NCBI GenBank assembly: GCA_944325505.1
Contig: CALVAJ010000001.1
Coordinates: 124,001-188,000 of the forward strand
Reading direction: 5' to 3'
Origin: an uncultured Bacteroidales bacterium
Lineage (GTDB): Bacteria; Bacteroidota; Bacteroidia; Bacteroidales; UBA932
Length of the DNA stretch: 64,000 nucleotides
Notes under the pieces: model-generated
Database searches by the model: none
The model's input: only the letters and a program-made list of their open reading frames with translations
Told to the model about the DNA's origin: nothing
In this document: piece after piece, positions 1 to 64,000 of the stretch
Numbering within the stretch: position 1 is the first letter of the stretch
Layout: every line of letters begins with the position of its first letter
Program-made: the position numbers and the translations under genes

Positions 1-35
1 TTAATCCCAACCTGGTTCAGAATCCGGGTTATTGA
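1..35 (+). CDS. SusD-family lipoprotein, C-terminal end only (partial)
   Basis: Only the last ten codons and the stop lie in the window, read in the frame starting at base 3. They end in LVQNPGY followed by TGA. Ends of this kind (xTQNPGW or xxQNPGY) are typical of SusD/RagB outer-membrane glycan-binding lipoproteins, and the other three SusD proteins in this window carry the same NPGW-type motif at or near the C-terminus. The next gene is a small PUL-type lipoprotein 11 bases downstream, which fits the end of a SusC-SusD operon. The assignment rests on this short motif and the context. Confidence 0.6.
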   Translation, partial: NPNLVQNPGY

Positions 36-46
36 TAGTGTTGCTT

Positions 47-547
47 ATGAACAGGTTTATTTTCAGATGCGTGGTTTTTGCCGCAATGCTGGCATGTGTC
101 GCGTCATGTTCGGGCGGACGTGGAGTCAATATTGAAATCCCGAGTGTCATTTATTTTACGGATGCCGGGTTGAAGACTGTCCTGCTGGACGGGAATGATG
201 CTGCCGACAGACAGATTATGCTGAACCTTTACAAAGGCGGCTATAATGACGGGACCGTAACTGTATATGTCGGGCTAAGCGAATATGTCCTTGACAGATG
301 GAATGAAGAAAACGGGACAATGTATAAATTGCTGGAGCAGCAGTATTGGGAGATACTTACCCCGAAGGTCAGTCTGTCAGGGGAGAACTGGACCGGACAG
401 GTCTGTATCGGGCTGCATACGGCGGAAATATTGTCTGATCTCGACTTGGATGACGGGTATGTCCTGCCCGTTTCCATAACAGGACTTGAACATGGTGAAG
501 CCAATGCCGATAAATGTTTTGTTCTGCTGTATCTGTCCATGGAATGA
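47..547 (+). CDS. DUF1735-like surface lipoprotein of a PUL
   Basis: This is a 166-residue protein with a lipoprotein signal peptide and a lipobox cysteine at about residue 21 (ACVASC). I chose the ATG at 47 over an upstream TTG because the signal peptide begins there. The body is a short all-beta domain. Its pattern (an early VNIEIP...IYF strand, a central tyrosine-rich part, a late VLPVSI strand) resembles the DUF1735/BT_3987-type N-terminal domains found in lipoproteins beside SusCD pairs. It lies directly behind a SusD end and 59 bases before a GH3 gene, so it is probably a surface glycan-binding accessory protein. The family call is by pattern recognition; no catalytic motif is visible. 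Confidence 0.55.
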   Translation: MNRFIFRCVVFAAMLACVASCSGGRGVNIEIPSVIYFTDAGLKTVLLDGNDAADRQIMLNLYKGGYNDGTVTVYVGLSEYVLDRWNEENGTMYKLLEQQYWEILTPKVSLSGENWTGQVCIGLHTAEILSDLDLDDGYVLPVSITGLEHGEANADKCFVLLYLSME

Positions 548-568
548 CAGTTTTCCGTTCGTTTTGCC

Positions 569-576
569 TATATTTG
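569..576 (+). promoter_or_regulatory. Candidate -7 element (TATATTTG) before the GH3 gene
   Basis: TATATTTG matches the Bacteroidetes primary-sigma -7 consensus TAnnTTTG and lies 30 bases before the GH3 start codon. No convincing -33 TTTG is present at the expected 19-21 base spacing. The GH3 may therefore have its own transcript as well as read-through from the upstream genes. Confidence 0.4.
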
Positions 577-606
577 TCCGTCTGAGAATATAAAAAATTG
601 ACTGCA

Positions 607-2673
607 ATGAAGAAGATTATCCTATCATTGGCGGCCGTTGTGGCTGCCGCTTCTGTGCTGGGTGCGCAGGAGATCACGCAGGAAGCGAAGGCCAGGGCCC
701 GGGAACTGGTAAGGCAGATGACTCTCCAGGAGAAGATAGACTACATAGGAGGATACAGGGACGGGTTCCATATCATGCCGGTAGAGAGGCTCGGAATTCC
801 GGAGATCCGGATGGCGGACGGGCCGCAGGGGGTAAGGAACAATACCAGAAGTACCCTTTATGCCTGCGGTGTGGCTGCCGCTGCTTCATGGAATCCGGAG
901 GTCGCCATGATGATGGGCAAGGGCCTAGGGCAGGATGCCAGAGCGAGAGGCGTGCATATCCTTCTCGGACCGGCCGTAAACATATACCGCAGTCCGTTGT
1001 GCGGCAGGAATTTCGAATATATGGGTGAGGACCCTTATCTTGCCGGGCGGATGGCTGCAAGCTACATAAAGGGCATCCAGTCGCAGGGCGTCATGGCGAC
1101 GGTAAAGCATTTCGCACTCAACAACCAGGAGTACAAAAGGCACCATACAAGTTCCGATGCCGACGAGCGCACCATGAATGAGATTTATTTCCCTGCATTC
1201 AAGGCTGCCGTGCAGGAGGCCGGTGTCGGGGCTGTCATGACCAGCTACAACCTTGTGAACAACGTACACGCCGCCGAGAATCCGTACCTTATCCGGCAGA
1301 AACTCCGCAAGGACTGGGGGTTCGAGGGCATAGTGATGTCGGACTGGACCTCCACATACTCCACTCTGGGCAGCGTAAAAGGCGGGCTCGACCTGGAGAT
1401 GCCGCGCGCGTTCTATTTCAAGTACGAATTCATCAAGCCGATGATTGACAGCGGGGTCATAAGCGAGGCGGAAATAGACGAGAAAGTGCAGCACATCCTC
1501 CAGACACTCATTGCTTTCGGCTTTTTCGACAGGCCGCAGAAGGATACGTCCATACCGGAGGACAACCCTTATTCACGTGAAGTGGCATACCGTATGGCAT
1601 GCGAATCCGCCGTGCTCCTGAAGAACGACGGCGCCCTTCCTGTCAGACCGGGCAGGAACAGCCGGACGGTCCTTCTCGGCCCGAATGCCGACCGGATCCC
1701 TTGCGGAGGAGGCAGCGGCAGGGTTGATCCTCTTTATTCCATATCGCTCAAGGACGGAATGCAGCAGCTCGGGAAAAGATTCCCGGTGAAATTCCTTTTG
1801 CCGTCTGAGGAGGGATCTCTCGACTATGACACCCCGGAAAATGTGAAGGCTATCGAAGACGCTTCTACGGTGGTGGTGTCTGTCGGTTTCGACATAAATA
1901 CAGAAAAGGAGGACCATGACAGGACATTCACCCTTCCCGAGGGGCAGGACGACCTCATAGATTTCGTCCTGGAGCACAATGACAATGTCGTTGTGGTCGT
2001 CTATTCCGGCGGGGGAGTGGACATGAGCAGGTGGAACGGAAGGGTTTCCGCCATTCTCATGGGATGGTATCCGGGACAGGAAGGCGGGCTTGCAATAGCC
2101 AGAATGCTGGCAGGGGACTTCTCCCCGTCAGGAAGGCTTCCGATGTCCATCGAGGCCCGTCCGGAGGACAATCCTTCCTTCAACAGCTATTATCCGGTAA
2201 AGCCGCAGACGAAGAGAGGTGCCACCAATGACAATGTCACCTATACCGAAGGTGTTTTCATAGGATACCGCGGCTATGACCGCAGCGGTACCGGCCCGCT
2301 TTATCCGTTCGGGCACGGACTGACCTATACGGAGTTTGAATATGGCGGCCTGTCAGTGACGCCTGCCGGAGACGGTTTCGATGTCAGGTTTACTGTGGAG
2401 AATACCGGGGAATACGATGCGGAGGAGGTGGCCCAGGTATATGTGGGTGCCGTCTCCCCTTCGGTGCCGCGTCCGTACAAGGAGCTTAAGGGGTTTGCCA
2501 AGGTGTCCGTAGGCAAAGGGCAGAAGAAGGAGGTCTCCGTCCATCTCGGGAAGGAGGCGTTTGAATACTATGATGTGGAAAGACACGGGTTTTCCCTGGA
2601 GGAGGGCAGGTTCAGGATACTTGTCGGTGCATCGGCGGAGGACATCCGGCTTGAAGGGGAAGTTGTCCTTTAG
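607..2673 (+). CDS. Glycoside hydrolase family 3 beta-glycosidase
   Basis: This 688-residue protein has an N-terminal signal peptide (cleavage near VLGAQ), so it should be periplasmic. The (beta/alpha)8 domain ends with the GH3 nucleophile signature VMSDW, Asp246. The C-terminal sandwich domain carries TEKEDHDR, where Glu433 or Glu435 is the likely acid/base. A fibronectin-III-like domain follows after YPFGHGLTYTEFEY. The GPQGVR, KHFALNN and ENPYL segments are also family-typical. Exo-acting release of beta-linked glucose or xylose is usual for the family; the exact sugar cannot be read from sequence. It closes the first locus and is followed by a hairpin. I used the ATG at 607 rather than a TTG at 598 because it starts the signal peptide. 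Confidence 0.93.
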   Translation: MKKIILSLAAVVAAASVLGAQEITQEAKARARELVRQMTLQEKIDYIGGYRDGFHIMPVERLGIPEIRMADGPQGVRNNTRSTLYACGVAAAASWNPEVAMMMGKGLGQDARARGVHILLGPAVNIYRSPLCGRNFEYMGEDPYLAGRMAASYIKGIQSQGVMATVKHFALNNQEYKRHHTSSDADERTMNEIYFPAFKAAVQEAGVGAVMTSYNLVNNVHAAENPYLIRQKLRKDWGFEGIVMSDWTSTYSTLGSVKGGLDLEMPRAFYFKYEFIKPMIDSGVISEAEIDEKVQHILQTLIAFGFFDRPQKDTSIPEDNPYSREVAYRMACESAVLLKNDGALPVRPGRNSRTVLLGPNADRIPCGGGSGRVDPLYSISLKDGMQQLGKRFPVKFLLPSEEGSLDYDTPENVKAIEDASTVVVSVGFDINTEKEDHDRTFTLPEGQDDLIDFVLEHNDNVVVVVYSGGGVDMSRWNGRVSAILMGWYPGQEGGLAIARMLAGDFSPSGRLPMSIEARPEDNPSFNSYYPVKPQTKRGATNDNVTYTEGVFIGYRGYDRSGTGPLYPFGHGLTYTEFEYGGLSVTPAGDGFDVRFTVENTGEYDAEEVAQVYVGAVSPSVPRPYKELKGFAKVSVGKGQKKEVSVHLGKEAFEYYDVERHGFSLEEGRFRILVGASAEDIRLEGEVVL

Positions 2674-2701
2674 GCATGTCACATAAATAGCATATTCTTA
2701 T

Positions 2702-2749
2702 AAAGACGGATTGGTCAGGTGTTACGCACAAGACTTCTCCGTCTTTTTT
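2702..2749 (+). terminator. Rho-independent terminator after GH3
   Basis: AAAGACGGA at 2702-2710 pairs with TCCGTCTTT at 2738-2746, and the 3' arm runs on into further Ts. The loop is long (27 bases), so strength is uncertain. It separates the GH3 from the ECF sigma operon. Confidence 0.5.
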
Positions 2750-2812
2750 CAGCTCTTGTTAAGTTATTATGAATTTGTGTGTTATGTCTGGATTATTCTT
2801 TTGTTTTGTTTA

Positions 2813-2820
2813 TATATTTG
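2813..2820 (+). promoter_or_regulatory. Candidate -7 element (TATATTTG) for the ECF sigma operon
   Basis: This is a perfect TAnnTTTG motif 21 bases before the sigma-factor ATG, in an AT-rich stretch after the upstream terminator. No well-spaced -33 element is evident. Confidence 0.4.
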
Positions 2821-2841
2821 TCAGATATATTTTAAACTGTA

Positions 2842-3396
2842 ATGGTTTCGGACGACTTGAATGAAAAGGAACTACTGGAGAATCTGGTTTCCTCCAGGGA
2901 CGGGAAGCAGGCGTTTTCTGTGCTTTACAGGAAATATGCTCCCAGATGTCTTTCTTTTGTACTGTCCATGACCAAGGACATGTCTGTGGCAGAGGACATA
3001 ACGCACGATATATTCGTAAAGATATGGCTGAAGCGGGACCTGATCTCAAAGGCCGGCTCTTTCTCTTCCTACCTTTTCCGGATGGTGCGGAACGCGGTGA
3101 TGGACCATTACGAGAGCAATGCCATCAGGCGCCGTTATGCCTCACGCCAGGCCATGGTGGGGGAGGAGTTCCGCGAGCTGGTCGAGGAGAAGGTCAATTT
3201 CGACGACCTGCAGCTCATAATCTTCAAGGCTGTGAGCGACATGCCGGCACAGAGACGGCGCATATTCACGTTAAGCCGGTACGAGGGGATGGACAACAAG
3301 GACATAGCCGAAAAGTTCGGCCTTAACATACGTACCGTCGAGAACCATATCACCAATGCCCTTGCCGACATACGCATGGCCCTTTCGAAAATCTGA
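2842..3396 (+). CDS. ECF RNA polymerase sigma-70 factor (Bacteroidetes expansion type)
   Basis: This 184-residue protein has the two ECF domains. Region 2 is at about residues 20-95, with VAEDITHDIFVKIW as the 2.2/2.3 core. Region 4 is at about residues 120-180, with an HTH of the form MDNKDIAEKFGLNIRTVENHI. It lies 76 bases before a FecR-type anti-sigma gene and upstream of a SusC that carries an STN domain. That is the standard trans-envelope arrangement: substrate binding at the outer-membrane transporter is relayed through FecR to release this sigma factor. It should activate the SusC-SusD genes that follow. Confidence in the family is very high; the target promoters are inferred. Confidence 0.95.
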   Translation: MVSDDLNEKELLENLVSSRDGKQAFSVLYRKYAPRCLSFVLSMTKDMSVAEDITHDIFVKIWLKRDLISKAGSFSSYLFRMVRNAVMDHYESNAIRRRYASRQAMVGEEFRELVEEKVNFDDLQLIIFKAVSDMPAQRRRIFTLSRYEGMDNKDIAEKFGLNIRTVENHITNALADIRMALSKI

Positions 3397-3472
3397 AAAT
3401 CTTGTGAAAAAAAACGGCCCGGCCCGTGTGTTTCTCCGGCCCTGCCCGTCATAATCATGTAAATGCTCAGGA

Positions 3473-4468
3473 ATGGCAGACAAGAAAATCAAAGAAATAA
3501 TCAGCGCCTTTTTCCATAACGATGTCCCGGACCAGATACAGGAGACATTTGAAAAATGGATGCTCGACCCGGAGTCGTTCCAGGAAAAGAACGATGCGCT
3601 GGAGTCTTTATGGAAAGAGACCGTGGACTGCCCATGCTCCGGGGAGGACCTTCCCGTAAGGCCTGTGGACAGCGTATTTGGCGATGCTGCCGCTTCCCGC
3701 TCCAGGGACCGCCGGGGGAGGGGCGGGCGCATTGCACTGTGGCTTTCTACCGCCGCGGCGGTCTTCTTTGCGGTACTCTCTGCCGTCCTGTATGTATCGG
3801 GCCGTGTACCGGACGTGTGCCTGGCGTCTTCAGAAGGGGCGAAGGCTTCGTTCACCCTTCCTGACGGCACGAAAGTCTGGCTCAACAGCGGCAGCACCCT
3901 GTCCTATTCCGACGGGCTCGGAGGCGGGAGACGGGTGGTCAACCTGGAGGGTGAGGCCTTTTTCGATGTGGAGAAGGATCCCGGGAGGCCGTTCATAGTC
4001 AAAACGGATGCCCTGGACATCACTGCCCTGGGTACGGAATTCACCGTATCAGCCTATGAAGGCAAGGACATCGGCACTTACCTCCAGGAGGGCAAGGTGA
4101 TGGTGACCGGGCCGCGTATGGAGGACGGTCTGGTGCTTACGCCTGACCAGGCTGTGATATTTGACCGTACCTCGAACAGATACAAGGTGAAGAAAGTCAA
4201 GGCTTCCAACCATACCGCGTGGATCAGGGAGAAGCTGGATTTCTACAACATGCCCCTGTATGATATAGTCGAAACCCTGAGTCACTGGTACAATGCCGAC
4301 ATCAGGTGTTCGGACCCATGCCTCGCGAAAAACATAAACCTGTCCCTGACCGTCAGGCAGGAGCCTTTCCGGGAAATAATGCTCGCGATAGCGGAGCTGG
4401 TTCCATATAAATTAGAGACTCATAGCGAAAATAACGACACTACTTATATAACCCTTTCTAAAAACTAG
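3473..4468 (+). CDS. FecR-type anti-sigma factor
   Basis: This 331-residue inner-membrane protein has an N-terminal cytoplasmic part (about residues 1-85) that should hold the sigma factor. One transmembrane segment follows at about 87-109 (IALWLSTAAAVFFAVL). The periplasmic FecR domain comes next, with SFTLPDGTKVWLNSGSTLSY and EGEAFFDVEKD, then a C-terminal DUF4974-like domain (KLDFYNMPLYDIVETL...WYNADI). It is followed after four bases by the STN-domain SusC gene, consistent with an operon. The periplasmic C-terminal domain should contact the STN domain of that SusC. If the SusC frameshift is real, this pathway may be disconnected in the sequenced cells. Confidence 0.93.
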   Translation: MADKKIKEIISAFFHNDVPDQIQETFEKWMLDPESFQEKNDALESLWKETVDCPCSGEDLPVRPVDSVFGDAAASRSRDRRGRGGRIALWLSTAAAVFFAVLSAVLYVSGRVPDVCLASSEGAKASFTLPDGTKVWLNSGSTLSYSDGLGGGRRVVNLEGEAFFDVEKDPGRPFIVKTDALDITALGTEFTVSAYEGKDIGTYLQEGKVMVTGPRMEDGLVLTPDQAVIFDRTSNRYKVKKVKASNHTAWIREKLDFYNMPLYDIVETLSHWYNADIRCSDPCLAKNINLSLTVRQEPFREIMLAIAELVPYKLETHSENNDTTYITLSKN

Positions 4469-4472
4469 ATTT

Positions 4473-7400
4473 ATGCAACGAGTCAAACTATTGCTGGCAA
4501 GCATAGCGATATGCCTGTCTGCGGGAAGTGTCTCTCTGTATGCACAGGGACCTCGGGTGACCCTGGATATGCAGAATGCCACTGTCCTGGAAGTTCTGGA
4601 GAGCATAGAACAGATTTCCGACTATGCGTTCTTCTACAACAACGCTGACTTCGATACAGGCAGGAGGGTGTCGGTCAAGGCCGACAACCAGCCTGTGGAG
4701 ACTGTCATCGCGAGCATCCTGCCCGGTTTCACATGCCGGATTGACAACAAGAAGATTATCCTTGTGAAGCCTGGGGGGGGGGAGTAATGATAATGCTGCT
4801 GGATCCGTACCTTCCGGAGAGGCAGGGAAATACGAGATAACCGGCGTCATCAAGGATTCCGGAGGCGACCCCCTTGTCGGTGCGTCTGCCCTGATAAGGT
4901 ATGAAGGCAAACTGTACGGCGGCACTGCCGATTTCGAAGGGAAGTTCTCTATTCTCCTTCCAGGGCAGCCGGAGCCGAATTCAAGCATCGTCTTTTCTTT
5001 CATGGGCTTCGTCGATGAAAGTATGGCGGTGGGAAACAGGTCGTTCTTCGATATCACCCTCAGGGACGATGCCACCGTCCTCTCCGAATCCGTGGTGGTG
5101 GGATACGGCGTGCAGAAGAAGGTCAACCTTACCGGAGCTGTTGCCGCAATTTCCGAGGAGGCACTGAAGGACAGGCCTGTGGCCAGCGTCGGGCAGGCCC
5201 TCCAGGGTATGATCCCGAACCTTAACATCACCCAGAATTCCGGCCGTCCGGGCGAAGGCTCCACCTATAACATCAGGGGTAACACTTCCCCTAACGGAGG
5301 TTCCCCTCTTATCCTGGTGGACGGTTTGGAGACATATCTCGACAGGATCAACTCCAACGACATCGAATCTATCTCCGTCCTGAAGGACGCGGCTTCGGCA
5401 GCGATATACGGAGCCAGGGGTGCGTTCGGCGTCATCCTGGTGACCACCAAGAGCGGAAAGTTCAATACCGCACCAAAGGTGACAGCGGATGTCCGCTTCT
5501 CTTTCTCCGCCAATACGGCTTCGGCCGATTTCGAGACCAGGGGATACTATTCCGCCAAGATAGCGGATCTGTTCATGTCAACCCAGGGCGGCGTGCCATA
5601 CACGAGCTATACAGACTATGACTACCAGAGGCTCTGGGAGAGGAGGAACGACAAGGTGGAGAACCCGGAAAGGCCGTGGGTTGTTACAGAGATGCGCAAC
5701 GGCAAGCTCTCGTATGTTTATCTTGCCAATTTCGACTGGTACAACTACATGTTCGACGAATCCCGTCCTACCCAGGACTATAATGTCAATGTCACCGGAG
5801 GCTCCAAGAATGTCTCCTATATGGTCAGCGGACGTTACTACCATCAGGACGGTATTTTCCGTATCGGCCCGGATGACTACGACTCCTTCAACGCCCGCGC
5901 GAAGGTGGATATAAAGGTCAGGCCTTGGCTCAGGCTGGGTGCCAACATCAAATTCTTCAACGGCAAGTATTTCTATCACGGCAACAACCTCCGCCGTCCT
6001 ACACTCCACGCCCTTGCGAGCTTCGTGCCCGTGAACCCCGACGGCACTCCGGTTTCGCATACTGTCCTGACCAGTTCCGCATCCCATTATATTATGGACG
6101 GATACAGCGCAATGCTCCAGAAGGGTAAGCAGTGGGGCAAGCAGCGTACAACGGAATACACTACATCATGGACGCTTACGGCGGACATCACAAAGAAACT
6201 CAAATTCAATGCGGACTTCTCCTACAAATTCGGCTACCTCAGGAACGAATACAGGGACGCGACCGTCGAATATTCGATGTATCCGGGAGAAATCCTGCAG
6301 GAGTCTACGAGTTCTTATATGGACAGGCTCAGCGATACCGTCTGGGAGCAGAACAACTATGTGGCCAACGCCTATTTTGCGTATGACAACACATGGAATA
6401 CCGCCCATCACTTCACCGGCACGGCGGGCGTGAACTACGAGGCAAGGCACTACAAGGACCTGTCTGTCAGGAGAAACGACCTGCTTTCCGAGGAACTGTC
6501 CGACTTCAACCTTGCAACGGGAGAGGTCAGTACGCTGACAGGAGGTATAGACGAATATTCTCTGGCCGGCCTTTTCATGAGGTTCACCTATGACTACAAG
6601 TCACGCTATCTTGTCGAGTTCAACGGAAGGTACGACGGCTCGTCCAGGTTCCTGCCGGGGCACAGGTGGGGCTTCTTCCCTTCAGTGTCGGCAGCCTACA
6701 GGATAAGCGAGGAACCGTTCTGGACACCGCTGTCAGGCGTATGGAACAATGCGAAGATACGTCTTTCCTACGGCTCCCTCGGAAACCAGAACATCGGCTA
6801 TTATGACTATTACCAGACAGTAAGCACCAGCGGCAATATGAGCTATACTTTTGACGGCCAGAGTCTTGCGGGTCACGCTACTGTGAGCGACCCGGTATCT
6901 ACCGGTACATGGGAGACCGTGGTCACCAAGGATATAGGCCTCGACCTCGGTTTCTGGGACGACAAGCTTACATTTACCGGTGACGTATATGTCAGGGACA
7001 CCAAGGGCATCCTGACCATCGGTAAGCAGCTTCCTTCCATCTACGGGGCATCAGAGCCGACTGTCAATGCAAACGATATCAGGACCACCGGCTGGGAGAT
7101 CCAGCTGGAATGGAAGGATTCGTTCATGATAGGGGAGCACCGTTTCGACTACAACATCGGCGGAAATCTGGCCGACTACACTGCGGTCTATACCAAGGCG
7201 GACAACCCTTCCGGCCTGTATAGCGAGCCGTATGTCGGAAAGAGGCTCGGCGAGATATGGGGATTCACCGTCGGGGGCCTGTTCCAGAGCGACGAGGAGG
7301 CGGCCGCATATGCCGCGCAGGTGGACATGTCCCAGGTCTGCCAGGATTATTTCAAGTCTGTCGGAGAATATGGCAAAGGGGTCAGAGGCGGTGACATGAA

Positions 7401-8007
7401 ATACCTCGACCGGGACGGTGACAATGTAATCACCTTCGGGAAGAGCACGCTTGATGATCCGGGTGACCGCAAGGTAATAGGCAACAGCCAGCCGCGCTTC
7501 CTGTATGGATTCCACGGAGGCTTCAATTTCTTCGGATTCGACTTCTCGATCTTCTTCCAGGGTATAGGGCACCAGGACTGGTATCCGGGTAGCGACAACC
7601 AGAGGTTCTGGGGACCGTACTCCCGCCCTTACACTTCTTTTGTCGGAAGGGACTTCATGGCGGACGTATGGTCCGAGACCAACAAGGACGCCTATTTCCC
7701 GAGGGCCAGGGGTTATTCAGCCCTGAGTGCGGGCTCCCTGTACTATACCAACGACAGGTACCTCCAGAACCTTGCATACCTCCGTCTGAAAAACCTTACC
7801 ATCGGTTATACCATACCTCAGAAAGCCCTGCGCAAGGCCGGGATTTCCAACCTGAGGGTATATTTCAGCGGAGAGAACCTCTGGTACACCAGTCCTTTAC
7901 ATTCGAAGTATGTGGATCCTGAACTCTTGGCCGTGGCCAGCGACAAGAACGGTGATACCTACTCTTTCTACAAGACATTCTCATTCGGGGTGACACTCGA
8001 GTTTTAA
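4473..8007 (+). CDS. SusC-family TonB-dependent transporter with STN domain, interrupted by a frameshift
   Basis: Two reading frames together encode one SusC. The first (4473-4787, 104 residues) carries a signal peptide and a complete STN domain, then stops at TAA 4785-4787. The second frame is open from 4783 to 8007 and gives a CNA-like domain (KYEITGVIKDSGGDPLVGAS), a TonB-box region (SVVVGYG), the plug (ISVLKDAASAAIYGARGAFG) and the full barrel ending in FGVTLEF. Removing one G from the G10 run at 4773-4782 joins them into a protein of about 1177 residues, normal for the family. No in-frame ATG lies near the junction; the first is at 5002, past the CNA domain. The break may be phase variation, a real mutation or a homopolymer sequencing error. 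Confidence 0.9.
4773..4782 (+). repeat. Ten-G homopolymer at the SusC frameshift
   Basis: Ten consecutive G residues lie exactly at the junction between the STN domain and the CNA domain. Nine Gs would restore a single reading frame (KPGGG then SNDNAAGS); ten give GGGE and a stop. A run of this length is prone to slipped-strand mispairing and also to sequencing error. Confidence 0.9.
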
Positions 8008-8022
8008 CATGGGAGGAGCATT

Positions 8023-9771
8023 ATGAAACACAGATATTATCTTATATTGATGCTCGGTATGCCTGCCGCCGTATCATGCGACGACTTCCTTACCAGGCTG
8101 CCGCAGGACCAGCTGACGCCTGAGACATATTTCACTACCGAGACGGAATGTCAGCTGTTCACGAATGAATTCTATAACCTGCTGCCGGGGGGCGACGGCG
8201 TATATGGCGAGACTGATGACTATATCATCCCCCTGGAGCTTTCCAATGAAGTTATCGGCAACAGGACCGTACCGTCCACATCCAGCGCATGGAACTGGGA
8301 CAGGCTCCGTGACATAAACTTTTTCCTGCAACATTCCAACCAGTGTGAAGATGAGAATGTAAGGCTTGAATATGAGGGGCTTGCAAGGTTCTTCAGGGCA
8401 TATTTCTACTTCGACAAGGTCAAGAGGTTCGGCGATGTGCCGTGGGTGGACAGGCCACTGGCCGCCGAGGATTCCGAACTTTATAAGGGAAGGGATGACA
8501 GGAAAGTGGTGATGCAGCATATCCTCGAAGACATAAATTTCGCGATAGATAACCTTCCGAGCGCAAAGAACGTGTACAGGATCACCAGATGGACTGCCCT
8601 TGCGCTGAAATCCAGGATCTTCCTGTTCGAAGGGACGTTCAGGAAATACCACGGTCTCGGGGACTGGGAGAGCTGTCTTGATGAGGCCATTTCCGCCGGC
8701 GAGATCTTCGTGAACACATCCGGATATACCATCTATACTACCGGCGATACGCCGTACCGTGACCTTTTCACCCTGCTTGAATCCGACCAGTCGGAGATAA
8801 TATTGTCCCGGGCCTATACATCGGCAATCGGACTTGTGCATGACTCGAACGGCAGGTTCACTTCCATTTCCATGGGCCGCCACGGGATTGCCAAGGATGT
8901 GGTCAACATGTACCTGATGAGTGACGGTACCAGGTTCACCGACAAGTCCGGGTACGAGACCATGGATTTCTATGAGGAATGTCAGGACAGGGACCCAAGG
9001 CTCGCCCAGACCATCCGGACTCCGGGATATACCCGTATAGGAAGTTCCGTGCAGCTGCCGCCTGACATGGCTGCCACCATGACCGGATACCAGATAATCA
9101 AATATGTCGGGGAATCCAGGTATGACTCGTACAATACTTCCGAGAATGACCTGCCTATATTCAGGACTGCCGAAGTCTACCTCAACCTTGCGGAGGCCAA
9201 GGCCGAGCGCAGCACCCTCACCCAGGCTGACCTTGATGCCACTGTCAACAGGCTTCGCGCGAGGGCCGGAATGCCTTCCATGAACATGGCCGCAGCCAAC
9301 GCCGACCCTGACGAGTACCTCATGTCTGAGACTACAGGCTATACAGGGGTTACAGGGGAGAACACCGGTGTAATCCTCGAAATCCGCAGAGAACGTACCG
9401 TGGAGCTTATTGCCGAAGGATTCCGCTACTGGGACATCATGAGGTGGAAAGCAGGGAAACGTTTCGAAAGGCCTTTCTACGGGATGTATTTTAACGGTCC
9501 TGACGAATATGACCTGGACCATGACGGATCTGTCGATTTTGTGATATATGAGGGCTCTGCCCCGGAACAGGAAGAAGGTGTGGTGTACAGGTCCCTTGCG
9601 GAGGCCAACCTCTCAGAGGGGAACCGCGGTTACCTGACCTTGCATAGCGATATAGAGCGCCATTGGGATGAGGACAAGGACTACCTGTATCCGATACCTA
9701 CGGACGACATCGTCCTTACCGGAGGCGCTATAACCCAGAACCCTGGGTGGGAAGACGGAATTGACTATTAA
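8023..9771 (+). CDS. SusD/RagB-family nutrient-binding lipoprotein
   Basis: This 582-residue protein has a lipobox cysteine at residue 19 (AAVSC) followed by the SusD-typical DDFLTRLPQDQLTPETYF. TPR-like helices include RFFRAYFYFDKVKRFGDVP, and FRTAEVYLNLAEAKAE is the conserved C-terminal helix. The ending ITQNPGW followed by a short tail is characteristic. It starts 15 bases after the interrupted SusC and would form the lid of that transporter at the cell surface. The substrate cannot be read from the sequence. An intact SusD and intact downstream genes argue that the locus is not long dead. Confidence 0.95.
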   Translation: MKHRYYLILMLGMPAAVSCDDFLTRLPQDQLTPETYFTTETECQLFTNEFYNLLPGGDGVYGETDDYIIPLELSNEVIGNRTVPSTSSAWNWDRLRDINFFLQHSNQCEDENVRLEYEGLARFFRAYFYFDKVKRFGDVPWVDRPLAAEDSELYKGRDDRKVVMQHILEDINFAIDNLPSAKNVYRITRWTALALKSRIFLFEGTFRKYHGLGDWESCLDEAISAGEIFVNTSGYTIYTTGDTPYRDLFTLLESDQSEIILSRAYTSAIGLVHDSNGRFTSISMGRHGIAKDVVNMYLMSDGTRFTDKSGYETMDFYEECQDRDPRLAQTIRTPGYTRIGSSVQLPPDMAATMTGYQIIKYVGESRYDSYNTSENDLPIFRTAEVYLNLAEAKAERSTLTQADLDATVNRLRARAGMPSMNMAAANADPDEYLMSETTGYTGVTGENTGVILEIRRERTVELIAEGFRYWDIMRWKAGKRFERPFYGMYFNGPDEYDLDHDGSVDFVIYEGSAPEQEEGVVYRSLAEANLSEGNRGYLTLHSDIERHWDEDKDYLYPIPTDDIVLTGGAITQNPGWEDGIDY

Positions 9772-9782
9772 AAAGCTCTGCA

Positions 9783-12038
9783 ATGAAATCAAGTATAAAG
9801 AACATATTGTCTACAGCCTTTATCGCAGCCGTCTCCTTGACGGGATGCAAGAAAGGGCCTGATATGCCTATGGCCACTCTCGACCTTGGCATAGAGAGCA
9901 TCATCGCCCCTTATATGGGGGCCGAATATACGGTTTCCGTGAACAGCAACACTTCCTGGGAGGTGGTCTCCTCCGACGAGACATGGGCCTCTTTCTCTAC
10001 GGCTGAATTTGTCGGGTCCACGGAGCTGACTGTACGGGTAGGCGGCAATGATGGCGATGAAAGGACGGCTGTCATCACAGTCAGGTCAAAGGACGGCGGG
10101 CTCGTCAGGGAACTGCCTGTAGTCCAGGCCGGAGTTTCGTCCGAGGGCTACATATCCATAAGTGCCCTGAGGGAACTGGAGGGTGACGGGGACTATACCA
10201 TCACAGGCAATGACGCCAGGATCAAGGGCTTTGTCGTGACCGATGCCGTATCCGGCAACTGGTTCGAGAAGTCATTTGCCATAGAGGATTCTTTCTCGGA
10301 TGTAAATTCCGGTATAACTGTCAGTGTAACAGGTGATTACAGCGCGATTGAATTCGGCAATGAGATTTCCATTCCTCTCGAGGGTGCCGTGCTCGGCCGT
10401 AATGACAGCGGCTACCTCACCCTGACAGTTGCCGGGGAGCCTCAGCTGACAGAGACTACGCCTGTCGAGGTCAAGCCGCTCACGGTGGACCATGCTGCGA
10501 TGCAGACAGGTGACTATGAATCCATGTATGTCAGTCTCAATGACTTCCAGGTGGTGCAGGAAAGCATTGGCGGGACCTGGGCCGTTTCCCCGAAGTTCGA
10601 GAATGCGGACGGGGACCGCATAGTGCTGCCCGTATCGGAGAACGCCGTCTTTGCATCTGTTTCATATAACGAAGGAGTAGGTACGGTATGCGGTATCGCG
10701 GGCCCGGCGGGGACAGAGCCGGAGCTAAGGCCGGTCAACCTCGACGGCATAGACCTTTCCGTGATGCGCATCGGCGTCAAGCCTGGAATCAGGCAGCTTC
10801 CGTACGTGTTCCCGTTCTACTGTTCGGAACAGACAAATGAGACCCCTAAGTATATAAAATACAATAAGCTGTCATACAATGCTTCTACACAACTGGTTTC
10901 CGGGGTTATAGCCGAGGAACTTGATGAGACAGTCGGGGCTTATCTCGAAATGACTGTATATGGAAAATCCTCCGGAGATATATTCGGTCCAAACTATTGG
11001 GCTGAAGTCGGTGCCCATGACAATATCAATGCTTCAAGTTTTGTGTCGTTGGACAATGGAAAGACAACGCCTACATCAGAGTGCGGTTTCTGGCTTACCG
11101 TCCCTCTCCAGATGGATATGCCGGAGGACTTCAATGTTTCGTTCGGCCTTTGCGGGGCCGGGGACTGGGCCTTGAGTGAATGGGCATTGTCATATTCATC
11201 TGACAAGAAAGCATGGACGGAAGCCGGGAGTGTAAATATAGAACGGGTGACTGCCGGCGGAAGCTATTATTTCTATTATACTCTGCCTGTTCATCTTAAC
11301 GCTCCTATCCTTGCAGGAAACAACCTGTATCTCAAACTCACTCCGCAGGGCAAGCGCTCTATCAGCGGGGCGAATACAGCTGACGGGCACGGTAATTCAT
11401 GCCGTATAAGGCTGCACTCCGCTATCGTCATATCACAGGAGGTCGAAGGCGATACTTATGCTCCTGCCGGCGCCGTTTATTTCCAGCCGTTCGACAAGCT
11501 TACCGCCGGGATGGACTATTTCGTGGGCGAAAAGCTCGGGGCATTCGCGAACTACTGCGCAGGGGACATATCCACCTGGACCGAAGACCAGACCCAGGGA
11601 ATGACCGGCGAGAAGGTCATGGAGCGTCCTGGCTATGCCCAGATAAGCTATGCCAATACTGAGACTCCGTCCGTCAGAACTGAATATTCCAATGAATTGG
11701 GTTATCTGACTACCCCTGCGCTCGGAGTCTCCGGAGATCTCATGCTTTCATTCAAGGCTGCTGCATACAGGTCTCCTGCGATAAGGAGCAAAAACACTTC
11801 CGGGCCGCCTGATGTCCAGAATCCGGACATTACCGAGGCGGTCGTGGAGATCATCGGTGGCGGTACGATTAACGGCAGCACAACGGCTACAGTGACAGGC
11901 CTGCCTACAGACTCCTTCAAGACATTCACCCTGAACATCACCGGTGCGACAGCCGGCACGCAGATAAGGTTCACCAGCGCGCCTGCCGATGGCCAGTTCT
12001 CGAGGTGGTTCATAGACGATATACTTGTAACGAAGTAA
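9783..12038 (+). CDS. BACON / DUF5689-like (OB-fold-type) multidomain lipoprotein
   Basis: This 751-residue protein has a lipobox cysteine at residue 22 (LTGC). Residues about 30-115 form a BACON domain (YTVSVNSNTSWEVVSSDETW ... ITVRSKDG). Residues about 125-330 have a DUF5689-type, OB-fold-like pattern (ARIKGFVVTD, a KSFAIED strand, NEISIPLEGAVLGR, GYLTLTVAG). Two beta-sandwich regions follow; the last (about 590-751) ends SRWFIDDILVTK, as in surface jelly-roll domains. It sits between SusD and the EEP hydrolase. OB-fold modules of this style occur in extracellular nucleases, so a nucleic-acid or polyanion-binding role is possible. The BACON call is firm; the OB-fold reading is inference from the strand pattern. 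Confidence 0.7.
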   Translation: MKSSIKNILSTAFIAAVSLTGCKKGPDMPMATLDLGIESIIAPYMGAEYTVSVNSNTSWEVVSSDETWASFSTAEFVGSTELTVRVGGNDGDERTAVITVRSKDGGLVRELPVVQAGVSSEGYISISALRELEGDGDYTITGNDARIKGFVVTDAVSGNWFEKSFAIEDSFSDVNSGITVSVTGDYSAIEFGNEISIPLEGAVLGRNDSGYLTLTVAGEPQLTETTPVEVKPLTVDHAAMQTGDYESMYVSLNDFQVVQESIGGTWAVSPKFENADGDRIVLPVSENAVFASVSYNEGVGTVCGIAGPAGTEPELRPVNLDGIDLSVMRIGVKPGIRQLPYVFPFYCSEQTNETPKYIKYNKLSYNASTQLVSGVIAEELDETVGAYLEMTVYGKSSGDIFGPNYWAEVGAHDNINASSFVSLDNGKTTPTSECGFWLTVPLQMDMPEDFNVSFGLCGAGDWALSEWALSYSSDKKAWTEAGSVNIERVTAGGSYYFYYTLPVHLNAPILAGNNLYLKLTPQGKRSISGANTADGHGNSCRIRLHSAIVISQEVEGDTYAPAGAVYFQPFDKLTAGMDYFVGEKLGAFANYCAGDISTWTEDQTQGMTGEKVMERPGYAQISYANTETPSVRTEYSNELGYLTTPALGVSGDLMLSFKAAAYRSPAIRSKNTSGPPDVQNPDITEAVVEIIGGGTINGSTTATVTGLPTDSFKTFTLNITGATAGTQIRFTSAPADGQFSRWFIDDILVTK

Positions 12039-12051
12039 AATCCTGTATAAA

Positions 12052-12975
12052 ATGAAAAAAATGACATTTCTGATATCAGTACTTTTTATGGGCCTTGCTG
12101 CAGCAGGTTGCAGCGAGACCCTGGACAATGCCGACTTCATCGAGGATTATGTCTATCCTGAAGATCCGTCGGATCCCGGAGACGGCACGGATCCGGATGT
12201 TGTGGGCGAAAACCAGGTGAAGGTCATATCCTTCAACATGAGGACAGGCGGTGCGGACAACGGGACCCAGAATGCATGGGGAGCCCGCAGGGAAGGCATA
12301 CCGGCGATGATGGCAAAGGAGAATCCTACCGTCATGGGTGTACAGGAGGCCCTCAGCTACCAGCTTACTTTCGTTACGGAGAATGTGCCCGGATACGAGT
12401 ACTACGGAGTAGGAAGGGATGACGGCGGAAGCACCGGAGAGACGATGGCCATCTTCTACAAGACAGATGTCGTGGAACTCGGGGACCATGGCACATTCTG
12501 GCTTTCCGAAACTCCGGATGAGGTTTCATACGGCTGGGACGCTGCCTACAGGAGGACAGCGACATGGGCATTCTTTACAGTGAAGGCTACGGGAAAGAAG
12601 TTCTTCTATATCAACACCCATCTTGACAGTGAAGGCTCTGAGGCCCGCGAGCAGTCCATACGCCTTATCTGCGACAAGCTCGCCGAGCTGAACCCGGACG
12701 GCTATCCCTCCATCCTTACGGCGGACTTCAATTCCACTACGGACGATGCCATTTTCGACCCTCTGAAAATGGTCATGCATGATGCCAGGACTGATGCTGC
12801 AGTGACAGACCAGTTCGGGACCTACAACGGATGGGGCACGACCACCTCTGCGATAGACCATATATTCTATTCGGATTTCACTCCGCTCGAGTACCATACC
12901 ATCATGGACAGGTGGAACGGGGTGCAGTATATCTCCGACCACTATCCTATTTCGGCCCTGCTCGAATTCGAGTAG
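12052..12975 (+). CDS. Endonuclease/exonuclease/phosphatase (EEP) superfamily lipoprotein
   Basis: This 307-residue lipoprotein has its lipobox cysteine at residue 20 (LAAAGC), followed by an acidic Pro/Asp/Gly-rich linker. The EEP fold begins at about residue 55, and all catalytic blocks are present: SFNMR, VQEA with metal-binding Glu99, NTHLD, ADFN, AIDHI and SDHYP with Asp296-His297. The family hydrolyses phosphodiester or phosphoester bonds with Mg2+ (DNases, phosphatases, sphingomyelinase-like enzymes). The anchor should place it at the outer membrane. As the only enzyme in the ECF-controlled SusCD operon it hints that the substrate contains phosphate esters. A strong terminator follows. 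Superfamily confidence is high; the substrate is unknown. Confidence 0.9.
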   Translation: MKKMTFLISVLFMGLAAAGCSETLDNADFIEDYVYPEDPSDPGDGTDPDVVGENQVKVISFNMRTGGADNGTQNAWGARREGIPAMMAKENPTVMGVQEALSYQLTFVTENVPGYEYYGVGRDDGGSTGETMAIFYKTDVVELGDHGTFWLSETPDEVSYGWDAAYRRTATWAFFTVKATGKKFFYINTHLDSEGSEAREQSIRLICDKLAELNPDGYPSILTADFNSTTDDAIFDPLKMVMHDARTDAAVTDQFGTYNGWGTTTSAIDHIFYSDFTPLEYHTIMDRWNGVQYISDHYPISALLEFE

Positions 12976-12999
12976 GACTGCCGGAATTTGCCTGCAGGA

Positions 13000-13032
13000 G
13001 GCGGTGCGCATTGTCAGCGTGCCGCCTTTTTT
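13000..13032 (+). terminator. Rho-independent terminator of the ECF-SusCD operon
   Basis: GGCGGTGCGC (13000-13009) pairs with GCGTGCCGCC (13017-13026), including two G-U pairs, across a seven-base loop. Six Ts follow. It lies 25 bases after the EEP gene stop. Confidence 0.8.
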
Positions 13033-13109
13033 GTCATCCCTTCTGTCCGGATCCGTTCCAAAAATGTTTCCAAAAATGGATTATTGCGGACAATCATGTA
13101 AATTTTTAT

Positions 13110-13117
13110 TATCTTTA
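13110..13117 (+). promoter_or_regulatory. Candidate -7 element (TATCTTTA) for the pyrophosphatase gene
   Basis: TATCTTTA is one base off TAnnTTTG. It lies 53 bases before the hppA ATG in the gap after the upstream terminator, so a promoter is needed about here. Confidence 0.35.
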
Positions 13118-13169
13118 AAGGATTTTGACCCGGACATTATTAATAACCAATAACAATAACCGAAGTCTT

Positions 13170-15368
13170 ATGACAAATCTGTTTTATCTGGTGCCGGCGG
13201 CAGCGGTGATTGCGCTGGCATTCGCCTGGCTCTTTTTCCGTCAGATGATGAAAGAGAGCGAGGGCACTGTAACCATGAAGGAAATCGCGTTGTATGTGAG
13301 GAAGGGGGCGATGGCCTACCTGAAGCAGCAGTACAAGGTCGTGACAATCGTCTTCGTCATCCTGGCCCTGTTCTTTGCCGTCCTTGCTTACGGGTTCGGA
13401 GTGCAGAACCCGTGGGTGCCGTTCGCATTCCTCACCGGAGGATTCTTCTCCGGACTTGCCGGCTTCATCGGCATGAAGACTGCCACCTATGCCTCGGCAA
13501 GGACTGCCAATGCGGCCATGAGGTCCCTGAATTCCGGTCTGAAGCTGGCGTTCCGCTCCGGTGCGGTCATGGGCCTTACGGTGGTGGGGCTCGGGCTGCT
13601 CGACATTTCAGTGTGGTACATCATCCTCGACCATTTCATAGGCGTTGAGGGGCCCCAGAAACTGGTGGTGATCACCACCACAATGCTGACTTTCGGCATG
13701 GGTGCTTCCACGCAGGCCCTTTTCGCCCGTGTGGGAGGTGGTATCTATACGAAGGCCGCTGATGTAGGGGCCGACCTGGTGGGCAAGGTGGAGGCCGGGA
13801 TCCCGGAGGACGACCCGCGCAACCCCGCCACCATTGCGGACAATGTCGGGGACAATGTAGGTGATGTCGCCGGTATGGGCGCTGACCTGTACGAGTCATA
13901 CTGCGGCTCCATTCTCGCGACGACGGCCCTCGGCGCCTCAGCGTTCTACGGGCTCGGGGAGGATATGCAGCTCAGGGCAGTGTTCGCCCCGATGGTCATC
14001 GCCGCCGTGGGTGTCGTCCTTTCGATAATAGGTATATACACCGTACGGACAAAGGAGGGGGCCGGGATGAGCCAGCTGCTGAAGTCCCTCGGTTTCGGGA
14101 CCAACCTGAGCGCCGCCCTCATCGCAGTGGCGACATTCGGGGTACTGTACCTCCTCGACATCCCTAACTGGCTCGGGGTTTCGTTCTCTGTGATTGTCGG
14201 GCTCCTGGCCGGTGTCATCATAGGGCAGTCCACTGAATATTATACATCACATTCATACAAGCCTACCCAGAAGCTTGCGGAGAGTTCCAAGACCGGACCT
14301 GCCACGGTGATCATTTCCGGTATCGGGCTGGGCATGATGTCTACGGCCATACCGGTGATTACCATTGCTGTGGCTATCCTGCTTTCATATCTTTCCGCCA
14401 TCAATTTCGATATGGCGAACATGCTGACCGCCGAGAACCTGAGTCTGGGACTGTACGGTATCGGCATAGCCGCTGTCGGCATGCTGTCCACCCTGGGCAT
14501 CACCCTTGCTACCGATGCTTACGGCCCTATAGCCGACAATGCGGGCGGGAACGCCCAGATGAGCGAGCTGGACCCTGAGGTGCGCCGCCGCACCGATATC
14601 CTGGACGCCCTCGGTAACACTACCGCGGCTACGGGGAAAGGGTTTGCCATCGGCTCTGCAGCACTGACGGGACTTGCGCTGCTGGCTTCCTATATAGAGG
14701 AGATAAAGATCGGCCTTGAGCATATCGGGCAGACCGTGATCGAGGTCGCCGGGGAGGCAGTCAATGTCGCCGAGGCCACTATTCCTGACCTCATGGCGTA
14801 TTACCATGTGGACCTGATGAATCCTACGGTGCTTGTGGGTGTGTTCATCGGTGCTATGATGTCCTTCCTGTTCTGCGGCCTGACCATGAACGCCGTCGGG
14901 CGTGCCGCGCAGAAGATGGTGGCTGAAGTACGCCGCCAGTTCCGCGAGATCAAGGGCATCCTCACACGCGAGGCTGTCCCTGACTATGCGCGATGTGTGG
15001 AGATTTCCACCAAGGGTGCGCAGCATGAGATGCTTCTGCCGTCGCTTATAGCCATTATCGTCCCTGTGGTAGTGGGCCTTGTCCTCGGTGTCGCAGGTGT
15101 GATGGGGCTTCTGATCGGCGGGCTCGGCTCCGGTTTTGTCCTTGCCATTTTCATGGCCAATTCCGGCGGGGCATGGGACAATGCGAAGAAGTACGTCGAG
15201 GAGGGCAACCTCGGAGGGAAGAACTCCGAGTGCCACAAGGCCACTGTCGTGGGCGACACTGTCGGGGACCCGTTCAAGGATACTTCCGGCCCGTCCCTTA
15301 ATATCCTTATCAAGCTCATGAGCATGGTGTCTATCGTGATGGCGGGACTTACGGTGTGGATCCACTGA
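13170..15368 (+). CDS. hppA: Membrane-bound K+-dependent proton/sodium-pumping pyrophosphatase
   Basis: This 732-residue protein has about sixteen hydrophobic segments. The pyrophosphate-binding motif is ADVGADLVGKVEAGIPEDD, and the downstream acidic motifs DNVGDNVGDVAGMGAD and VVGDTVGDPFKDTSGPS coordinate Mg-PPi. It hydrolyses cytosolic pyrophosphate to pump H+ and/or Na+ out across the inner membrane. GNTTAATGKG at 482-491 has Ala486 and Gly489 where K+-independent enzymes have Lys and Thr, so the enzyme should be K+-dependent. Whether it moves Na+, H+ or both cannot be told from these motifs. I chose the ATG at 13170 because an upstream in-frame ATG adds a hydrophilic stretch with no homology-like features. 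Confidence 0.95.
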   Translation: MTNLFYLVPAAAVIALAFAWLFFRQMMKESEGTVTMKEIALYVRKGAMAYLKQQYKVVTIVFVILALFFAVLAYGFGVQNPWVPFAFLTGGFFSGLAGFIGMKTATYASARTANAAMRSLNSGLKLAFRSGAVMGLTVVGLGLLDISVWYIILDHFIGVEGPQKLVVITTTMLTFGMGASTQALFARVGGGIYTKAADVGADLVGKVEAGIPEDDPRNPATIADNVGDNVGDVAGMGADLYESYCGSILATTALGASAFYGLGEDMQLRAVFAPMVIAAVGVVLSIIGIYTVRTKEGAGMSQLLKSLGFGTNLSAALIAVATFGVLYLLDIPNWLGVSFSVIVGLLAGVIIGQSTEYYTSHSYKPTQKLAESSKTGPATVIISGIGLGMMSTAIPVITIAVAILLSYLSAINFDMANMLTAENLSLGLYGIGIAAVGMLSTLGITLATDAYGPIADNAGGNAQMSELDPEVRRRTDILDALGNTTAATGKGFAIGSAALTGLALLASYIEEIKIGLEHIGQTVIEVAGEAVNVAEATIPDLMAYYHVDLMNPTVLVGVFIGAMMSFLFCGLTMNAVGRAAQKMVAEVRRQFREIKGILTREAVPDYARCVEISTKGAQHEMLLPSLIAIIVPVVVGLVLGVAGVMGLLIGGLGSGFVLAIFMANSGGAWDNAKKYVEEGNLGGKNSECHKATVVGDTVGDPFKDTSGPSLNILIKLMSMVSIVMAGLTVWIH

Positions 15369-15407
15369 TTTATTGTTAATAAGAGGCAACCGATTGAAAT
15401 TTATTGT

Positions 15408-15415
15408 TAATTTTG
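15408..15415 (+). promoter_or_regulatory. Candidate -7 element (TAATTTTG) for the nagB-type gene
   Basis: This is a perfect TAnnTTTG motif 26 bases before the ATG at 15442. The hppA-nagB gap also holds two ATTGTTAAT copies (one overlapping this site) and a CAACCG/CGGTTG inverted pair, of unknown meaning. Confidence 0.4.
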
Positions 15416-15441
15416 CCGGTTGTACTAAAATTCTTAATGAT

Positions 15442-17358
15442 ATGAAGCATTTTTCATTGCCTAAGGATGGAGGCCTGATTGAGGCCGGGCTTCCAAAAGA
15501 TATCCTCCACAGTTATGAGAAGATACCTGCAGAGATTTTCGAGGAGTCTGATGATGCCAGTGCCGCGATTGCCGGAATCATAGTTTCCGCAATCAGGGAA
15601 AATGCCGGCAGGGTTTTCAGACTCGGACTTACTACCGGAGCTACTCCGGTGACGCTTTACAGGGAGCTTGTCCGCCTGTACAATGAAGGTAAGGTTTCCT
15701 TTGCGGATGTCGAGGTATTCAGCATAGACGAATATTATCCGGCAGTCGCTGCCGGAAGCCAGAGCAGGAACCACCGCCTTCATGATGAATTCCTTAATCT
15801 TGTAGATGTCAGGAAAGAGAATGTCCATATCCCTGACGGGAAAGGTCATGAGGACAATATTACCGAGTATTGCGCCGATTTCGACAAGGCCGCTTCCGGG
15901 CTCGACCTTCTGGTCATGGGTGTCGGAGAGCAGGGGCAGGTCGGTTTCAATGAAGCCGGTTCCCTGGACAAGAGCCGCACCCGTGTCGTACAGCTTTCCT
16001 ACAGGTCCAGAAAGGCACAGGCAAGGAATTTCAACGGAGACATGGCCGTTACTCCCAAGGCAGCCATTACAATGGGTATCTCAACCATGCTCAGCGCCAA
16101 ACGCGTAATCCTCATGGCTTGGGGAGAAGACAAGGCCAATGCAGTGCACGATATCATCGAAGGTCCGATCAATCCGGCTTGTCCGGCGTCATGGCTCCAG
16201 CTGCATGACAATATCAGCATGTACGTGGACGAGAACTCAGGCAGCCTTCTATCAAGGGTAGTCGCTCCGTGGCTCGTCGGACCGTGCGAGTGGACTCCGA
16301 AGTTCATAAGGAAAGCGGTCGTATGGCTTTGCGAGACAGTTCACAAGCCTATTCTTAAGCTTCAGCACCAGGACTATATCGAGAACTCTCTCGGTGAGCT
16401 TCTCGAGCAGAAAGGACCTTATGACAAGATCAATATCGATGTATTCAACGATCTCCAGCATACCATTACCGGATGGCCGGGCGGAAAGCCGAACGCTGAT
16501 GACAGTACGCGTCCCGTATCGTCGAAGCCGTTCCCTAAGAGGGTGGTGATTTTTTCACCGCATCCTGACGATGACGTGATTTCGATGGGAGGTACTTTCA
16601 TCCGTCTTGTCGAGAACGGGCATGATGTGCATGTGGCTTATGAGACTTCAGGCAATGTGGCCGTGCATGATGATGTAGTGCTCCAGCATATGGATACTGC
16701 ACACGAGCTCGGTTTCGCTGACAAGTTCGACGAGGTGAAGGCCATTGTCGCTTCCAAGAAGCCGGGAGAGCCTGAACCGAGGGCGTTGCTGGACATCAAG
16801 GCCGCTATTCGCCGTGCGGAGGCGAGGGCTGCGGTGCGTTCGTTCGGCCTGAACGAGAATACCAACGTCCATTTCCTCAATCTTCCGTTCTACGAGACGG
16901 GCGGCATAAAGAAAGGACAGCGCACGCAGAAGGACATAGACATCATCATCGCTCTTCTCCAGAAGGTAAAGCCTCACCAGATTTATCTGGCAGGGGATCT
17001 GGCAGACCCTCACGGGACCCACAGGGTATGTACCGAAGCCGTACTCGAGGCCCTGAACCAGCTGAAGGATGAGGCCTGGCTGAAAGAGTGCCATGTATGG
17101 CTCTACAGAGGCGCCTGGATGGAGTGGGAACTCGGGAAAGTCGATATGGCGGTTCCTCTCAGTCCGGACGAGCTTATCAAGAAGCGTCACGCCATATACC
17201 GTCACGTGTCCCAGAAGGATATCGTTCCGTTCCCTGGCGATGACCCTCGTGAGTTCTGGCAGAGGGCGGAGGACCGTACGCAGAATACGGCACGCCTTTA
17301 CAACGAACTGGGTATGGCCGAGTATCAGGCTATCGAAGTGTTCGTGAAACTCTTCTGA
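15442..17358 (+). CDS. nagB: Glucosamine-6-phosphate deaminase-like / PIG-L deacetylase-like fusion
   Basis: This 638-residue, two-domain protein is of the Bacteroidetes NagB type. Residues about 1-290 are a NagB/sugar-isomerase fold with the phosphate loop LGLTTGATP and SIDEYYP, whose Asp matches the catalytic base. Residues about 365-630 are a PIG-L/LmbE domain with the Zn motif PHPDDD and a downstream HGTH. NagB converts glucosamine-6-phosphate to fructose-6-phosphate plus ammonia. The loop that is normally GxGxDGHIAFNE reads GVGEQGQVGFNE here, so the ring-opening His is Gln166 and its Asp partner is Gln164, while Glu171 is kept. Deaminase activity is therefore uncertain. I used the ATG at 15442, as upstream in-frame residues are not family-like. 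Confidence 0.85.
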   Translation: MKHFSLPKDGGLIEAGLPKDILHSYEKIPAEIFEESDDASAAIAGIIVSAIRENAGRVFRLGLTTGATPVTLYRELVRLYNEGKVSFADVEVFSIDEYYPAVAAGSQSRNHRLHDEFLNLVDVRKENVHIPDGKGHEDNITEYCADFDKAASGLDLLVMGVGEQGQVGFNEAGSLDKSRTRVVQLSYRSRKAQARNFNGDMAVTPKAAITMGISTMLSAKRVILMAWGEDKANAVHDIIEGPINPACPASWLQLHDNISMYVDENSGSLLSRVVAPWLVGPCEWTPKFIRKAVVWLCETVHKPILKLQHQDYIENSLGELLEQKGPYDKINIDVFNDLQHTITGWPGGKPNADDSTRPVSSKPFPKRVVIFSPHPDDDVISMGGTFIRLVENGHDVHVAYETSGNVAVHDDVVLQHMDTAHELGFADKFDEVKAIVASKKPGEPEPRALLDIKAAIRRAEARAAVRSFGLNENTNVHFLNLPFYETGGIKKGQRTQKDIDIIIALLQKVKPHQIYLAGDLADPHGTHRVCTEAVLEALNQLKDEAWLKECHVWLYRGAWMEWELGKVDMAVPLSPDELIKKRHAIYRHVSQKDIVPFPGDDPREFWQRAEDRTQNTARLYNELGMAEYQAIEVFVKLF

Positions 17359-17387
17359 CCACTCTAACCCAACTATTATATAAACGA

Positions 17388-17421
17388 AACTCCGGAGGAT
17401 GTGAATTCTCCGGAGTTTTTC
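17388..17421 (+). terminator. Rho-independent terminator after the nagB-type gene
   Basis: AACTCCGGA (17388-17396) pairs perfectly with TCCGGAGTT (17409-17417), followed by Ts, 30 bases after the stop codon. Confidence 0.85.
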
Positions 17422-17528
17422 TTGTATTGCTGCTTTTTACTGTAGTTTAAACCATCTGCAAGGAGAAAGTAAACTTAGTAAATCGCTATATGCTAAATAA
17501 TTGGCAATTCTTGCCAGGTTTGCGGCGG

Positions 17529-17618
17529 TTACAGCCCGAAGGAGAACAGGTTTATACCGTCATAGACGGAACTGATGATTCCCAGAAGGAGCACGCCTGC
17601 AAGACAGAGCACCAGGCT
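17529..17618 (-). pseudogene. Remnant copy of the nuoN 3' end (candidate left boundary of an island)
   Basis: This 90-base stretch aligns without gaps to 37631-37720, the 3' end of nuoN, at 82 of 90 positions. It includes 42 consecutive identical bases (17577-17618). On the minus strand it encodes the last 29 residues of NuoN, from [14 protein letters not shown] to SFGL, plus the TAA stop. Most differences lie in the 48 bases nearest the stop. Similarity ends abruptly at 17619. Both copies have the same orientation, so they are direct repeats around the whole 17.6-37.6 kb PUL. The simplest reading is that this is the original nuoN end, displaced by insertion of the PUL segment. The rest of this spacer (17422-17528) holds nothing I recognise. 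Confidence 0.85.
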
Positions 17619-17649
17619 ATCAAAGTGTCCGGGAGATTCTTCTGAATCC

Positions 17650-20600
17650 TCAATATGGCCGGGAAGATTCTGGATTTCTGAATTCGGTAGGCGTGCAGGA
17701 CTTTATTTTCTTGAACACCTTAGTGAAGTATTTCAGGGAGGAAAATCCGGTCTTTTCAGATATTTCCGTGATGCTCATTGAGGTGTTTGAAAGCAACATG
17801 CAGGCTTTCTCGATTTTTTTTCTGGTAACGTATTCTATTATACTCATCCCTGTCAGCGCTTTGATTTTCTTAAACAGCAATGAGGTACTGATATTGACGC
17901 TTGCAGCTATGAAATTTACATTCAGGTCAGGAGTATCCATATTCTGGTCTATGGTTTCATCGACTTTTGTCAACAGCTTCTCGTCTGCATTGCTGAAACT
18001 TATCTGTTTATTTGTCAGGTTTTCATAAAACCGATATTTATTCCGAATAGACTCTCTCAGTTTCAGACAGTTATATATGACGGATATTAAGGCGTCGATA
18101 TCGAATGGTTTCGGGAGGAATACGTCTGCGCCTGTCTTGTATCCGGCAGCCAGATTCTGAGGGTCGCTGTATGCAGTCAGCAGAATGAAAGGGATATGGC
18201 TGATTTCCAGATTGGTCTTTACCTCATGGCAAAGCTGGAATCCGTTCATTGCAGGCATCATTACATCACTGATTATTATGTCGGGCATTCTGTCCAGAAT
18301 CGCGTTGTATCCTTTCTTCCCGTCTTCAGCCGTGTAAATATGTGCAAAATAATTACGGAGGGAGTCTTTTAAATATGTTCTCAATTCATTATTGTCTTCA
18401 ACTATCATTACAGAGATGTTTTTCAGAAAGAGCAGATCTTCAGGACCTGGTGGAACTGTTTTCCGGAGTTCAGTCAGATCTGATGCTTTATCGAGAGGCC
18501 CCTCGGCAACTGCAGATAGCGGCAAATCGAACCAGAAAGTGGCTCCTGCATGTTCATTGTTGAAGGCTCCGATCCGTCCGTTATGCAGACTGACTATTTT
18601 CTTGGCATAGGCAAGACCTATTCCGCTTCCTCCCTTATCATGGTTGCCTTGGTAGAAGTTATCGAAAATAAAGTCCATGTCGGCGTCATTTAAACCGGAG
18701 CCCATGTCGGAAACCGAGATCCTTACGAAATCTTTTTCAGGAAGGATATTGCTCCGGACAGTTGTAGTACTGCCTCTGTCGCTGAACTTCAAGGCATTCA
18801 TCAGGAGATTAGATAAAACGAAATCGCATTTTTTGCTGTCGAACTGGACTATGCCTACAGAATTGTCCGGAATAAACTCAAGGCTAATCCCGTTGTTTTC
18901 AAATTCCACTTTGAATTTTTCGCATATGTTTTTGATCCAGTCATTCAGCAAGGAATTCACAGGCACTATGTTCATGGCTCCGGTCTCGTATTTTTGTATG
19001 TCGAGAACCATGTCTATGATGTTTTTCATATGCCAGGCATTGCTGTAGGCAATTTTCAGGTGTTCTTCTACCTTACTGTTTTCGGTCTTGTGGTCTATTA
19101 TCCGCTTTAAAGGTGCGCATATAAGGGACAGTGGTGTCCTGAGCTCATGGCTGAGGCTGATCAGAAAATTGATTTTTTCCTCATTTGCCTTGCTTTTCAA
19201 TCTGGAGATTTTATGGGCATGGAGGATTTTTTCTCTCCGGACGATATAGTAGGATGTCAGACAGGCCGCCATAGCGGCGAACATGATGGCGGCAATAATG
19301 AACCATGTGCTTTTGTACCACTGCTGTCTAACATTCAGATCGCACAAGACTTGTTCTGAGCTCCATTCTCCGTCTTTTTTCAGATATGCGCAGTGTATAG
19401 CGTATTCTCCTGACGGCAGATTGTTTATAAGCAGGCTATAGTTGCTGAAATAGGAGAATACGGCTGCTCCGTCGCGGTTACGCAAGGTAAATTTGAATGT
19501 TTCTTCCGAAAACGGACGGCGGTTTCCAAGGGATGTACGTATTTCCAGCGTAGAAAAGTTATAAGGGACAGTGATATCCTGCCGGTCGGACTGTCCTGAG
19601 GTATGCGATACGGATCTGCCGTTGACGATTATGTCTGTTGGCTGGATTGAATAGTCAGGACTTGTGGTGCAGGTTATGCCTTTTTTTATATAAGAGAGAC
19701 CGTTTACTCCTCCGAATATAATGTCTCCTGAATTCAGCAGGCAATGGCAGTCGGGTGTAATTTCATTGATGTCCACTCCATCCATTTCCCCGAGTATCAT
19801 AAATTTTTTTTCCTCCGGCCAGTATATGTATATGCCCTTGTGTGTCCCGATCCAGAGCCTCCCTTCAGAATCGGTTATCAGGGATGAGGCTTCGTTGAGC
19901 AGCGGAGTAGATATTTCTTTGCATTCTCCTGATGTTTCATTGAAAAACATGAGGCCGGAGTCTGTCGCTATCCATATTGTACCGTCTGAGCCGCAGCATA
20001 TATTTCTCACATTAACAGGAATCGTTTCGCTTATTGTGTTTCTGACTCCTGATTCAATGTCATATGCCGCTATTTCGTTTTCGGTATCTATGAAGTAAAG
20101 TGTCTTGCCGTTCCGGTCCAGCGCCATGGGAGTGGAGTACCGGTTCGGGTTATGTCCTATATATGATAGCTCCCGGGTCAGAGTGTTGTACAGATGGATA
20201 TTTTCCGAGTTTACTATAATACGATCTCCGTCTTTAAGCAAGGAAACCGTTATCCCTTGTCTGGCGATTTCCTCCCTGGAGGAAGAGAAATGGAATTTTT
20301 CAGTATATCCGGAAGCCTTGTCAAGAAGATAGAAACCCCTATTATATATGTTGAAGAGTATATGCGAATCGGAATAATCGACTAAAGAGGTTACATGCAT
20401 ACCTTTAGTGGCGGCAAAATGCCGGAATTCGCCTGTTTCCGGATCCATACTGTTTATTCCTCCTCCGTCGGTCCCTATCCATATTGTTCCGGAGTCATCC
20501 TGGCAGCAGGAAAGGACGGAGCGGTTGCTAAGACCGTACCGGTTGCCATAGCTGACTTCATTATAGGATCTGGCGTAAGTAAGTTCTATATTGATCAGAC

Positions 20601-21588
20601 CTGAGCGTACACTGCCGGCCAGGATATTGTCTGCGCCGTTGAGATATAGTCTGTATATTGAATTGTCCGGAAGCGAATGCGGGTCTGAAATATTATGTCC
20701 CACAGAAGAGAAAGAGAGACTGTCCATATCCAGTATGTTGATGCCCCCTCCATCTGTTGCGAGCCACAGGTCCCCGTTGTTTTCCAGTATGTCCAGCACT
20801 ATGTCGTTTGACAGATTTGAATTGTTTGAATCGAAATGGTAAATCAATCTGTCCCCATGATAACCGTAGATGCCTTTATTGTATATGCTGCACCATAGAC
20901 GCTTGTTGGAATCTATAAAAATTTTCGTACAATTCGGGGCCTGTGGCTGCAGCAGTTTTTTCATATTGTTCCGCCGGATGTCATAAATGTATATTCCGAA
21001 CCATTTGGTGTTTATGACTATATGGTTTTCATCCATGGCAGTCATTTCCTGAAATGCAGTGTACCGGTCTCCAAGATCAATATCTGCGACATGGGCCCAT
21101 TCCCCGGATGAGCAGTCGTATTTGTACAGATTGAACCGGGAATTTACCCCTCCGGCATACAGCTCTCCACCGACAGTTATGCAAGATGCGACAAATTCGG
21201 TATCACCGGTTCCGGTTATATGCTGCCTTATGAAACAGTCGTTGGCCTTGTCGTATAGGACAAGGCCTTTGTTTGTTCCGACCCATATATTGTTTTGGGT
21301 GTCTTCAGTAATGAATCTTATTTCGTTTGATGGAATAGAGGAATCGTCACCCTGAATACAGTAATAAGGCTTGAACGTTCCGGAGATATATTTGTTGAGG
21401 CCGAATTCGGTTCCTACCCATAGCTGGCCGAAGGCGTCTATAAGAATAGCAGTCACTTTTGACTGCGACAGTCCTTGCCCTATTCCCAAAGTCGTAAACT
21501 GGATGAAGCGGTCAGTCTCAGTGGCTGCTGTTGCAGGGAAACCGAAACATCCTGTCAGAAGTATTGTAAGGGTTATCAGCAGTTTCAT
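17650..21588 (-). CDS. Hybrid two-component system regulator (HTCS) of the PUL
   Basis: This 1312-residue single-chain sensor/regulator has a signal peptide (1 to about 21) and a periplasmic two-component beta-propeller with many repeats of the form DxxGxLWVGTxxGL (to about 650). A Y_Y_Y domain and one membrane segment at about 760-783 follow. The HisKA domain has SHELRTPL with phospho-acceptor His814. The HATPase domain (DMGSGL, GGSGIGLAYAKK) follows, then a receiver with IISDVMMP and Asp1108. A C-terminal AraC-type HTH lies at about 1210-1305. It is divergent from the SusC gene at 21733 and should sense a breakdown product in the periplasm and activate that operon. It stops only 31 bases from the nuoN-remnant boundary. 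The gene is visibly AT-richer than the hppA and nuo genes. Confidence 0.96.
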   Translation of the reverse strand: MKLLITLTILLTGCFGFPATAATETDRFIQFTTLGIGQGLSQSKVTAILIDAFGQLWVGTEFGLNKYISGTFKPYYCIQGDDSSIPSNEIRFITEDTQNNIWVGTNKGLVLYDKANDCFIRQHITGTGDTEFVASCITVGGELYAGGVNSRFNLYKYDCSSGEWAHVADIDLGDRYTAFQEMTAMDENHIVINTKWFGIYIYDIRRNNMKKLLQPQAPNCTKIFIDSNKRLWCSIYNKGIYGYHGDRLIYHFDSNNSNLSNDIVLDILENNGDLWLATDGGGINILDMDSLSFSSVGHNISDPHSLPDNSIYRLYLNGADNILAGSVRSGLINIELTYARSYNEVSYGNRYGLSNRSVLSCCQDDSGTIWIGTDGGGINSMDPETGEFRHFAATKGMHVTSLVDYSDSHILFNIYNRGFYLLDKASGYTEKFHFSSSREEIARQGITVSLLKDGDRIIVNSENIHLYNTLTRELSYIGHNPNRYSTPMALDRNGKTLYFIDTENEIAAYDIESGVRNTISETIPVNVRNICCGSDGTIWIATDSGLMFFNETSGECKEISTPLLNEASSLITDSEGRLWIGTHKGIYIYWPEEKKFMILGEMDGVDINEITPDCHCLLNSGDIIFGGVNGLSYIKKGITCTTSPDYSIQPTDIIVNGRSVSHTSGQSDRQDITVPYNFSTLEIRTSLGNRRPFSEETFKFTLRNRDGAAVFSYFSNYSLLINNLPSGEYAIHCAYLKKDGEWSSEQVLCDLNVRQQWYKSTWFIIAAIMFAAMAACLTSYYIVRREKILHAHKISRLKSKANEEKINFLISLSHELRTPLSLICAPLKRIIDHKTENSKVEEHLKIAYSNAWHMKNIIDMVLDIQKYETGAMNIVPVNSLLNDWIKNICEKFKVEFENNGISLEFIPDNSVGIVQFDSKKCDFVLSNLLMNALKFSDRGSTTTVRSNILPEKDFVRISVSDMGSGLNDADMDFIFDNFYQGNHDKGGSGIGLAYAKKIVSLHNGRIGAFNNEHAGATFWFDLPLSAVAEGPLDKASDLTELRKTVPPGPEDLLFLKNISVMIVEDNNELRTYLKDSLRNYFAHIYTAEDGKKGYNAILDRMPDIIISDVMMPAMNGFQLCHEVKTNLEISHIPFILLTAYSDPQNLAAGYKTGADVFLPKPFDIDALISVIYNCLKLRESIRNKYRFYENLTNKQISFSNADEKLLTKVDETIDQNMDTPDLNVNFIAASVNISTSLLFKKIKALTGMSIIEYVTRKKIEKACMLLSNTSMSITEISEKTGFSSLKYFTKVFKKIKSCTPTEFRNPESSRPY

Positions 21589-21621
21589 GTAGTACGGTCA
21601 GTCAGTTGTCATGCACAAAAA

Positions 21622-21668
21622 TACGGAAAAACGGTTTTTTACGGAAAATTATCCATCAATATACGGAA
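21622..21668 (+). promoter_or_regulatory. Three TACGGAA direct repeats between HTCS and SusC (candidate operator)
   Basis: TACGGAA occurs at 21622-21628, 21640-21646 and 21662-21668, with start-to-start spacings of 18 and 22 bases, close to two helical turns. They lie just upstream of the candidate SusC promoter. AraC-type HTCS output domains bind direct repeats, so this is a plausible activator site. That function is inferred. Confidence 0.4.
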
Positions 21669-21698
21669 TATTGCTCCGTGGCTTTGGATAATGCAGGG

Positions 21699-21706
21699 TA
21701 ATTTTG
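21699..21706 (+). promoter_or_regulatory. Candidate -7 element (TAATTTTG) for the PUL operon
   Basis: This is a perfect TAnnTTTG motif 26 bases before the SusC ATG at 21733, downstream of the TACGGAA repeats. No canonical -33 TTTG is found at 19-21 bases, which would suit an activator-dependent promoter. Confidence 0.4.
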
Positions 21707-21732
21707 TCAAGTTAACTAACCAGATAAAAGAC

Positions 21733-24700
21733 ATGAAACATTTGAATCTTTTCGGATGTTGTTTTTTCCTGTTCCTTTTGATGGATATTGTGCCGGCTCA
21801 GGCTCAGTCGAAGCAGATGACTGTCAAAGGACAGGTAAAGGACGGAACATTCAATGACCCTCTCCCTGGAGCGAATGTCTTTATAAAGGGAACTACAGAA
21901 GGAACCGTCACTGATATTGACGGAAAGTATTCTTTGGTAGTGCCGGCCGATGGAAATACCGTTCTGGTCTTTTCCTATATAGGCTGTGTCACACAAGAAA
22001 TCTCTGTAGGATCCAGGGGCGTAATCAATGTTGTAATGCAGGATGAGTCGCAGAGTCTGGATGACGTCGTGGTGATTGCCTACGGAACGCAAAGCAAGCT
22101 GTCCGTAACGAGTGCACTGTCCACGATGGATAACAAGGATCTTGTCAAATCTCCTGTGGCCAGTATCACTAACTCTATCGCCGGCTCGATTCCGGGTGTG
22201 ACTGCTGTGCAGACGAGCGGCCAGCCTGGAAATGATGACGCAACCCTTTATATCAGAGGAAGCGGCTCGCTTGACAATTCTCTTGCCAAGCCGCTCGTGC
22301 TTGTGGATGGTATAGAAAGGGAATTTTCTCAGATCGACGCAAATGAAATAGAGAGCATTTCAGTATTGAAGGATGCTTCTGCGACAGCCGTATTCGGAGT
22401 CCGTGGCGCGAACGGTGTTATTCTCGTCACTACCAGGAGGGGAGATGTGGGTAAACCGAAGATTTCGATAAGTTCTTCGGTGGGACTGCAGCAGCCTATC
22501 TCCCTGGTTGAGCAGACAGGCAGTTATGAGTTTGCAAAATTCTGGAATATCAAGCAGAAACTTGATGGAATTACCGACGCCAGGAGATATTTTACGCCAG
22601 AGCAAATTGAAGCATACAGGACCGGTTCTGATCCTATAATGTATCCAAATGTCGACTGGATGGATTACCTTTTCAGGGATGTCTTCGTGCAGAGCAAGAA
22701 TAATGTGAACATTTCCGGCGGGAGTGAAAACGTAAGATATTTCGTATCCGTCGGCTATCTGTATCAGAACGGTTTGCTGAAGCAGCTGCCGGGACAGCCG
22801 TATGACAACAATTACAGGTATGACCGTTATAACTACAGGGCGAATATCGATGCCAAACTTTCTCCGACTACGACTCTGAAGTTCGGTGTAGGAGGGAATC
22901 TTGGCGTAAGCCGGGAACCAAGAAATGTCGTTTCCGGGACTGCCAGCAATGCCTGGGTCATCGCCCAGATATGGTCTCTGCCTTTTGCCGGTCCTGGATT
23001 CGTGGACGGAGTAAGGACCCTGGTACCTAAAGGATTTGTCCCTACTACTGAAGTTATGAGGGACGGGATGTTCGTATTTTACGGTATGGGATACAACCAG
23101 AATTACCGGACTACTTTGAATATGGATATAGATATTACCCAAAACCTGGATTTTGTTACCGATGGTCTTAGCGTATCCGTCAAAGGTGCATATGACAACG
23201 TATTCAACCTCAACAAGACGAGGGCCGGAGGTTCGGTCGAGTATCAGGAGGTGAGGTATAAGTCGTACTTCGATACTAACGGTACGATGCCCGAGACGGA
23301 TCCGTATTATGACAAGACATATGTATTCACTCCGGTCGGTTCCAATACGCCATTGTCCTATGCGGAATCATATGGCAGGGATCAGAACTGGTATGTCGAA
23401 GCAAGGTTAAACTATGACAGGACCTTCGCCGGGCATAAGGTGACAGGACTTCTTCTTTATAATCAGTCCAGAAATTATTATCCTGCCACTTATGTATATA
23501 TTCCCAGAAGCTATATCGGGCTTGTCGGAAGAGTCGGCTGGAGTTTCCGTAACAGATATATGGCGGATTTTAGTATAGGCTATAATGGCTCGGAGAATTT
23601 CGCTCCAGGGAAAACGCGCTTTGGCCTTTTCCCTTCCTTTTCAGCCGGATGGGTGATTTCCGGTGAAAACTTCATGAAGAAACAGAATGTAGTCAGTTTC
23701 TTGAAAATCAGGGCGTCATGGGGCCTTGTCGGCAATGATCAGGGCGTCAACTCCAGATTTATGTATATGCCGGAAAGGTGGTCTTCATCCGGTGGCTACA
23801 GTTTCGGCGTGAATAATCCTGTCAATAGCGAATCTTATGCAATATCTGTATACGGCAATCCGGAAGTGACATGGGAAACCGCCAGTAAATGGAATGTAGG
23901 CTTGGAAAGCACATTTTTCCAAGACAGGCTGACCTTTAACCTTGACTTGTTCCATGAGTACAGGAGCGGCATCCTCATCGCACCGCAGTCTATCCCGGAC
24001 ATAGCTGCCATATCATCTCCGAATCTTAATCTCGGGAAAGTAAGCAACAAGGGATATGAAGTCGTTCTGGGATGGAAAGACCGTATCGGAAAGAACTTCA
24101 GTTACAGCATCGATGCTAATGTTTCTTATGCCAGAAACAAGATTATATTCATGGACGAGATACCGAACGAGTATGACTATATGAACCAGACCGGCGGCTC
24201 TACAGGAAGAAACACCAATCTCTACAAGTTCATCCGGTTGTACCAATACAGCGATTTTACCGTCGGCGAGGACGGAAGTCTGGTCTTGAATCCGGATCTT
24301 CCCCAGCCGCAGTCACCTGTGTATCCTGGAGATGCCATGTATGCAGATCTGAACGGAGACAATATAGTGGACGGGGATGACCGTTTCGTGACGGGATATT
24401 CTACCCGCCCGGAATATTTCTTCGGGATCAATATAGGTGCATCATGGAAAAATCTGTCCCTTACCATGCAATGGACAGGAGCTGCCCATGTGGACAAGAT
24501 GCTGGATTTGGAGTATCGGATACCTTTCACAAATTCCGGTAACAGAGGTCTGCTCTCATATTTCTATGACGGATGCTGGACACCGGACAACCAGCAGGGT
24601 GCCATATATCCGAGACCGGCCGAGACTTCCGAAAGCTGGAACTCCGAAGCGTCTACACTATGGCTTCAAGATGCGTCCTACTTAAGGCTGAAGAATCTGA

Positions 24701-24894
24701 GCCTGACATATACTTTCAGCGGGTATGACGTTTTCAAGAAGCTGGGAATCAATTCTCTCGGTCTTACTTTCAGCGGATATAACCTGCTTACATTTACCGG
24801 ATTGAAATACATTGACCCGGAAGGTATCACGGATAACAACGGTTCTTATCCCCTTGTAAGGCTTTACAGTTTCGGGTTGAACATTAATTTTTAG
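21733..24894 (+). CDS. SusC-family TonB-dependent outer-membrane transporter (first pair)
   Basis: This 1053-residue protein has a signal peptide ending at VPAQAQ and a CNA-like domain (VKGQVKDGTFNDPLPGANVFIKG). The TonB-box region is DDVVVIAYG. The plug contains ESISVLKDASATAVFGVRGANG, and a large beta-barrel ends in FGLNINF. It has no STN domain, fitting control by the HTCS rather than by an ECF/FecR system. The open frame continues upstream into the HTCS gene on the other strand; the ATG at 21733 is the one followed by a signal peptide. It is followed after six bases by its SusD. It imports oligosaccharides with that lid protein. Confidence 0.96.
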   Translation: MKHLNLFGCCFFLFLLMDIVPAQAQSKQMTVKGQVKDGTFNDPLPGANVFIKGTTEGTVTDIDGKYSLVVPADGNTVLVFSYIGCVTQEISVGSRGVINVVMQDESQSLDDVVVIAYGTQSKLSVTSALSTMDNKDLVKSPVASITNSIAGSIPGVTAVQTSGQPGNDDATLYIRGSGSLDNSLAKPLVLVDGIEREFSQIDANEIESISVLKDASATAVFGVRGANGVILVTTRRGDVGKPKISISSSVGLQQPISLVEQTGSYEFAKFWNIKQKLDGITDARRYFTPEQIEAYRTGSDPIMYPNVDWMDYLFRDVFVQSKNNVNISGGSENVRYFVSVGYLYQNGLLKQLPGQPYDNNYRYDRYNYRANIDAKLSPTTTLKFGVGGNLGVSREPRNVVSGTASNAWVIAQIWSLPFAGPGFVDGVRTLVPKGFVPTTEVMRDGMFVFYGMGYNQNYRTTLNMDIDITQNLDFVTDGLSVSVKGAYDNVFNLNKTRAGGSVEYQEVRYKSYFDTNGTMPETDPYYDKTYVFTPVGSNTPLSYAESYGRDQNWYVEARLNYDRTFAGHKVTGLLLYNQSRNYYPATYVYIPRSYIGLVGRVGWSFRNRYMADFSIGYNGSENFAPGKTRFGLFPSFSAGWVISGENFMKKQNVVSFLKIRASWGLVGNDQGVNSRFMYMPERWSSSGGYSFGVNNPVNSESYAISVYGNPEVTWETASKWNVGLESTFFQDRLTFNLDLFHEYRSGILIAPQSIPDIAAISSPNLNLGKVSNKGYEVVLGWKDRIGKNFSYSIDANVSYARNKIIFMDEIPNEYDYMNQTGGSTGRNTNLYKFIRLYQYSDFTVGEDGSLVLNPDLPQPQSPVYPGDAMYADLNGDNIVDGDDRFVTGYSTRPEYFFGINIGASWKNLSLTMQWTGAAHVDKMLDLEYRIPFTNSGNRGLLSYFYDGCWTPDNQQGAIYPRPAETSESWNSEASTLWLQDASYLRLKNLSLTYTFSGYDVFKKLGINSLGLTFSGYNLLTFTGLKYIDPEGITDNNGSYPLVRLYSFGLNINF

Positions 24895-24900
24895 TTGGCT

Positions 24901-26670
24901 ATGAACAGACAGATGTTAAAAGCGATGGCCTGGATTTTCCTGCTACCGGGAATGGTATCCTGCTCGGACATGGTGTTCGGGGACAAATTTCTCGGTGAAC
25001 AGCCGGAAAGCTCCGGGGCTACGACGGAGATAATGTTTTCAACAAAAGAGAATTCAGACAAGGTGCTGAACAACGCTTACAGGAATCTTATATACGGTAT
25101 CACCGTATCCGGTACCCCCAGGCTGGGGGGCAATGTCCTGGAATCCCTTACGGATTTATGCCAGAGTTTCAGGTATAATGTGGGCGACGGTCCTACGGCC
25201 CTGTACTATAACGGGCAATTGAGCCCAAACAACATAAGCACTATAGCGGCTTATATGTACGGCAAGCAGACGGATTGGACGACAATACGTTACGCGTGGC
25301 TTTACATAGAAAATGCAGACAGGGTGCCGGATATGTCCGATGGAGAGAAAAGAGAGAGGGTTGCCGAGGCGAAAATGCTGATTGCCCTTTCATATTTCAG
25401 GATGATGAGATACATAGGAGGTATTCCTTGGATTGATCATGCGGTGGATGTGAACGAAGAGAAGTACTATCGGCGTCTGACATTCGAAGAGTCAGTAGAG
25501 AAAATTGTGGCCTTGCTGGACGAGTCCATTCCTGACCTTCCGTGGAAGCAGGGAGATCTGGATGATGGCAGAATGACCAGTGCGGCTGCCATGGCGTTGA
25601 AGTTTCAGGTCCTGCATTGGGCTGCAAGCCCTGCTTTCAATTCCGACACCAGATGGCATCCGGAGGCGGATGAATATACTTGTTACGGAAATTACAGCAA
25701 AGACCGTTGGCAGAGGGCTGCCGATGCAGGGAAAGCTTTTTTCGACGAGCTTGACAAGCGTCAGGGTTATGCCCTTGTACAGCCTGAGACGGCAACACAC
25801 AGGGACAGGAGGCTTGCATATAGGAAAGCATATTATGACAGAGGCAACGGTGAGATACTGATATCTATCAGGAAGGGGTATGATGTTTCCATTCACCAGT
25901 TGTACATTACACAGAGACTCTATGCCTGTCCGACCCTTAACTATGTGGATATGTTCCCATGGGAGGACGGTACAGACTTCCCGGAGGACTTCGACTGGAC
26001 GAATCCTGACAGACAGCCGTTCTTTACGTATTCCGGTACAGACGGTATGGTCCCTACAAGGGATCCGAGGCTATATGAGAATGTGGCTTGTCCGGGTGAC
26101 ATGTATTGTACAGGCGTAGCTGCCCCGACATATGTCAACAGTCCTGATTATGTGAACTGCAGCGGATTCCTTATAATGAAGTTTATCCTTCAGGAAAACG
26201 CTGACCGTGCGAATAGGCCTGTACAGTGGCCGTATCTGAGACTGCCTGAAATAATGCTTGGATATGCCGAGGTTCTTAATGAGATCAATGATGGCCCTAC
26301 AGCTCTGGCCTACAGTATGGTGAATGATATCCGTGCACGTGTCGGCCTTTCCCCTGTTCCGGGCAATCTGGACAAAAACCAGTTCCTGGAGAGGGTAATG
26401 ACAGAAAGGGCTCTGGAGCTTGGTTTCGAGGAGGTCCGTTGGTTCGATATCGTGAGACGCGACATGAAAGAGGCGTTCACGAAAACCCTCTACGGGTTGA
26501 GAAGCGAGGGCAATGCCCTCAATAACCCTACGGAATTCACCTTTGAAAAGGTCGAGCTGGATATGAAGAGGGCATGGGCCTCCGATATGGATACCAAGTG
26601 GTATCTCGCCCCTATTCCTCAGAAAGAAATAAATAAAGGATATGGGATGACACAGAATCCCGGATGGTAA
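24901..26670 (+). CDS. SusD/RagB-family lipoprotein (first pair)
   Basis: This 589-residue protein has lipobox cysteine 21 (GMVSC). SusD signatures are present: MLIALSYFRMMRYIGGIPWIDH in the TPR region, LRLPEIMLGYAEVLNE, and the C-terminal MTQNPGW. The ATG at 24901 starts the signal peptide. It follows its SusC after six bases and would form the extracellular lid. The next SusC starts 24 bases on, so both SusCD pairs appear to share a transcript. Confidence 0.95.
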   Translation: MNRQMLKAMAWIFLLPGMVSCSDMVFGDKFLGEQPESSGATTEIMFSTKENSDKVLNNAYRNLIYGITVSGTPRLGGNVLESLTDLCQSFRYNVGDGPTALYYNGQLSPNNISTIAAYMYGKQTDWTTIRYAWLYIENADRVPDMSDGEKRERVAEAKMLIALSYFRMMRYIGGIPWIDHAVDVNEEKYYRRLTFEESVEKIVALLDESIPDLPWKQGDLDDGRMTSAAAMALKFQVLHWAASPAFNSDTRWHPEADEYTCYGNYSKDRWQRAADAGKAFFDELDKRQGYALVQPETATHRDRRLAYRKAYYDRGNGEILISIRKGYDVSIHQLYITQRLYACPTLNYVDMFPWEDGTDFPEDFDWTNPDRQPFFTYSGTDGMVPTRDPRLYENVACPGDMYCTGVAAPTYVNSPDYVNCSGFLIMKFILQENADRANRPVQWPYLRLPEIMLGYAEVLNEINDGPTALAYSMVNDIRARVGLSPVPGNLDKNQFLERVMTERALELGFEEVRWFDIVRRDMKEAFTKTLYGLRSEGNALNNPTEFTFEKVELDMKRAWASDMDTKWYLAPIPQKEINKGYGMTQNPGW

Positions 26671-26694
26671 ACAACATCTAATATGATTGGAGAA

Positions 26695-29415
26695 ATGAAA
26701 AAAAGATATATGGTTCTGGTGGCCGTGCTGCTTGTATGCCGGTTCACTGCCGGTTCTCAGGAAATAGCTGTGGACAGGGAGAAACTATGGTCTTCATCGG
26801 GGGTGGAAAGCGAGTGCTTCGAGAATTCGCTGCCGATAGATGTAACCAAGGCTCTGTACGGTAAAATCGCCGGACTGAATGTATATCAGGGCACCGGTGC
26901 CTCTCCGGACAACATAGCATCGCTGTCTTTCCATGGACATGCTCCTTTAGTGCTGGTGGACGGTTTCCCCAGAAGTCTCAGCGACTTGACTTCACTTGAA
27001 ATAGAGTCATGCTATTTGCTGAAAGACGCTACCGCATCGGCCCTGTATGGAGTGCGCGGAGCAAACGGCGTGCTGCTTGTCAAGACCAAAAGGGGGCAAG
27101 CCGGAAAACTTAATATAGGCATAACATACAACATGGGTATTTCCACTCAGTTCAGGGCGCCGGAATTCTCGGATTCATACACTTATGCGAATGCCTTGAA
27201 CACGGCCCTTCTCGGAGACGGACATGAGCCTCGATACAATGATGACGAACTGGATGCTTTCAGGACAGGGAAATATCCATATGATTATCCGGATGTCGAT
27301 TGGTGGAAAGAGACCATGAATGATATAGGGATGACCCATAATCTCAAAATGTCTTTTAACGGAGGGAACGAACGCTTCCGCTACTATACCGTTATAGACT
27401 ATTACAGAGACAGGTCCATGCTTCAGGAGAATACGGAAGATGACAGATATAATACCAATCCTACCGACACCAGGCTTTCCCTCAGGGCAAATATCGATGT
27501 AGATGTCACACGTACTACATATCTTGCGGTAGGCGTTACCGGACGTCTTGACGAGACCAACGGTACGCGTTTCGGCAGAGCCGCGATTTTCAATCAGATA
27601 TACGGTATTCCTTCAGCTGCCTTTCCTGTCAGGTATTTGAACGGTGTGTGGGGCGGAAATGCCACATACAATGCCAACAATCCGGTAGCGCTGCTCAAGG
27701 ATTACGGACACCAGAGAATAATGACCGGAGGCGTGTATGCCGATATGAAACTGACTCAGAAACTGGATGCTCTTACAGAAGGCCTTTCCGCCAATGTATC
27801 CGTATCGTTTGATAACGTTGGATCGATGACGGAGACGAGTTCAAAGGAATATGTCTATATGAATTCATATCCTGAAATCGTCAACGGCTTTCTGGTGACT
27901 TCTCCTGTGTATTACGGCAAGGATTCCGAGACTCTTGGACATGGACAGTCTTTCCGCAGTCTGGCGCTGAACCTTGATTTCCAGGTGTCTGTAGATTATA
28001 AAAGGTCTTTCGGGAAACATGGTGTGGGAGTGTCTGCCATGTTTGACCTCCAGCAGGTTACCACCAACGGGAGAAATACATCCAGAAAGAACATGTCGTA
28101 TATATTAAATGCAGGATATGACTATGCCGGAAAATATATCGTGAATGCGGTGGTGAGCCATTCAGGGTCTGCTTATCTTCCTGTAGGGGACAAGTTCAGG
28201 ACATATCCTGCGGTTTCTGCCGCCTGGGTGATGTCAGAGGAGAGTTTTCTCTCTGATGTAGAAGGTGTGGACATGCTGAAGATCAAGGCTTCCTATGGAC
28301 TTTCCGGATGGGACGGTTCTCTGTCCCATGAAATGTGGATGCAGAGCTATGGTGCCAGCAATACAGGATATAATTTCGGGAGTAATGCGGCACCTGTCTA
28401 CGGAAACAGCGAAGGAGCCCTTCCCGTAGTCGGGCTTACACCTGAGAAATCGGAAAAGGCGACATTCGGAATCGATTTCAGAGGGCTGGAGAACCGGCTT
28501 GGGATAACCGTTGAGGGTTTTTATGAGAAACGGTCCGATATCCTTGTGGATGCTTCCAACAGGATTTCAGGTATCATCGGCATATCGGTAGGCAAGCTTT
28601 GCGAAGGCATCAATGAATACAGAGGATCCGATATTGCTATCAACTGGAGGGACAAACTGTCGGATTTCTCTTATGGAATAAGTGCTACCGCTTCATATCT
28701 CAATACCAAAGTAATAGAAGACAATCAGGCCTATCAGGAGTATGACTATCTCTACAGGAAAGGCAATCCGGTAAATCAGATGTACGGACTGGAGGCTATA
28801 GGATTCTTCAATAGCCAGCTTGAGATAAACAACAGTCCGGTTCAGACATTTTCGGATGTAGCACCGGGAGATGTAAAGTATAAAGATCAGAATGGAGACA
28901 ATGTGATAGATTCAAAGGATATCGTGAAGATGTACGGATCGTCTCTTCCGGAATTCTATTTCGGGTTCAGCCTTGAGTTCGGCTATAAGAATTTTAATGT
29001 TACGGCAGATTTCCAAGGGCTGGCAGGCAAGACTGTAAATCTGCTGAACTCTCCGCTTTACAAGCCTCTTGTCAATAACGGTAACATTTCTGATACCTTC
29101 CTTGACAACGAGATCTGTTGGACGCCGGCTACGAAAGACAGCGCAACCATGCCGCGCCTTACCACTATGGAAAATGCCAATAATTATCAGGCAAGTTCGC
29201 TCTGGTATAGGGACGGGTCTTTCTTGAAACTACGTAACCTGATGGTTTCCTATACTTTCCGCAAGGAACTCACGAAGTTCGCCGATGTAAAACTGTATCT
29301 TGCAGGAAACAACCTGTTTTCATGGGACAGCCTGGGTACTCTCGACCCTGAACAGTTGGGTATCGCCTATCCTTCCGTAAGGACATTCTGGTTTGGGGTC
29401 AAATTCAGTTTCTGA
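26695..29415 (+). CDS. Short SusC-family transporter lacking the CNA domain (second pair)
   Basis: This is about 906 residues from the ATG at 26695; an ATG at 26683 is also possible. After the signal peptide (ending near TAGSQE) there is only a short linker before the plug (ESCYLLKDATASALYGVRGANG). The usual CNA domain of about 80 residues and a clear VVVxGYG TonB-box segment are absent. The barrel is complete, ending WFGVKFSF. It is about 150 residues shorter than the first SusC for that reason. It is followed by its own SusD. It may couple to TonB through a non-standard box (for example EIAV near the mature N-terminus), or it may work differently. Confidence 0.9.
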   Translation: MKKRYMVLVAVLLVCRFTAGSQEIAVDREKLWSSSGVESECFENSLPIDVTKALYGKIAGLNVYQGTGASPDNIASLSFHGHAPLVLVDGFPRSLSDLTSLEIESCYLLKDATASALYGVRGANGVLLVKTKRGQAGKLNIGITYNMGISTQFRAPEFSDSYTYANALNTALLGDGHEPRYNDDELDAFRTGKYPYDYPDVDWWKETMNDIGMTHNLKMSFNGGNERFRYYTVIDYYRDRSMLQENTEDDRYNTNPTDTRLSLRANIDVDVTRTTYLAVGVTGRLDETNGTRFGRAAIFNQIYGIPSAAFPVRYLNGVWGGNATYNANNPVALLKDYGHQRIMTGGVYADMKLTQKLDALTEGLSANVSVSFDNVGSMTETSSKEYVYMNSYPEIVNGFLVTSPVYYGKDSETLGHGQSFRSLALNLDFQVSVDYKRSFGKHGVGVSAMFDLQQVTTNGRNTSRKNMSYILNAGYDYAGKYIVNAVVSHSGSAYLPVGDKFRTYPAVSAAWVMSEESFLSDVEGVDMLKIKASYGLSGWDGSLSHEMWMQSYGASNTGYNFGSNAAPVYGNSEGALPVVGLTPEKSEKATFGIDFRGLENRLGITVEGFYEKRSDILVDASNRISGIIGISVGKLCEGINEYRGSDIAINWRDKLSDFSYGISATASYLNTKVIEDNQAYQEYDYLYRKGNPVNQMYGLEAIGFFNSQLEINNSPVQTFSDVAPGDVKYKDQNGDNVIDSKDIVKMYGSSLPEFYFGFSLEFGYKNFNVTADFQGLAGKTVNLLNSPLYKPLVNNGNISDTFLDNEICWTPATKDSATMPRLTTMENANNYQASSLWYRDGSFLKLRNLMVSYTFRKELTKFADVKLYLAGNNLFSWDSLGTLDPEQLGIAYPSVRTFWFGVKFSF

Positions 29416-29428
29416 TAAAAATAAAGCT

Positions 29429-31120
29429 ATGAAAAACATAATATTACCGGTTACAAGCCAGATTTGTCTGCTGTTATGCGTCTCATGTGATTTTCTGGAA
29501 TTCGATGAGACGAACAGCCTTAAGACGAAAGAAGACATCTATGATTACTATGCATCCACTGAGCAGATGCTCACTCATGTGTATTCTTTTATGCCTCAGG
29601 ATTTCGGTACTGTCGGAGGTGCTATGAGGGAGTGCGCCAGCGATGATGCGGAATTCGGGGATGTAGGAAGTTCTGTCCAGTATTTCAACAACGGTACCTG
29701 GTCTGCTGTCAAAACCGTGGACACAGGCTGGAGCCTATATAACGGTATCCGTGCGGCAAACCAGTTTATCGCGGAGATAGCGAATGTGGATTTTTCACGG
29801 TTCGAGCATCAGTCGAGTTATGAGAACTGGATGAAAAAACTGAAGTTCTTCCCTTATGAGGCCCGTGTCTTAAGGGCACATTATTTCTTCGAGCTTGCCA
29901 GAAGGTACGGCGATATAGCCATGCCTCTGACAGCACTGACTCCGGAAGAAGCCAACTCCATTCCCAAGACGGATTTCGATTCTGTGATAGACTTTATAGT
30001 ATCGGAGTGTGACGAGGCCGCTGCCATCCTGCCGGATACCTATCGTAACCAGCCTGATGCACAGGTCGGACGTGTTACAAGAGGATTTGCTATGGCTGTG
30101 AAGTCCAAGGCGCTTCTCTATGCTGCCAGCCCGCTACACAATCCTGACAATGATAGCGGGAAATGGAAAAAATCAGCTAAGGCAGCACTTGACATAATCG
30201 ACACAGGTCTGTATTCTCTTGATCCTAACGAGACAGCAAATAACCTGAATTCAAAGGAGATTGTACTCATGAGGGAGAATGCAGAGAATACGAACTTCGA
30301 ACTGAACAATTTTCCTGTTAGGTTTACAGAAGGCAGCAGGCCTGCAGGAAATCTGGATCGGTCGACATTCCCTTCACAGAATCTTGTGGATGCATTCGAG
30401 ACTGTCAATGGATATTCTGTAACTCTTACAGGATCAGGTTGGGTGAGCGAGGATCCCGCATTTGATCCGGCACGGCCGTATGACGACAGGGATCCCAGAT
30501 TCTATCGCAGTGTTCTTGCCAACGGGATGGAATTCAAGGGCAGCACTATAGAGACCTTTGCCGGAGGACAGGACGATGTTCCTATTACCCAGGGTGGTTC
30601 ACCTACAGGATATTTCCTGAGGAAATACATCCAGCCTACGACCAGTTTCACTCCGGACAACAAGGTGCAGAACAAGCATCATTGGGTAATCTACCGTTAT
30701 GCAGAGACGTTGCTGACCTATGCTGAGTCAATGCTCAATGCTTTCGGTTCTCCGGACTATACTGATGCCGAGTTTCCGTATTCGGCCCGCTGGGCATTGA
30801 ATGCCGTACGTAATAATGCAGGCATGCCTGAGGTCAGGGAGACTGGCAAAGAAGCATTCCTGTCCAGACTGTACAATGAGTGGAGAGTTGAATTTGCATT
30901 TGAAGATCACCGTTTCTGGGATATAAGGAGATGGAAAATCGGGGATGACACTCAGACAGAGCTTTACGGAGTGAGGATCGTTCCGGCCGGAAACGGCTAT
31001 GCATATTCGAGATTTCTTTATGAAAACAGGGTATGGAACGACAGGATGTACCTGTACCCGATACCTCAGAATGAAATTTTCAATAACCGTAATCTTGAAC
31101 CGCAGAATGTCGGCTGGTAA
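29429..31120 (+). CDS. SusD/RagB-family lipoprotein (second pair)
   Basis: This 563-residue protein has lipobox cysteine 20 (CVSC) followed by DFLEFDETNSL. It carries the SusD helices FEARVLRAHYFFELARRYGDI-like (here YEARVLRAHYFFELARRYGD) and YAETLLTYAESMLNAFGS. The HRFWDIRRWKIG motif and a PQNVGW end are also present. The ATG at 29429 begins the signal peptide; an upstream TTG overlaps the SusC end. It pairs with the short SusC 13 bases upstream and is followed by two BACON lipoproteins. Confidence 0.94.
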   Translation: MKNIILPVTSQICLLLCVSCDFLEFDETNSLKTKEDIYDYYASTEQMLTHVYSFMPQDFGTVGGAMRECASDDAEFGDVGSSVQYFNNGTWSAVKTVDTGWSLYNGIRAANQFIAEIANVDFSRFEHQSSYENWMKKLKFFPYEARVLRAHYFFELARRYGDIAMPLTALTPEEANSIPKTDFDSVIDFIVSECDEAAAILPDTYRNQPDAQVGRVTRGFAMAVKSKALLYAASPLHNPDNDSGKWKKSAKAALDIIDTGLYSLDPNETANNLNSKEIVLMRENAENTNFELNNFPVRFTEGSRPAGNLDRSTFPSQNLVDAFETVNGYSVTLTGSGWVSEDPAFDPARPYDDRDPRFYRSVLANGMEFKGSTIETFAGGQDDVPITQGGSPTGYFLRKYIQPTTSFTPDNKVQNKHHWVIYRYAETLLTYAESMLNAFGSPDYTDAEFPYSARWALNAVRNNAGMPEVRETGKEAFLSRLYNEWRVEFAFEDHRFWDIRRWKIGDDTQTELYGVRIVPAGNGYAYSRFLYENRVWNDRMYLYPIPQNEIFNNRNLEPQNVGW

Positions 31121-31155
31121 ATAAAATGTCAATAACACTAAAATATCAGGATATT

Positions 31156-32643
31156 ATGAAAAAAACGAATAAAAGAAGATATTTGGGCGGCATGCTTGCG
31201 GCCGCCCTTCTGGTACTGCCCGGATGTTATGAATATGGTATAGACAGCCAGCAGGAAATGCCTCCGCAATTCTATACCGACGCAATGGACAATTACAGTT
31301 TCACGGCCCTGTCTGCCCCATCCGTGAAATTCCAGATGAGCGCAAATACCCCATGGTCTATAGTGAGTGATAGCCAGTGGTGTATCGTAACCCCTTCAAT
31401 GAGCGCGTCAAGTTCGCTTGTTGCGGAAATAGAGCTGGCTGTAGAGGATAATCCTACAGTATCGGAAAGGAGGGCAGTCTTGACTATTTCAGCAGAAAAT
31501 GTAGATGAAACAAAGACTGTTACAGTAATCCAGGAAGCCAAGGAGGAGTTCGCCGTGGTTCCTTATGATGGTATAGTACCTTCTGGAGGAGCCCGGATTA
31601 CATTCAGGGTTATCACCAACAAGGCATGGACAGTAGTCCCTTCTGCACAGTTTCTTGAGAATATGGACAAGATGTCAGGTGAAGGCTCTGATGATCCTGC
31701 AGGAGAGGTGGTTACAGTCTCTGTTCCTGCCAATACGGCGGCCAGGCGTGAAGGTCGGATTACTGTGAAGACCGCTTTATCAGAAAAGACATTTACAGTA
31801 GTGCAGGACGGTATCGTGATAGAGGCGGCAGACCCGTTAGAGAGCGGATTTGTAGAAATGGGATCCGGCTTGCAGGAACAGGAGATAGGAATCAATGCCA
31901 ATGTAGACTGGAAAGTAACCGTTCCGGAAGAATTTGCGGGATGGATTGAAGCAGAAGCGGTCTCTGCCGATGTGCTGAAGCTGTCTACTGTCGGGTATAA
32001 CCCTATGTTCGTCCAGCGTACCGGATATGTACTGCTTGAGCCTGTTTCTCCCGTGTCAGGATTCGAACCGGTGCAGATTGCAATCAGACAGGACGTCGAA
32101 TTTACTTTTACAAGTCCGGAAGAGTGCGTAATAGACGGGAATGACGGAAAAGTCAAGGTCAGCGGAGGAAATATCGTCTCTAAATATGCATTCAGGAAAG
32201 GGCACCTTACTTTTGAGTTCGAGGAAATCCATTTTACCGATAATGCCCGGCTTTTCTTCAATATGTATACTGCTGATGCCGGTGATAACTGCAACTTTAC
32301 TTACGGATTGTCATCTGACAGTTCGACCAATAACAATACATTGAGGATTGGCGGGCATTTCGGATGGGCTGCACCTGTACCTGTGTCACTCACCAATGAG
32401 CAGATAAATACGGTAAAAAAGGTTGAATTCTATATTGAGGAGGATCCGGAAGACACAGAGAAACTCAGGATCCGGCTGCTGCTGGACGGTCAGGAGAAAG
32501 CTTCCTTTACAGGAAGGACTGACCCGTATGCCGTTGATCCTGACCTTCATGCCTCAGGTTTGCAGGTCAATCTCCAGTTCGTCATGATTCCTGACGGCAA
32601 CTATTATACTCTAAAGTCAATATCTTATGAGCCATATGAATAG
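31156..32643 (+). CDS. Multi-BACON surface glycan-binding-type lipoprotein
   Basis: This 495-residue lipoprotein has lipobox cysteine 24 (LPGC). It carries about three BACON-type repeats (roughly residues 35-125, 128-215 and 218-315), seen as recurring strands such as NTPWSIVSDSQWC, NKAWTVVPSAQF and NVDWKVTVPEEFAGW, each ending in a VxQD/E strand. A C-terminal beta-sandwich of about 180 residues follows. The position after SusD and the architecture fit a surface glycan-binding protein (SGBP) that captures polymer. The ATG at 31156 starts the signal peptide; one at 31126 is also in frame. Confidence 0.75.
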   Translation: MKKTNKRRYLGGMLAAALLVLPGCYEYGIDSQQEMPPQFYTDAMDNYSFTALSAPSVKFQMSANTPWSIVSDSQWCIVTPSMSASSSLVAEIELAVEDNPTVSERRAVLTISAENVDETKTVTVIQEAKEEFAVVPYDGIVPSGGARITFRVITNKAWTVVPSAQFLENMDKMSGEGSDDPAGEVVTVSVPANTAARREGRITVKTALSEKTFTVVQDGIVIEAADPLESGFVEMGSGLQEQEIGINANVDWKVTVPEEFAGWIEAEAVSADVLKLSTVGYNPMFVQRTGYVLLEPVSPVSGFEPVQIAIRQDVEFTFTSPEECVIDGNDGKVKVSGGNIVSKYAFRKGHLTFEFEEIHFTDNARLFFNMYTADAGDNCNFTYGLSSDSSTNNNTLRIGGHFGWAAPVPVSLTNEQINTVKKVEFYIEEDPEDTEKLRIRLLLDGQEKASFTGRTDPYAVDPDLHASGLQVNLQFVMIPDGNYYTLKSISYEPYE

Positions 32644-32647
32644 AGTT

Positions 32648-34117
32648 ATGACTAAGTTATTATTCCATTTAGGCGGTGTGGTTTCAGCCATGCTGGCTAT
32701 GGCTGCACTTCTGTCTGGCTGCGAAGAGCAGAAGGAGGAGAAGTGGGTGGATCTCAGGTACAGGGTTGAAGATTCCTATACGGTTGCTGCCCGGAATGCT
32801 GAAGAGGTGTCTTTTCTCGTCAAATCCACAGATCCGTGGGTAGTCGAGGGAAATGCGGACTGGTATGACGTCAATCCGGCTGAAGGTGGTCCGGATGAGA
32901 TATATACGGTGACAGTCCGGTGCCAGGACAACGATGATCTGGATGACAGGCGCGATACTCTCTCCATAAGGAGCGACTATTGGGTCGGGAAGAGATTCGA
33001 AATTGTTCAGAAAGGGATTGCATACCTGAATGCGGACGAAGGGGATTCCGTGATAGAAAAGACTGGAGGAACCCTGACGTTCAATATAAGGTCCAACCAG
33101 AAATGGTCTGCCGAGGTCTCTTCCGGCGAATCCTGGCTGAGTATAGTGCACGGATTTACAGGGGAGGATGACGGGCAAGTCACGGTCAGTGCTTTAACCA
33201 ACAAAGGAGAGTTGCGTGAAGGTGTCGTTACCGTATATGACAGACATGGCGAGCCTGCGCTGCTTCTTTTATGCAGCCAGGACGGTATTACATTGTCTCC
33301 GGCAATACCTGAAAATGGTAAATGGTTTGCTCTCCAGCCGGAAACCCAGACGCTTGAAATTCCTGTCGATGCTGATGTCGAGTGGACGGCCGAAAAGGCT
33401 GATCCTGATGACGATTGGTATGAAATCAGTGAAATGACTACATCGGACAGGCTTGTATTGAATGTGTCCGAACATACCGGGAAAGCAGTAAGGGAGGCGG
33501 AAATCATCATTGCTTCTGTCGCTGCCGAAGGCGCTGAACAGGTATTTAAAACCGTGAAATTCAAACAGATTAATCCGTATTATGCGGAGACGGTCTATCT
33601 GAACCAGATTATTGCTCCGGGAGCTCCGTACAATGCAGAAGGAATGTCATATGGAAAATACCTGTTCTATGTAAATGCCGGTATGACATCTACAGATTTG
33701 TTTTTCCAGATTCAGTGGAAGTGGGGGACCGGTTCCGCAGATTACTGTAATGTGCAGTACCGTATACAGAATAAGGTAGCCAAAGGCATGACAAGCCCGT
33801 GGAATACTCATATAAACTATTCCGGAGCAGGGGCGGCGTTGGACTACTATAGGACAGTTGATACTTCCCGTGGCAACGTGCTGGGTTTCCTGATAGAAGA
33901 GAATACCGACGTATCTCCGTCAATCGGCAACTTCTGTTGGTACCTTAACGGTGAAGAGGTTGCCGACATGAAGAAGATCGGGGCCGCATTCAATCCCGCC
34001 ACAATGTTCTGGGACAGAATATCTACACCTGACGGAGTCCTGTCCATCACATCAAATAGTGGCAGTGCCGTAATTGAAAAATATGATTATTACCCGCCTC
34101 TTGACTGGGGCGAATAA
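32648..34117 (+). CDS. Second BACON-domain lipoprotein, probable surface glycan-binding protein
   Basis: This 489-residue lipoprotein has lipobox cysteine 25 (LLSGC). Three BACON-like repeats are suggested by STDPWVVEGNADWYDV, NQKWSAEVSSGESWLS and DVEWTAEKADPDDDWYE. A C-terminal sandwich of about 170 residues resembles that of the preceding protein. The two genes look like diverged copies. The ATG at 32648 lies five bases after the previous stop; earlier in-frame ATGs would overlap that gene. Probable role: binding the polymer cut by the GH16 encoded next. Confidence 0.72.
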   Translation: MTKLLFHLGGVVSAMLAMAALLSGCEEQKEEKWVDLRYRVEDSYTVAARNAEEVSFLVKSTDPWVVEGNADWYDVNPAEGGPDEIYTVTVRCQDNDDLDDRRDTLSIRSDYWVGKRFEIVQKGIAYLNADEGDSVIEKTGGTLTFNIRSNQKWSAEVSSGESWLSIVHGFTGEDDGQVTVSALTNKGELREGVVTVYDRHGEPALLLLCSQDGITLSPAIPENGKWFALQPETQTLEIPVDADVEWTAEKADPDDDWYEISEMTTSDRLVLNVSEHTGKAVREAEIIIASVAAEGAEQVFKTVKFKQINPYYAETVYLNQIIAPGAPYNAEGMSYGKYLFYVNAGMTSTDLFFQIQWKWGTGSADYCNVQYRIQNKVAKGMTSPWNTHINYSGAGAALDYYRTVDTSRGNVLGFLIEENTDVSPSIGNFCWYLNGEEVADMKKIGAAFNPATMFWDRISTPDGVLSITSNSGSAVIEKYDYYPPLDWGE

Positions 34118-34127
34118 AAAGTCGTTT

Positions 34128-35234
34128 ATGAAAAAGATGATACTCAGCATTATTGCTTTGACAGGTGTGCTTGTCCTGGGCTGCACTTGTTCGAGGGAAG
34201 GGAATACAACATATGACAATGATTATCCTTTATCTTCGTTTGCCGTGGCGATAGGCGAATCGTACTATCACGCCAATATCAATCAGGAAGACAGAATTAT
34301 AGAGATTGGTCTGATTTCAAATACCAATTATATAACAGGAGTCGAGTACGTTTTGGGAAAAGGTGCGGAGTCTGTTTCTCCTGATCCTGAATCGTTCCTT
34401 GGAGAATGGGATATGGAGCAGACCATGACGGTTGTTATGAAGGATGGAAGCAAGGTCGCATATACTATAAGATTCCCTGAATATGACTCTTCTATGGAAG
34501 GCGTGATATTCTATGATGACTTCGATACTGACGGAAATCCTGACGAATCGAAGTGGCAGCTATGGAAACGCGGAACGAGCGAGAGCAACGAGGAACAGTC
34601 TGAAAGCTATGATTATGCGTATGTGAAAGACGGCAATCTGGTCCTTGTGGCCGACAAAGAAAACGGCGAATACAAATCTGGTGGAATAATGACCAAGGAC
34701 AAGTTCTCGTTCACTTTCGGTACGGTAGAGGTGCGAGCGAGGATTACAAGGCATCCGGACGGGAATTTCCCTGCAATCTGGATGATGCCTCAGATCCCGT
34801 ATTACAATGAACCCAATCCTATAAGCGGGGAAATCGATATAATGGAACACATAAAGCAGGAAGCATTTGTATATCAAACAATCCATACGAATTATACATT
34901 CAATCTGAAAATAAAGGATCCATCCAATCTTGCGACACCGGCATGTGATATCGATGAATACAATGTTTATGGCATGACATGGACAGAAGACTGTATTTCC
35001 TTTTCTTTGAACGGGCAGACTACACTTGAATATCCGAATCTGAGGCTTTCTGACGAAGCGGAAAAGAAACAGTGGCCTTTTACGGCAGAGTCATCGTTTT
35101 ATCTGATACTGAACATGTCGCTCGGCAGCGACAGACCGAATTCTTGGCCAGGACCGATAGATGATGCCGGTCTCCCTGCCATAATGGAGGTGGACTGGGT
35201 AAAAGTATATGAACCAGATACTAAAAATAAATAA
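34128..35234 (+). CDS. Glycoside hydrolase family 16 endo-beta-glycanase, lipoprotein
   Basis: This 368-residue lipoprotein has lipobox cysteine 19 (LVLGC). An N-terminal Ig-like domain of about 100 residues precedes a GH16 domain with FYDDFDTDG, GTVEVRARI and PAIWMMP. The catalytic signature is GEIDIMEH, with nucleophile Glu235, Asp237 and acid/base Glu240. The five-residue ExDxxE spacing is the laminarinase-like GH16 form, which includes endo-beta-1,3-glucanases and endo-beta-1,4-galactosidases acting on mucin-type glycans. The predicted anchor suggests it cuts polymer at the cell surface for SusCD import. The pairing with a GH20 favours a GlcNAc-containing galactan, but the specificity cannot be proven from the sequence. 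Confidence 0.92.
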   Translation: MKKMILSIIALTGVLVLGCTCSREGNTTYDNDYPLSSFAVAIGESYYHANINQEDRIIEIGLISNTNYITGVEYVLGKGAESVSPDPESFLGEWDMEQTMTVVMKDGSKVAYTIRFPEYDSSMEGVIFYDDFDTDGNPDESKWQLWKRGTSESNEEQSESYDYAYVKDGNLVLVADKENGEYKSGGIMTKDKFSFTFGTVEVRARITRHPDGNFPAIWMMPQIPYYNEPNPISGEIDIMEHIKQEAFVYQTIHTNYTFNLKIKDPSNLATPACDIDEYNVYGMTWTEDCISFSLNGQTTLEYPNLRLSDEAEKKQWPFTAESSFYLILNMSLGSDRPNSWPGPIDDAGLPAIMEVDWVKVYEPDTKNK

Positions 35235-35236
35235 TC

Positions 35237-35914
35237 ATGAAAAGGACAGTTTGCTTATTGTTGATTTTTGTTTCTTTTATTGCGATGGGTCAGTCTCCTC
35301 GAAAGGCGAAATGGAATTTTAATGACCTTGATGGATGGGTGTATTGTCATCAGGATGACAATCCTGAGAAACAGTGCGCGGCAGAGAAAGGAAAACTTCG
35401 GATATTTACACGGAAAGGAAGTGCCGACCGGAAAAAAATGAGGACTGAAGACAGGATATATACTACCGGAAGATATAAATGGAGAGCCTATATTTCAGAC
35501 ATTGCGGAGGGAGACCAGACAAGTATAGGGTGTTGGCTATACTGCGATGACAAACATGAGATAGATTTCGAAGTGGGTCCTGGAAAAACTGCTGCAAGGG
35601 CTGCAGCAGGAGCCGGGCCAGAGGATATGATCGTGTATATGACGACGCAGGGCAATCCTTACAATACCAAATTCATCCCGATCAGTACAGGTTGGCATAT
35701 TTTTGAACTTGATCTGACTTCCGTAGATGGGAAATATAAGGTTGAATGGATTATAGACGGGAAAGTCCAAAGTACAGTGCAGCAGACGTTCGGACCGGAA
35801 GTCGCTTTTTACATATACTGCAGTGTAGAGAATCTTAAATTCCTCGGAGAACATCCTGCTTCGCAGGACAATTACGGTTTGTTTGACTATGTAGAATATG
35901 TGTATCATGAATAG
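35237..35914 (+). CDS. Small GH16-like / concanavalin-A-like lectin-fold secreted protein
   Basis: This 225-residue protein has a signal peptide (MKRTVCLLLIFVSFIAMGQ) without a lipobox cysteine. The body is a single beta-sandwich with GRYKWRAYI, SIGCWLYCDD and HEIDFEV, where Glu108-Ile-Asp110-Phe-Glu112 matches the shorter ExDxE GH16 motif. A late WIIDG strand and DYVEYVY complete a GH16-like order. It is much shorter than the preceding GH16 and starts two bases after it. It could be a minimal periplasmic GH16 or a non-catalytic lectin. It overlaps the GH20 start by eight bases, so they are surely co-transcribed. Confidence 0.6.
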   Translation: MKRTVCLLLIFVSFIAMGQSPRKAKWNFNDLDGWVYCHQDDNPEKQCAAEKGKLRIFTRKGSADRKKMRTEDRIYTTGRYKWRAYISDIAEGDQTSIGCWLYCDDKHEIDFEVGPGKTAARAAAGAGPEDMIVYMTTQGNPYNTKFIPISTGWHIFELDLTSVDGKYKVEWIIDGKVQSTVQQTFGPEVAFYIYCSVENLKFLGEHPASQDNYGLFDYVEYVYHE

Positions 35915-37550
35915 ATTGAAAAGATATCTGGCTGCCTCCGTGTCGGTGTTTGCAATAATGTCACAGATTTGCGCTGCGGAAATAAACCTTGTACCTGTTC
36001 CTCGGAAATGCATGGAACGCAGCGGCACCTTTATGCTGACTCCAGACACGAAGATATGCCTGTCGCCTCGTTCTGACGGTATGATGACGGCCGTTTCATC
36101 GTGGAACAGCCTGATGGTATCGTCATTCGGGAAAGCCTTGGCTGTCATTCCTGAACAGAATTCAGCAGGATCAATCAGATGTATCCTGACTGATGAGATT
36201 GAGAATCCGGAAGGATACAGACTTGAAGTGACCGGGTCTTCCGTTACGATACATGCCCGGAATCCTGCAGGAGTTTTCTACGCTTTTCAGACTCTCAGAC
36301 AGCTGTTGCCTCCCGAGGCGGAAAATATTGCCCGTGACAAGCCAGCTGACAGTTTCAGCATCCCGTGTCTTGAAATAGAAGATAGTCCGGAGTTCCCGTA
36401 TAGAGGTATCATGCTGGATGCTGCACGGCATTTCATTCCTAAGGAAGAAGTGAAAACCTGTATTGATATCATGGCTTTTCACAAGCTCAATGTCCTCCAT
36501 TGGCACCTTACGGATGATCAGGGCTGGAGGATTGAAATAAAGAAATATCCGAAACTTACGACTGTAGGTGGATTCAGAGACAAAACAATAATAGGACATG
36601 CCCGCGGGCCTAAACCGTATAAATGGAATATGTCAAGATATGGCGGCTTCTATACTCAGGAGGATATCAAGGAGGTGCTTGATTATGCTGAAGAAAGGTT
36701 CGTTACTGTGATTCCCGAGATAGAGATGCCAGGACACAGTGTGGCTGCATTGTCTGCATATCCTGAGTATTCATGTTCCGGAGGCCCGTTCGAAGTCGAA
36801 GGCAGATGGGGTATATTCAATGATGTGTTCTGTTGTAAGGAGAAGACTTTCGGATTTTTACAGGATATTCTTGATGAGGTGACCGCGTTGTTCCCTTCGG
36901 AGTATGTTCATATCGGCGGTGATGAGTGCCCGAGGGTCAGGTGGGATAATTGTACGCATTGTCAGGCGAGAATGAAAGAAGAGGGTCTCTCTTCCAGCAA
37001 TGATCTGCAGATATATTTTATGAACAGAATAGAAGAGTATCTCAACTCCAAGGGCAAACGTATTATCGGATGGGATGAGATAATGGACGGGGACATATCC
37101 GGACGGGCTGTTGTTATGTCCTGGCGAGGAGAAAAAGGTGGGATCAAAGCCGCCAAAAATGGTTATGATGCCATAATGACACCGAATGAATATATGTATT
37201 TCAACAGGTACCAGTATGATCCGTCTTTAGAGCCTTTAGCAAACGGAGGCTTTGTCCCGTTGGAGAAGGTATATGATTATCATCCAGTTCCGGAGATTCT
37301 CAATGATGAAGAAGCCCGACATATTAAAGGAGTACAGGCAAATTTATGGACTGAATATATTACGTCTGAAGACCAGTTGGAATATATGTTGTTTCCGAGA
37401 ACTGCCGCTTTGTCTGAAGTTGCATGGAGTTGTCCTGAAAACCGGAACTATGACAACTTTCTGCAAAGACTTCCATTGATATTGAAACACTATTCTGCGA
37501 TGGGAATAAACTACTGCAGATGGATTTTCAGTTCCAGGGAAGATAAATAG
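35907..37550 (+). CDS. Glycoside hydrolase family 20 beta-N-acetylhexosaminidase
   Basis: This 547-residue protein has a signal peptide ending near ICAAE. An N-terminal GH20b domain (to about 150) is followed by the (beta/alpha)8 domain with YRGIMLDAARHF, HWHLTDDQGWR and VIPEIEMPGHS. The catalytic pair is in HIGGDECP: Asp339 (polarises the substrate acetamido group) and Glu340 (acid/base). The enzyme removes terminal beta-linked GlcNAc or GalNAc and should act in the periplasm. It is the last gene of the PUL and is followed by a strong two-way terminator. The ATG at 35907 overlaps the previous stop; one at 35898 is also possible. Confidence 0.95.
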   Translation: MNRLKRYLAASVSVFAIMSQICAAEINLVPVPRKCMERSGTFMLTPDTKICLSPRSDGMMTAVSSWNSLMVSSFGKALAVIPEQNSAGSIRCILTDEIENPEGYRLEVTGSSVTIHARNPAGVFYAFQTLRQLLPPEAENIARDKPADSFSIPCLEIEDSPEFPYRGIMLDAARHFIPKEEVKTCIDIMAFHKLNVLHWHLTDDQGWRIEIKKYPKLTTVGGFRDKTIIGHARGPKPYKWNMSRYGGFYTQEDIKEVLDYAEERFVTVIPEIEMPGHSVAALSAYPEYSCSGGPFEVEGRWGIFNDVFCCKEKTFGFLQDILDEVTALFPSEYVHIGGDECPRVRWDNCTHCQARMKEEGLSSSNDLQIYFMNRIEEYLNSKGKRIIGWDEIMDGDISGRAVVMSWRGEKGGIKAAKNGYDAIMTPNEYMYFNRYQYDPSLEPLANGGFVPLEKVYDYHPVPEILNDEEARHIKGVQANLWTEYITSEDQLEYMLFPRTAALSEVAWSCPENRNYDNFLQRLPLILKHYSAMGINYCRWIFSSREDK

Positions 37551-37556
37551 GTCTTA

Positions 37557-37612
37557 AAACGAATCCGGCGGTTCTAATCATATACAGATAATTAGAACCG
37601 CCGGATTCGTTT
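37557..37612. terminator. Long perfect inverted repeat, bidirectional terminator between GH20 and nuoN
   Basis: A 22-base arm (37557-37578, running AAACGAATCCGG to TTCTAAT) pairs perfectly with 37591-37612 around a 12-base loop. It is seven bases after the GH20 stop and 19 bases from the nuoN stop. The A-rich and T-rich ends would let it stop both convergent transcripts. It lies within the candidate island's right end. Confidence 0.85.
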
Positions 37613-37630
37613 CAGGACCAGGTTATGCCA

Positions 37631-37720
37631 TTACATCCCGAAACTGAACAGGTTTATGCCGTCGTAGACGGAGCTGACGATTCCCAGAAGGAGCACGCCT
37701 GCAAGACAGAGCACCAGGCT
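37631..37720 (-). repeat. nuoN 3'-end direct repeat, right-hand copy (candidate island boundary)
   Basis: This is the partner of 17529-17618. Bases 37679-37720 are identical to 17577-17618 over 42 bases. The 48 bases towards the stop codon differ at eight positions. In this copy the sequence is the functional 3' end of nuoN. Insertion within the 42-base identical core would leave the displaced old end at 17.5 kb and a new, island-supplied end here. Confidence 0.85.
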
Positions 37721-39064
37721 GATGCGGGTGCTGCAGTCACTGCGGAATGCGGCGATGGGGGAGTTGTTCGGGTTGATGAACATGGCCTTCACCACCAGCA
37801 GGTAGTAGTAGAGTGAAATCACCGTGTTGATAAGGGCTATGAACACCAGCACATGGAACCCTTCATCGAAAGCCGACGCGAATACGAAGAACTTCGAGAA
37901 GAAGCCCGCGAACGGAGGGATTCCTGCCAGGGAGAACAGGGCCAGGGTCATCACGACGGCAAGTTTCGGGTTGGTCCTGTAAAGTCCGTTATAGTCCGCC
38001 ATGCTGACTTTCCCGTCGCTGTTCTGCTCTACTGTCGAGATGACACCGAAAGCCGCAAGGTTGGCTGCAAGATAGATCAGCACATAGAATATCAGCGAAG
38101 TCATTCCGAACGGGGTACCGCTTATCACCGCCAGCATGATATAGCCGGCCTGGGAGATAGAGGAGAAGGCCAGGAACCTCTTGAGGTTCTGCTGCCTTAC
38201 GGCGAACAGGTTGGCTACCGTGATACTCAGGACGATCAGTACCCACAGTATGGTCTGCCACTGTTCCACCATCGGGGCGAATACTTTCACCAGGACGGCC
38301 ATGAGAACGAAGGCGGCCGAGCCTTTGGATATTACGGAAAGGTATGAAGTCACCGCAGTCGGAGCTCCCTGGTATGTATCGGCAGTCCAGAGATGGAACG
38401 GAACCAGTGAAATCTTGAATCCCAGGCCGGCGAAGAAGAACACCAGCGCCATCACCTGCAGGGCGGAACCGTCCAGATGTGCAGGCATATCGCTGAAATA
38501 CAGTGTTCCGCATGTGCCGTAAAGGAAAGATATGCCGTAGAGCATAAGGCCGCTGGCGAACAGTGCGCTGAGGATGAACTTGGCTCCTGCCTCGGCGGAG
38601 TTGTGCCTGTATTTGTCGAAGGCCACCAGACATGCCATCGGTACGGAAGCCAGCTCCATTCCGATGAAGAACATCAGGAAATGCCCCGCGCTGATCATGA
38701 AATACATTCCTAAAAGCGTAGAAAGCGTAAGCACATAGAACTCACCTCTCTTGAACTCCGTGTCCTCCCTGCCGAGCCATTTGTCTGCCTGCAGGAAGAC
38801 TATCAGGGTGCCGATGGCGAGGATGCATTTCAGGACGCTGTGCACAGGCTCGTATGAGAACATCCCTCCGAATATTTCCCCCGGCTCTCTCGGGAAAGAA
38901 ATCACGCAGGCCGCAACGCAGGCGAGCATCACCATGCACATCAGAGGGTTGAAGAATTTCCGCGCCTTGCTTCCTGCGATAAGGTCATACAGGAAAGCTA
39001 TGACAATAGCGGCCATCAGTGCTATTTCAGGGCGCATATATATCAGTATTCCAGAAAAATCCAT
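37631..39064 (-). CDS. nuoN: Complex I subunit N (antiporter-like membrane subunit)
   Basis: This 477-residue protein has about fourteen membrane segments. It has the Mrp/antiporter-type signature [20 protein letters not shown], with the conserved Lys/His in the half-channel, and [14 protein letters not shown]. It is the last gene of the nuo operon and one of three proton-translocating antiporter-like subunits. Its final codons are duplicated at 17.5 kb; the copy here is intact with a TAA stop. If the island model is right, its last 16 or so codons came with the island. Seven bases separate it from nuoM. Confidence 0.95.
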
Positions 39065-39071
39065 AGTTCTG

Positions 39072-40556
39072 TCAGTTCAAAATGTTAGCAATGACGGATG
39101 TTACGCTGCCGTGGATCATGTCGCTCATCCACATAGGGGCCAGACCGAGGCCTGCAATCGCGATTATCAGCACCACGACGGCCAGTTTCTCGTCCCATGT
39201 GGCATCTGTAAGTTTCAGATGTTCAGGGTTGGTGCATGTACCGTAGAGTATCTTTCCGATAAGGCGGAGGATATAGACAGCGGTGATGACGATAGAGGTG
39301 CATGCGATGATGGTCACGACGCGGTGGAAGGTGTCGTTGTTCATGAACGCCCCGTTGAATATGGTCATTTCGGCCACGAATCCGCTCAGGCCCGGAAGCC
39401 CGAGGTTGGCAAGTCCTGCGATGACATAGCAGACGGACAGGAACGGCATTATCCTCATCAGACCGCTCAGTTCCCTGATATCCCTGGTGTGTGTACGTCC
39501 GTAGATCATGCCGATAAGGGCGAAGAACAGGGCCGTCATCAGACCGTGGCTGAGCATCTGCAGGACAGCTCCGGTTGCGGCGGTGGCGTTCATCATCAGG
39601 ATGGCGAAAAGCACCAGTCCGCAGTGCGACACGGAAGAATATGCGTTGATATATTTGAGGTCGGTCTGCACGCAGGCGGAGAACGCTCCGTAGACCACTG
39701 ATATCGTAGTGAGTATTATGAAAATCCAGCTGAGTTCCTGCGCCGCTTCCGGCAGGAGGTACATCGCTACTCGGAAACAGCCGTAGCCTCCGAGCTTCAT
39801 CAGGACCCCGGCATGCAGCATTGATACTGCGGTAGGGGCTGAAGCATGTCCGTCCGGACTCCATGTATGGAACGGGAACAGGGCTCCGAGCACTCCGAAT
39901 CCGATGAAGATTATCGGGAACCAGATGCGCTGGAGATTCATCGGTATATTGTGCATCTGTGCTATTTCCAGAATGTTCATGGTCGTTGCTCCAGAGCCGA
40001 AGTAGATGCCGAGGATACCTATAAGAAGCAGGGCCGATCCACCCATGAGCATCAGGGTCAGCTTCATGGCCGAATACTCCTTGCGGCCGCTTCCCCATAC
40101 TCCTATGAGAAGGTACATCGGGATGAGGGCCACCTCGTAGAACATGAACATGGTGAACAGGTCTATCGAGATGAAGAAACCGAAGACCCCTACGCTCAGG
40201 AGGCAGAACCACATGAAGAACTCCTTGACATCCGTCTTCATCTGCCATGAAGCGAAAGTGCCTGTAAACACGATGATCGCGGAAAGCAGCAGCATCGCTA
40301 CCGAGATTCCGTCCACTCCTACCGAATAATGTATGTTCAGCGGGGCGTACCACATGAAGCTGTCTGTAAGCAGCATTTCGCCTTCGGCTCCGCCGGCCCT
40401 CAGGCCGAGGTAATGCAGTACCAGCCAGACGGCAAGGACCAGAAGCGCGGAAGCTCCGGTCACCATGACGGCATGGATCTGCCTGGTGTTGCGGGAAACC
40501 CACAGACCGAGCATCATAATCAGCGGAATCGCCGGAAAAAGTGACAATATATTCAT
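39072..40556 (-). CDS. nuoM: Complex I subunit M (antiporter-like membrane subunit)
   Basis: This is 494 residues from the ATG at 40556 ([12 protein letters not shown]). An upstream in-frame start overlaps the promoter-distal end of the nuoL gap and adds a hydrophilic tail. About fourteen membrane segments are present, with family signatures [32 protein letters not shown] and [13 protein letters not shown]-like stretches. The Glu in [13 protein letters not shown] corresponds to the conserved TM5 glutamate of antiporter-like subunits. It lies between nuoL and nuoN. Confidence 0.95.
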
Positions 40557-40572
40557 AATTATTTCCCTTTTA

Positions 40573-42462
40573 TCAGATAACAAGCAACAGCACTACAAGT
40601 CCCAGCGCACCGCCCAGGAACCAGATGCAATATCTCTGTATATAACCGCTCTGCATCTGCCTGATACCCCAGGACGATTTTTGGGTGACGGTGGCAAGCA
40701 TGTTCATGAACCCGTCCACGACATGCCTGTCGAACCAGGCTATCGGGGTGGAGATACATGCGAAGATGATCCTGTGTGTGATGAACTGGTAGATTTCATC
40801 TATATAGAAGCGGTGATAGGCCGCCTTGTGGAGTCCGCTGAATTTCGTCGCGAGGGAGTCTGCGACCTTTCTGTCCTCGCGCAGGTACATCCATGTGGCA
40901 ATCAGGATACCGGCAACGGCGATGCACAGGCTCAGTGCCGCCACATCGCTGTCTATATGGATATCATAGGCCCTGCCGTCACTGCTGACAAAGTGCCCGA
41001 AAGGTATGAACCCGGCCACCAGGGTCACTACCGCAAGGAACATGAGCGGGAAAGTCATGCTCTTCGGCGCCTCGTGCGGAGTATGCTCTGCGTGGAGCTC
41101 CTTGTTTTCCTTGCCCCAGAAGATGCAGTAGTAGAGACGGAACATGTAGAATGCCGTGAGACCGGCTATGAAAGTCATGATCCCGCCCATCACAGGACTG
41201 AACCTGAAGCATGCCGCCAGGATTTCGTCCTTTGAGAAGAATCCGCTCAGAGGCCAGATTCCGGCAATGGCCAGGCAGGCCACAAGGAAAGTGACATGGG
41301 TCACAGGCATGTATTTCCGGAGCCCTCCCATGGCGGACATCTCGTTGGAATGTACCGCGTGGATGATGCAGCCGGCTCCGAGGAACAGCAGCGCCTTGAA
41401 CATCGCATGTGTGAAAAGGTGGAACATGGAAGCCATGTAACCGAGACCGCCTTCATGCGGATCGGCCGATGTGCACACGCCTAAAGCCACGATCATGAAG
41501 CCGATCTGTGAAATGGTACTGAAGGCCAGCACTCTCTTGATGTCGCTCTGCACGCACGCCACGACAGCCGCGTAAAGTGCCGTGAATGCGCCTACGTATG
41601 CCGTGATATGCAGGACTTCAGGGGCATATCCGATAAACAGAGGGAACATCCTGGCCACCAGGTAGACTCCGGCGACTACCATGGTAGCCGCATGGATGAG
41701 GGCGGACACAGGTGTAGGTCCTTCCATCGCGTCCGGAAGCCAGATATGCAGAGGGAACATCGCGCTCTTTCCGGCGCCTCCGATGAACATCAGTCCGAGG
41801 GCGAGAGGCAGCATTGTCCTGGCTGCACCCATTACCGCCGAATCCGGGGTGAATGAAAACGAGCCTGTGTAGAACCCGTATATAAGGATGCCGACGAGGA
41901 AGCCCAGATCCGCGAAACGGGTGACGATGAAGGCTTTCTTCGAAGCGGCAATCGCTTCTTTCCTTGTATAGTAGAATCCGATCAGGAGATATGAGCTTAC
42001 TCCCACGAGCTCCCAGAATATGTACATCTGGAAGATGTTGGTCGCCACTACCAGACCGAGCATGCTCATCGTGAACAGTGACAGGAAAGCATAGTATCTC
42101 TGGAATCCCCGTTCCCCTTTCATATATCCGAACGAATATATGTGGACCATCAGCGAGACTGTGGAAATCACCACCAGCATCATCACGGAGATAGGGTCCA
42201 GCATGAACCCGAGGTCAATGTGGAGGTTCCCTCCGAACGGGAGCCATTCGCTGTTCCATGCGATCACCTGCGGAAATACTCCGGAGGCGTCTCTTCCTGC
42301 ACTGAAGTACATCCAGGCGGTCGCGTAGCACAGGACAGCCACGATTCCGGTGACTGCAGTCCCGGCAACTCCGGCCACGACAGGTTTGAGCTTTGTCCCG
42401 AGCAGCCCCAGAAGGATGAAGCTCAGGAAAGGAAGCAGAAGTATCAGTACTGTATAATCCAT
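40573..42462 (-). CDS. nuoL: Complex I subunit L (antiporter-like membrane subunit with lateral helix)
   Basis: This 629-residue protein is the longest antiporter-like subunit. LGFMLDPISVMMLVVI, FWELVGVSSYLLIGFYY, SAMFPLHIWLPDAMEGPTPV and LAFSTISQIGFM are family signatures. The C-terminal extension carries the amphipathic lateral helix and final membrane anchor (IQRYCIWFLGGALGLVVLLL). It follows nuoK after 21 bases. It is expected to form the distal proton channel of the membrane arm. Confidence 0.96.
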   Translation of the reverse strand: MDYTVLILLLPFLSFILLGLLGTKLKPVVAGVAGTAVTGIVAVLCYATAWMYFSAGRDASGVFPQVIAWNSEWLPFGGNLHIDLGFMLDPISVMMLVVISTVSLMVHIYSFGYMKGERGFQRYYAFLSLFTMSMLGLVVATNIFQMYIFWELVGVSSYLLIGFYYTRKEAIAASKKAFIVTRFADLGFLVGILIYGFYTGSFSFTPDSAVMGAARTMLPLALGLMFIGGAGKSAMFPLHIWLPDAMEGPTPVSALIHAATMVVAGVYLVARMFPLFIGYAPEVLHITAYVGAFTALYAAVVACVQSDIKRVLAFSTISQIGFMIVALGVCTSADPHEGGLGYMASMFHLFTHAMFKALLFLGAGCIIHAVHSNEMSAMGGLRKYMPVTHVTFLVACLAIAGIWPLSGFFSKDEILAACFRFSPVMGGIMTFIAGLTAFYMFRLYYCIFWGKENKELHAEHTPHEAPKSMTFPLMFLAVVTLVAGFIPFGHFVSSDGRAYDIHIDSDVAALSLCIAVAGILIATWMYLREDRKVADSLATKFSGLHKAAYHRFYIDEIYQFITHRIIFACISTPIAWFDRHVVDGFMNMLATVTQKSSWGIRQMQSGYIQRYCIWFLGGALGLVVLLLVI

Positions 42463-42483
42463 AATGTCAGTCCTATGTTGGTT

Positions 42484-42798
42484 TTACCACTTCATGTCAC
42501 GCAGGTTCTTCACCTGGATGTTCTTCATGTTGCGGTATATGTTAATGATAATGGCAATGGCGACCGCCGTCTCGGCAGCGCTGATCCCTATGGCGAACAG
42601 GGAGAAGAAGAACCCTTCCAGCTCTCCCGGGAACAGGAAACGGTTGAATACGGCGAAGTTGATGTCCACCGAGTTCAGGATGAGTTCTACTGAAATCAGC
42701 ATGGCCAGCAGGTTGCGGCGTGTCAGGAATCCGTATATTCCCACGAACATCATTATCGTGGAGACAACCAGGTAAAATTCCATCTGTATCATATCCAA
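42484..42798 (-). CDS. nuoK: Complex I subunit K
   Basis: This 104-residue, three-helix membrane protein is of family length. GIYGFLTRRNLLAMLISVELILNSVDINF contains the conserved membrane glutamate of helix 2 (the E of SVELIL). The second, in helix 3, is in AAETAVAIAI. These residues form part of the central proton path. Starts at 42798 and 42783 are both possible. The gene is seven bases from nuoJ. Confidence 0.95.
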   Translation of the reverse strand: MDMIQMEFYLVVSTIMMFVGIYGFLTRRNLLAMLISVELILNSVDINFAVFNRFLFPGELEGFFFSLFAIGISAAETAVAIAIIINIYRNMKNIQVKNLRDMKW

Positions 42799-42805
42799 TT
42801 CCTTT

Positions 42806-43315
42806 TTATCGTTTTCTTGCTATCAGTATACCGCCCACTATGCACGCGAGCAGCAGGACGCTTATCACTTCGAACGGAAGCACGAACCCGAACTTCTCGC
42901 CGCTCATGAGCGCATGTCCGATGGTGCGGACAGAAAGCTCCCCGTGCTCGAAATGCGAAGGCAGGAAGTCATGCCTGAGCGTAATGAACAGGCACAGGCC
43001 GAGTGCCGTGAGCGTGGCGATGAGTCCTGCGGCGAATTTTCCTTTGTTGAGTTTTTCCGCCTGGTCTCCTTCGCTGGAAGTCAGCAGGATGGAGAATACA
43101 TAAAGGACGGTGATACCTCCGGCGTATACCAGCAGCTGGACAGCCCCGAGGAAAGAGTAGTTGAGCTGGAAGTAGATTCCCGCCGTGCCGAACAGCACGA
43201 ACAGCAGGTAGGTCGCAGCCCTCAGAATCCTTTTGGTCGTAACGGCCAGGATAGCGTTCACTGTGATGAACAGTGCAAGCACTATGAAAACTATCAGGTC
43301 AAGAGTTATATCCAT
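42806..43315 (-). CDS. nuoJ: Complex I subunit J
   Basis: This 169-residue protein has five predicted membrane helices. The conserved third-helix region LLVYAGGITVLYVFSILLTS contains the pi-bulge motif that gates the E-channel. It is spaced two bases from nuoI and seven from nuoK, consistent with one transcript. The length is normal. Confidence 0.95.
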   Translation of the reverse strand: MDITLDLIVFIVLALFITVNAILAVTTKRILRAATYLLFVLFGTAGIYFQLNYSFLGAVQLLVYAGGITVLYVFSILLTSSEGDQAEKLNKGKFAAGLIATLTALGLCLFITLRHDFLPSHFEHGELSVRTIGHALMSGEKFGFVLPFEVISVLLLACIVGGILIARKR

Positions 43316-43317
43316 GG

Positions 43318-43758
43318 TTATTCTTTATTCAGGGTTTTTACAAGTTTCGATCTGGTGAATACGGCGTGCTCGAACTTCGTGGTGAATTCTATCGCCCCGT
43401 GAGGGCAGGAGTTCACGCACAGGTGGCAGAACATGCATGAGCCCAGATCGTATTCGTATTTTACCAGTTTCTTCTTCTTTTTCCCGGTTTCCGGGTCTTC
43501 GACCGTCTCTGAAGTGATATGGATCGAATTGTTCGGGCAGTTCATCTGGCATATCCCGCATGCGATGCATTTGTAGTCCCCGTTCTCGCCCCTGACCAGA
43601 GAAAGCTCTCCGCAGAAACGCTCGTTCATTTTCAGCGTAGCCCTGTTTTCCGGATATTGCTCGGTGATTTTCTTTGTGAAGTATTCCTTCCATGTCACCT
43701 TCATGCCGGTAAGGAGTGATCCGATACCGTGGAAAAGACCTTTTATGTAATTACTCAT
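43318..43758 (-). CDS. nuoI: Complex I subunit I, 2x[4Fe-4S] ferredoxin-like
   Basis: This 146-residue protein has two CxxCxxCxxxC motifs: Cys64-67-70 with Cys74, and Cys108-111-114 with Cys118. They hold clusters N6a and N6b that pass electrons to NuoB. The protein has an N-terminal amphipathic segment for membrane docking. With NuoE, F and G missing from the operon, this subunit may be the entry point for electrons from an external ferredoxin or flavodoxin (inference). Confidence 0.96.
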   Translation of the reverse strand: MSNYIKGLFHGIGSLLTGMKVTWKEYFTKKITEQYPENRATLKMNERFCGELSLVRGENGDYKCIACGICQMNCPNNSIHITSETVEDPETGKKKKKLVKYEYDLGSCMFCHLCVNSCPHGAIEFTTKFEHAVFTRSKLVKTLNKE

Positions 43759-43761
43759 GGC

Positions 43762-44838
43762 TTAAAAATGCAATTTGAATACGACAACGACAACCATCAG
43801 CAGCAGGTTCACCAGCCCTATCGGCACCAGATATTTCCATTCCAGGGTGAGGATCTGGTCGATCCTGAGTCTCGGGAAAGTCCATTTGATCCACATCAGG
43901 AGCCATACTACGAAAAATGCCTTGGCGAAAAACCAGATGAACCCGGGGATGGCGTCCATTACGGCGTTGAATCCGTCAAGGCCAGGTATGTGGAGCGGCA
44001 TCCATCCCCCGAGGAAAATGGTGGCGGCTATGCTCGAAACAATGAAGAGGTTGACGAATTCGGCTACATAGAAAAGCCCGAAATGCATGCCGGAATATTC
44101 GGTGTGATAGCCTGCCGTAAGTTCGGATTCCGCCTCCGGAAGGTCGAACGGACCTCTGTTGACCTCTGCGTTACCTGCTATGAGATATATTATGAATGCG
44201 ATTACGGCAGGGATGTGTCCCTTGAAGATGAACCATCCGTCAGCCTGTCTCATGACGATTTCAGAAAACTGCATCGTGTCCGTCAGGACTATGATCGTGA
44301 GGATGGAAAGTCCGATGGAAAGTTCATAGCTTATCATCTGCGCACCGCTTCGCATCGCTCCGATAAGGGAGAATTTGTTGTTGGAGCTCCATCCGGCCAG
44401 AAGGATACCGACCACTCCTATCGAGGATGCAGCCATGAAGAACAGCACACCGACATTGAAGTCGAGTATTTCCAGTCCGCGGCTTACCGGGATGCAGGCG
44501 AATGCCATTACTGATGCCAGGATCACCAGGTAAGGGGCGAGGTTGTACAGGAATTTGTCGGAATGCCTTATGGTGATGATTTCTTTGGTGAGCATCTTGA
44601 ATACGTCGCAGAAGACCTGGACGCTTCCCCACGGGCCTACCCTTGTCGGTCCGAGCCTGCACTGGAATGCGGCGCAGACCTTGCGCTCCATATAGATCAT
44701 GATGATGGCGATGATGACATACAGCAGCAACAGGCATATCCCTATCGCCACGCATTCCAGGAAGATAGCCAGGCCTTCCGGCATCACCGCCGTCAGCTGG
44801 CTGTGGATCCATGATGTCCAGATTCCAAAATCAAACAT
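43762..44838 (-). CDS. nuoH: Complex I subunit H (quinone-site membrane subunit)
   Basis: This 358-residue, eight-helix protein carries the family signatures GPTRVGPWGSVQVFCDVFKM and RGPFDLPEAESELTAGYHTEYSG (the charged loop near the quinone site), plus YMERKVCAAFQ near the N-terminus. It connects the peripheral arm to the membrane arm and contributes to the quinone channel. It starts 130 bases after nuoCD; that spacer holds a conserved repeat also found between nuoA and nuoB. Confidence 0.96.
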   Translation of the reverse strand: MFDFGIWTSWIHSQLTAVMPEGLAIFLECVAIGICLLLLYVIIAIIMIYMERKVCAAFQCRLGPTRVGPWGSVQVFCDVFKMLTKEIITIRHSDKFLYNLAPYLVILASVMAFACIPVSRGLEILDFNVGVLFFMAASSIGVVGILLAGWSSNNKFSLIGAMRSGAQMISYELSIGLSILTIIVLTDTMQFSEIVMRQADGWFIFKGHIPAVIAFIIYLIAGNAEVNRGPFDLPEAESELTAGYHTEYSGMHFGLFYVAEFVNLFIVSSIAATIFLGGWMPLHIPGLDGFNAVMDAIPGFIWFFAKAFFVVWLLMWIKWTFPRLRIDQILTLEWKYLVPIGLVNLLLMVVVVVFKLHF

Positions 44839-44920
44839 GTTGGTCTATTCTTTTAAGTTGTTTGTTAATACTCTAAATTCAGTTCTTTTAAGTTGCGGAG
44901 TGCAGGTTTGATTTTGGAAC

Positions 44921-44960
44921 CTGTTTCCCTTGTTTTCCGGTTTCCGAGGGCACCGGCCTG
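44921..44960. repeat. Intercistronic repeat, copy 1 (nuoCD-nuoH spacer)
   Basis: These forty bases match 47342-47381 at 35 positions, with core TTTCCCTTGT..TTCCGGTTT..CGA.GGCACCG. The element lies eight bases past the nuoCD stop. Unlike copy 2 its outer hairpin arm has degraded, although a weaker GGAACC/GGTTTCC stem remains. Its function is unknown; RNA processing or partial attenuation within the nuo transcript is possible. Confidence 0.65.
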
Positions 44961-44968
44961 CCACCCTG

Positions 44969-46597
44969 TTAGCGGTCGATGTCCGGCACGACATAGTCAA
45001 GTGTTCCGCCGATGGCAATCAGGTCGGCAATCTTCGCCCCTCGTGAAATCGTATCGATACATGACACCAGAGGCAGTCCGGTCGAGCGGAACTTCAGCCT
45101 GTAAGGAGACTTGTCCCCGCGGCTCTCGAGATATACGCCGAATTCACCGCGGCTTCCCTCGACTGCCGAATACCAGCTTCCTTCCGGAAGTTTGATGACC
45201 GGCTTTGTCTTTATCAGGTATTCGCCTTCCGGGATATTGTCAATAAGCTGCTCAATGATATTCAGGCTTTCCTCTATCTCCTTGACCCTGACCATGTAAC
45301 GGTCGAAGCAGTCTCCTTTCTCCAGCACTATTTCCTTGAAATCCACCTTGTCGTACATGGCGTACGGGTGTCTCTTGCGCACATCGCAGGCCCATCCTGA
45401 AGCCCTTCCCGTACCTCCTGTCGCCCCGAAGGAAATGGCATCCTCGCGGCTGAGCACGCCGGTGCCGATAAGCCTGTGCTGCACGATTACATTGCCGGTG
45501 AATATATCATGGTATTCCTGAAGTTTCGGACGCATGTACTTTATGAACTCCTTGACCTTTTTCACGAAGTCAGGATGGATGTCGGCCTGGACGCCTCCGA
45601 TCCTGTTGTAGGCCTGGATAAGCCTTCCTCCGGTGGTCTGCTCCAGTATGTCCAGGACTTTCTCCCTGTCCCTGAAGCCGAGGAAGAACACCTCGAGCGC
45701 CCCCATGTCCTGGCTCAGGCAGGCGATGAACAGCAGATGCGAGTCAATCCTCTGCAGTTCGTCCATTATTGTCCTTATATATTTGATCCTGTCGGAAACC
45801 TCAAGCCCCATTGCTTTTTCAATGCACATGCAAAGGGCGTGGCGGTTCTGCATCGCGCCCAGATAGTCGAGCCTGTCGGTGAATCCGAGAGTCTGAGGGT
45901 AAGTCATTGTCTCACAGAGTTTCTCGATTCCTCTGTGGATATACCCGCAGTGGACGTCCAGCTTCTTGATGATTTCTCCTTCGAGAGAGACCCTGAAGCG
46001 GAGCACACCGTGCGTAGCCGGATGCTGCGGCCCGATGTTGATCACATATTCCTGGTCTTCGAAAAGAGGGTGCCTTTTCAGGATATAGCTTCCGTCCTTG
46101 GTCATGACATAGCTCGGGGAATCATCGTTGGCTTCCTCGTTCTGCATGTTGAGGGGATTGAGGGACATGTCATAGTCCTTGCGCAGCGGATAGCCTTTCC
46201 AGTCATCCCTGAGGTATAGCCTGCGGAGGTCAGGATGTCCTATGAACTTGATTCCGAAGAAGTCGTAGGCTTCCCGTTCGTTGAACCCTGCCCCTTTCCA
46301 CAGGTCGTGGACGGACGGGAGGCTTGCATTCTCCCTGTCAGGATCCAGGGCGCTGATGACCGTATTCTCTCCGGTGGCGGTGTTCTCAAGATGGTAGATA
46401 CATCCGAGTCCTTCTTCTCCTTCATCCACACCGGTAAGGCTGCGCAGGAAATCGAAACCTTCCTCATTCCTGAGGTGTTCTGCCAGATGTCTGAAAGATG
46501 CTGCAGGGACTTTGAACATCCCGTCACCTGCATCGGACCATACGGCAGAAGGTTCGATGGCGGCGATTCTTTCCTTTATAGTAGTATTGTTTTCCAT
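44969..46597 (-). CDS. nuoCD: Complex I fused subunits C and D
   Basis: This is 542 residues from the ATG at 46597. The NuoC part (about 1-150) has FDFLRSLTGVDEGE and REAYDFFGIKFIGHPDLRRLYLRDDW. The NuoD part follows, with INIGPQHPATHGVLRF (the quinone-site His), HCGYIHRGIEKL, RIDSHLLFI and GGTGRASGWACDVR. The fusion is found in several bacterial groups. The upstream start at 46615 would overlap the nuoB stop; the ATG used leaves a ten-base gap. The protein forms the connecting fragment of the peripheral arm and part of the quinone pocket. Confidence 0.96.
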   Translation of the reverse strand: MENNTTIKERIAAIEPSAVWSDAGDGMFKVPAASFRHLAEHLRNEEGFDFLRSLTGVDEGEEGLGCIYHLENTATGENTVISALDPDRENASLPSVHDLWKGAGFNEREAYDFFGIKFIGHPDLRRLYLRDDWKGYPLRKDYDMSLNPLNMQNEEANDDSPSYVMTKDGSYILKRHPLFEDQEYVINIGPQHPATHGVLRFRVSLEGEIIKKLDVHCGYIHRGIEKLCETMTYPQTLGFTDRLDYLGAMQNRHALCMCIEKAMGLEVSDRIKYIRTIMDELQRIDSHLLFIACLSQDMGALEVFFLGFRDREKVLDILEQTTGGRLIQAYNRIGGVQADIHPDFVKKVKEFIKYMRPKLQEYHDIFTGNVIVQHRLIGTGVLSREDAISFGATGGTGRASGWACDVRKRHPYAMYDKVDFKEIVLEKGDCFDRYMVRVKEIEESLNIIEQLIDNIPEGEYLIKTKPVIKLPEGSWYSAVEGSRGEFGVYLESRGDKSPYRLKFRSTGLPLVSCIDTISRGAKIADLIAIGGTLDYVVPDIDR

Positions 46598-46607
46598 ATC
46601 CGTCCGT

Positions 46608-47258
46608 TTATGCAAGTCCTGACTCGTCGTAATCCTTGTTGTCCTCCATCTTGTTGGTGTCCTCGCGCATCTTCTTTTCGTACTCCTTCTCGCTGATGCC
46701 TTTGTTGATGCCTCCGAGGAACCTCTGCGCCTTTACTTTACGCTGGAGCTGCATCAGACCGTAAAGCATGGCTTCCGGTCTTGGAGGGCAGCCGGGTATA
46801 TATACGTCTACAGGGATGATCTTGTCCACTCCGTTGACCACATGGTAGGATTTCTGGAACGGACCGCCGCTGATGGCGCAGCCACCTGTGGCCACGACAT
46901 ATTTCGGGTCGGCCATCTGGTCATACAGTCGTTTCAGCACAGGCGCCATCTTGTTGGTGATGGTCCCGGCCACCATGATGAAGTCCGCCTGGCGAGGCGA
47001 GGCCCTTGCCACTTCAAACCCGAACCGGGCGAAATCATAGCGGGCGGCGCCTATCGCCATGAATTCGATGCCACAACAGCTTGTGGCGAAAGTCAGAGGC
47101 CAGAGACTGTTGCTCCGTCCCCATTCTATCACATCGTCCAGACAGCCGACAATGACGTTCGTGCCGTTCTCACGAAGTTCCTTCAGCATCTGCTCGATGT
47201 ATTCGTTGTCGTTGAAATCCTCGTATTTCATCGACTTTATATTCACATTCCTTTTCAT
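46608..47258 (-). CDS. nuoB: Complex I subunit B ([4Fe-4S] cluster N2)
   Basis: This 216-residue protein has the adjacent-cysteine motif TSCCGIEF (Cys61-Cys62), Cys127 (GGCAISGG) and Cys157 (GCPPRPE). Together they bind cluster N2, the electron donor to menaquinone. The C-terminal extension is charged ([18 protein letters not shown]) and beyond the usual core. It lies 124 bases downstream of nuoA, with a 60-base hairpin in the gap, and 10 bases upstream of nuoCD. Confidence 0.96.
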
Positions 47259-47321
47259 AACAATGTCAGGATCAATATTTTTCTAAGTCTAATGCCATGT
47301 CTTACAGTCATCTGCTCCAGG

Positions 47322-47381
47322 CAGGACGGTGCCTGAGGAAACCGTTTCCCTTGTCTTCCGGTTTTCGAAGGCACCGTCCTG
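47322..47381. repeat. Intercistronic hairpin repeat, copy 2 (nuoA-nuoB spacer)
   Basis: CAGGACGGTGCCT (47322-47334) pairs perfectly with AGGCACCGTCCTG (47369-47381). Inside it GAAACCG pairs with CGGTTTTC, giving a two-storey hairpin of 60 bases. It lies one base past the nuoA stop. There is no T-run after it in either direction, so it is unlikely to be a full terminator. The right 40 bases recur in the nuoCD-nuoH spacer. Confidence 0.7.
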
Positions 47382-47382
47382 T

Positions 47383-47733
47383 CTACTTCCATTCCAGGGC
47401 GCCCTTCCGCCATGCGTATGCAAGGCCGAGCACAAGTATGAACAGAAAGAACAGCACGCTCACCAGACCGTAGATGCCCAGGTCCTGGACCACTGCGGCC
47501 CATGCAAAGAGGAATACCGTCTCTACATCGAACATCAGGAACAGGATGGCGAAAAGGTAGTATCCCACCTTGAACTGCATCCATGATTTTCCGCGTGTCG
47601 GTATACCGCACTCGTAGGCTTCGCCTTTCTGAGGGTTGTATGACCTCGGAGCGATGGCCTTGGCTATACCGATGGCCGCCGCTACAATCGCGATGGCGAT
47701 AAGTATTACTACTACCAATAATACGAAATTCAT
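47383..47733 (-). CDS. nuoA: Complex I subunit A
   Basis: This 116-residue, three-helix membrane protein has the family core YECGIPTRGKSW and FKVGYYLFAILFLMFDVETVFLFAWA. It is the first gene of the nuo operon (A-B-CD-H-I-J-K-L-M-N). I see no clear TAnnTTTG promoter in the 149 bases upstream, which contain only short GC hairpins around 47830-47870. Confidence 0.95.
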   Translation of the reverse strand: MNFVLLVVVILIAIAIVAAAIGIAKAIAPRSYNPQKGEAYECGIPTRGKSWMQFKVGYYLFAILFLMFDVETVFLFAWAAVVQDLGIYGLVSVLFFLFILVLGLAYAWRKGALEWK

Positions 47734-47882
47734 GATCTATAATTATTTACCTTATATTCTTCTCTTGATGGGCAGACAATGGACGACACAATCCGCCCCG
47801 AACATCATCATAGTGTCTTAGGAAGAAATGCTCCCCTCAAACGGGGCAATGGGCCACAGGACGGCCCGTAAGGTCATCAGAT

Positions 47883-48266
47883 CTAGATAATGATGTGGCC
47901 CAGGCCGAAGACATAGTAGTCGTTCAGCCTGGAAATACTGAAACGGCGTTCCTCCGCACAAGAGGAAACCGTCTGCACGATTGCAGATATTGAATTCTGG
48001 AGGACAGACGCTTTTATTGAAGACTGGCAGCGCGGACTGACGCATCCGTTGGCTGAGATGCCTGCCGCGCCGGCAATATTCTGCTCCATGAAGTTCTCCG
48101 GAGAAGATTTTCCCGGATTGAACGAATCCTGCTGGAAATTCTCAAGAATGGAGGCAAGACGGAAATCAGAAGAACAGCTTGCAGTATCGTTTGCGTGGCA
48201 TGCTGCAAGTCCGGTCAAAAGCACTGCAGCTAAAAGGCATATTATGTCACGCAAATTCCTGATCAT
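47883..48266 (-). CDS. Small hypothetical lipoprotein
   Basis: This is 127 residues from the ATG at 48266, chosen because it starts a lipoprotein signal peptide with lipobox cysteine 23 (GLAAC). The mature part is Ser/Asn/Gln-rich, with several Cys (TASCSSDF, NGCVSPRCQSS, VSSCAEE), and ends YYVFGLGHIII. No family is recognised. A TATATTTG -7 motif lies 26 bases upstream, supporting expression. It stands alone between feoAB and nuoA on the same strand. The cysteine-rich pattern could be disulfides or metal binding (speculative). Confidence 0.55.
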   Translation of the reverse strand: MIRNLRDIICLLAAVLLTGLAACHANDTASCSSDFRLASILENFQQDSFNPGKSSPENFMEQNIAGAAGISANGCVSPRCQSSIKASVLQNSISAIVQTVSSCAEERRFSISRLNDYYVFGLGHIII

Positions 48267-48291
48267 CTGCCGATTTTCTGAAAAAACGCCG

Positions 48292-48299
48292 CAAATATA
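48292..48299 (-). promoter_or_regulatory. Candidate promoter -7 (TATATTTG) for the small lipoprotein
   Basis: Read on the minus strand, TATATTTG follows a TTTA at 19 bases spacing, close to the Bacteroidetes -33/-7 layout. It lies 26 bases before the ATG. Confidence 0.5.
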
Positions 48300-48391
48300 C
48301 ACCAAAATTTGAATTTGGTAAAAAGATTATCGATTTTCCGGTGCTTTTCAGAGTCATGCCTGGGCATCACAGTATAAAAGAGGCAATATCA

Positions 48392-50836
48392 TCAGAACAG
48401 CAGTGCCACCCTGTAGACTATGAATGCCATTATCCACGCAAGCACGATGGTGTACAGAGCCGAGAAAATGGCCCATTTCCATCCTCCGCTTTCCTGCTTT
48501 ATGGCTACGAATGTGGCTATGCATGGAAAATAAAGCAGGACGAACACCATATATGAAAGGGCGGCTGCAGGAGTGATGCTGTGCTGCAGGGCTTTCTGGA
48601 GCCTTGTGTCCCCGGCCTCGTCCTCAGGTGTCTCCTCCGTGAGAGGGGCGGCTCCGGTAATCTCTCCGGATGCAGCCTCCAGTTCCTCCGCCTCGGCGCT
48701 GTACATTACACCCAGCGTGCTGACTACAAGCTCTTTTGCCCCTATGCCGGAAAGGATGCCCACTCCCATCCTCCAGTCATATCCAAGAGGGGAGAGCACC
48801 GGCTCGATGCCTTTGCCTATATAGCCGATGAAGGATTTCTCCTGCTGCTCGGCGACTGTGCTGTACTTGTTGTGGTTCGGGAAGTAGCCGAGGAACCATA
48901 TGATCATTGAGCATATCAGGATGATGCCTGCCATCTTGTGCAGATACTGCTTCCCTTTCTCCCATGTGTGCCTGAATACGGATTTTGCGGTGGGCACACG
49001 GTACGGAGGAAGCTCCATCACGAACGGCAGGTCGTCATCTTTCATGAAGCGGCTCAGTATCTTGGCTGAAAGTATGGCCAGCACGATCCCCAGACCGTAG
49101 ATTCCCAGCATTACCAGGCTGCCGTAGCTCGGGAAGAAGGCCCCGACGAGCAGTATGTAGATTGGCAGCCTTCCCGCACATGACATCATCGGGATGATGA
49201 GCATGGTGATGAGCCTGCTCTTGCGGTTCTCGATGGTGCGCGTGGCCATGACTGCCGGCACGTTGCACCCGAACCCCATGATCATAGGGATGAAGGACTT
49301 GCCGTGCAGGCCTATCTTGTGCATGAGCTTGTCCATGATGAATGCCGCGCGGGCCATATAGCCGGAGTCTTCAAGCAGTGAGATGAACAGGTACAGTATC
49401 AGGATGTTGGGCAGGAACACCAGTACGCTTCCCACTCCGCCTATGATACCGTCCACCACCAGGTCTTTCAGCATGCCTTCCGGCATATAGGCCGAAACGA
49501 AGTCGCTGAACTTCTCCACCAGCCATTCTATCCAGCGCATCGGGTAATCCCCGATAGTGAAAGTGCCTTCGAATATTATGTATAGGAGCAGGATGAATAT
49601 AGGGAATGCAAGCCATTTGTTTGTCACCACCGCATCTATCTTTTCGCTCAGGGTGTGTCTGGCCCGCTTTTCTGTCGCTCTTTCGTATGTTTCCTTGAGG
49701 GCGCCCTGGACGAATGCGTATTTGGCATCCACGATGGCTGATTCCGAGTTCGTGTGCAGCAGCTCTTCCAGCCTGTTCTGTTCGTCGAAGCGGGCGGCGA
49801 TGATTTCGTCCCTGTTGGGAAGTTCTTCCACTACTTTTTCTATTTCCTTGTCGTTCTCGAGATATTTGATGGCAAGGTAGCGGGTGGAATATTTGTATCT
49901 GATGTCGTTGTTCTTCTGAAGCAGAAGCTTGATTCTGTCAATGCTCTTCTCCAGTTCCGGGCCGTGGTTCACGTGGATGTGCCGGGCGAGTTTCGGGTCA
50001 TTGGTCTCATAGACCTTGATGACCGTGTCGAACAGCTGGGGGATCCCTTCCCCGTTTCTGCTGACTGTCGGCACTACAGGCATTCCGAGCAGGTGTCCGA
50101 GAGTCTGGATGTCAAGTCTGTCTCCTTTTTCGCGCAGCTCGTCATACATGTTCAGGGCCATTACCACGCGCAGGTTCATGTCTATGATCTGGGTGGTGAG
50201 GTAGAGGTTCCTTTCCAGATTGGACGCGTCCACCACGTTCACTACCACATCAGGCATTTCCTCTACGAGGTTGCGTCTGACATAAAGCTCCTCGGGACTG
50301 TATGCCGACAGGGAATATGTCCCCGGAAGGTCCACCAGGATGAACCGGTATCCGCCGTATTCGAACTTGCCTTCCTTGGCGTCGACGGTCACTCCGCTGT
50401 AGTTCCCTACATGCTCGTGGCTTCCCGAAGCGATGTTGAAAAGCGAAGTCTTGCCGCAGTTCGGGTTCCCCACCAGGGCGACGCGGATGATGTGCCGGCG
50501 TTCCTCTGCCAGATGCTTCATCTCTTTCTCCAGCATCCCGGTCTCCTCGCAGTCGGAGGCTTCGAGAGGGGGCTGCGGCAAGGAAGCCGATGCCATCACT
50601 TCCTTTGCTTCGGTCTCGCTTATGACCTCTATCTTGTCCGCTTCCTCGCGGCGCAGACTGATCTTGTAGCCGATGACTTCGTATTCTATAGGGTCTTTGA
50701 GCGGCGCGTTCAGTATCACTTTCACGCTGTTGCCTTTCACAAAGCCCATTTCAATGATTCTTTTGCGGAAGCTTCCGTGTCCGTTCACCTTTACTATGAC
50801 ACCGTACTCTCCTGTCTTAAGTTCAGAAAGTTTCAT
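48392..50836 (-). CDS. feoB: FeoA-FeoB fusion ferrous iron transporter
   Basis: This is 814 residues from the ATG at 50836. Residues 1 to about 78 are a FeoA (SH3-like) domain. From about 118 the FeoB G-domain begins, with GNPNCGKT (123-130), a VDLPGTYSL G3 motif and an NMYD G4 motif. The permease follows, with two gate-like halves (GFGCNVPAVMATRTI; GIGAKELVVSTLGVMYS). It imports Fe2+ across the inner membrane. The A-B fusion is common in Bacteroidetes. An extended start (50890) would run into the upstream promoter region. Fur control is plausible, but I did not identify a clear Fur box. Confidence 0.96.
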   Translation of the reverse strand: MKLSELKTGEYGVIVKVNGHGSFRKRIIEMGFVKGNSVKVILNAPLKDPIEYEVIGYKISLRREEADKIEVISETEAKEVMASASLPQPPLEASDCEETGMLEKEMKHLAEERRHIIRVALVGNPNCGKTSLFNIASGSHEHVGNYSGVTVDAKEGKFEYGGYRFILVDLPGTYSLSAYSPEELYVRRNLVEEMPDVVVNVVDASNLERNLYLTTQIIDMNLRVVMALNMYDELREKGDRLDIQTLGHLLGMPVVPTVSRNGEGIPQLFDTVIKVYETNDPKLARHIHVNHGPELEKSIDRIKLLLQKNNDIRYKYSTRYLAIKYLENDKEIEKVVEELPNRDEIIAARFDEQNRLEELLHTNSESAIVDAKYAFVQGALKETYERATEKRARHTLSEKIDAVVTNKWLAFPIFILLLYIIFEGTFTIGDYPMRWIEWLVEKFSDFVSAYMPEGMLKDLVVDGIIGGVGSVLVFLPNILILYLFISLLEDSGYMARAAFIMDKLMHKIGLHGKSFIPMIMGFGCNVPAVMATRTIENRKSRLITMLIIPMMSCAGRLPIYILLVGAFFPSYGSLVMLGIYGLGIVLAILSAKILSRFMKDDDLPFVMELPPYRVPTAKSVFRHTWEKGKQYLHKMAGIILICSMIIWFLGYFPNHNKYSTVAEQQEKSFIGYIGKGIEPVLSPLGYDWRMGVGILSGIGAKELVVSTLGVMYSAEAEELEAASGEITGAAPLTEETPEDEAGDTRLQKALQHSITPAAALSYMVFVLLYFPCIATFVAIKQESGGWKWAIFSALYTIVLAWIMAFIVYRVALLF

Positions 50837-50956
50837 CTGGTTCCTTTTTTTCCTAAGGTCCCTTACGGGACAATCCGTCCGGCTCCCCATGTATCCATTG
50901 CCACTGCCTTCCCGGCTGCCGGCCCCCTGTTTTTTTTATTTGCGGTTTTCCGGCGC

Positions 50957-50964
50957 CAAAGATA
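50957..50964 (-). promoter_or_regulatory. Candidate -7 element (TATCTTTG) for feoAB
   Basis: This is a perfect TAnnTTTG on the minus strand, 120 bases before the feoAB ATG, so a long leader is implied. The leader contains GTCCCTTACGGGAC-type hairpins. No good -33 is visible. Confidence 0.4.
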
Positions 50965-51179
50965 GCAAGAAATACGCTCCTCCGTATATGAACCGTTGAT
51001 TATTTGGGCGTTACTCCCCACAAATTGCTATGTGGCTGCATTTCTATCCCAATAACCAATGATTCCTGCGCGATTCCGCTCTTTTCTGATGTGACGCAGA
51101 TTTTCTGTTTTTCGGACACACCAGCGTACATGGAATGGACTTTAAATGTCTGATAATATGATGATTACAGTTTTAGACA
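50965..51179. other. Gene-free spacer between feoAB and the RAYT unit
   Basis: I find no open frame with coding character, no RNA gene and no terminator with a T-run. A GCGTACATGG near 51124 faintly resembles the flanking elements of the transposase unit that follows. Confidence 0.5.
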
Positions 51180-51279
51180 TGTACGGAAGACTGGTTTTGA
51201 AATGAGGCTTCCGTACAGCAGATATTCGCTTGTTATTTGATAGTTAATGTTTTATGAAGATGTATGTGTACGCTCGAGT
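51180..51279. repeat. Left flank of the RAYT unit: hairpin plus conserved GTACGCTCGAGT motif
   Basis: TGTACGGAAG (51180-51189) pairs with CTTCCGTACA (51208-51217). Fifty bases later comes GTACGCTCGAGT (51268-51279). The right flank of the gene carries the same two parts in inverted order and orientation with nearly the same spacing. The sequence between the two conserved parts is not conserved, which points to recognition of the hairpin and motif. Confidence 0.8.
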
Positions 51280-51385
51280 CGGAAAATCACATTGATAGAA
51301 TACACTGCAATGAAAAAGAAAAATTTTTGAAAACGGATAAATTCTCCGATATTGCGCTTTCAAATTCTATAATGAGGGCAAGATC

Positions 51386-52258
51386 ATGTGGTGTCAGGAA
51401 GAGTTATACCATGCATGTACAAACGGTTTGAGCCAGGATCTGATGTTTTGTGACACGAAGGATTTTGTGCAAGGAATGAATGATATTCCAGTATGTGCAC
51501 TTTCTACCGGAATTAAGATTTATGCTTTCTGTCTGATGAATAACCATGTTCATTTCGTACTTAAAGGGCAGTATGATGATTGCCTTAAATTCATGAGGCT
51601 TTATAAGCAGATGCGCAGCCGGCGGCTTCGGGCCAGGCATGGGACATGGTATACGCTTCGTGGAGCTGAAATCTCGGTTATTCTGCTTGATTCTGCGGAA
51701 TACCAGTTGAATGCCATAGCTTATGTTCTGCGTAATCCTGTTGCAGCAGGGATGGCGGTAATGCCGGGAGAGTATAAATGGAGTTCGGCTTCGTTGTATT
51801 TCGGAGACAAGGCATTCTGTCTGCCAGGCTGCAGGAAAATGTCGGAATTGACCGTAAGGGAAAAATTCAGAATATTGAAATCAAGAATATCGTTCCCGGA
51901 TAATTATATAGTAGATTCAGACGGAATGATTTTTCCGGGAAGCTATACGGAGTACGAGTCAGTTGCCAGGATGTTCGGATCACCGAAACAGCTTCTGTTT
52001 TATGAAACCAAAAACCAGGATCTGACATCGGAACTGGAGACAGGGATTGTCGCTAAAACCAAATATAGGGACGAGGAACTGCTGTGTTCTCTGGATTGGC
52101 TGTGTGAGAATAAGTTCCGGGGGAAGAAATATTATGACCTCAGAATCGAGGACAGGTACCATGCAGCAAAAGAACTGCGCCGCAGATACGGCTGTTCTGT
52201 CAAACAGATATCCAGAGTAACAGGACTTCCTGCCGACATCCTTAAAGCAATGTTTTGA
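51386..52258 (+). CDS. REP-associated tyrosine transposase (RAYT, Y1 HUH family)
   Basis: This 290-residue protein is of the IS200/TnpA_REP family. The HUH motif is MNNHVHFVLKG with His54 and His56. The catalytic tyrosine is Tyr113 in IAYVLRNPVAAG. The C-terminal third (about 230-290) ends in an HTH-like segment (RRRYGCSVKQISRVTGLPADILKAMF), as in longer Bacteroidetes members. Single-strand DNA hairpins are the usual substrate, and the gene is flanked symmetrically by such hairpins. All key residues are present, so it may be active. No partner accessory gene is present. Alternative: an ordinary IS200-like element, but these carry shorter proteins and lack the repeated flanks. Confidence 0.9.
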   Translation: MWCQEELYHACTNGLSQDLMFCDTKDFVQGMNDIPVCALSTGIKIYAFCLMNNHVHFVLKGQYDDCLKFMRLYKQMRSRRLRARHGTWYTLRGAEISVILLDSAEYQLNAIAYVLRNPVAAGMAVMPGEYKWSSASLYFGDKAFCLPGCRKMSELTVREKFRILKSRISFPDNYIVDSDGMIFPGSYTEYESVARMFGSPKQLLFYETKNQDLTSELETGIVAKTKYRDEELLCSLDWLCENKFRGKKYYDLRIEDRYHAAKELRRRYGCSVKQISRVTGLPADILKAMF

Positions 52259-52267
52259 ATTTTTGGA

Positions 52268-52368
52268 ACTCGAGCGTACAGTCAGATGATGACAATGCGT
52301 TGAAAATTAGCAGTCTGTCATAAATGGAATGTACGGAAGACCTTATTCTTTTTAGGTCTTCCGTACAT
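52268..52368. repeat. Right flank of the RAYT unit: conserved motif plus perfect hairpin
   Basis: ACTCGAGCGTAC (52268-52279) is the exact inverse of the left motif. After 49 bases ATGTACGGAAGACC (52329-52342) pairs perfectly over 14 bases with GGTCTTCCGTACAT (52355-52368). Hairpin and motif mirror the left flank. Confidence 0.85.
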
Positions 52369-52418
52369 ACTTGCTTTGCTTGTCTGCTGATTGTCAATAA
52401 ATTGAAGAGATGAGCACG

Positions 52419-52435
52419 TGCGCTTGAGTCCGGAA
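52419..52435 (+). repeat. Third copy of the RAYT-associated motif
   Basis: GTGCGCTTGAGTCCGGAA resembles GTACGCTCGAGTCGGAA of the left flank, in the same orientation, with two substitutions and one inserted base. It is not next to a TGTACGGAAG hairpin, so it may be a decayed element. Confidence 0.4.
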
Positions 52436-52480
52436 TCTCGGAGACTTATATTCAGGCCTGTGCAGCGGAGCAAAGGTTTT

Positions 52481-53896
52481 TTACCAGCTGTCTGTCCTGA
52501 ATGATGAGGCAGGGATTCCGAAGCCGTTGTAAAGGGACGGCTGTACGACATCCTTGAAACAGTATCTGACTGCGACAGCTTCTGGAACGGCATCGCAATA
52601 CACTTCCACTGTGTCGTATCCTGAGACATAGGCCGTTGCAGGATGGAAAATCCTGTCTGCTCCGGCTACCTCAAATCCTGTGAGTTCATGACCCAGCGGG
52701 GCAAGTCCGGTCCCTCCCACTTTGAAGTAGACAGTAGTCTTGTTTCTTCCGGCTTCCATTGATTTGTAGACAGGAGTGTCAGGATTGATGCCTTTGAGTC
52801 CGTAATCATGAACGAGAGCCATATAGGCAAGTCTCCGGCCTACTTCTGCTTTCTTTGCCGGATGGATGCAGTTATAGTCTCCGATATCAAGAGTCACTGC
52901 CATTCCGCTGTGAGGTATGGTTTCCAGGCATTTCATCTGGGCTTCCCTAAGCAACGCCCCCTGGATGTCGTCAGGACCGGCATAGTTGAAAGGCGCTATC
53001 TGGACATAGTAGAACGGCATGTTGTCATTGCCCCATTTTTCCCTCATCATGTCTACGTAGGCCTGCATGAGCCTGCCGTACTGGTCCGCCCTGCCTCTGT
53101 TGGCTTCTCCCTGATACCACAGGAAGCCTTTCGATGTGTACGGAATTACCGGCGATACCATTGCATTGTACAGCGTACAAGGCATGAATGCATTGTAGTC
53201 GGCACCCGGAGTATCCAGAAAGGCAAGGTCGAATTCAGGGAACCGCCGCATTGTTTCCTTATCCATCCATGACTCTATCGGCGTGCCTCCCCAGTCGGAA
53301 ATGAGGATGCCGACAGGGACATCGAGTATTTTCTGGAGGCAGTCGGCGAAAAAATACGCCGTCGCGCTGGCTTCGGCTACATTTTCAGGAGTATTCTTCT
53401 GCCACTGTGCAGTGCACTCCTCCAAAGGCGTACAGGAAGTGTTCTTCTGCACTGTGCACATTCTTATGGGTCTTTCTGCCTTGGCTCAGAGGATGACGTC
53501 TACCGAACCTTCGACCGGCTGGTTGTCGAATCCTTTTACAGGCATTTCCATATTGGACTGGCCTGAGCAGAACCATACTTCTCCGATAAGGACATCATTC
53601 AGGACGACGGCCTCTCCATCGGAAATCTCTATGGTATAAGGACCTCCGGCTTCCGGTGTGGCTATGCCGGTTTTCCATTTCCCGTCTGCCGCCGCGGTTA
53701 CGGATACCGGCTTTTTTGCCCATGATGCCTTGATGGTCACTTTGCTTCCGGGCTCCGCTTTGCCCCAGAGGGCTGCATTCGTTTGCTGCTGGAGCACCAT
53801 GTTGTCTCCGATTACCGAGGGAAGTGTGATTTTCGCCTGAAGCGAAAAAGCCGCAAAGGAGGTCAGTGCGGCCGTGGTTAAAATTTTTAGTCTCAT
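52481..53896 (-). pseudogene. Sialate O-acetylesterase-type SGNH hydrolase, interrupted by an in-frame TGA
   Basis: One frame encodes about 471 residues, but codon 137 (53486-53488) is TGA. Before it come a signal peptide (to about LQA), a beta domain and the SGNH block I, EVWFCSGQSNMEMP, with Ser114. After it come KAERPIRMCTVQKN, ISDWGGTPIESWM, GFLWYQGEANRG and a C-terminal beta domain, all typical of sialate O-acetylesterases (SASA family). The homology is continuous across the stop with no frame change, so a single substitution such as CGA or GGA to TGA would explain it. The enzyme would remove acetyl groups from sialic acids or xylans. The downstream Met at 53461 lacks a signal peptide and the catalytic Ser block. 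Confidence 0.85.
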
Positions 53897-53927
53897 AATG
53901 TGTCTAATTGTTAGTTGATCCGAATTT

Positions 53928-53935
53928 CAAAGGTA
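53928..53935 (-). promoter_or_regulatory. Candidate -7 element (TACCTTTG) for the acetylesterase gene
   Basis: This is a perfect TAnnTTTG on the minus strand, 31 bases before the ATG at 53896. A promoter still in place suggests the gene was disrupted recently. Confidence 0.45.
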
Positions 53936-54000
53936 ACTCAAATCATTTGAATGTGTACTGACTGCGGATGTATTTTTCCGATAAAACAGTTCAAGGCAAT

Positions 54001-54046
54001 AAAAAACCGGGACCGGCACAGACTTCTGGACCGGTCCCGGTTTTTT
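54001..54046. terminator. Terminator after the RND efflux operon
   Basis: AAAAAACCGGGACCGG (54001-54016) pairs perfectly with CCGGTCCCGGTTTTTT (54031-54046) around a 14-base loop. It is 14 bases beyond the stop of the outer-membrane channel gene and symmetric enough to act in both directions. Confidence 0.9.
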
Positions 54047-54060
54047 GAAAAGCAGAGATA

Positions 54061-55275
54061 CTATAATCTGTTGATATACAGCTGGGCAAGAAGTTTCTGA
54101 TAACGGTTCTGTAGAGTAATGCAGTTGCTCAGGTTTGTATATATGTTGGCCGCTTCGACAAAATACTCTATCACTGAAATCTGGCCTCCCTCTACAGCCT
54201 GTTTGAGCAGGGAGAGGGTTTCCCGCATAAGGGGCTCGTCGTATGCATCGAGAGCCGCCTTGGTTTCCCTGATATCTGATATGAACGATTTTGCCTGGGC
54301 CTGAGCTTGTGCTTTGGCAAGGGCCAGCTGGTTGACGGCAGATGCGGACTGTGCTTTCGCCATTTTTACTTTACGGTGGTTGGAAAACAGCGGAATCGAG
54401 CCGCCGACAAGGAAACCGTGTTCTGCTTCCCGGATAGCGGTATTACGCCTGTACCCGATTTCCAGTTTCGGGATCCAGTTCTGCCTGTTCAGAGATACCT
54501 GTTTCTGTGCTGCCTGGGCAGAGGTTTCAGCGGCTGCTATGGCCGCGCTGCCTGCAAGGTATTCCTCGACTGCCGCCTGCGGATCGGTGATGTCTTCCAC
54601 CAGAGGGTAAAAGTCTGCATCGAAAACCAGTTCTATATTCCCGTTCATCGCGGACAGGGTGTTCCCTGCAGTCACGAGAGCGGCATTGTTATTTGCCACG
54701 CTCGTGGCGGTATTCATCAGCTCCATCTTTATCTTGTTGAGGTCCAGTGCCGTAGCGTCTCCGGCAGTATACCTCTTCTCATACAGTCCGAGCATGTCTC
54801 CCGCTATTTCTGCCTGCATGAGAAGAAGTTCTCCGAGCTGTCTGTACATTATGATATCCAGGCATAATGTCTTGGCCTCCAATAGAATCCGTCTTCTTTC
54901 CGCGTTCAGTCCGCTTTCAAGGGATTCGCTTGCAAGTCTGTTCTGCTTGTGCCTTGTGGCATATACTGTAGGGAAGTCGAACCCCTGGGAAACCACCAGT
55001 TCGGATCCGGACTGCCCTGTGACATTGCGGCTGTAAAACGAACTGTATTCCACTGTCGGGTCCTCCAGCATGTTTTCGGTCTTCAGCTGCAGCTGCGCGG
55101 CTTCCGTATCTTTGACAAGGGACTGAAGTTCAGGGTTATTGACCGATATGGACTGCAGGACCTCGTCGATGCTCTGCGTGTGCAGCGGCACGGTCACTGC
55201 CGCCTGGTCCTGTTCCTGGCCGTAAGCCGAGGCCCCTGCAGCTGCACATATTATTGTAAGTATTATTCTGTTCAT
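54061..55275 (-). CDS. TolC/CusC-type outer-membrane efflux channel
   Basis: This is 404 residues from the ATG at 55275, which starts a signal peptide ending at ASAYGQ. Two OEP repeats are seen as long Ala/Leu/Gln-rich helices (KEAAQLQLKTENMLEDP-like and AKAQSASAVNQLALAKAQAQAQAK). It is the third gene of the efflux operon, 34 bases after the pump gene. It forms the outer-membrane exit duct for the RND pump. Family confidence is high; metal specificity is shared with the operon. Confidence 0.9.
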   Translation of the reverse strand: MNRIILTIICAAAGASAYGQEQDQAAVTVPLHTQSIDEVLQSISVNNPELQSLVKDTEAAQLQLKTENMLEDPTVEYSSFYSRNVTGQSGSELVVSQGFDFPTVYATRHKQNRLASESLESGLNAERRRILLEAKTLCLDIIMYRQLGELLLMQAEIAGDMLGLYEKRYTAGDATALDLNKIKMELMNTATSVANNNAALVTAGNTLSAMNGNIELVFDADFYPLVEDITDPQAAVEEYLAGSAAIAAAETSAQAAQKQVSLNRQNWIPKLEIGYRRNTAIREAEHGFLVGGSIPLFSNHRKVKMAKAQSASAVNQLALAKAQAQAQAKSFISDIRETKAALDAYDEPLMRETLSLLKQAVEGGQISVIEYFVEAANIYTNLSNCITLQNRYQKLLAQLYINRL

Positions 55276-55309
55276 ATTATTGCATTTTTTAATCCGGTAT
55301 ATTCTGCAG

Positions 55310-58300
55310 TTACCGCGTAGCTTCTTTCCTGTGCAGCCAGTAATACATGATCGGGACAATGAACCCGTTCAGGAAAGTCGAAGTCAGAAGTCCTCCCAGA
55401 ATCACTTTTGCCATCGGACTCTGGATTTCGTTGCCCGGCAGGTCTCCGTGGATGGCAAGAGGAATCAGGGCGAGAGCCGAGCTCAATGCTGTCATAAGGA
55501 TAGGGTTGAGCCTGTCAAGTGAGCCATGTACTATGCTGTCGTACAGGTTGTAACCTTGCTCCCGCAGCAGGTTGTAATGGCTGATCAGCAGCATTCCGTT
55601 CCTGGTGGCTATACCGAACAGCGAAATAAAGCCGATGATGGCCGGGATGCTCAGTTCTCCGGTCGTGACGAGCAGCGCGAATACTCCCCCTATGAGCGCC
55701 AGAGGCAGGTTCAGCAGGATGACCCCGCTCTGTGCAGCACTCTTGAACTGCATGTAGAGAAGAAGGAATATCACTATGATACTCATTATGGACGCAAGCA
55801 ACAGGATGCGGCTCGCTGCCTGTTCACTTTCGAACTGTCCGCCGTATTCGACATGATATCCTTCGGGGAGTTCTATGTTTTCATCCACAAGGGCCTGTAT
55901 GTCATTGACTACACCGCGGAGGTCACGCCCGCTGGTGTTGGCCGAGATGACTATCTTGCGCTTCACGTTCTCCCTGTTGATGGTGTTCGGTCCGGTAGAC
56001 GATTCGATATCGGCCACATAGTAGAGCGGGAGCTTGTTCCCCTGCGCGTCATCTATCATCAGGTTGCGTATCCCTTCGAATGACCCTCTGTCAGCCTCGT
56101 CGGCCCTGACTACAAGGTTGAAGGACTTGCCCTGCTCATAGACCTGGGAAACTGTCTTTCCTGCCATGTGGACAGTCACGAACTCGTTGAAGGCCGGGAG
56201 GGAAATCCCGTATTTGGCAAGCATCTCCCTTTTCGGGATAATCTTGATTTCAGGCCGTTCTATCTGCTGTTCTACGTTCAGGTCGGCTATACCCTCGACT
56301 CCGGAGATAAGGTCCTTTATCTGGTTGCCAATCATGAACATACGGTTCAGGTCATCTCCGAAAAGCTTTATCGCGATGCTGGCCTGCGTGCCGCTGAGCA
56401 TTGCGTCTATGCGGTGGCTGATAGGCTGGCCTATTTCGATATTCGCACCGGAGATTACGGAAAGCTTGTGGCGCACCTCGTCCAGAAGTTCGGCATGTGT
56501 CCTGTCTTTAAGCTCGAAAGGGGCCTCGATTTCCGATACATTCACTCCGAGGGCATGCTCGTCCAGTTCTGCGCGGCCTGTCTTTCGCGCAACGGTCTGG
56601 ATTTCAGGGATTGACATCAGGATTTCCTCTGCCTGGCGGCCGATCTTGTCGGACTCTTCCAGAGAGATTCCTGGCAGGGAGCTGACATTTATAGTGAACG
56701 ACCCTTCATTGAATGCAGGAAGGAAACTGTGCCCGAGAGTGAAGAACAGCCCGAGGGCAGCCGCGAACAATGCGACTGTCGCTCCCACGACGCTCTTTTT
56801 ATGCCTGAGCACCCATTCGAGGGCTATCTGATAGTATTTCCTGAGCCATACGGCAAGGAACGCCTCTTTCGGGACTCCGTCTCCTTTTACTTTATAGTCA
56901 AGAAGATAGCTGCACAATACAGGTGTGAGCGTAAGTGCCACGACCGTTGAGGCGAAAAGCGCGGTGATGAATGCCACCCCGAGCGGAACGAGCATCCTTC
57001 CTTCCATCCCCGAGAGGAAAAAGAGCGGGACAAAGCTTACGACAATGATAAGAGTCGAGTTGAGTATCGGCATCCTCACTTCCTTTGAAGCCTCGAAAAC
57101 GACTTTAAGGACGGGCAGCCGCTGCTCCGCAGGGAGTTTCTTGTTGGCCCTGAGATGCTTCCAGACATTTTCCACATCGACGATGGCATCATCCACCAGC
57201 GAACCGATGGCGATGGCCAGACCTCCGAGACTCATGGTGTTGATGGTCATTCCGAGCCAGTTCAGCACAAGGATGGAGATAAGCATCGAGAGCGGCAGCG
57301 TGATCAGGGAGATTATCGTGGTCCTGACATTCGCAAGGAACAGGAACAGCACGATGACAACAAAGATGGCTCCTTCGTAAAGTGATGATTTTACATTGCT
57401 TATGGAGCTTTCGATGAACCTGGACTGACGGAAGGTGTCTGTCGAGACATGCACATCTGCCGGCAGGTTTTTCTGGAGGTCTTTGAGGGCGGCCTCGATT
57501 TTGGCCGTGAGTTCAATAGTCCCGGTATCCGGCTGTTTGGTGACTGTCACCAGCACTGCAGGGTGTCCTTTCTCGGATGCCACACCCAGTTTGGGCTGCT
57601 GTGCTCCTATCTGTACATCGGCTACATCACCGAGCGTTATCGGAGCTCCGCCGGATACTTTTATTACGGAACGTGCCATCTGGTCGACATCCTCTGTCGA
57701 AACCACGCCGCGGACGATATATTCGTTGCCGTATTCATAGATGACACCTCCGTTGGTGTTCTGGTTCATCTGACCGGTGACGGCCATTACTTCTCCGAGA
57801 GTCACGCCGTAATGTTTCATCTTGGCAGGGTGGATAAGGACCTGGTATTCCTTGATGTCCCCGCCGAGGACGGCTACCTGTGCGACTCCTCCTGTGGAAA
57901 GGAGCCTCGGCCGGATGGTCCAGTCTGCGATAGTCCTGAGGTCAAGCATCGATGTTGTGTCGGAGGTCAGTCCGATTATGAGCAGCTCCCCGAGAATCGA
58001 TGACTGCGGCCCCAGGGTCGGATTCCCTACATTTTCAGGCAGTTCCTCATTTACTACCGTCAGTTTTTCAGATACTATCTGGCGGGCAAGGTAAATGTCA
58101 GTCCCCCAGTCGAATTCGACCCACACTACCGAGAATCCCGTGGTTGAGGACGAGCGTACCCGCCTCACTCCTGTAGCTCCGTTTACGGCAGTCTCGATAG
58201 GGAAAGTTACGAGCTGCTCTACTTCTTCGGCGGCCATTCCGCCTGCTTCCGTCATAATGACAACGGTAGGTGCGTTCAGATCCGGGAACACATCCACTTC

Positions 58301-58402
58301 TGTGCGGTTCATTGTCCATACGCCGCCGATCATCAGAAGGATGGCCGCGACAAGGATGAACAGCCTGTTGTCAAGGGAGAATTTTATTATTCTGTTCAGC
58401 AT
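55310..58402 (-). CDS. Heavy-metal efflux RND pump (CusA/CzcA family)
   Basis: This 1030-residue protein has twelve membrane segments in the RND 1+5+1+5 order and two large periplasmic loops. N-terminal FPDLNAPTVVIMTEAGGMAAEEVE and the VFATTFPIE-type PN1 motifs (here EEVEQLVTFPIETAVNG) are family marks. TM4 contains GGLAIAIGSLVDDAIVDVEN. That is closer to CusA (Cu/Ag) than to the DFG-type CzcA motif, but it has extra Asp residues, so the ion cannot be assigned. The pump is driven by proton entry. It is twelve bases from the adaptor gene upstream and 34 from the channel gene downstream. Confidence 0.94.
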   Translation of the reverse strand: MLNRIIKFSLDNRLFILVAAILLMIGGVWTMNRTEVDVFPDLNAPTVVIMTEAGGMAAEEVEQLVTFPIETAVNGATGVRRVRSSSTTGFSVVWVEFDWGTDIYLARQIVSEKLTVVNEELPENVGNPTLGPQSSILGELLIIGLTSDTTSMLDLRTIADWTIRPRLLSTGGVAQVAVLGGDIKEYQVLIHPAKMKHYGVTLGEVMAVTGQMNQNTNGGVIYEYGNEYIVRGVVSTEDVDQMARSVIKVSGGAPITLGDVADVQIGAQQPKLGVASEKGHPAVLVTVTKQPDTGTIELTAKIEAALKDLQKNLPADVHVSTDTFRQSRFIESSISNVKSSLYEGAIFVVIVLFLFLANVRTTIISLITLPLSMLISILVLNWLGMTINTMSLGGLAIAIGSLVDDAIVDVENVWKHLRANKKLPAEQRLPVLKVVFEASKEVRMPILNSTLIIVVSFVPLFFLSGMEGRMLVPLGVAFITALFASTVVALTLTPVLCSYLLDYKVKGDGVPKEAFLAVWLRKYYQIALEWVLRHKKSVVGATVALFAAALGLFFTLGHSFLPAFNEGSFTINVSSLPGISLEESDKIGRQAEEILMSIPEIQTVARKTGRAELDEHALGVNVSEIEAPFELKDRTHAELLDEVRHKLSVISGANIEIGQPISHRIDAMLSGTQASIAIKLFGDDLNRMFMIGNQIKDLISGVEGIADLNVEQQIERPEIKIIPKREMLAKYGISLPAFNEFVTVHMAGKTVSQVYEQGKSFNLVVRADEADRGSFEGIRNLMIDDAQGNKLPLYYVADIESSTGPNTINRENVKRKIVISANTSGRDLRGVVNDIQALVDENIELPEGYHVEYGGQFESEQAASRILLLASIMSIIVIFLLLYMQFKSAAQSGVILLNLPLALIGGVFALLVTTGELSIPAIIGFISLFGIATRNGMLLISHYNLLREQGYNLYDSIVHGSLDRLNPILMTALSSALALIPLAIHGDLPGNEIQSPMAKVILGGLLTSTFLNGFIVPIMYYWLHRKEATR

Positions 58403-58414
58403 GGTTCAGGCGGT

Positions 58415-59677
58415 TTAGTGGCTGTGGGAGTGTGCCGGGATTGCGTTGCTTGCGGAGGCGAGTTTCACGTTGTAGGCTCCTTTGATGACGACATTGTCTC
58501 CGGCGGACAGGCCGCTGAGTATTTCCGTGCGCTGCCCGTCATCCGCTCCGAGAGTGACTTCCTGTTTCTTGTAGCACTGTTCGTCAAGCTTCAGGTAGAC
58601 AAAATAAAGTCCCTGTTCTTCCGTGATTGCGGATAACGGCAGGGTGATGACATTGTCTTTTTCGTTGCACAGGAGCCATATTTCTGCGAATACCCCCGGG
58701 ATCAGGTCGGAAGTGTTTCTGATACTGAATGATACGGGCATGTAATACTCTCCTTCATTCTGGCTTCTGCCGATGGACAGCAGTTTGCCGCCGAGGTCGG
58801 ATGTGCTGTATGTCTGATCCGAATATGCTGTGGAGAAATTCGCTCCGGTGATGCTGTAGCGCCGGGCGTAGTCTTTCTGTGAGAGGTCTGCTTCGAGAAT
58901 CAGGTGGCTGTTCTGCGAAATGGTCGCGAGCGGTGTCCCTGTGGTTACATAGTCGCCCTGTTTTACCGCCAGATTCTTGATGAACCCTTTGAACGGGGCC
59001 GTGACTGCCACACCGTTGCCGAATTTGCTCGGTTTGAGGGCTTCGTAGGCGAGCCTTGCATTCTCGTAATTCTCCTTTATGGTCACGAATTCTTTCTGTG
59101 ATACGATTCTGCTGTCCGTGAGTTTGGAGGCCCTTTCGTATTCTTCTTTGGCGGTGAGATAGGCTATGCGGGCTTTTTCAATGCGGTTTCCGTCCTGGAG
59201 GTTGCCTGAAAGTATGGCGAATATTTCCTGGTCCTGTCCGACTGCCATTCCTTCCGTATAGTTTTCTGCGAATGTGACGGTTCCGTCAGTCGTTGCCACG
59301 ATGGTGGATTCGTCTCCGGCTGCAGGCAGGATTTCCCCGCTTGTGTGGATGACTTCCCGGAATCTGCCCGGAGCTACGGTTTCGGTGGCGATGCCTACTG
59401 CCGCGGCTTTTTCAGGAGAGATGACTATCTCGTCCGAATGTCCGGCCTCTCCGGCTGCATGGTTATGTCCGGCGTGCAGGTCGGCTTCGTGTCCGTGAAG
59501 TTCCGCTTCGTGGTCATGTCCGGTTTCATTTTCATGGTCATGGTGGTCATGGACCTCTTCTGTTTCATGATCGTGGTGTCCGTGGTTGCTTCCGGAGCCT
59601 TGGCGGCTGTTTCCCGATCCGCAGGACCATAGAAGGAACATCGCGGATATTCCCAGGATGATGATTCGTTTATTCAT
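58415..59677 (-). CDS. Periplasmic adaptor (CusB/CzcB type) with His-rich N-terminus, lipoprotein
   Basis: This 420-residue protein has a lipobox-like cysteine 19 (LLWSC). Residues about 30-80 are a His/Asp/Glu-rich stretch (HGHHDHETEEVHDHHDHE), and the protein ends HSHSH. Beyond lie the HlyD-type hairpin (about 150-215), lipoyl-like half-motifs (VTAPFKGFIKNLAVKQGDYV) and a beta-barrel domain. It links the RND pump to the TolC-type channel and may pass metal to the pump. Both His-rich ends suggest binding of divalent metals such as Zn, Ni or Cu (inference). It is the first gene of the operon. Confidence 0.93.
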   Translation of the reverse strand: MNKRIIILGISAMFLLWSCGSGNSRQGSGSNHGHHDHETEEVHDHHDHENETGHDHEAELHGHEADLHAGHNHAAGEAGHSDEIVISPEKAAAVGIATETVAPGRFREVIHTSGEILPAAGDESTIVATTDGTVTFAENYTEGMAVGQDQEIFAILSGNLQDGNRIEKARIAYLTAKEEYERASKLTDSRIVSQKEFVTIKENYENARLAYEALKPSKFGNGVAVTAPFKGFIKNLAVKQGDYVTTGTPLATISQNSHLILEADLSQKDYARRYSITGANFSTAYSDQTYSTSDLGGKLLSIGRSQNEGEYYMPVSFSIRNTSDLIPGVFAEIWLLCNEKDNVITLPLSAITEEQGLYFVYLKLDEQCYKKQEVTLGADDGQRTEILSGLSAGDNVVIKGAYNVKLASASNAIPAHSHSH

Positions 59678-59796
59678 ATCGGTTTAATTTATTTGTTTTC
59701 CGGTGTGGGTTGGATGTTTGGTGGTGTTGGTTGATTTTCAATTAGTTGTGTCCTGGCGGGCTGTTGGGTGCATGCGCGAGCCCGCTTAACCGGGTG

Positions 59797-59804
59797 CAAA
59801 GGTA
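59797..59804 (-). promoter_or_regulatory. Candidate -7 element (TACCTTTG) for the efflux operon
   Basis: This is a perfect TAnnTTTG on the minus strand, 119 bases before the adaptor ATG, between GC-rich stretches. No -33 TTTG is clear. Confidence 0.4.
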
Positions 59805-59836
59805 GGGAAGGGGGAGCGCAACCGGGTTGCATTTTC

Positions 59837-59900
59837 GGAGGGGCAGGTATTTTATCCTCCGATAAATCAGGTAAAAGTCGGATAAAATACCTGTCCCTCC
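59837..59900. repeat. 21-base inverted repeat
   Basis: GGAGGGGCAGGTATTTTATCC (59837-59857) and its inverse at 59880-59900 differ at one base; the loop is 22 bases. The right arm is also the start of the direct repeat that follows. No T-run follows, so it is not an obvious terminator. Confidence 0.7.
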
Positions 59901-60070
59901 TCATCGCTGAGGTTATTGGGGGCTCCAAAAACAAGGGGGAAGTCGCCCCGGGCGCATCTGCTTCCTCGCCGCGGAATACAGAAGAAGTCGGCTAAACTAC
60001 CTGTCCCTCCTCATCGCTGAGGTTATTGGGAGCTCCAAAAACAAGGGAAAGTCGCTCCGGGCGCATCTGC
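59875..60070. repeat. Tandem direct repeat, two units of about 86 bases
   Basis: The units are 59875-59961 and 59985-60070, with a period of about 110 bases. Both run from AGTCGG.TAAA.TACCTGTCCC through ATCGCTGAGGTTATTGGG and GCTCCAAAAACAAGGG to GGGCGCATCTGC, with only a few substitutions and small indels. A 23-base non-repeated stretch lies between. Neither unit contains a convincing gene. Confidence 0.85.
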
Positions 60071-60137
60071 AAAAAATTCATGTTGATTTGGAATCAGTAT
60101 GTCTCAAGTCAACCTTTTCAAGGACAAAATTTAACCT

Positions 60138-60293
60138 TGGCGCAGACAGATTTTGTTGCAATGCTTTCAGAGTCAGTGTTTTGTCTATTCAGCTGCTTGC
60201 GCCAGCCCCTGTCCTGATACCACCCCTGGCGCAACTTGCTGAGTGTCTAATTGTTTGATAGTGAACATATAACCCCATTTTCTGTCTGCGCCA
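60138..60293. repeat. Nested inverted repeats bounding a 156-base element
   Basis: TGGCGCAGACAGA (60138-60150) is the exact inverse of TCTGTCTGCGCCA (60281-60293). Inside, TTGCGCCAG (60197-60205) is the inverse of CTGGCGCAA (60226-60234). All four arms share the TGGCGCA core. The arrangement resembles a small MITE-like element or a set of operator half-sites; there is no coding content. Confidence 0.6.
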
Positions 60294-60495
60294 GAGGTAC
60301 AAAGATTTTAATGGGTTACCGGAGAACTGCCATCCTCACGGAAGACGCCCCCCATTGCCCCCTTTTTGTCATTTCGACCGACCGGAGGAAGCGGTTTGGG
60401 CACGGAAATTCGTCATGATAGTACGGCACTTTCAGCGGCTGGCGTGAGCGGGGAAAACTGCCGGAAGAATCCTGCAGGCCGGGCCGTGGTCAAGG
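60294..60495. other. Gene-free stretch downstream of the Fur-family gene
   Basis: I see no gene. A GTCATTTCGACCG at 60368-60380 resembles dispersed intergenic repeats I associate with Bacteroidales genomes (from memory, unverified). No terminator with a clear T-run was found for the Fur gene, which ends at 60496. Confidence 0.4.
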
Positions 60496-60933
60496 CTATT
60501 CCGGAGAAAGCCTCTTCGCTGCGCAGTCCTTGCAGACGCCTTTCAGCGTATAGTTGGCCGAATCGACGGTGAACCCGTCAGGAATCTGCACGAAAGGTAT
60601 GCGTATTGTTTTGAAGCAGAAGGTTTTATGACATACTGTGCAATAGAAATGGATATGCATGTCATCCAGAGTGCATTCTTCTTCACCTTCGCATATTTCA
60701 TATTTGATGGAGCCGCTGCCGTCATCGATGGCATGGACGACATGGTGCTTGACGAACAGTTCCAGGGTCCTGAATATGCTGGACTTGTCTACGGTATCAA
60801 GTATGATTTCCAGATCGGAAAGAGAAACTGCCCGCCTGGCTGACAGGATGGCGTCAACTACAAGCAGCCGGATTGCCGTAGGCCTTACATTTTTCTTTTC
60901 CAGGCGTTTTACGTGTTCAGGACTGTCGACCAT
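60496..60933 (-). CDS. Fur-family transcriptional regulator
   Basis: This 145-residue protein has a winged-helix part (about 1-80; SLSDLEIILDTVDKSSIFRTLELF) followed by the dimerisation domain. There is a His-rich metal site (DMHIHFYC, His93 and His95) and two CxxC pairs, Cys98-Cys101 and Cys134-Cys137, that would bind structural zinc. It could be Fur, Zur or PerR; the sequence does not decide. The nearest metal genes are the RND operon downstream and feoAB 10 kb away. It has its own -7 motif upstream. Confidence 0.88.
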   Translation of the reverse strand: MVDSPEHVKRLEKKNVRPTAIRLLVVDAILSARRAVSLSDLEIILDTVDKSSIFRTLELFVKHHVVHAIDDGSGSIKYEICEGEEECTLDDMHIHFYCTVCHKTFCFKTIRIPFVQIPDGFTVDSANYTLKGVCKDCAAKRLSPE

Positions 60934-61004
60934 TTTCAGATGATTGGGACCTGAGAGGGCAAAGTCGGGACTTTTCCCATCGGCAGGTCGGTGTTACCGG
61001 AGGG

Positions 61005-61012
61005 CAAAGTTA
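61005..61012 (-). promoter_or_regulatory. Candidate -7 element (TAACTTTG) for the Fur-family gene
   Basis: This is a perfect TAnnTTTG on the minus strand, 71 bases before the ATG at 60933, in the gap after the MFS gene. Confidence 0.45.
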
Positions 61013-61095
61013 ATAAGAATCAGGAGGAATGCTCCTTTTTCATGAATAAAACTTCTTTGAAGGCAAAAGTCCTGCGGGAAACTCCGTTATGATGT

Positions 61096-62319
61096 CTAAA
61101 CGGTCTCTTTATACTGGTACCGGTTGAAGAAATGGCGGAAGAGCCATGCATTCTTTCCATTGACTGCCAGCCGGGCGCATCCGAATGCCAGAGCCGAGAA
61201 AAGGATGAACATTACTCCGGTTGTAGACATCATGTCTCCAAGCCCGACAAGAGGCGGAACTATACCGCCGAATGCATAACCTGCCGTTCCGAGAAGGGCG
61301 GATGCGATTCCGGCATTGCCGTGTTCGCTTTCCATTGCCAGGGCATTGGATGCCGTAAAGGACATTCCTACCATTGACAGCAGAAGGAAAAGCAGGATTT
61401 CATATATCCAGAAATTGCAGCCGAGCAGAAGGGCCCCGCACAGAAGAATGGAAATGAACAGCATACAGTCGCTTCCTGCCTTGAGGGCTTTTCCCATGCT
61501 GCGGAACCTGGGTGCGAGAGCGGTTGCGATGGCCATCGCTATGGCATTGACGGCGAACACCAGAGAAAACATCATAGGGGAAATCCCGTAATGCTCCTGC
61601 ATGATGAACGGGGCTGATGCCACATTGGTGAAAAGCACGGCCATTGTGAATCCGTACTGCATTATATAAAGGACAAACCTCCGGTTCCGGAGCACGTCCC
61701 TGAATCCGCCGAGGAATGCCTCTTTCCCGTTTTTCTTCATTCTGGAGCCTGAGAGGGACTCTTTCATCCTGATGCTGCCGGCCAGAAGCACCGCCCCGAG
61801 GAGCATCAGGCACCAGAAGATTCCTTTCCATCCCCCTATCCCTGCCGTAAGGCCTCCGGCAATAGGAGCGGCCACTGTCGCTATGCCGTTGATAGAGCCT
61901 ATGATACCGAGCATCATGGCCAGTTCCATGGCTGAATATTTGTCAGATGCTATGCTCCGGGAAAGTACTACGCCGCCGGAGCCGGCGATACCCTGTACCA
62001 GGCGCATTGCGACAAACTGCGAGATATTGGTTGCGAAGATACATCCGGCTGTAGCGACAAGGAACAGGGACATCGCGATAATCAGAGGCTTGCGTCTTCC
62101 GTACCTGTCGCTCAGCGGGCCGAAGATCAGCTGTCCGAAAGCCAGTCCGAGCATGCTGGTGGTAAGCCCCAGCTGTACCATTGAAGATGATGTGCCGAAA
62201 TATTCGGTCATTTCAGGAAGCGTAGGCAGATACATGTCCATGACGAACGGCCCGAACGCACTCAGGAGTCCGAGGAACAGGAGCATGAATATTTTTGAAT
62301 TAGGTCTGCGGAGCTTCAT
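61096..62319 (-). CDS. Bcr/CflA-type multidrug MFS exporter
   Basis: This 407-residue protein has twelve predicted membrane helices. FVMDMYLPTLPEM in helix 1, GPLSDRYGRRKPL (the loop 2-3 MFS motif A) and RLVQGIAGSGGVVLSRSIASD (helix 4/5) are the Bcr/CflA subfamily marks. It is a proton-driven exporter in the inner membrane; the drug or metabolite is unknown. It is a single gene with its own -7 motif. Confidence 0.93.
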   Translation of the reverse strand: MKLRRPNSKIFMLLFLGLLSAFGPFVMDMYLPTLPEMTEYFGTSSSMVQLGLTTSMLGLAFGQLIFGPLSDRYGRRKPLIIAMSLFLVATAGCIFATNISQFVAMRLVQGIAGSGGVVLSRSIASDKYSAMELAMMLGIIGSINGIATVAAPIAGGLTAGIGGWKGIFWCLMLLGAVLLAGSIRMKESLSGSRMKKNGKEAFLGGFRDVLRNRRFVLYIMQYGFTMAVLFTNVASAPFIMQEHYGISPMMFSLVFAVNAIAMAIATALAPRFRSMGKALKAGSDCMLFISILLCGALLLGCNFWIYEILLFLLLSMVGMSFTASNALAMESEHGNAGIASALLGTAGYAFGGIVPPLVGLGDMMSTTGVMFILFSALAFGCARLAVNGKNAWLFRHFFNRYQYKETV

Positions 62320-62377
62320 TTGACCGGTATTTTCAGGAAGTCCTGATGTCTTTCAGGTACATTTCGTTTTCCGGCTG

Positions 62378-62385
62378 CAAAATTA
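62378..62385 (-). promoter_or_regulatory. Candidate -7 element (TAATTTTG) for the MFS exporter
   Basis: This is a perfect TAnnTTTG on the minus strand, 58 bases before the ATG at 62319. The 271-base gap to trpS carries divergent promoters for both genes. Confidence 0.45.
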
Positions 62386-62535
62386 TCTCATATCGGCATT
62401 CCCGTCCATTTCTTAAAAAGCACAAAAAATTTCATTTTCGGAACAAACTTCTTTTTCTGTCATCCTGACGGGGCCGCCCGGATACTTTCGTCCGGTTATA
62501 CGGCGGTACCGGGGTAATAAAAATTGAAAGTTCGG

Positions 62536-62565
62536 TTTCATTACTCTCGTTTTTAGTTATCTTTG
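62536..62565 (+). promoter_or_regulatory. Candidate promoter of trpS (TTTC, 18 bases, TATCTTTG)
   Basis: The -7 TATCTTTG at 62558-62565 is a perfect match. TTTC at 62536-62539 is near the -33 TTTG consensus with acceptable spacing. The ATG follows 25 bases after the -7. Confidence 0.6.
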
Positions 62566-62584
62566 CGCAAATTTTTTACGGTAA

Positions 62585-63706
<1,122 letters not shown>

Positions 63707-63716
63707 CCGCTTTCCT

Positions 63717-64000
63717 ATGGAGCATGGAAGTATCCAGTCCGACACCGGACATATCCGCTATGAGGAGACCGACCTGTCCTTCATAGCGGAGAACCCGTGT
63801 CATTTCCGCTGCGGAATATATATCATATGTGTCAGCGGAGAATGTGAAGTCTCTACCGGTGCGGAAACTTTCAGGCTTTCAGACCAGACCGAACTGATAT
63901 TCCTTACGGGGACTCTTCTGCACAGGCTTCATGCCTCGGATGATTTCAAGGTGAGGATGCTTCTTTTCCCGAAAGATGTTTTTCTGAAAGCTTTCCTTCC
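63717..64000 (+). CDS. AraC-type regulator, N-terminal part (runs off the window)
   Basis: An open frame from the ATG at 63717 continues to the window end (94 complete codons). It begins MEHGSIQSDTGHIRYEETDL. The CGIYIICVSGECEVSTG strand pattern and LLHRLHASDDFKVRMLLFP fit the cupin-like sensing domain that precedes the AraC HTH in many Bacteroidetes regulators. The HTH itself would lie beyond the window, so the call is tentative. Confidence 0.55.
   Translation, partial: MEHGSIQSDTGHIRYEETDLSFIAENPCHFRCGIYIICVSGECEVSTGAETFRLSDQTELIFLTGTLLHRLHASDDFKVRMLLFPKDVFLKAFL

Follow-up and report, generated by a model that had tools for sequence, protein, structure and literature searches.

A complete PUL probably inserted at the 3' end of nuoN in a Cryptobacteroides-like Bacteroidales genome

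The locus described here raises the question of how a complete PUL came to lie between two copies of the end of nuoN, a conserved respiratory gene. PUL spread between gut Bacteroidales is thought to run largely on ICE-like elements. The present PUL is found in a stretch of 64,000 nucleotides (the window) of a Cryptobacteroides-like Bacteroidales genome (G000; 54 contigs, 92% complete). A first-pass annotation, made from the letters of the window, had proposed an island inserted into nuoN. The repeat pair on which this proposal was built is exact on recheck, with the same coordinates and orientation: 82 of the 90 bases are identical, including a core of 42 consecutive bases (Table 1). Exact 24-mer direct repeats within the window are limited to this pair and to one pair 110 bases apart at 59.9 kb. 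The two copies are also the sole matches in a search of the whole genome (E <= 0.001), where a 28-base core pattern with up to three mismatches allowed finds them and none besides. As the first pass had it, the right copy forms the genuine 3' end of nuoN (477 aa; TIGR01770) and the left copy is an orphan that keeps the TAA stop and has no nuoN body. The layout is that of an island at a gene 3' end, with direct repeats of which one completes the gene and the other is orphaned. The eight differences between the copies are nearly silent in the protein (Ile to Val and Leu to Met only), and therefore the attached end can, as judged from its translation, serve as coding sequence. Past their stop codons both copies may also share a few further bases (AACCTGG, nuoN sense).

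Table 1. Coordinates of the features of the island and its borders in the window.
Feature	Coordinates	Strand	Basis
nagB-like (glucosamine-6-phosphate deaminase-like), 661 aa, left flank	15373..17358	+	NF002557, 844 bits; directly after nuoN in L046, L034
Terminator-like hairpin past nagB	17386..17419	+	consensus scan
Short terminator-like hairpin just past orphan stop	17502..17516	-	consensus scan
Orphan nuoN 3' end with stop codon (most likely displaced native end)	17529..17618	-	repeat alignment, empty-site comparison
42-base identical core, left copy	17577..17618	-	repeat alignment, 24-mer repeat scan
HTCS sensor-regulator, 1312 aa	17650..21588	-	Reg_prop, Y_Y_Y, HisKA, HATPase, response regulator, AraC HTH
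SusC-like TonB-dependent transporter 1	21475..24894	+	domain search; ORF start overlaps HTCS
SusD-like protein 1	24895..26670	+	domain search
SusC-like transporter 2	26683..29415	+	Plug domain; ~30% identity to SusC1
SusD-like protein 2	29393..31120	+	domain search
BACON-domain protein 1, putative surface glycan-binding protein	31126..32643	+	domain search
BACON-domain protein 2	32627..34117	+	domain search
GH16 enzyme, N-terminal DUF4971	34074..35234	+	domain search; best solved relatives 6t2r, 6t2o, 6t2p, 6t2s
225-aa protein	35237..35914	+	without Pfam match
GH20 beta-hexosaminidase	35898..37550	+	domain search; best solved relative 6q63
Strong hairpin between convergent GH20 and nuoN	37543..37626	.	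-48.4 kcal/mol, z = -11
Attached (probably island-borne) nuoN 3' end	37631..37720	-	repeat alignment, empty-site comparison
nuoN, 477 aa, last bases probably the island-borne end	37631..39064	-	TIGR01770; empty-site comparison
42-base identical core, right copy	37679..37720	-	repeat alignment, 24-mer repeat scan
Estimated ancestry breakpoint inside nuoN (~1% upstream, ~7% downstream vs L046)	38300..38340 (nominal range)	.	best split 38321

The island gene order given by domain search (HTCS, SusC, SusD, SusC, SusD, BACON, BACON, GH16, 225-aa protein, GH20) agrees with the earlier reading of a single complete PUL between the repeats, running from HTCS to GH20. With an HTCS regulator, a SusC/SusD pair and glycan-active enzymes, it is an HTCS-type PUL. 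The similarities of its GH16 and GH20 enzymes point to mucin-type O-glycans as the probable substrate. For BACON-domain protein 1 a relative of solved structure was not found at E <= 0.001, and the true start of SusC1 probably lies later than position 21475. The outer genes of the island are tail to tail with their neighbours at both ends and the insertion should therefore leave both neighbouring transcription units undisturbed. Only 31 bases separate the HTCS stop from the core, and the other end of the island is occupied by a strong hairpin. This hairpin had been called a two-way terminator in the first pass: its strength was borne out by the folding energy, and termination in both directions is likely. 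The short hairpin past the orphan stop is perhaps the old terminator of nuoN, today located downstream of HTCS.

A search of named genomes gave 40 loci, and 16 of these were checked for gene order; most of the closest loci belong to Candidatus Cryptobacteroides or to unnamed Bacteroidales records. In five of the 16 (L046, L034, L033, L036 and L035) nagB is found downstream of nuoN; the remaining 11 stop soon after or inside nuoN, or are without nagB within 10 kb. The empty site that had been predicted, with nagB directly after nuoN, is present in two of the five: L046 (Ca. C. avicola), where 178 bp separate the two stop codons, and L034, with 124 bp between the genes. The gap is 2.2 kb long in L033 and 3.1 kb in L036, each with a GH127 gene inside, and 5.8 kb in L035, where it holds other genes. 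The PUL of the window was not found in the nuoN-nagB gap of any of the five loci. The gap between these convergent genes is therefore variable, and 20 kb were gained in the window.

The empty sites bear on which of the two nuoN ends is the native one. Against the nuoN end of L046, the orphan has six mismatches in 90 bases and the attached end has eight. When the nuoN ends of 31 distinct relatives are ranked, that of L046 comes closest to the orphan, followed by the attached end (8 of 90); the attached end itself is equally close to L046 and to the orphan. At the eight positions where the copies differ, L046 has the orphan state at five (42, 75, 76, 77 and 84, counted from the first base of the core; three of these fall in one serine codon) and the attached-end state at three (47, 56 and 62). 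At the empty site of L046 the last codons of nuoN and the bases that follow them match the orphan better than the attached end. The orphan lies beside nagB, where the native nuoN end is located in the empty sites of L046 and L034. Being nearer to the L046 end and in the native position, the orphan is therefore most likely the displaced native end; its position beside nagB is the stronger argument, and the sequence gives modest support.

The distribution of mismatches along the repeat suggests a crossover in or beside the core. Orphan and attached end have no mismatch in the first 42 bases and eight in the last 48, a partition with a probability of 0.005 under uniform placement. Note that among 14 relatives the per-site variation is higher in the first 42 bases (0.281) than in the last 48 (0.214). 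Such an identical run beside eight mismatches in 48 bases is unlikely under one history, and therefore the core was probably shared recently, with the outer parts coming from different nuoN alleles. The attached end (8/90 against L046) shows no detectable excess of divergence over the preceding stretch of nuoN (39/644), and the best split within the last 734 bases of nuoN between window and L046 is not significant (p 0.27). Since the attached end is not detectably more diverged than the nuoN sequence before it, the crossover on the nuoN side may rather sit further up, at an ancestry break near 38.3 kb, than in the core. At this break the divergence of nuoN from L046 changes from 9/743 bases upstream to 47/691 downstream (best split 38321, permutation p 0.0005).

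The nuoN break is one of several signs that the chromosome surrounding the island is, as these comparisons indicate, a recombination mosaic. Relative to L046, whose genome is taken to be G091, identity is 96-97% over the nuo operon but 84-85% over nagB and the pyrophosphatase gene. Outside the window, the median identity between the two genomes is 84.4% over 400 bins of 250 bp, with 55 bins at 97% or above (bins taken from aligned pieces of at least 800 bp; 0.34 Mb of G000 compared with 0.59 Mb of G091). In the nuo operon there are patches that turn to L033, with an identity of 97-100%. The pyrophosphatase gene is ~98% identical to that of L035, and 96-98% identical to that of L036 as far as the L036 contig extends.

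The interior of the island is foreign, as judged from its GC content and GC3. The first-pass impression that it is richer in AT was confirmed: its GC content is 0.46, against 0.508 (sd 0.027) over 170 two-kb bins from other stretches of the genome, of which eight (4.7%) are as low. Matched SusC, SusD, GH20 and HTCS segments elsewhere (other stretches of the genome; window 4.8 kb) have a GC content of 0.49-0.57. The GC3 values are lower too, with 0.42-0.56 in the island genes (SusC1 computed from an estimated start) against 0.60-0.73 in nagB, pyrophosphatase, nuoL, nuoM, nuoN and a resident SusC. Relatives of the GH20 enzyme occur in 340 of 400 genus genomes at E <= 1e-120, and their identity over the aligned part is at best 56% and mostly 43-54% among the matches listed (400 genomes, own included). 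For BACON-domain protein 1, the best match in another genome is 38% identical in a genus sample of 400 genomes and 45% in one genome of another family (order sample, n=393). The order SusC1-D1-C2-D2-BACON1-2-GH16 recurs in three other genomes (G457, G381, G266) and on contig 8 of G000, which carries a diverged resident copy. From the recurrent order and the distance of the relatives it follows that the PUL type is established and that the copy in the island looks like an import from an unsampled source.

Evidence for a vehicle was sought in the island, the window, the genome and its relatives. No integrase or transfer gene was found by domain search among the ten main proteins of the island; the first pass, too, had seen no integrase inside. 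The genome-wide search for a recombinase and for the core as attachment site, advised in the first pass, gave seven tyrosine-recombinase matches, all on contigs other than that of the window, and no further copy of the core. These seven tyrosine recombinases have no homologue in the 64-kb window, nor downstream of nuoN in 31 distinct relatives, for which stretches of 5.9-10 kb (11), 1.25-1.5 kb (17) and <500 bp (three) were covered. The search for other islands at the nuoN end, also advised, turned up no further strong orphan among the 41 other genomes that carry nuoN: with a nuoN-end profile, G000 is the only one of 42 to have a second strong copy, and G360 has a marginal partial match (E 0.007) in another reading frame. 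No match was found for the left 90-base copy in phages, for the right copy or BACON 1 in plasmids, or for GH20 patterns in viral contigs, where a degenerate nuoN-tail pattern had no exact match either. An inverted-repeat recombinase site in the core was considered and was not convincing, having only 5-base arms with a 13-base spacer.

In the favoured reading, a complete HTCS-controlled PUL, probably for mucin-type O-glycans, would have come in by horizontal transfer and entered the gap between nuoN and nagB at the 3' end of nuoN. The joint would have formed in or next to the 42-base stretch, whose start lies 90 bases ahead of the nuoN terminus. With the island would have come its own, slightly different nuoN end, so that nuoN would have stayed whole with two conservative residue changes. 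The native last 90 bases, stop included, would have been displaced by 20 kb to their present place between the HTCS gene and nagB. That an insertion took place and displaced the old nuoN end is held with high confidence. The same exchange of gene ends through the core had been put forward in the first pass, and it finds support in the empty sites, in the mismatch counts of 6/90 and 8/90 against L046 and in the clustering of the mismatches. How the strands were exchanged is less secure. The first pass had left mobilisation in trans, loss of the integrase and homologous recombination side by side; no integrase was found and the present analysis leans to the last of these. Host homologous recombination in an already mosaic lineage, either through one crossover with a circular form in the core or through a one-sided event anchored in nuoN, rather than an integrase, is given somewhat better than an even chance. 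It is favoured by the mosaic flanks, by the ancestry break in nuoN and by the search results for integrases in island, window and relatives. For the one-sided event, the break near 38.3 kb fits an anchor, but the 42-base identity exceeds what homology-facilitated illegitimate recombination needs. Against the favoured reading counts the agreement of the orphan with L046 at only five of the eight informative positions; against a new end that begins at the core counts the attached end, which is not detectably more diverged than the nuoN sequence before it. Forty-two bases are close to the lower limit for homologous recombination, and the origin of a circle or fragment with the PUL and just the last 90 bases of nuoN is unaccounted for by this reading. 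Direct repeats at the 3' end of a gene are moreover the typical signature of site-specific integration, which also counts against exchange by the host machinery. In addition, illegitimate recombination of the homology-facilitated type is said to be rare (PMC5361080).

Site-specific integration, with the 42-base repeats as attL/attR cores and the 3' end of nuoN as attachment site, is the main competitor, and it is a possible account to which less confidence is given than to host recombination. The integrase would have been lost or would be encoded elsewhere, the island being a remnant like a CIME (cis-mobilizable element). This reading gains from the analogy with e14 in icd, where direct repeats lie at the gene 3' end, the element restores the end and the native end is displaced (PMC6379469), from the retention of attL/attR by CIMEs that are without integration and transfer genes (PMC5704250), and from the seven tyrosine-recombinase matches on other contigs. 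It is weakened by the ten main island proteins, none of which is an integrase or transfer protein, and by the small space left at the borders, with 31 bases at one end and a hairpin at the other. The resident tyrosine recombinases, which are without homologues in the window or downstream of nuoN in the 31 relatives, argue in the same direction. So do the absence of a second strong orphan in the 41 other nuoN genomes and of the core elsewhere in this genome, and the searches of phages (left copy), plasmids (right copy) and viral contigs (nuoN-tail pattern), which gave no match. The other explanations are much less probable. A donor lineage might already have had the order nuoN, PUL, orphan end, which flanking homologous recombination then copied, the insertion being older than the present lineage. 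The last half of nuoN does have a separate ancestry, at 6-7% from L046, and mosaic structure is seen on several scales in the flanks, but the arrangement is absent from the sampled genomes and such an import merely shifts the insertion event to another genome; it is considered improbable. Slightly less credit still is given to an assembly artefact, in which two strains or species were misjoined at a short repeat of a draft multi-contig genome. The 54 contigs and the differing ancestry of the flanks would be compatible with it. However, the window is without N, a false join at the core alone cannot make the junction from HTCS to core, mosaic ancestry is also seen in other stretches of the genome, and the longest word sizes in common use by assemblers exceed the length of the repeat. 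Descent of the left copy from a second nuo operon now decayed, which the first pass had named as fatal to its proposal, or from an ancestral duplication was rejected and has a negligible probability: the copies have only ~90 bases in common, HTCS and nagB flank the left copy, there are empty sites, and no point in its support was found.

A recombination boundary is also seen at L033, whose nuoN differs from that of L046 by 3.6% over ~660 bases up to the core and by 28.6% beyond. The best split is at +20 relative to the first base of the core, with a strength that none of 400 permutations reached, and by likelihood at -1 (range -10 to +23). L033 was considered as a second clean insertion with tail swap and was not accepted: an orphan nuoN end was not detected there, and the GH127 gene in the L036 gap is related to that of L033 (78% identity), so that GH127 may be ancestral in the nuoN-nagB gap. 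The break may be a tail swap like that of the window, or a recombined tract may simply have ended there with the homology; it is counted as a recombination boundary and does not prove a docking site. A bolder and rather unlikely extension is that the 3' end of nuoN would be a reusable docking site in this clade. Bare PUL cassettes, complete from regulator to last enzyme, without mobility genes and each with a spare nuoN end, would then be excised and inserted at the 42-base core, through either the host machinery or a recombinase whose gene lies elsewhere. If so, the departing nuoN end of the sister species L033 and the extra glycosidase in its gap would represent a second use of the site.

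The interest of the locus lies in a whole PUL that entered without any mobility gene found in it. The orphaned nuoN end is a record of the insertion site and of the earlier state, and the empty sites in sister species permit a comparison of before and after. Conserved operon ends, where homology stops, are indicated as entry points of metabolic cargo in this clade, in which recombination crosses species borders. The case is an informative one of a known pattern, ordinary in kind, with a bare PUL as cargo and with a site, nuoN, for which a full-text search of a paper collection found no earlier report as an integration site of genomic islands. A survey of mobile elements in the gut, which has a section on PULs, describes mucin-sugar enzymes including GH20 on such elements (PMC6907783). 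As far as its described selection goes, it reported islands only when they had an integrase or transposase or a relation to prophages or ICEs, and therefore an island like the present one would probably have been left out. Among mucin O-glycan PULs with GH16 endo-O-glycanases, those described in PMC7419316 have, like the island, HTCS, SusC/D, putative surface glycan-binding proteins and GH16. Six structures (6T2N to 6T2S) were deposited with that paper on endo-acting O-glycanases of gut bacteria, and the best four solved relatives of the island GH16 (6t2r, 6t2o, 6t2p, 6t2s) are all among them. The island differs from the PULs described there by its double SusC/D pair and its added GH20.

With regard to the mode of insertion, e14 in icd of E. 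coli likewise lies near the 3' end of a housekeeping gene and supplies a near-identical new gene end, with the old end on the far side (163 bp in e14, 90 bp in the island) (PMC6379469). For the island an empty site is found in two relatives, L046 and L034, and the island appears to have supplied a new end and displaced the native one, for which the sequence support alone is modest. However, e14 is described in that source as a prophage inserted by site-specific integration, whereas the island is a PUL for which no recombinase was found, neither a cognate integrase among its ten main proteins nor a match in the recombinase search of the window. The layout with flanking repeats, here candidate attL/attR, and with no integration or transfer genes found is common to the island and to CIMEs as these are presented in PMC5704250. 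The island differs from them in that no related ICE or IME with this attachment site was found, either by an orphan tail in the 41 other genomes that have nuoN or by tyrosine-recombinase homology in 31 stretches downstream of distinct nuoN genes, most of which are at most 1.5 kb long. Displaced gene ends are also described at T6SS effector and Rhs loci, with homology-facilitated illegitimate recombination as the proposed cause (PMC5361080). There, as in the island, new DNA is placed beside a conserved anchor and the old downstream part is pushed off as an orphan. In the loci described it is immunity genes or variable 3' regions that are displaced, whereas in the island a conserved respiratory gene hosts metabolic cargo.

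The pyrophosphatase gene of the window is about 98% identical to that of the related locus L035 and about 84% to that of L046, the Ca. C. avicola locus with an empty site carrying nuoN and then nagB. Its identity to L036, another relative, amounts to 96-98% over the part of the gene that the L036 sequence covers. This pattern stops sharply at the nagB border and, together with the L035/L036-like and L046-unlike identity, identifies the gene as a recombined tract.

Boundaries are also found in the nuoN genes of relatives. The divergence of L033 nuoN (Ca. C. faecipullorum) from that of L046 jumps from 3.6% to 28.6% at the core, the 42-base identical part of the direct repeat; a GH127 gene lies behind this nuoN end. 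The last ~170 bases of nuoN are common to L038, L035, L036 and L037 (2-5% apart), whereas the preceding stretch of L038 is about 15% apart from the three others, which points to another recombination boundary close to the L038 nuoN end. As nuoN is present in only 42 of 400 genomes of the window's genus (E <= 1e-150), the nuo operon is patchy across the genus.

Coordinates of the features
Feature	Sequence	Position	Character
Pyrophosphatase gene	window	13310-15370	identity to relatives
Y1-transposase-like segment	window	51055-52266	1.2 kb, GC 0.42
Exact 33-base repeat	window	59888-60030	spacing 110 bases
nuoN end, Ca. C. faecipullorum	L033	11345-11434	

The Y1-transposase-like segment is probably a recent insertion because it codes for a 290-residue IS200/Y1-transposase-like protein and is missing from the genome of L046, where the matching place spans about 25 bp.

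A diverged resident copy of the window's double-SusC/D, BACON and GH16 PUL is found on contig 8 of its own genome (stretches L143 and L191), together with HTCS and GH20. Its matched genes in L143 have a host-like GC of 0.51-0.52.
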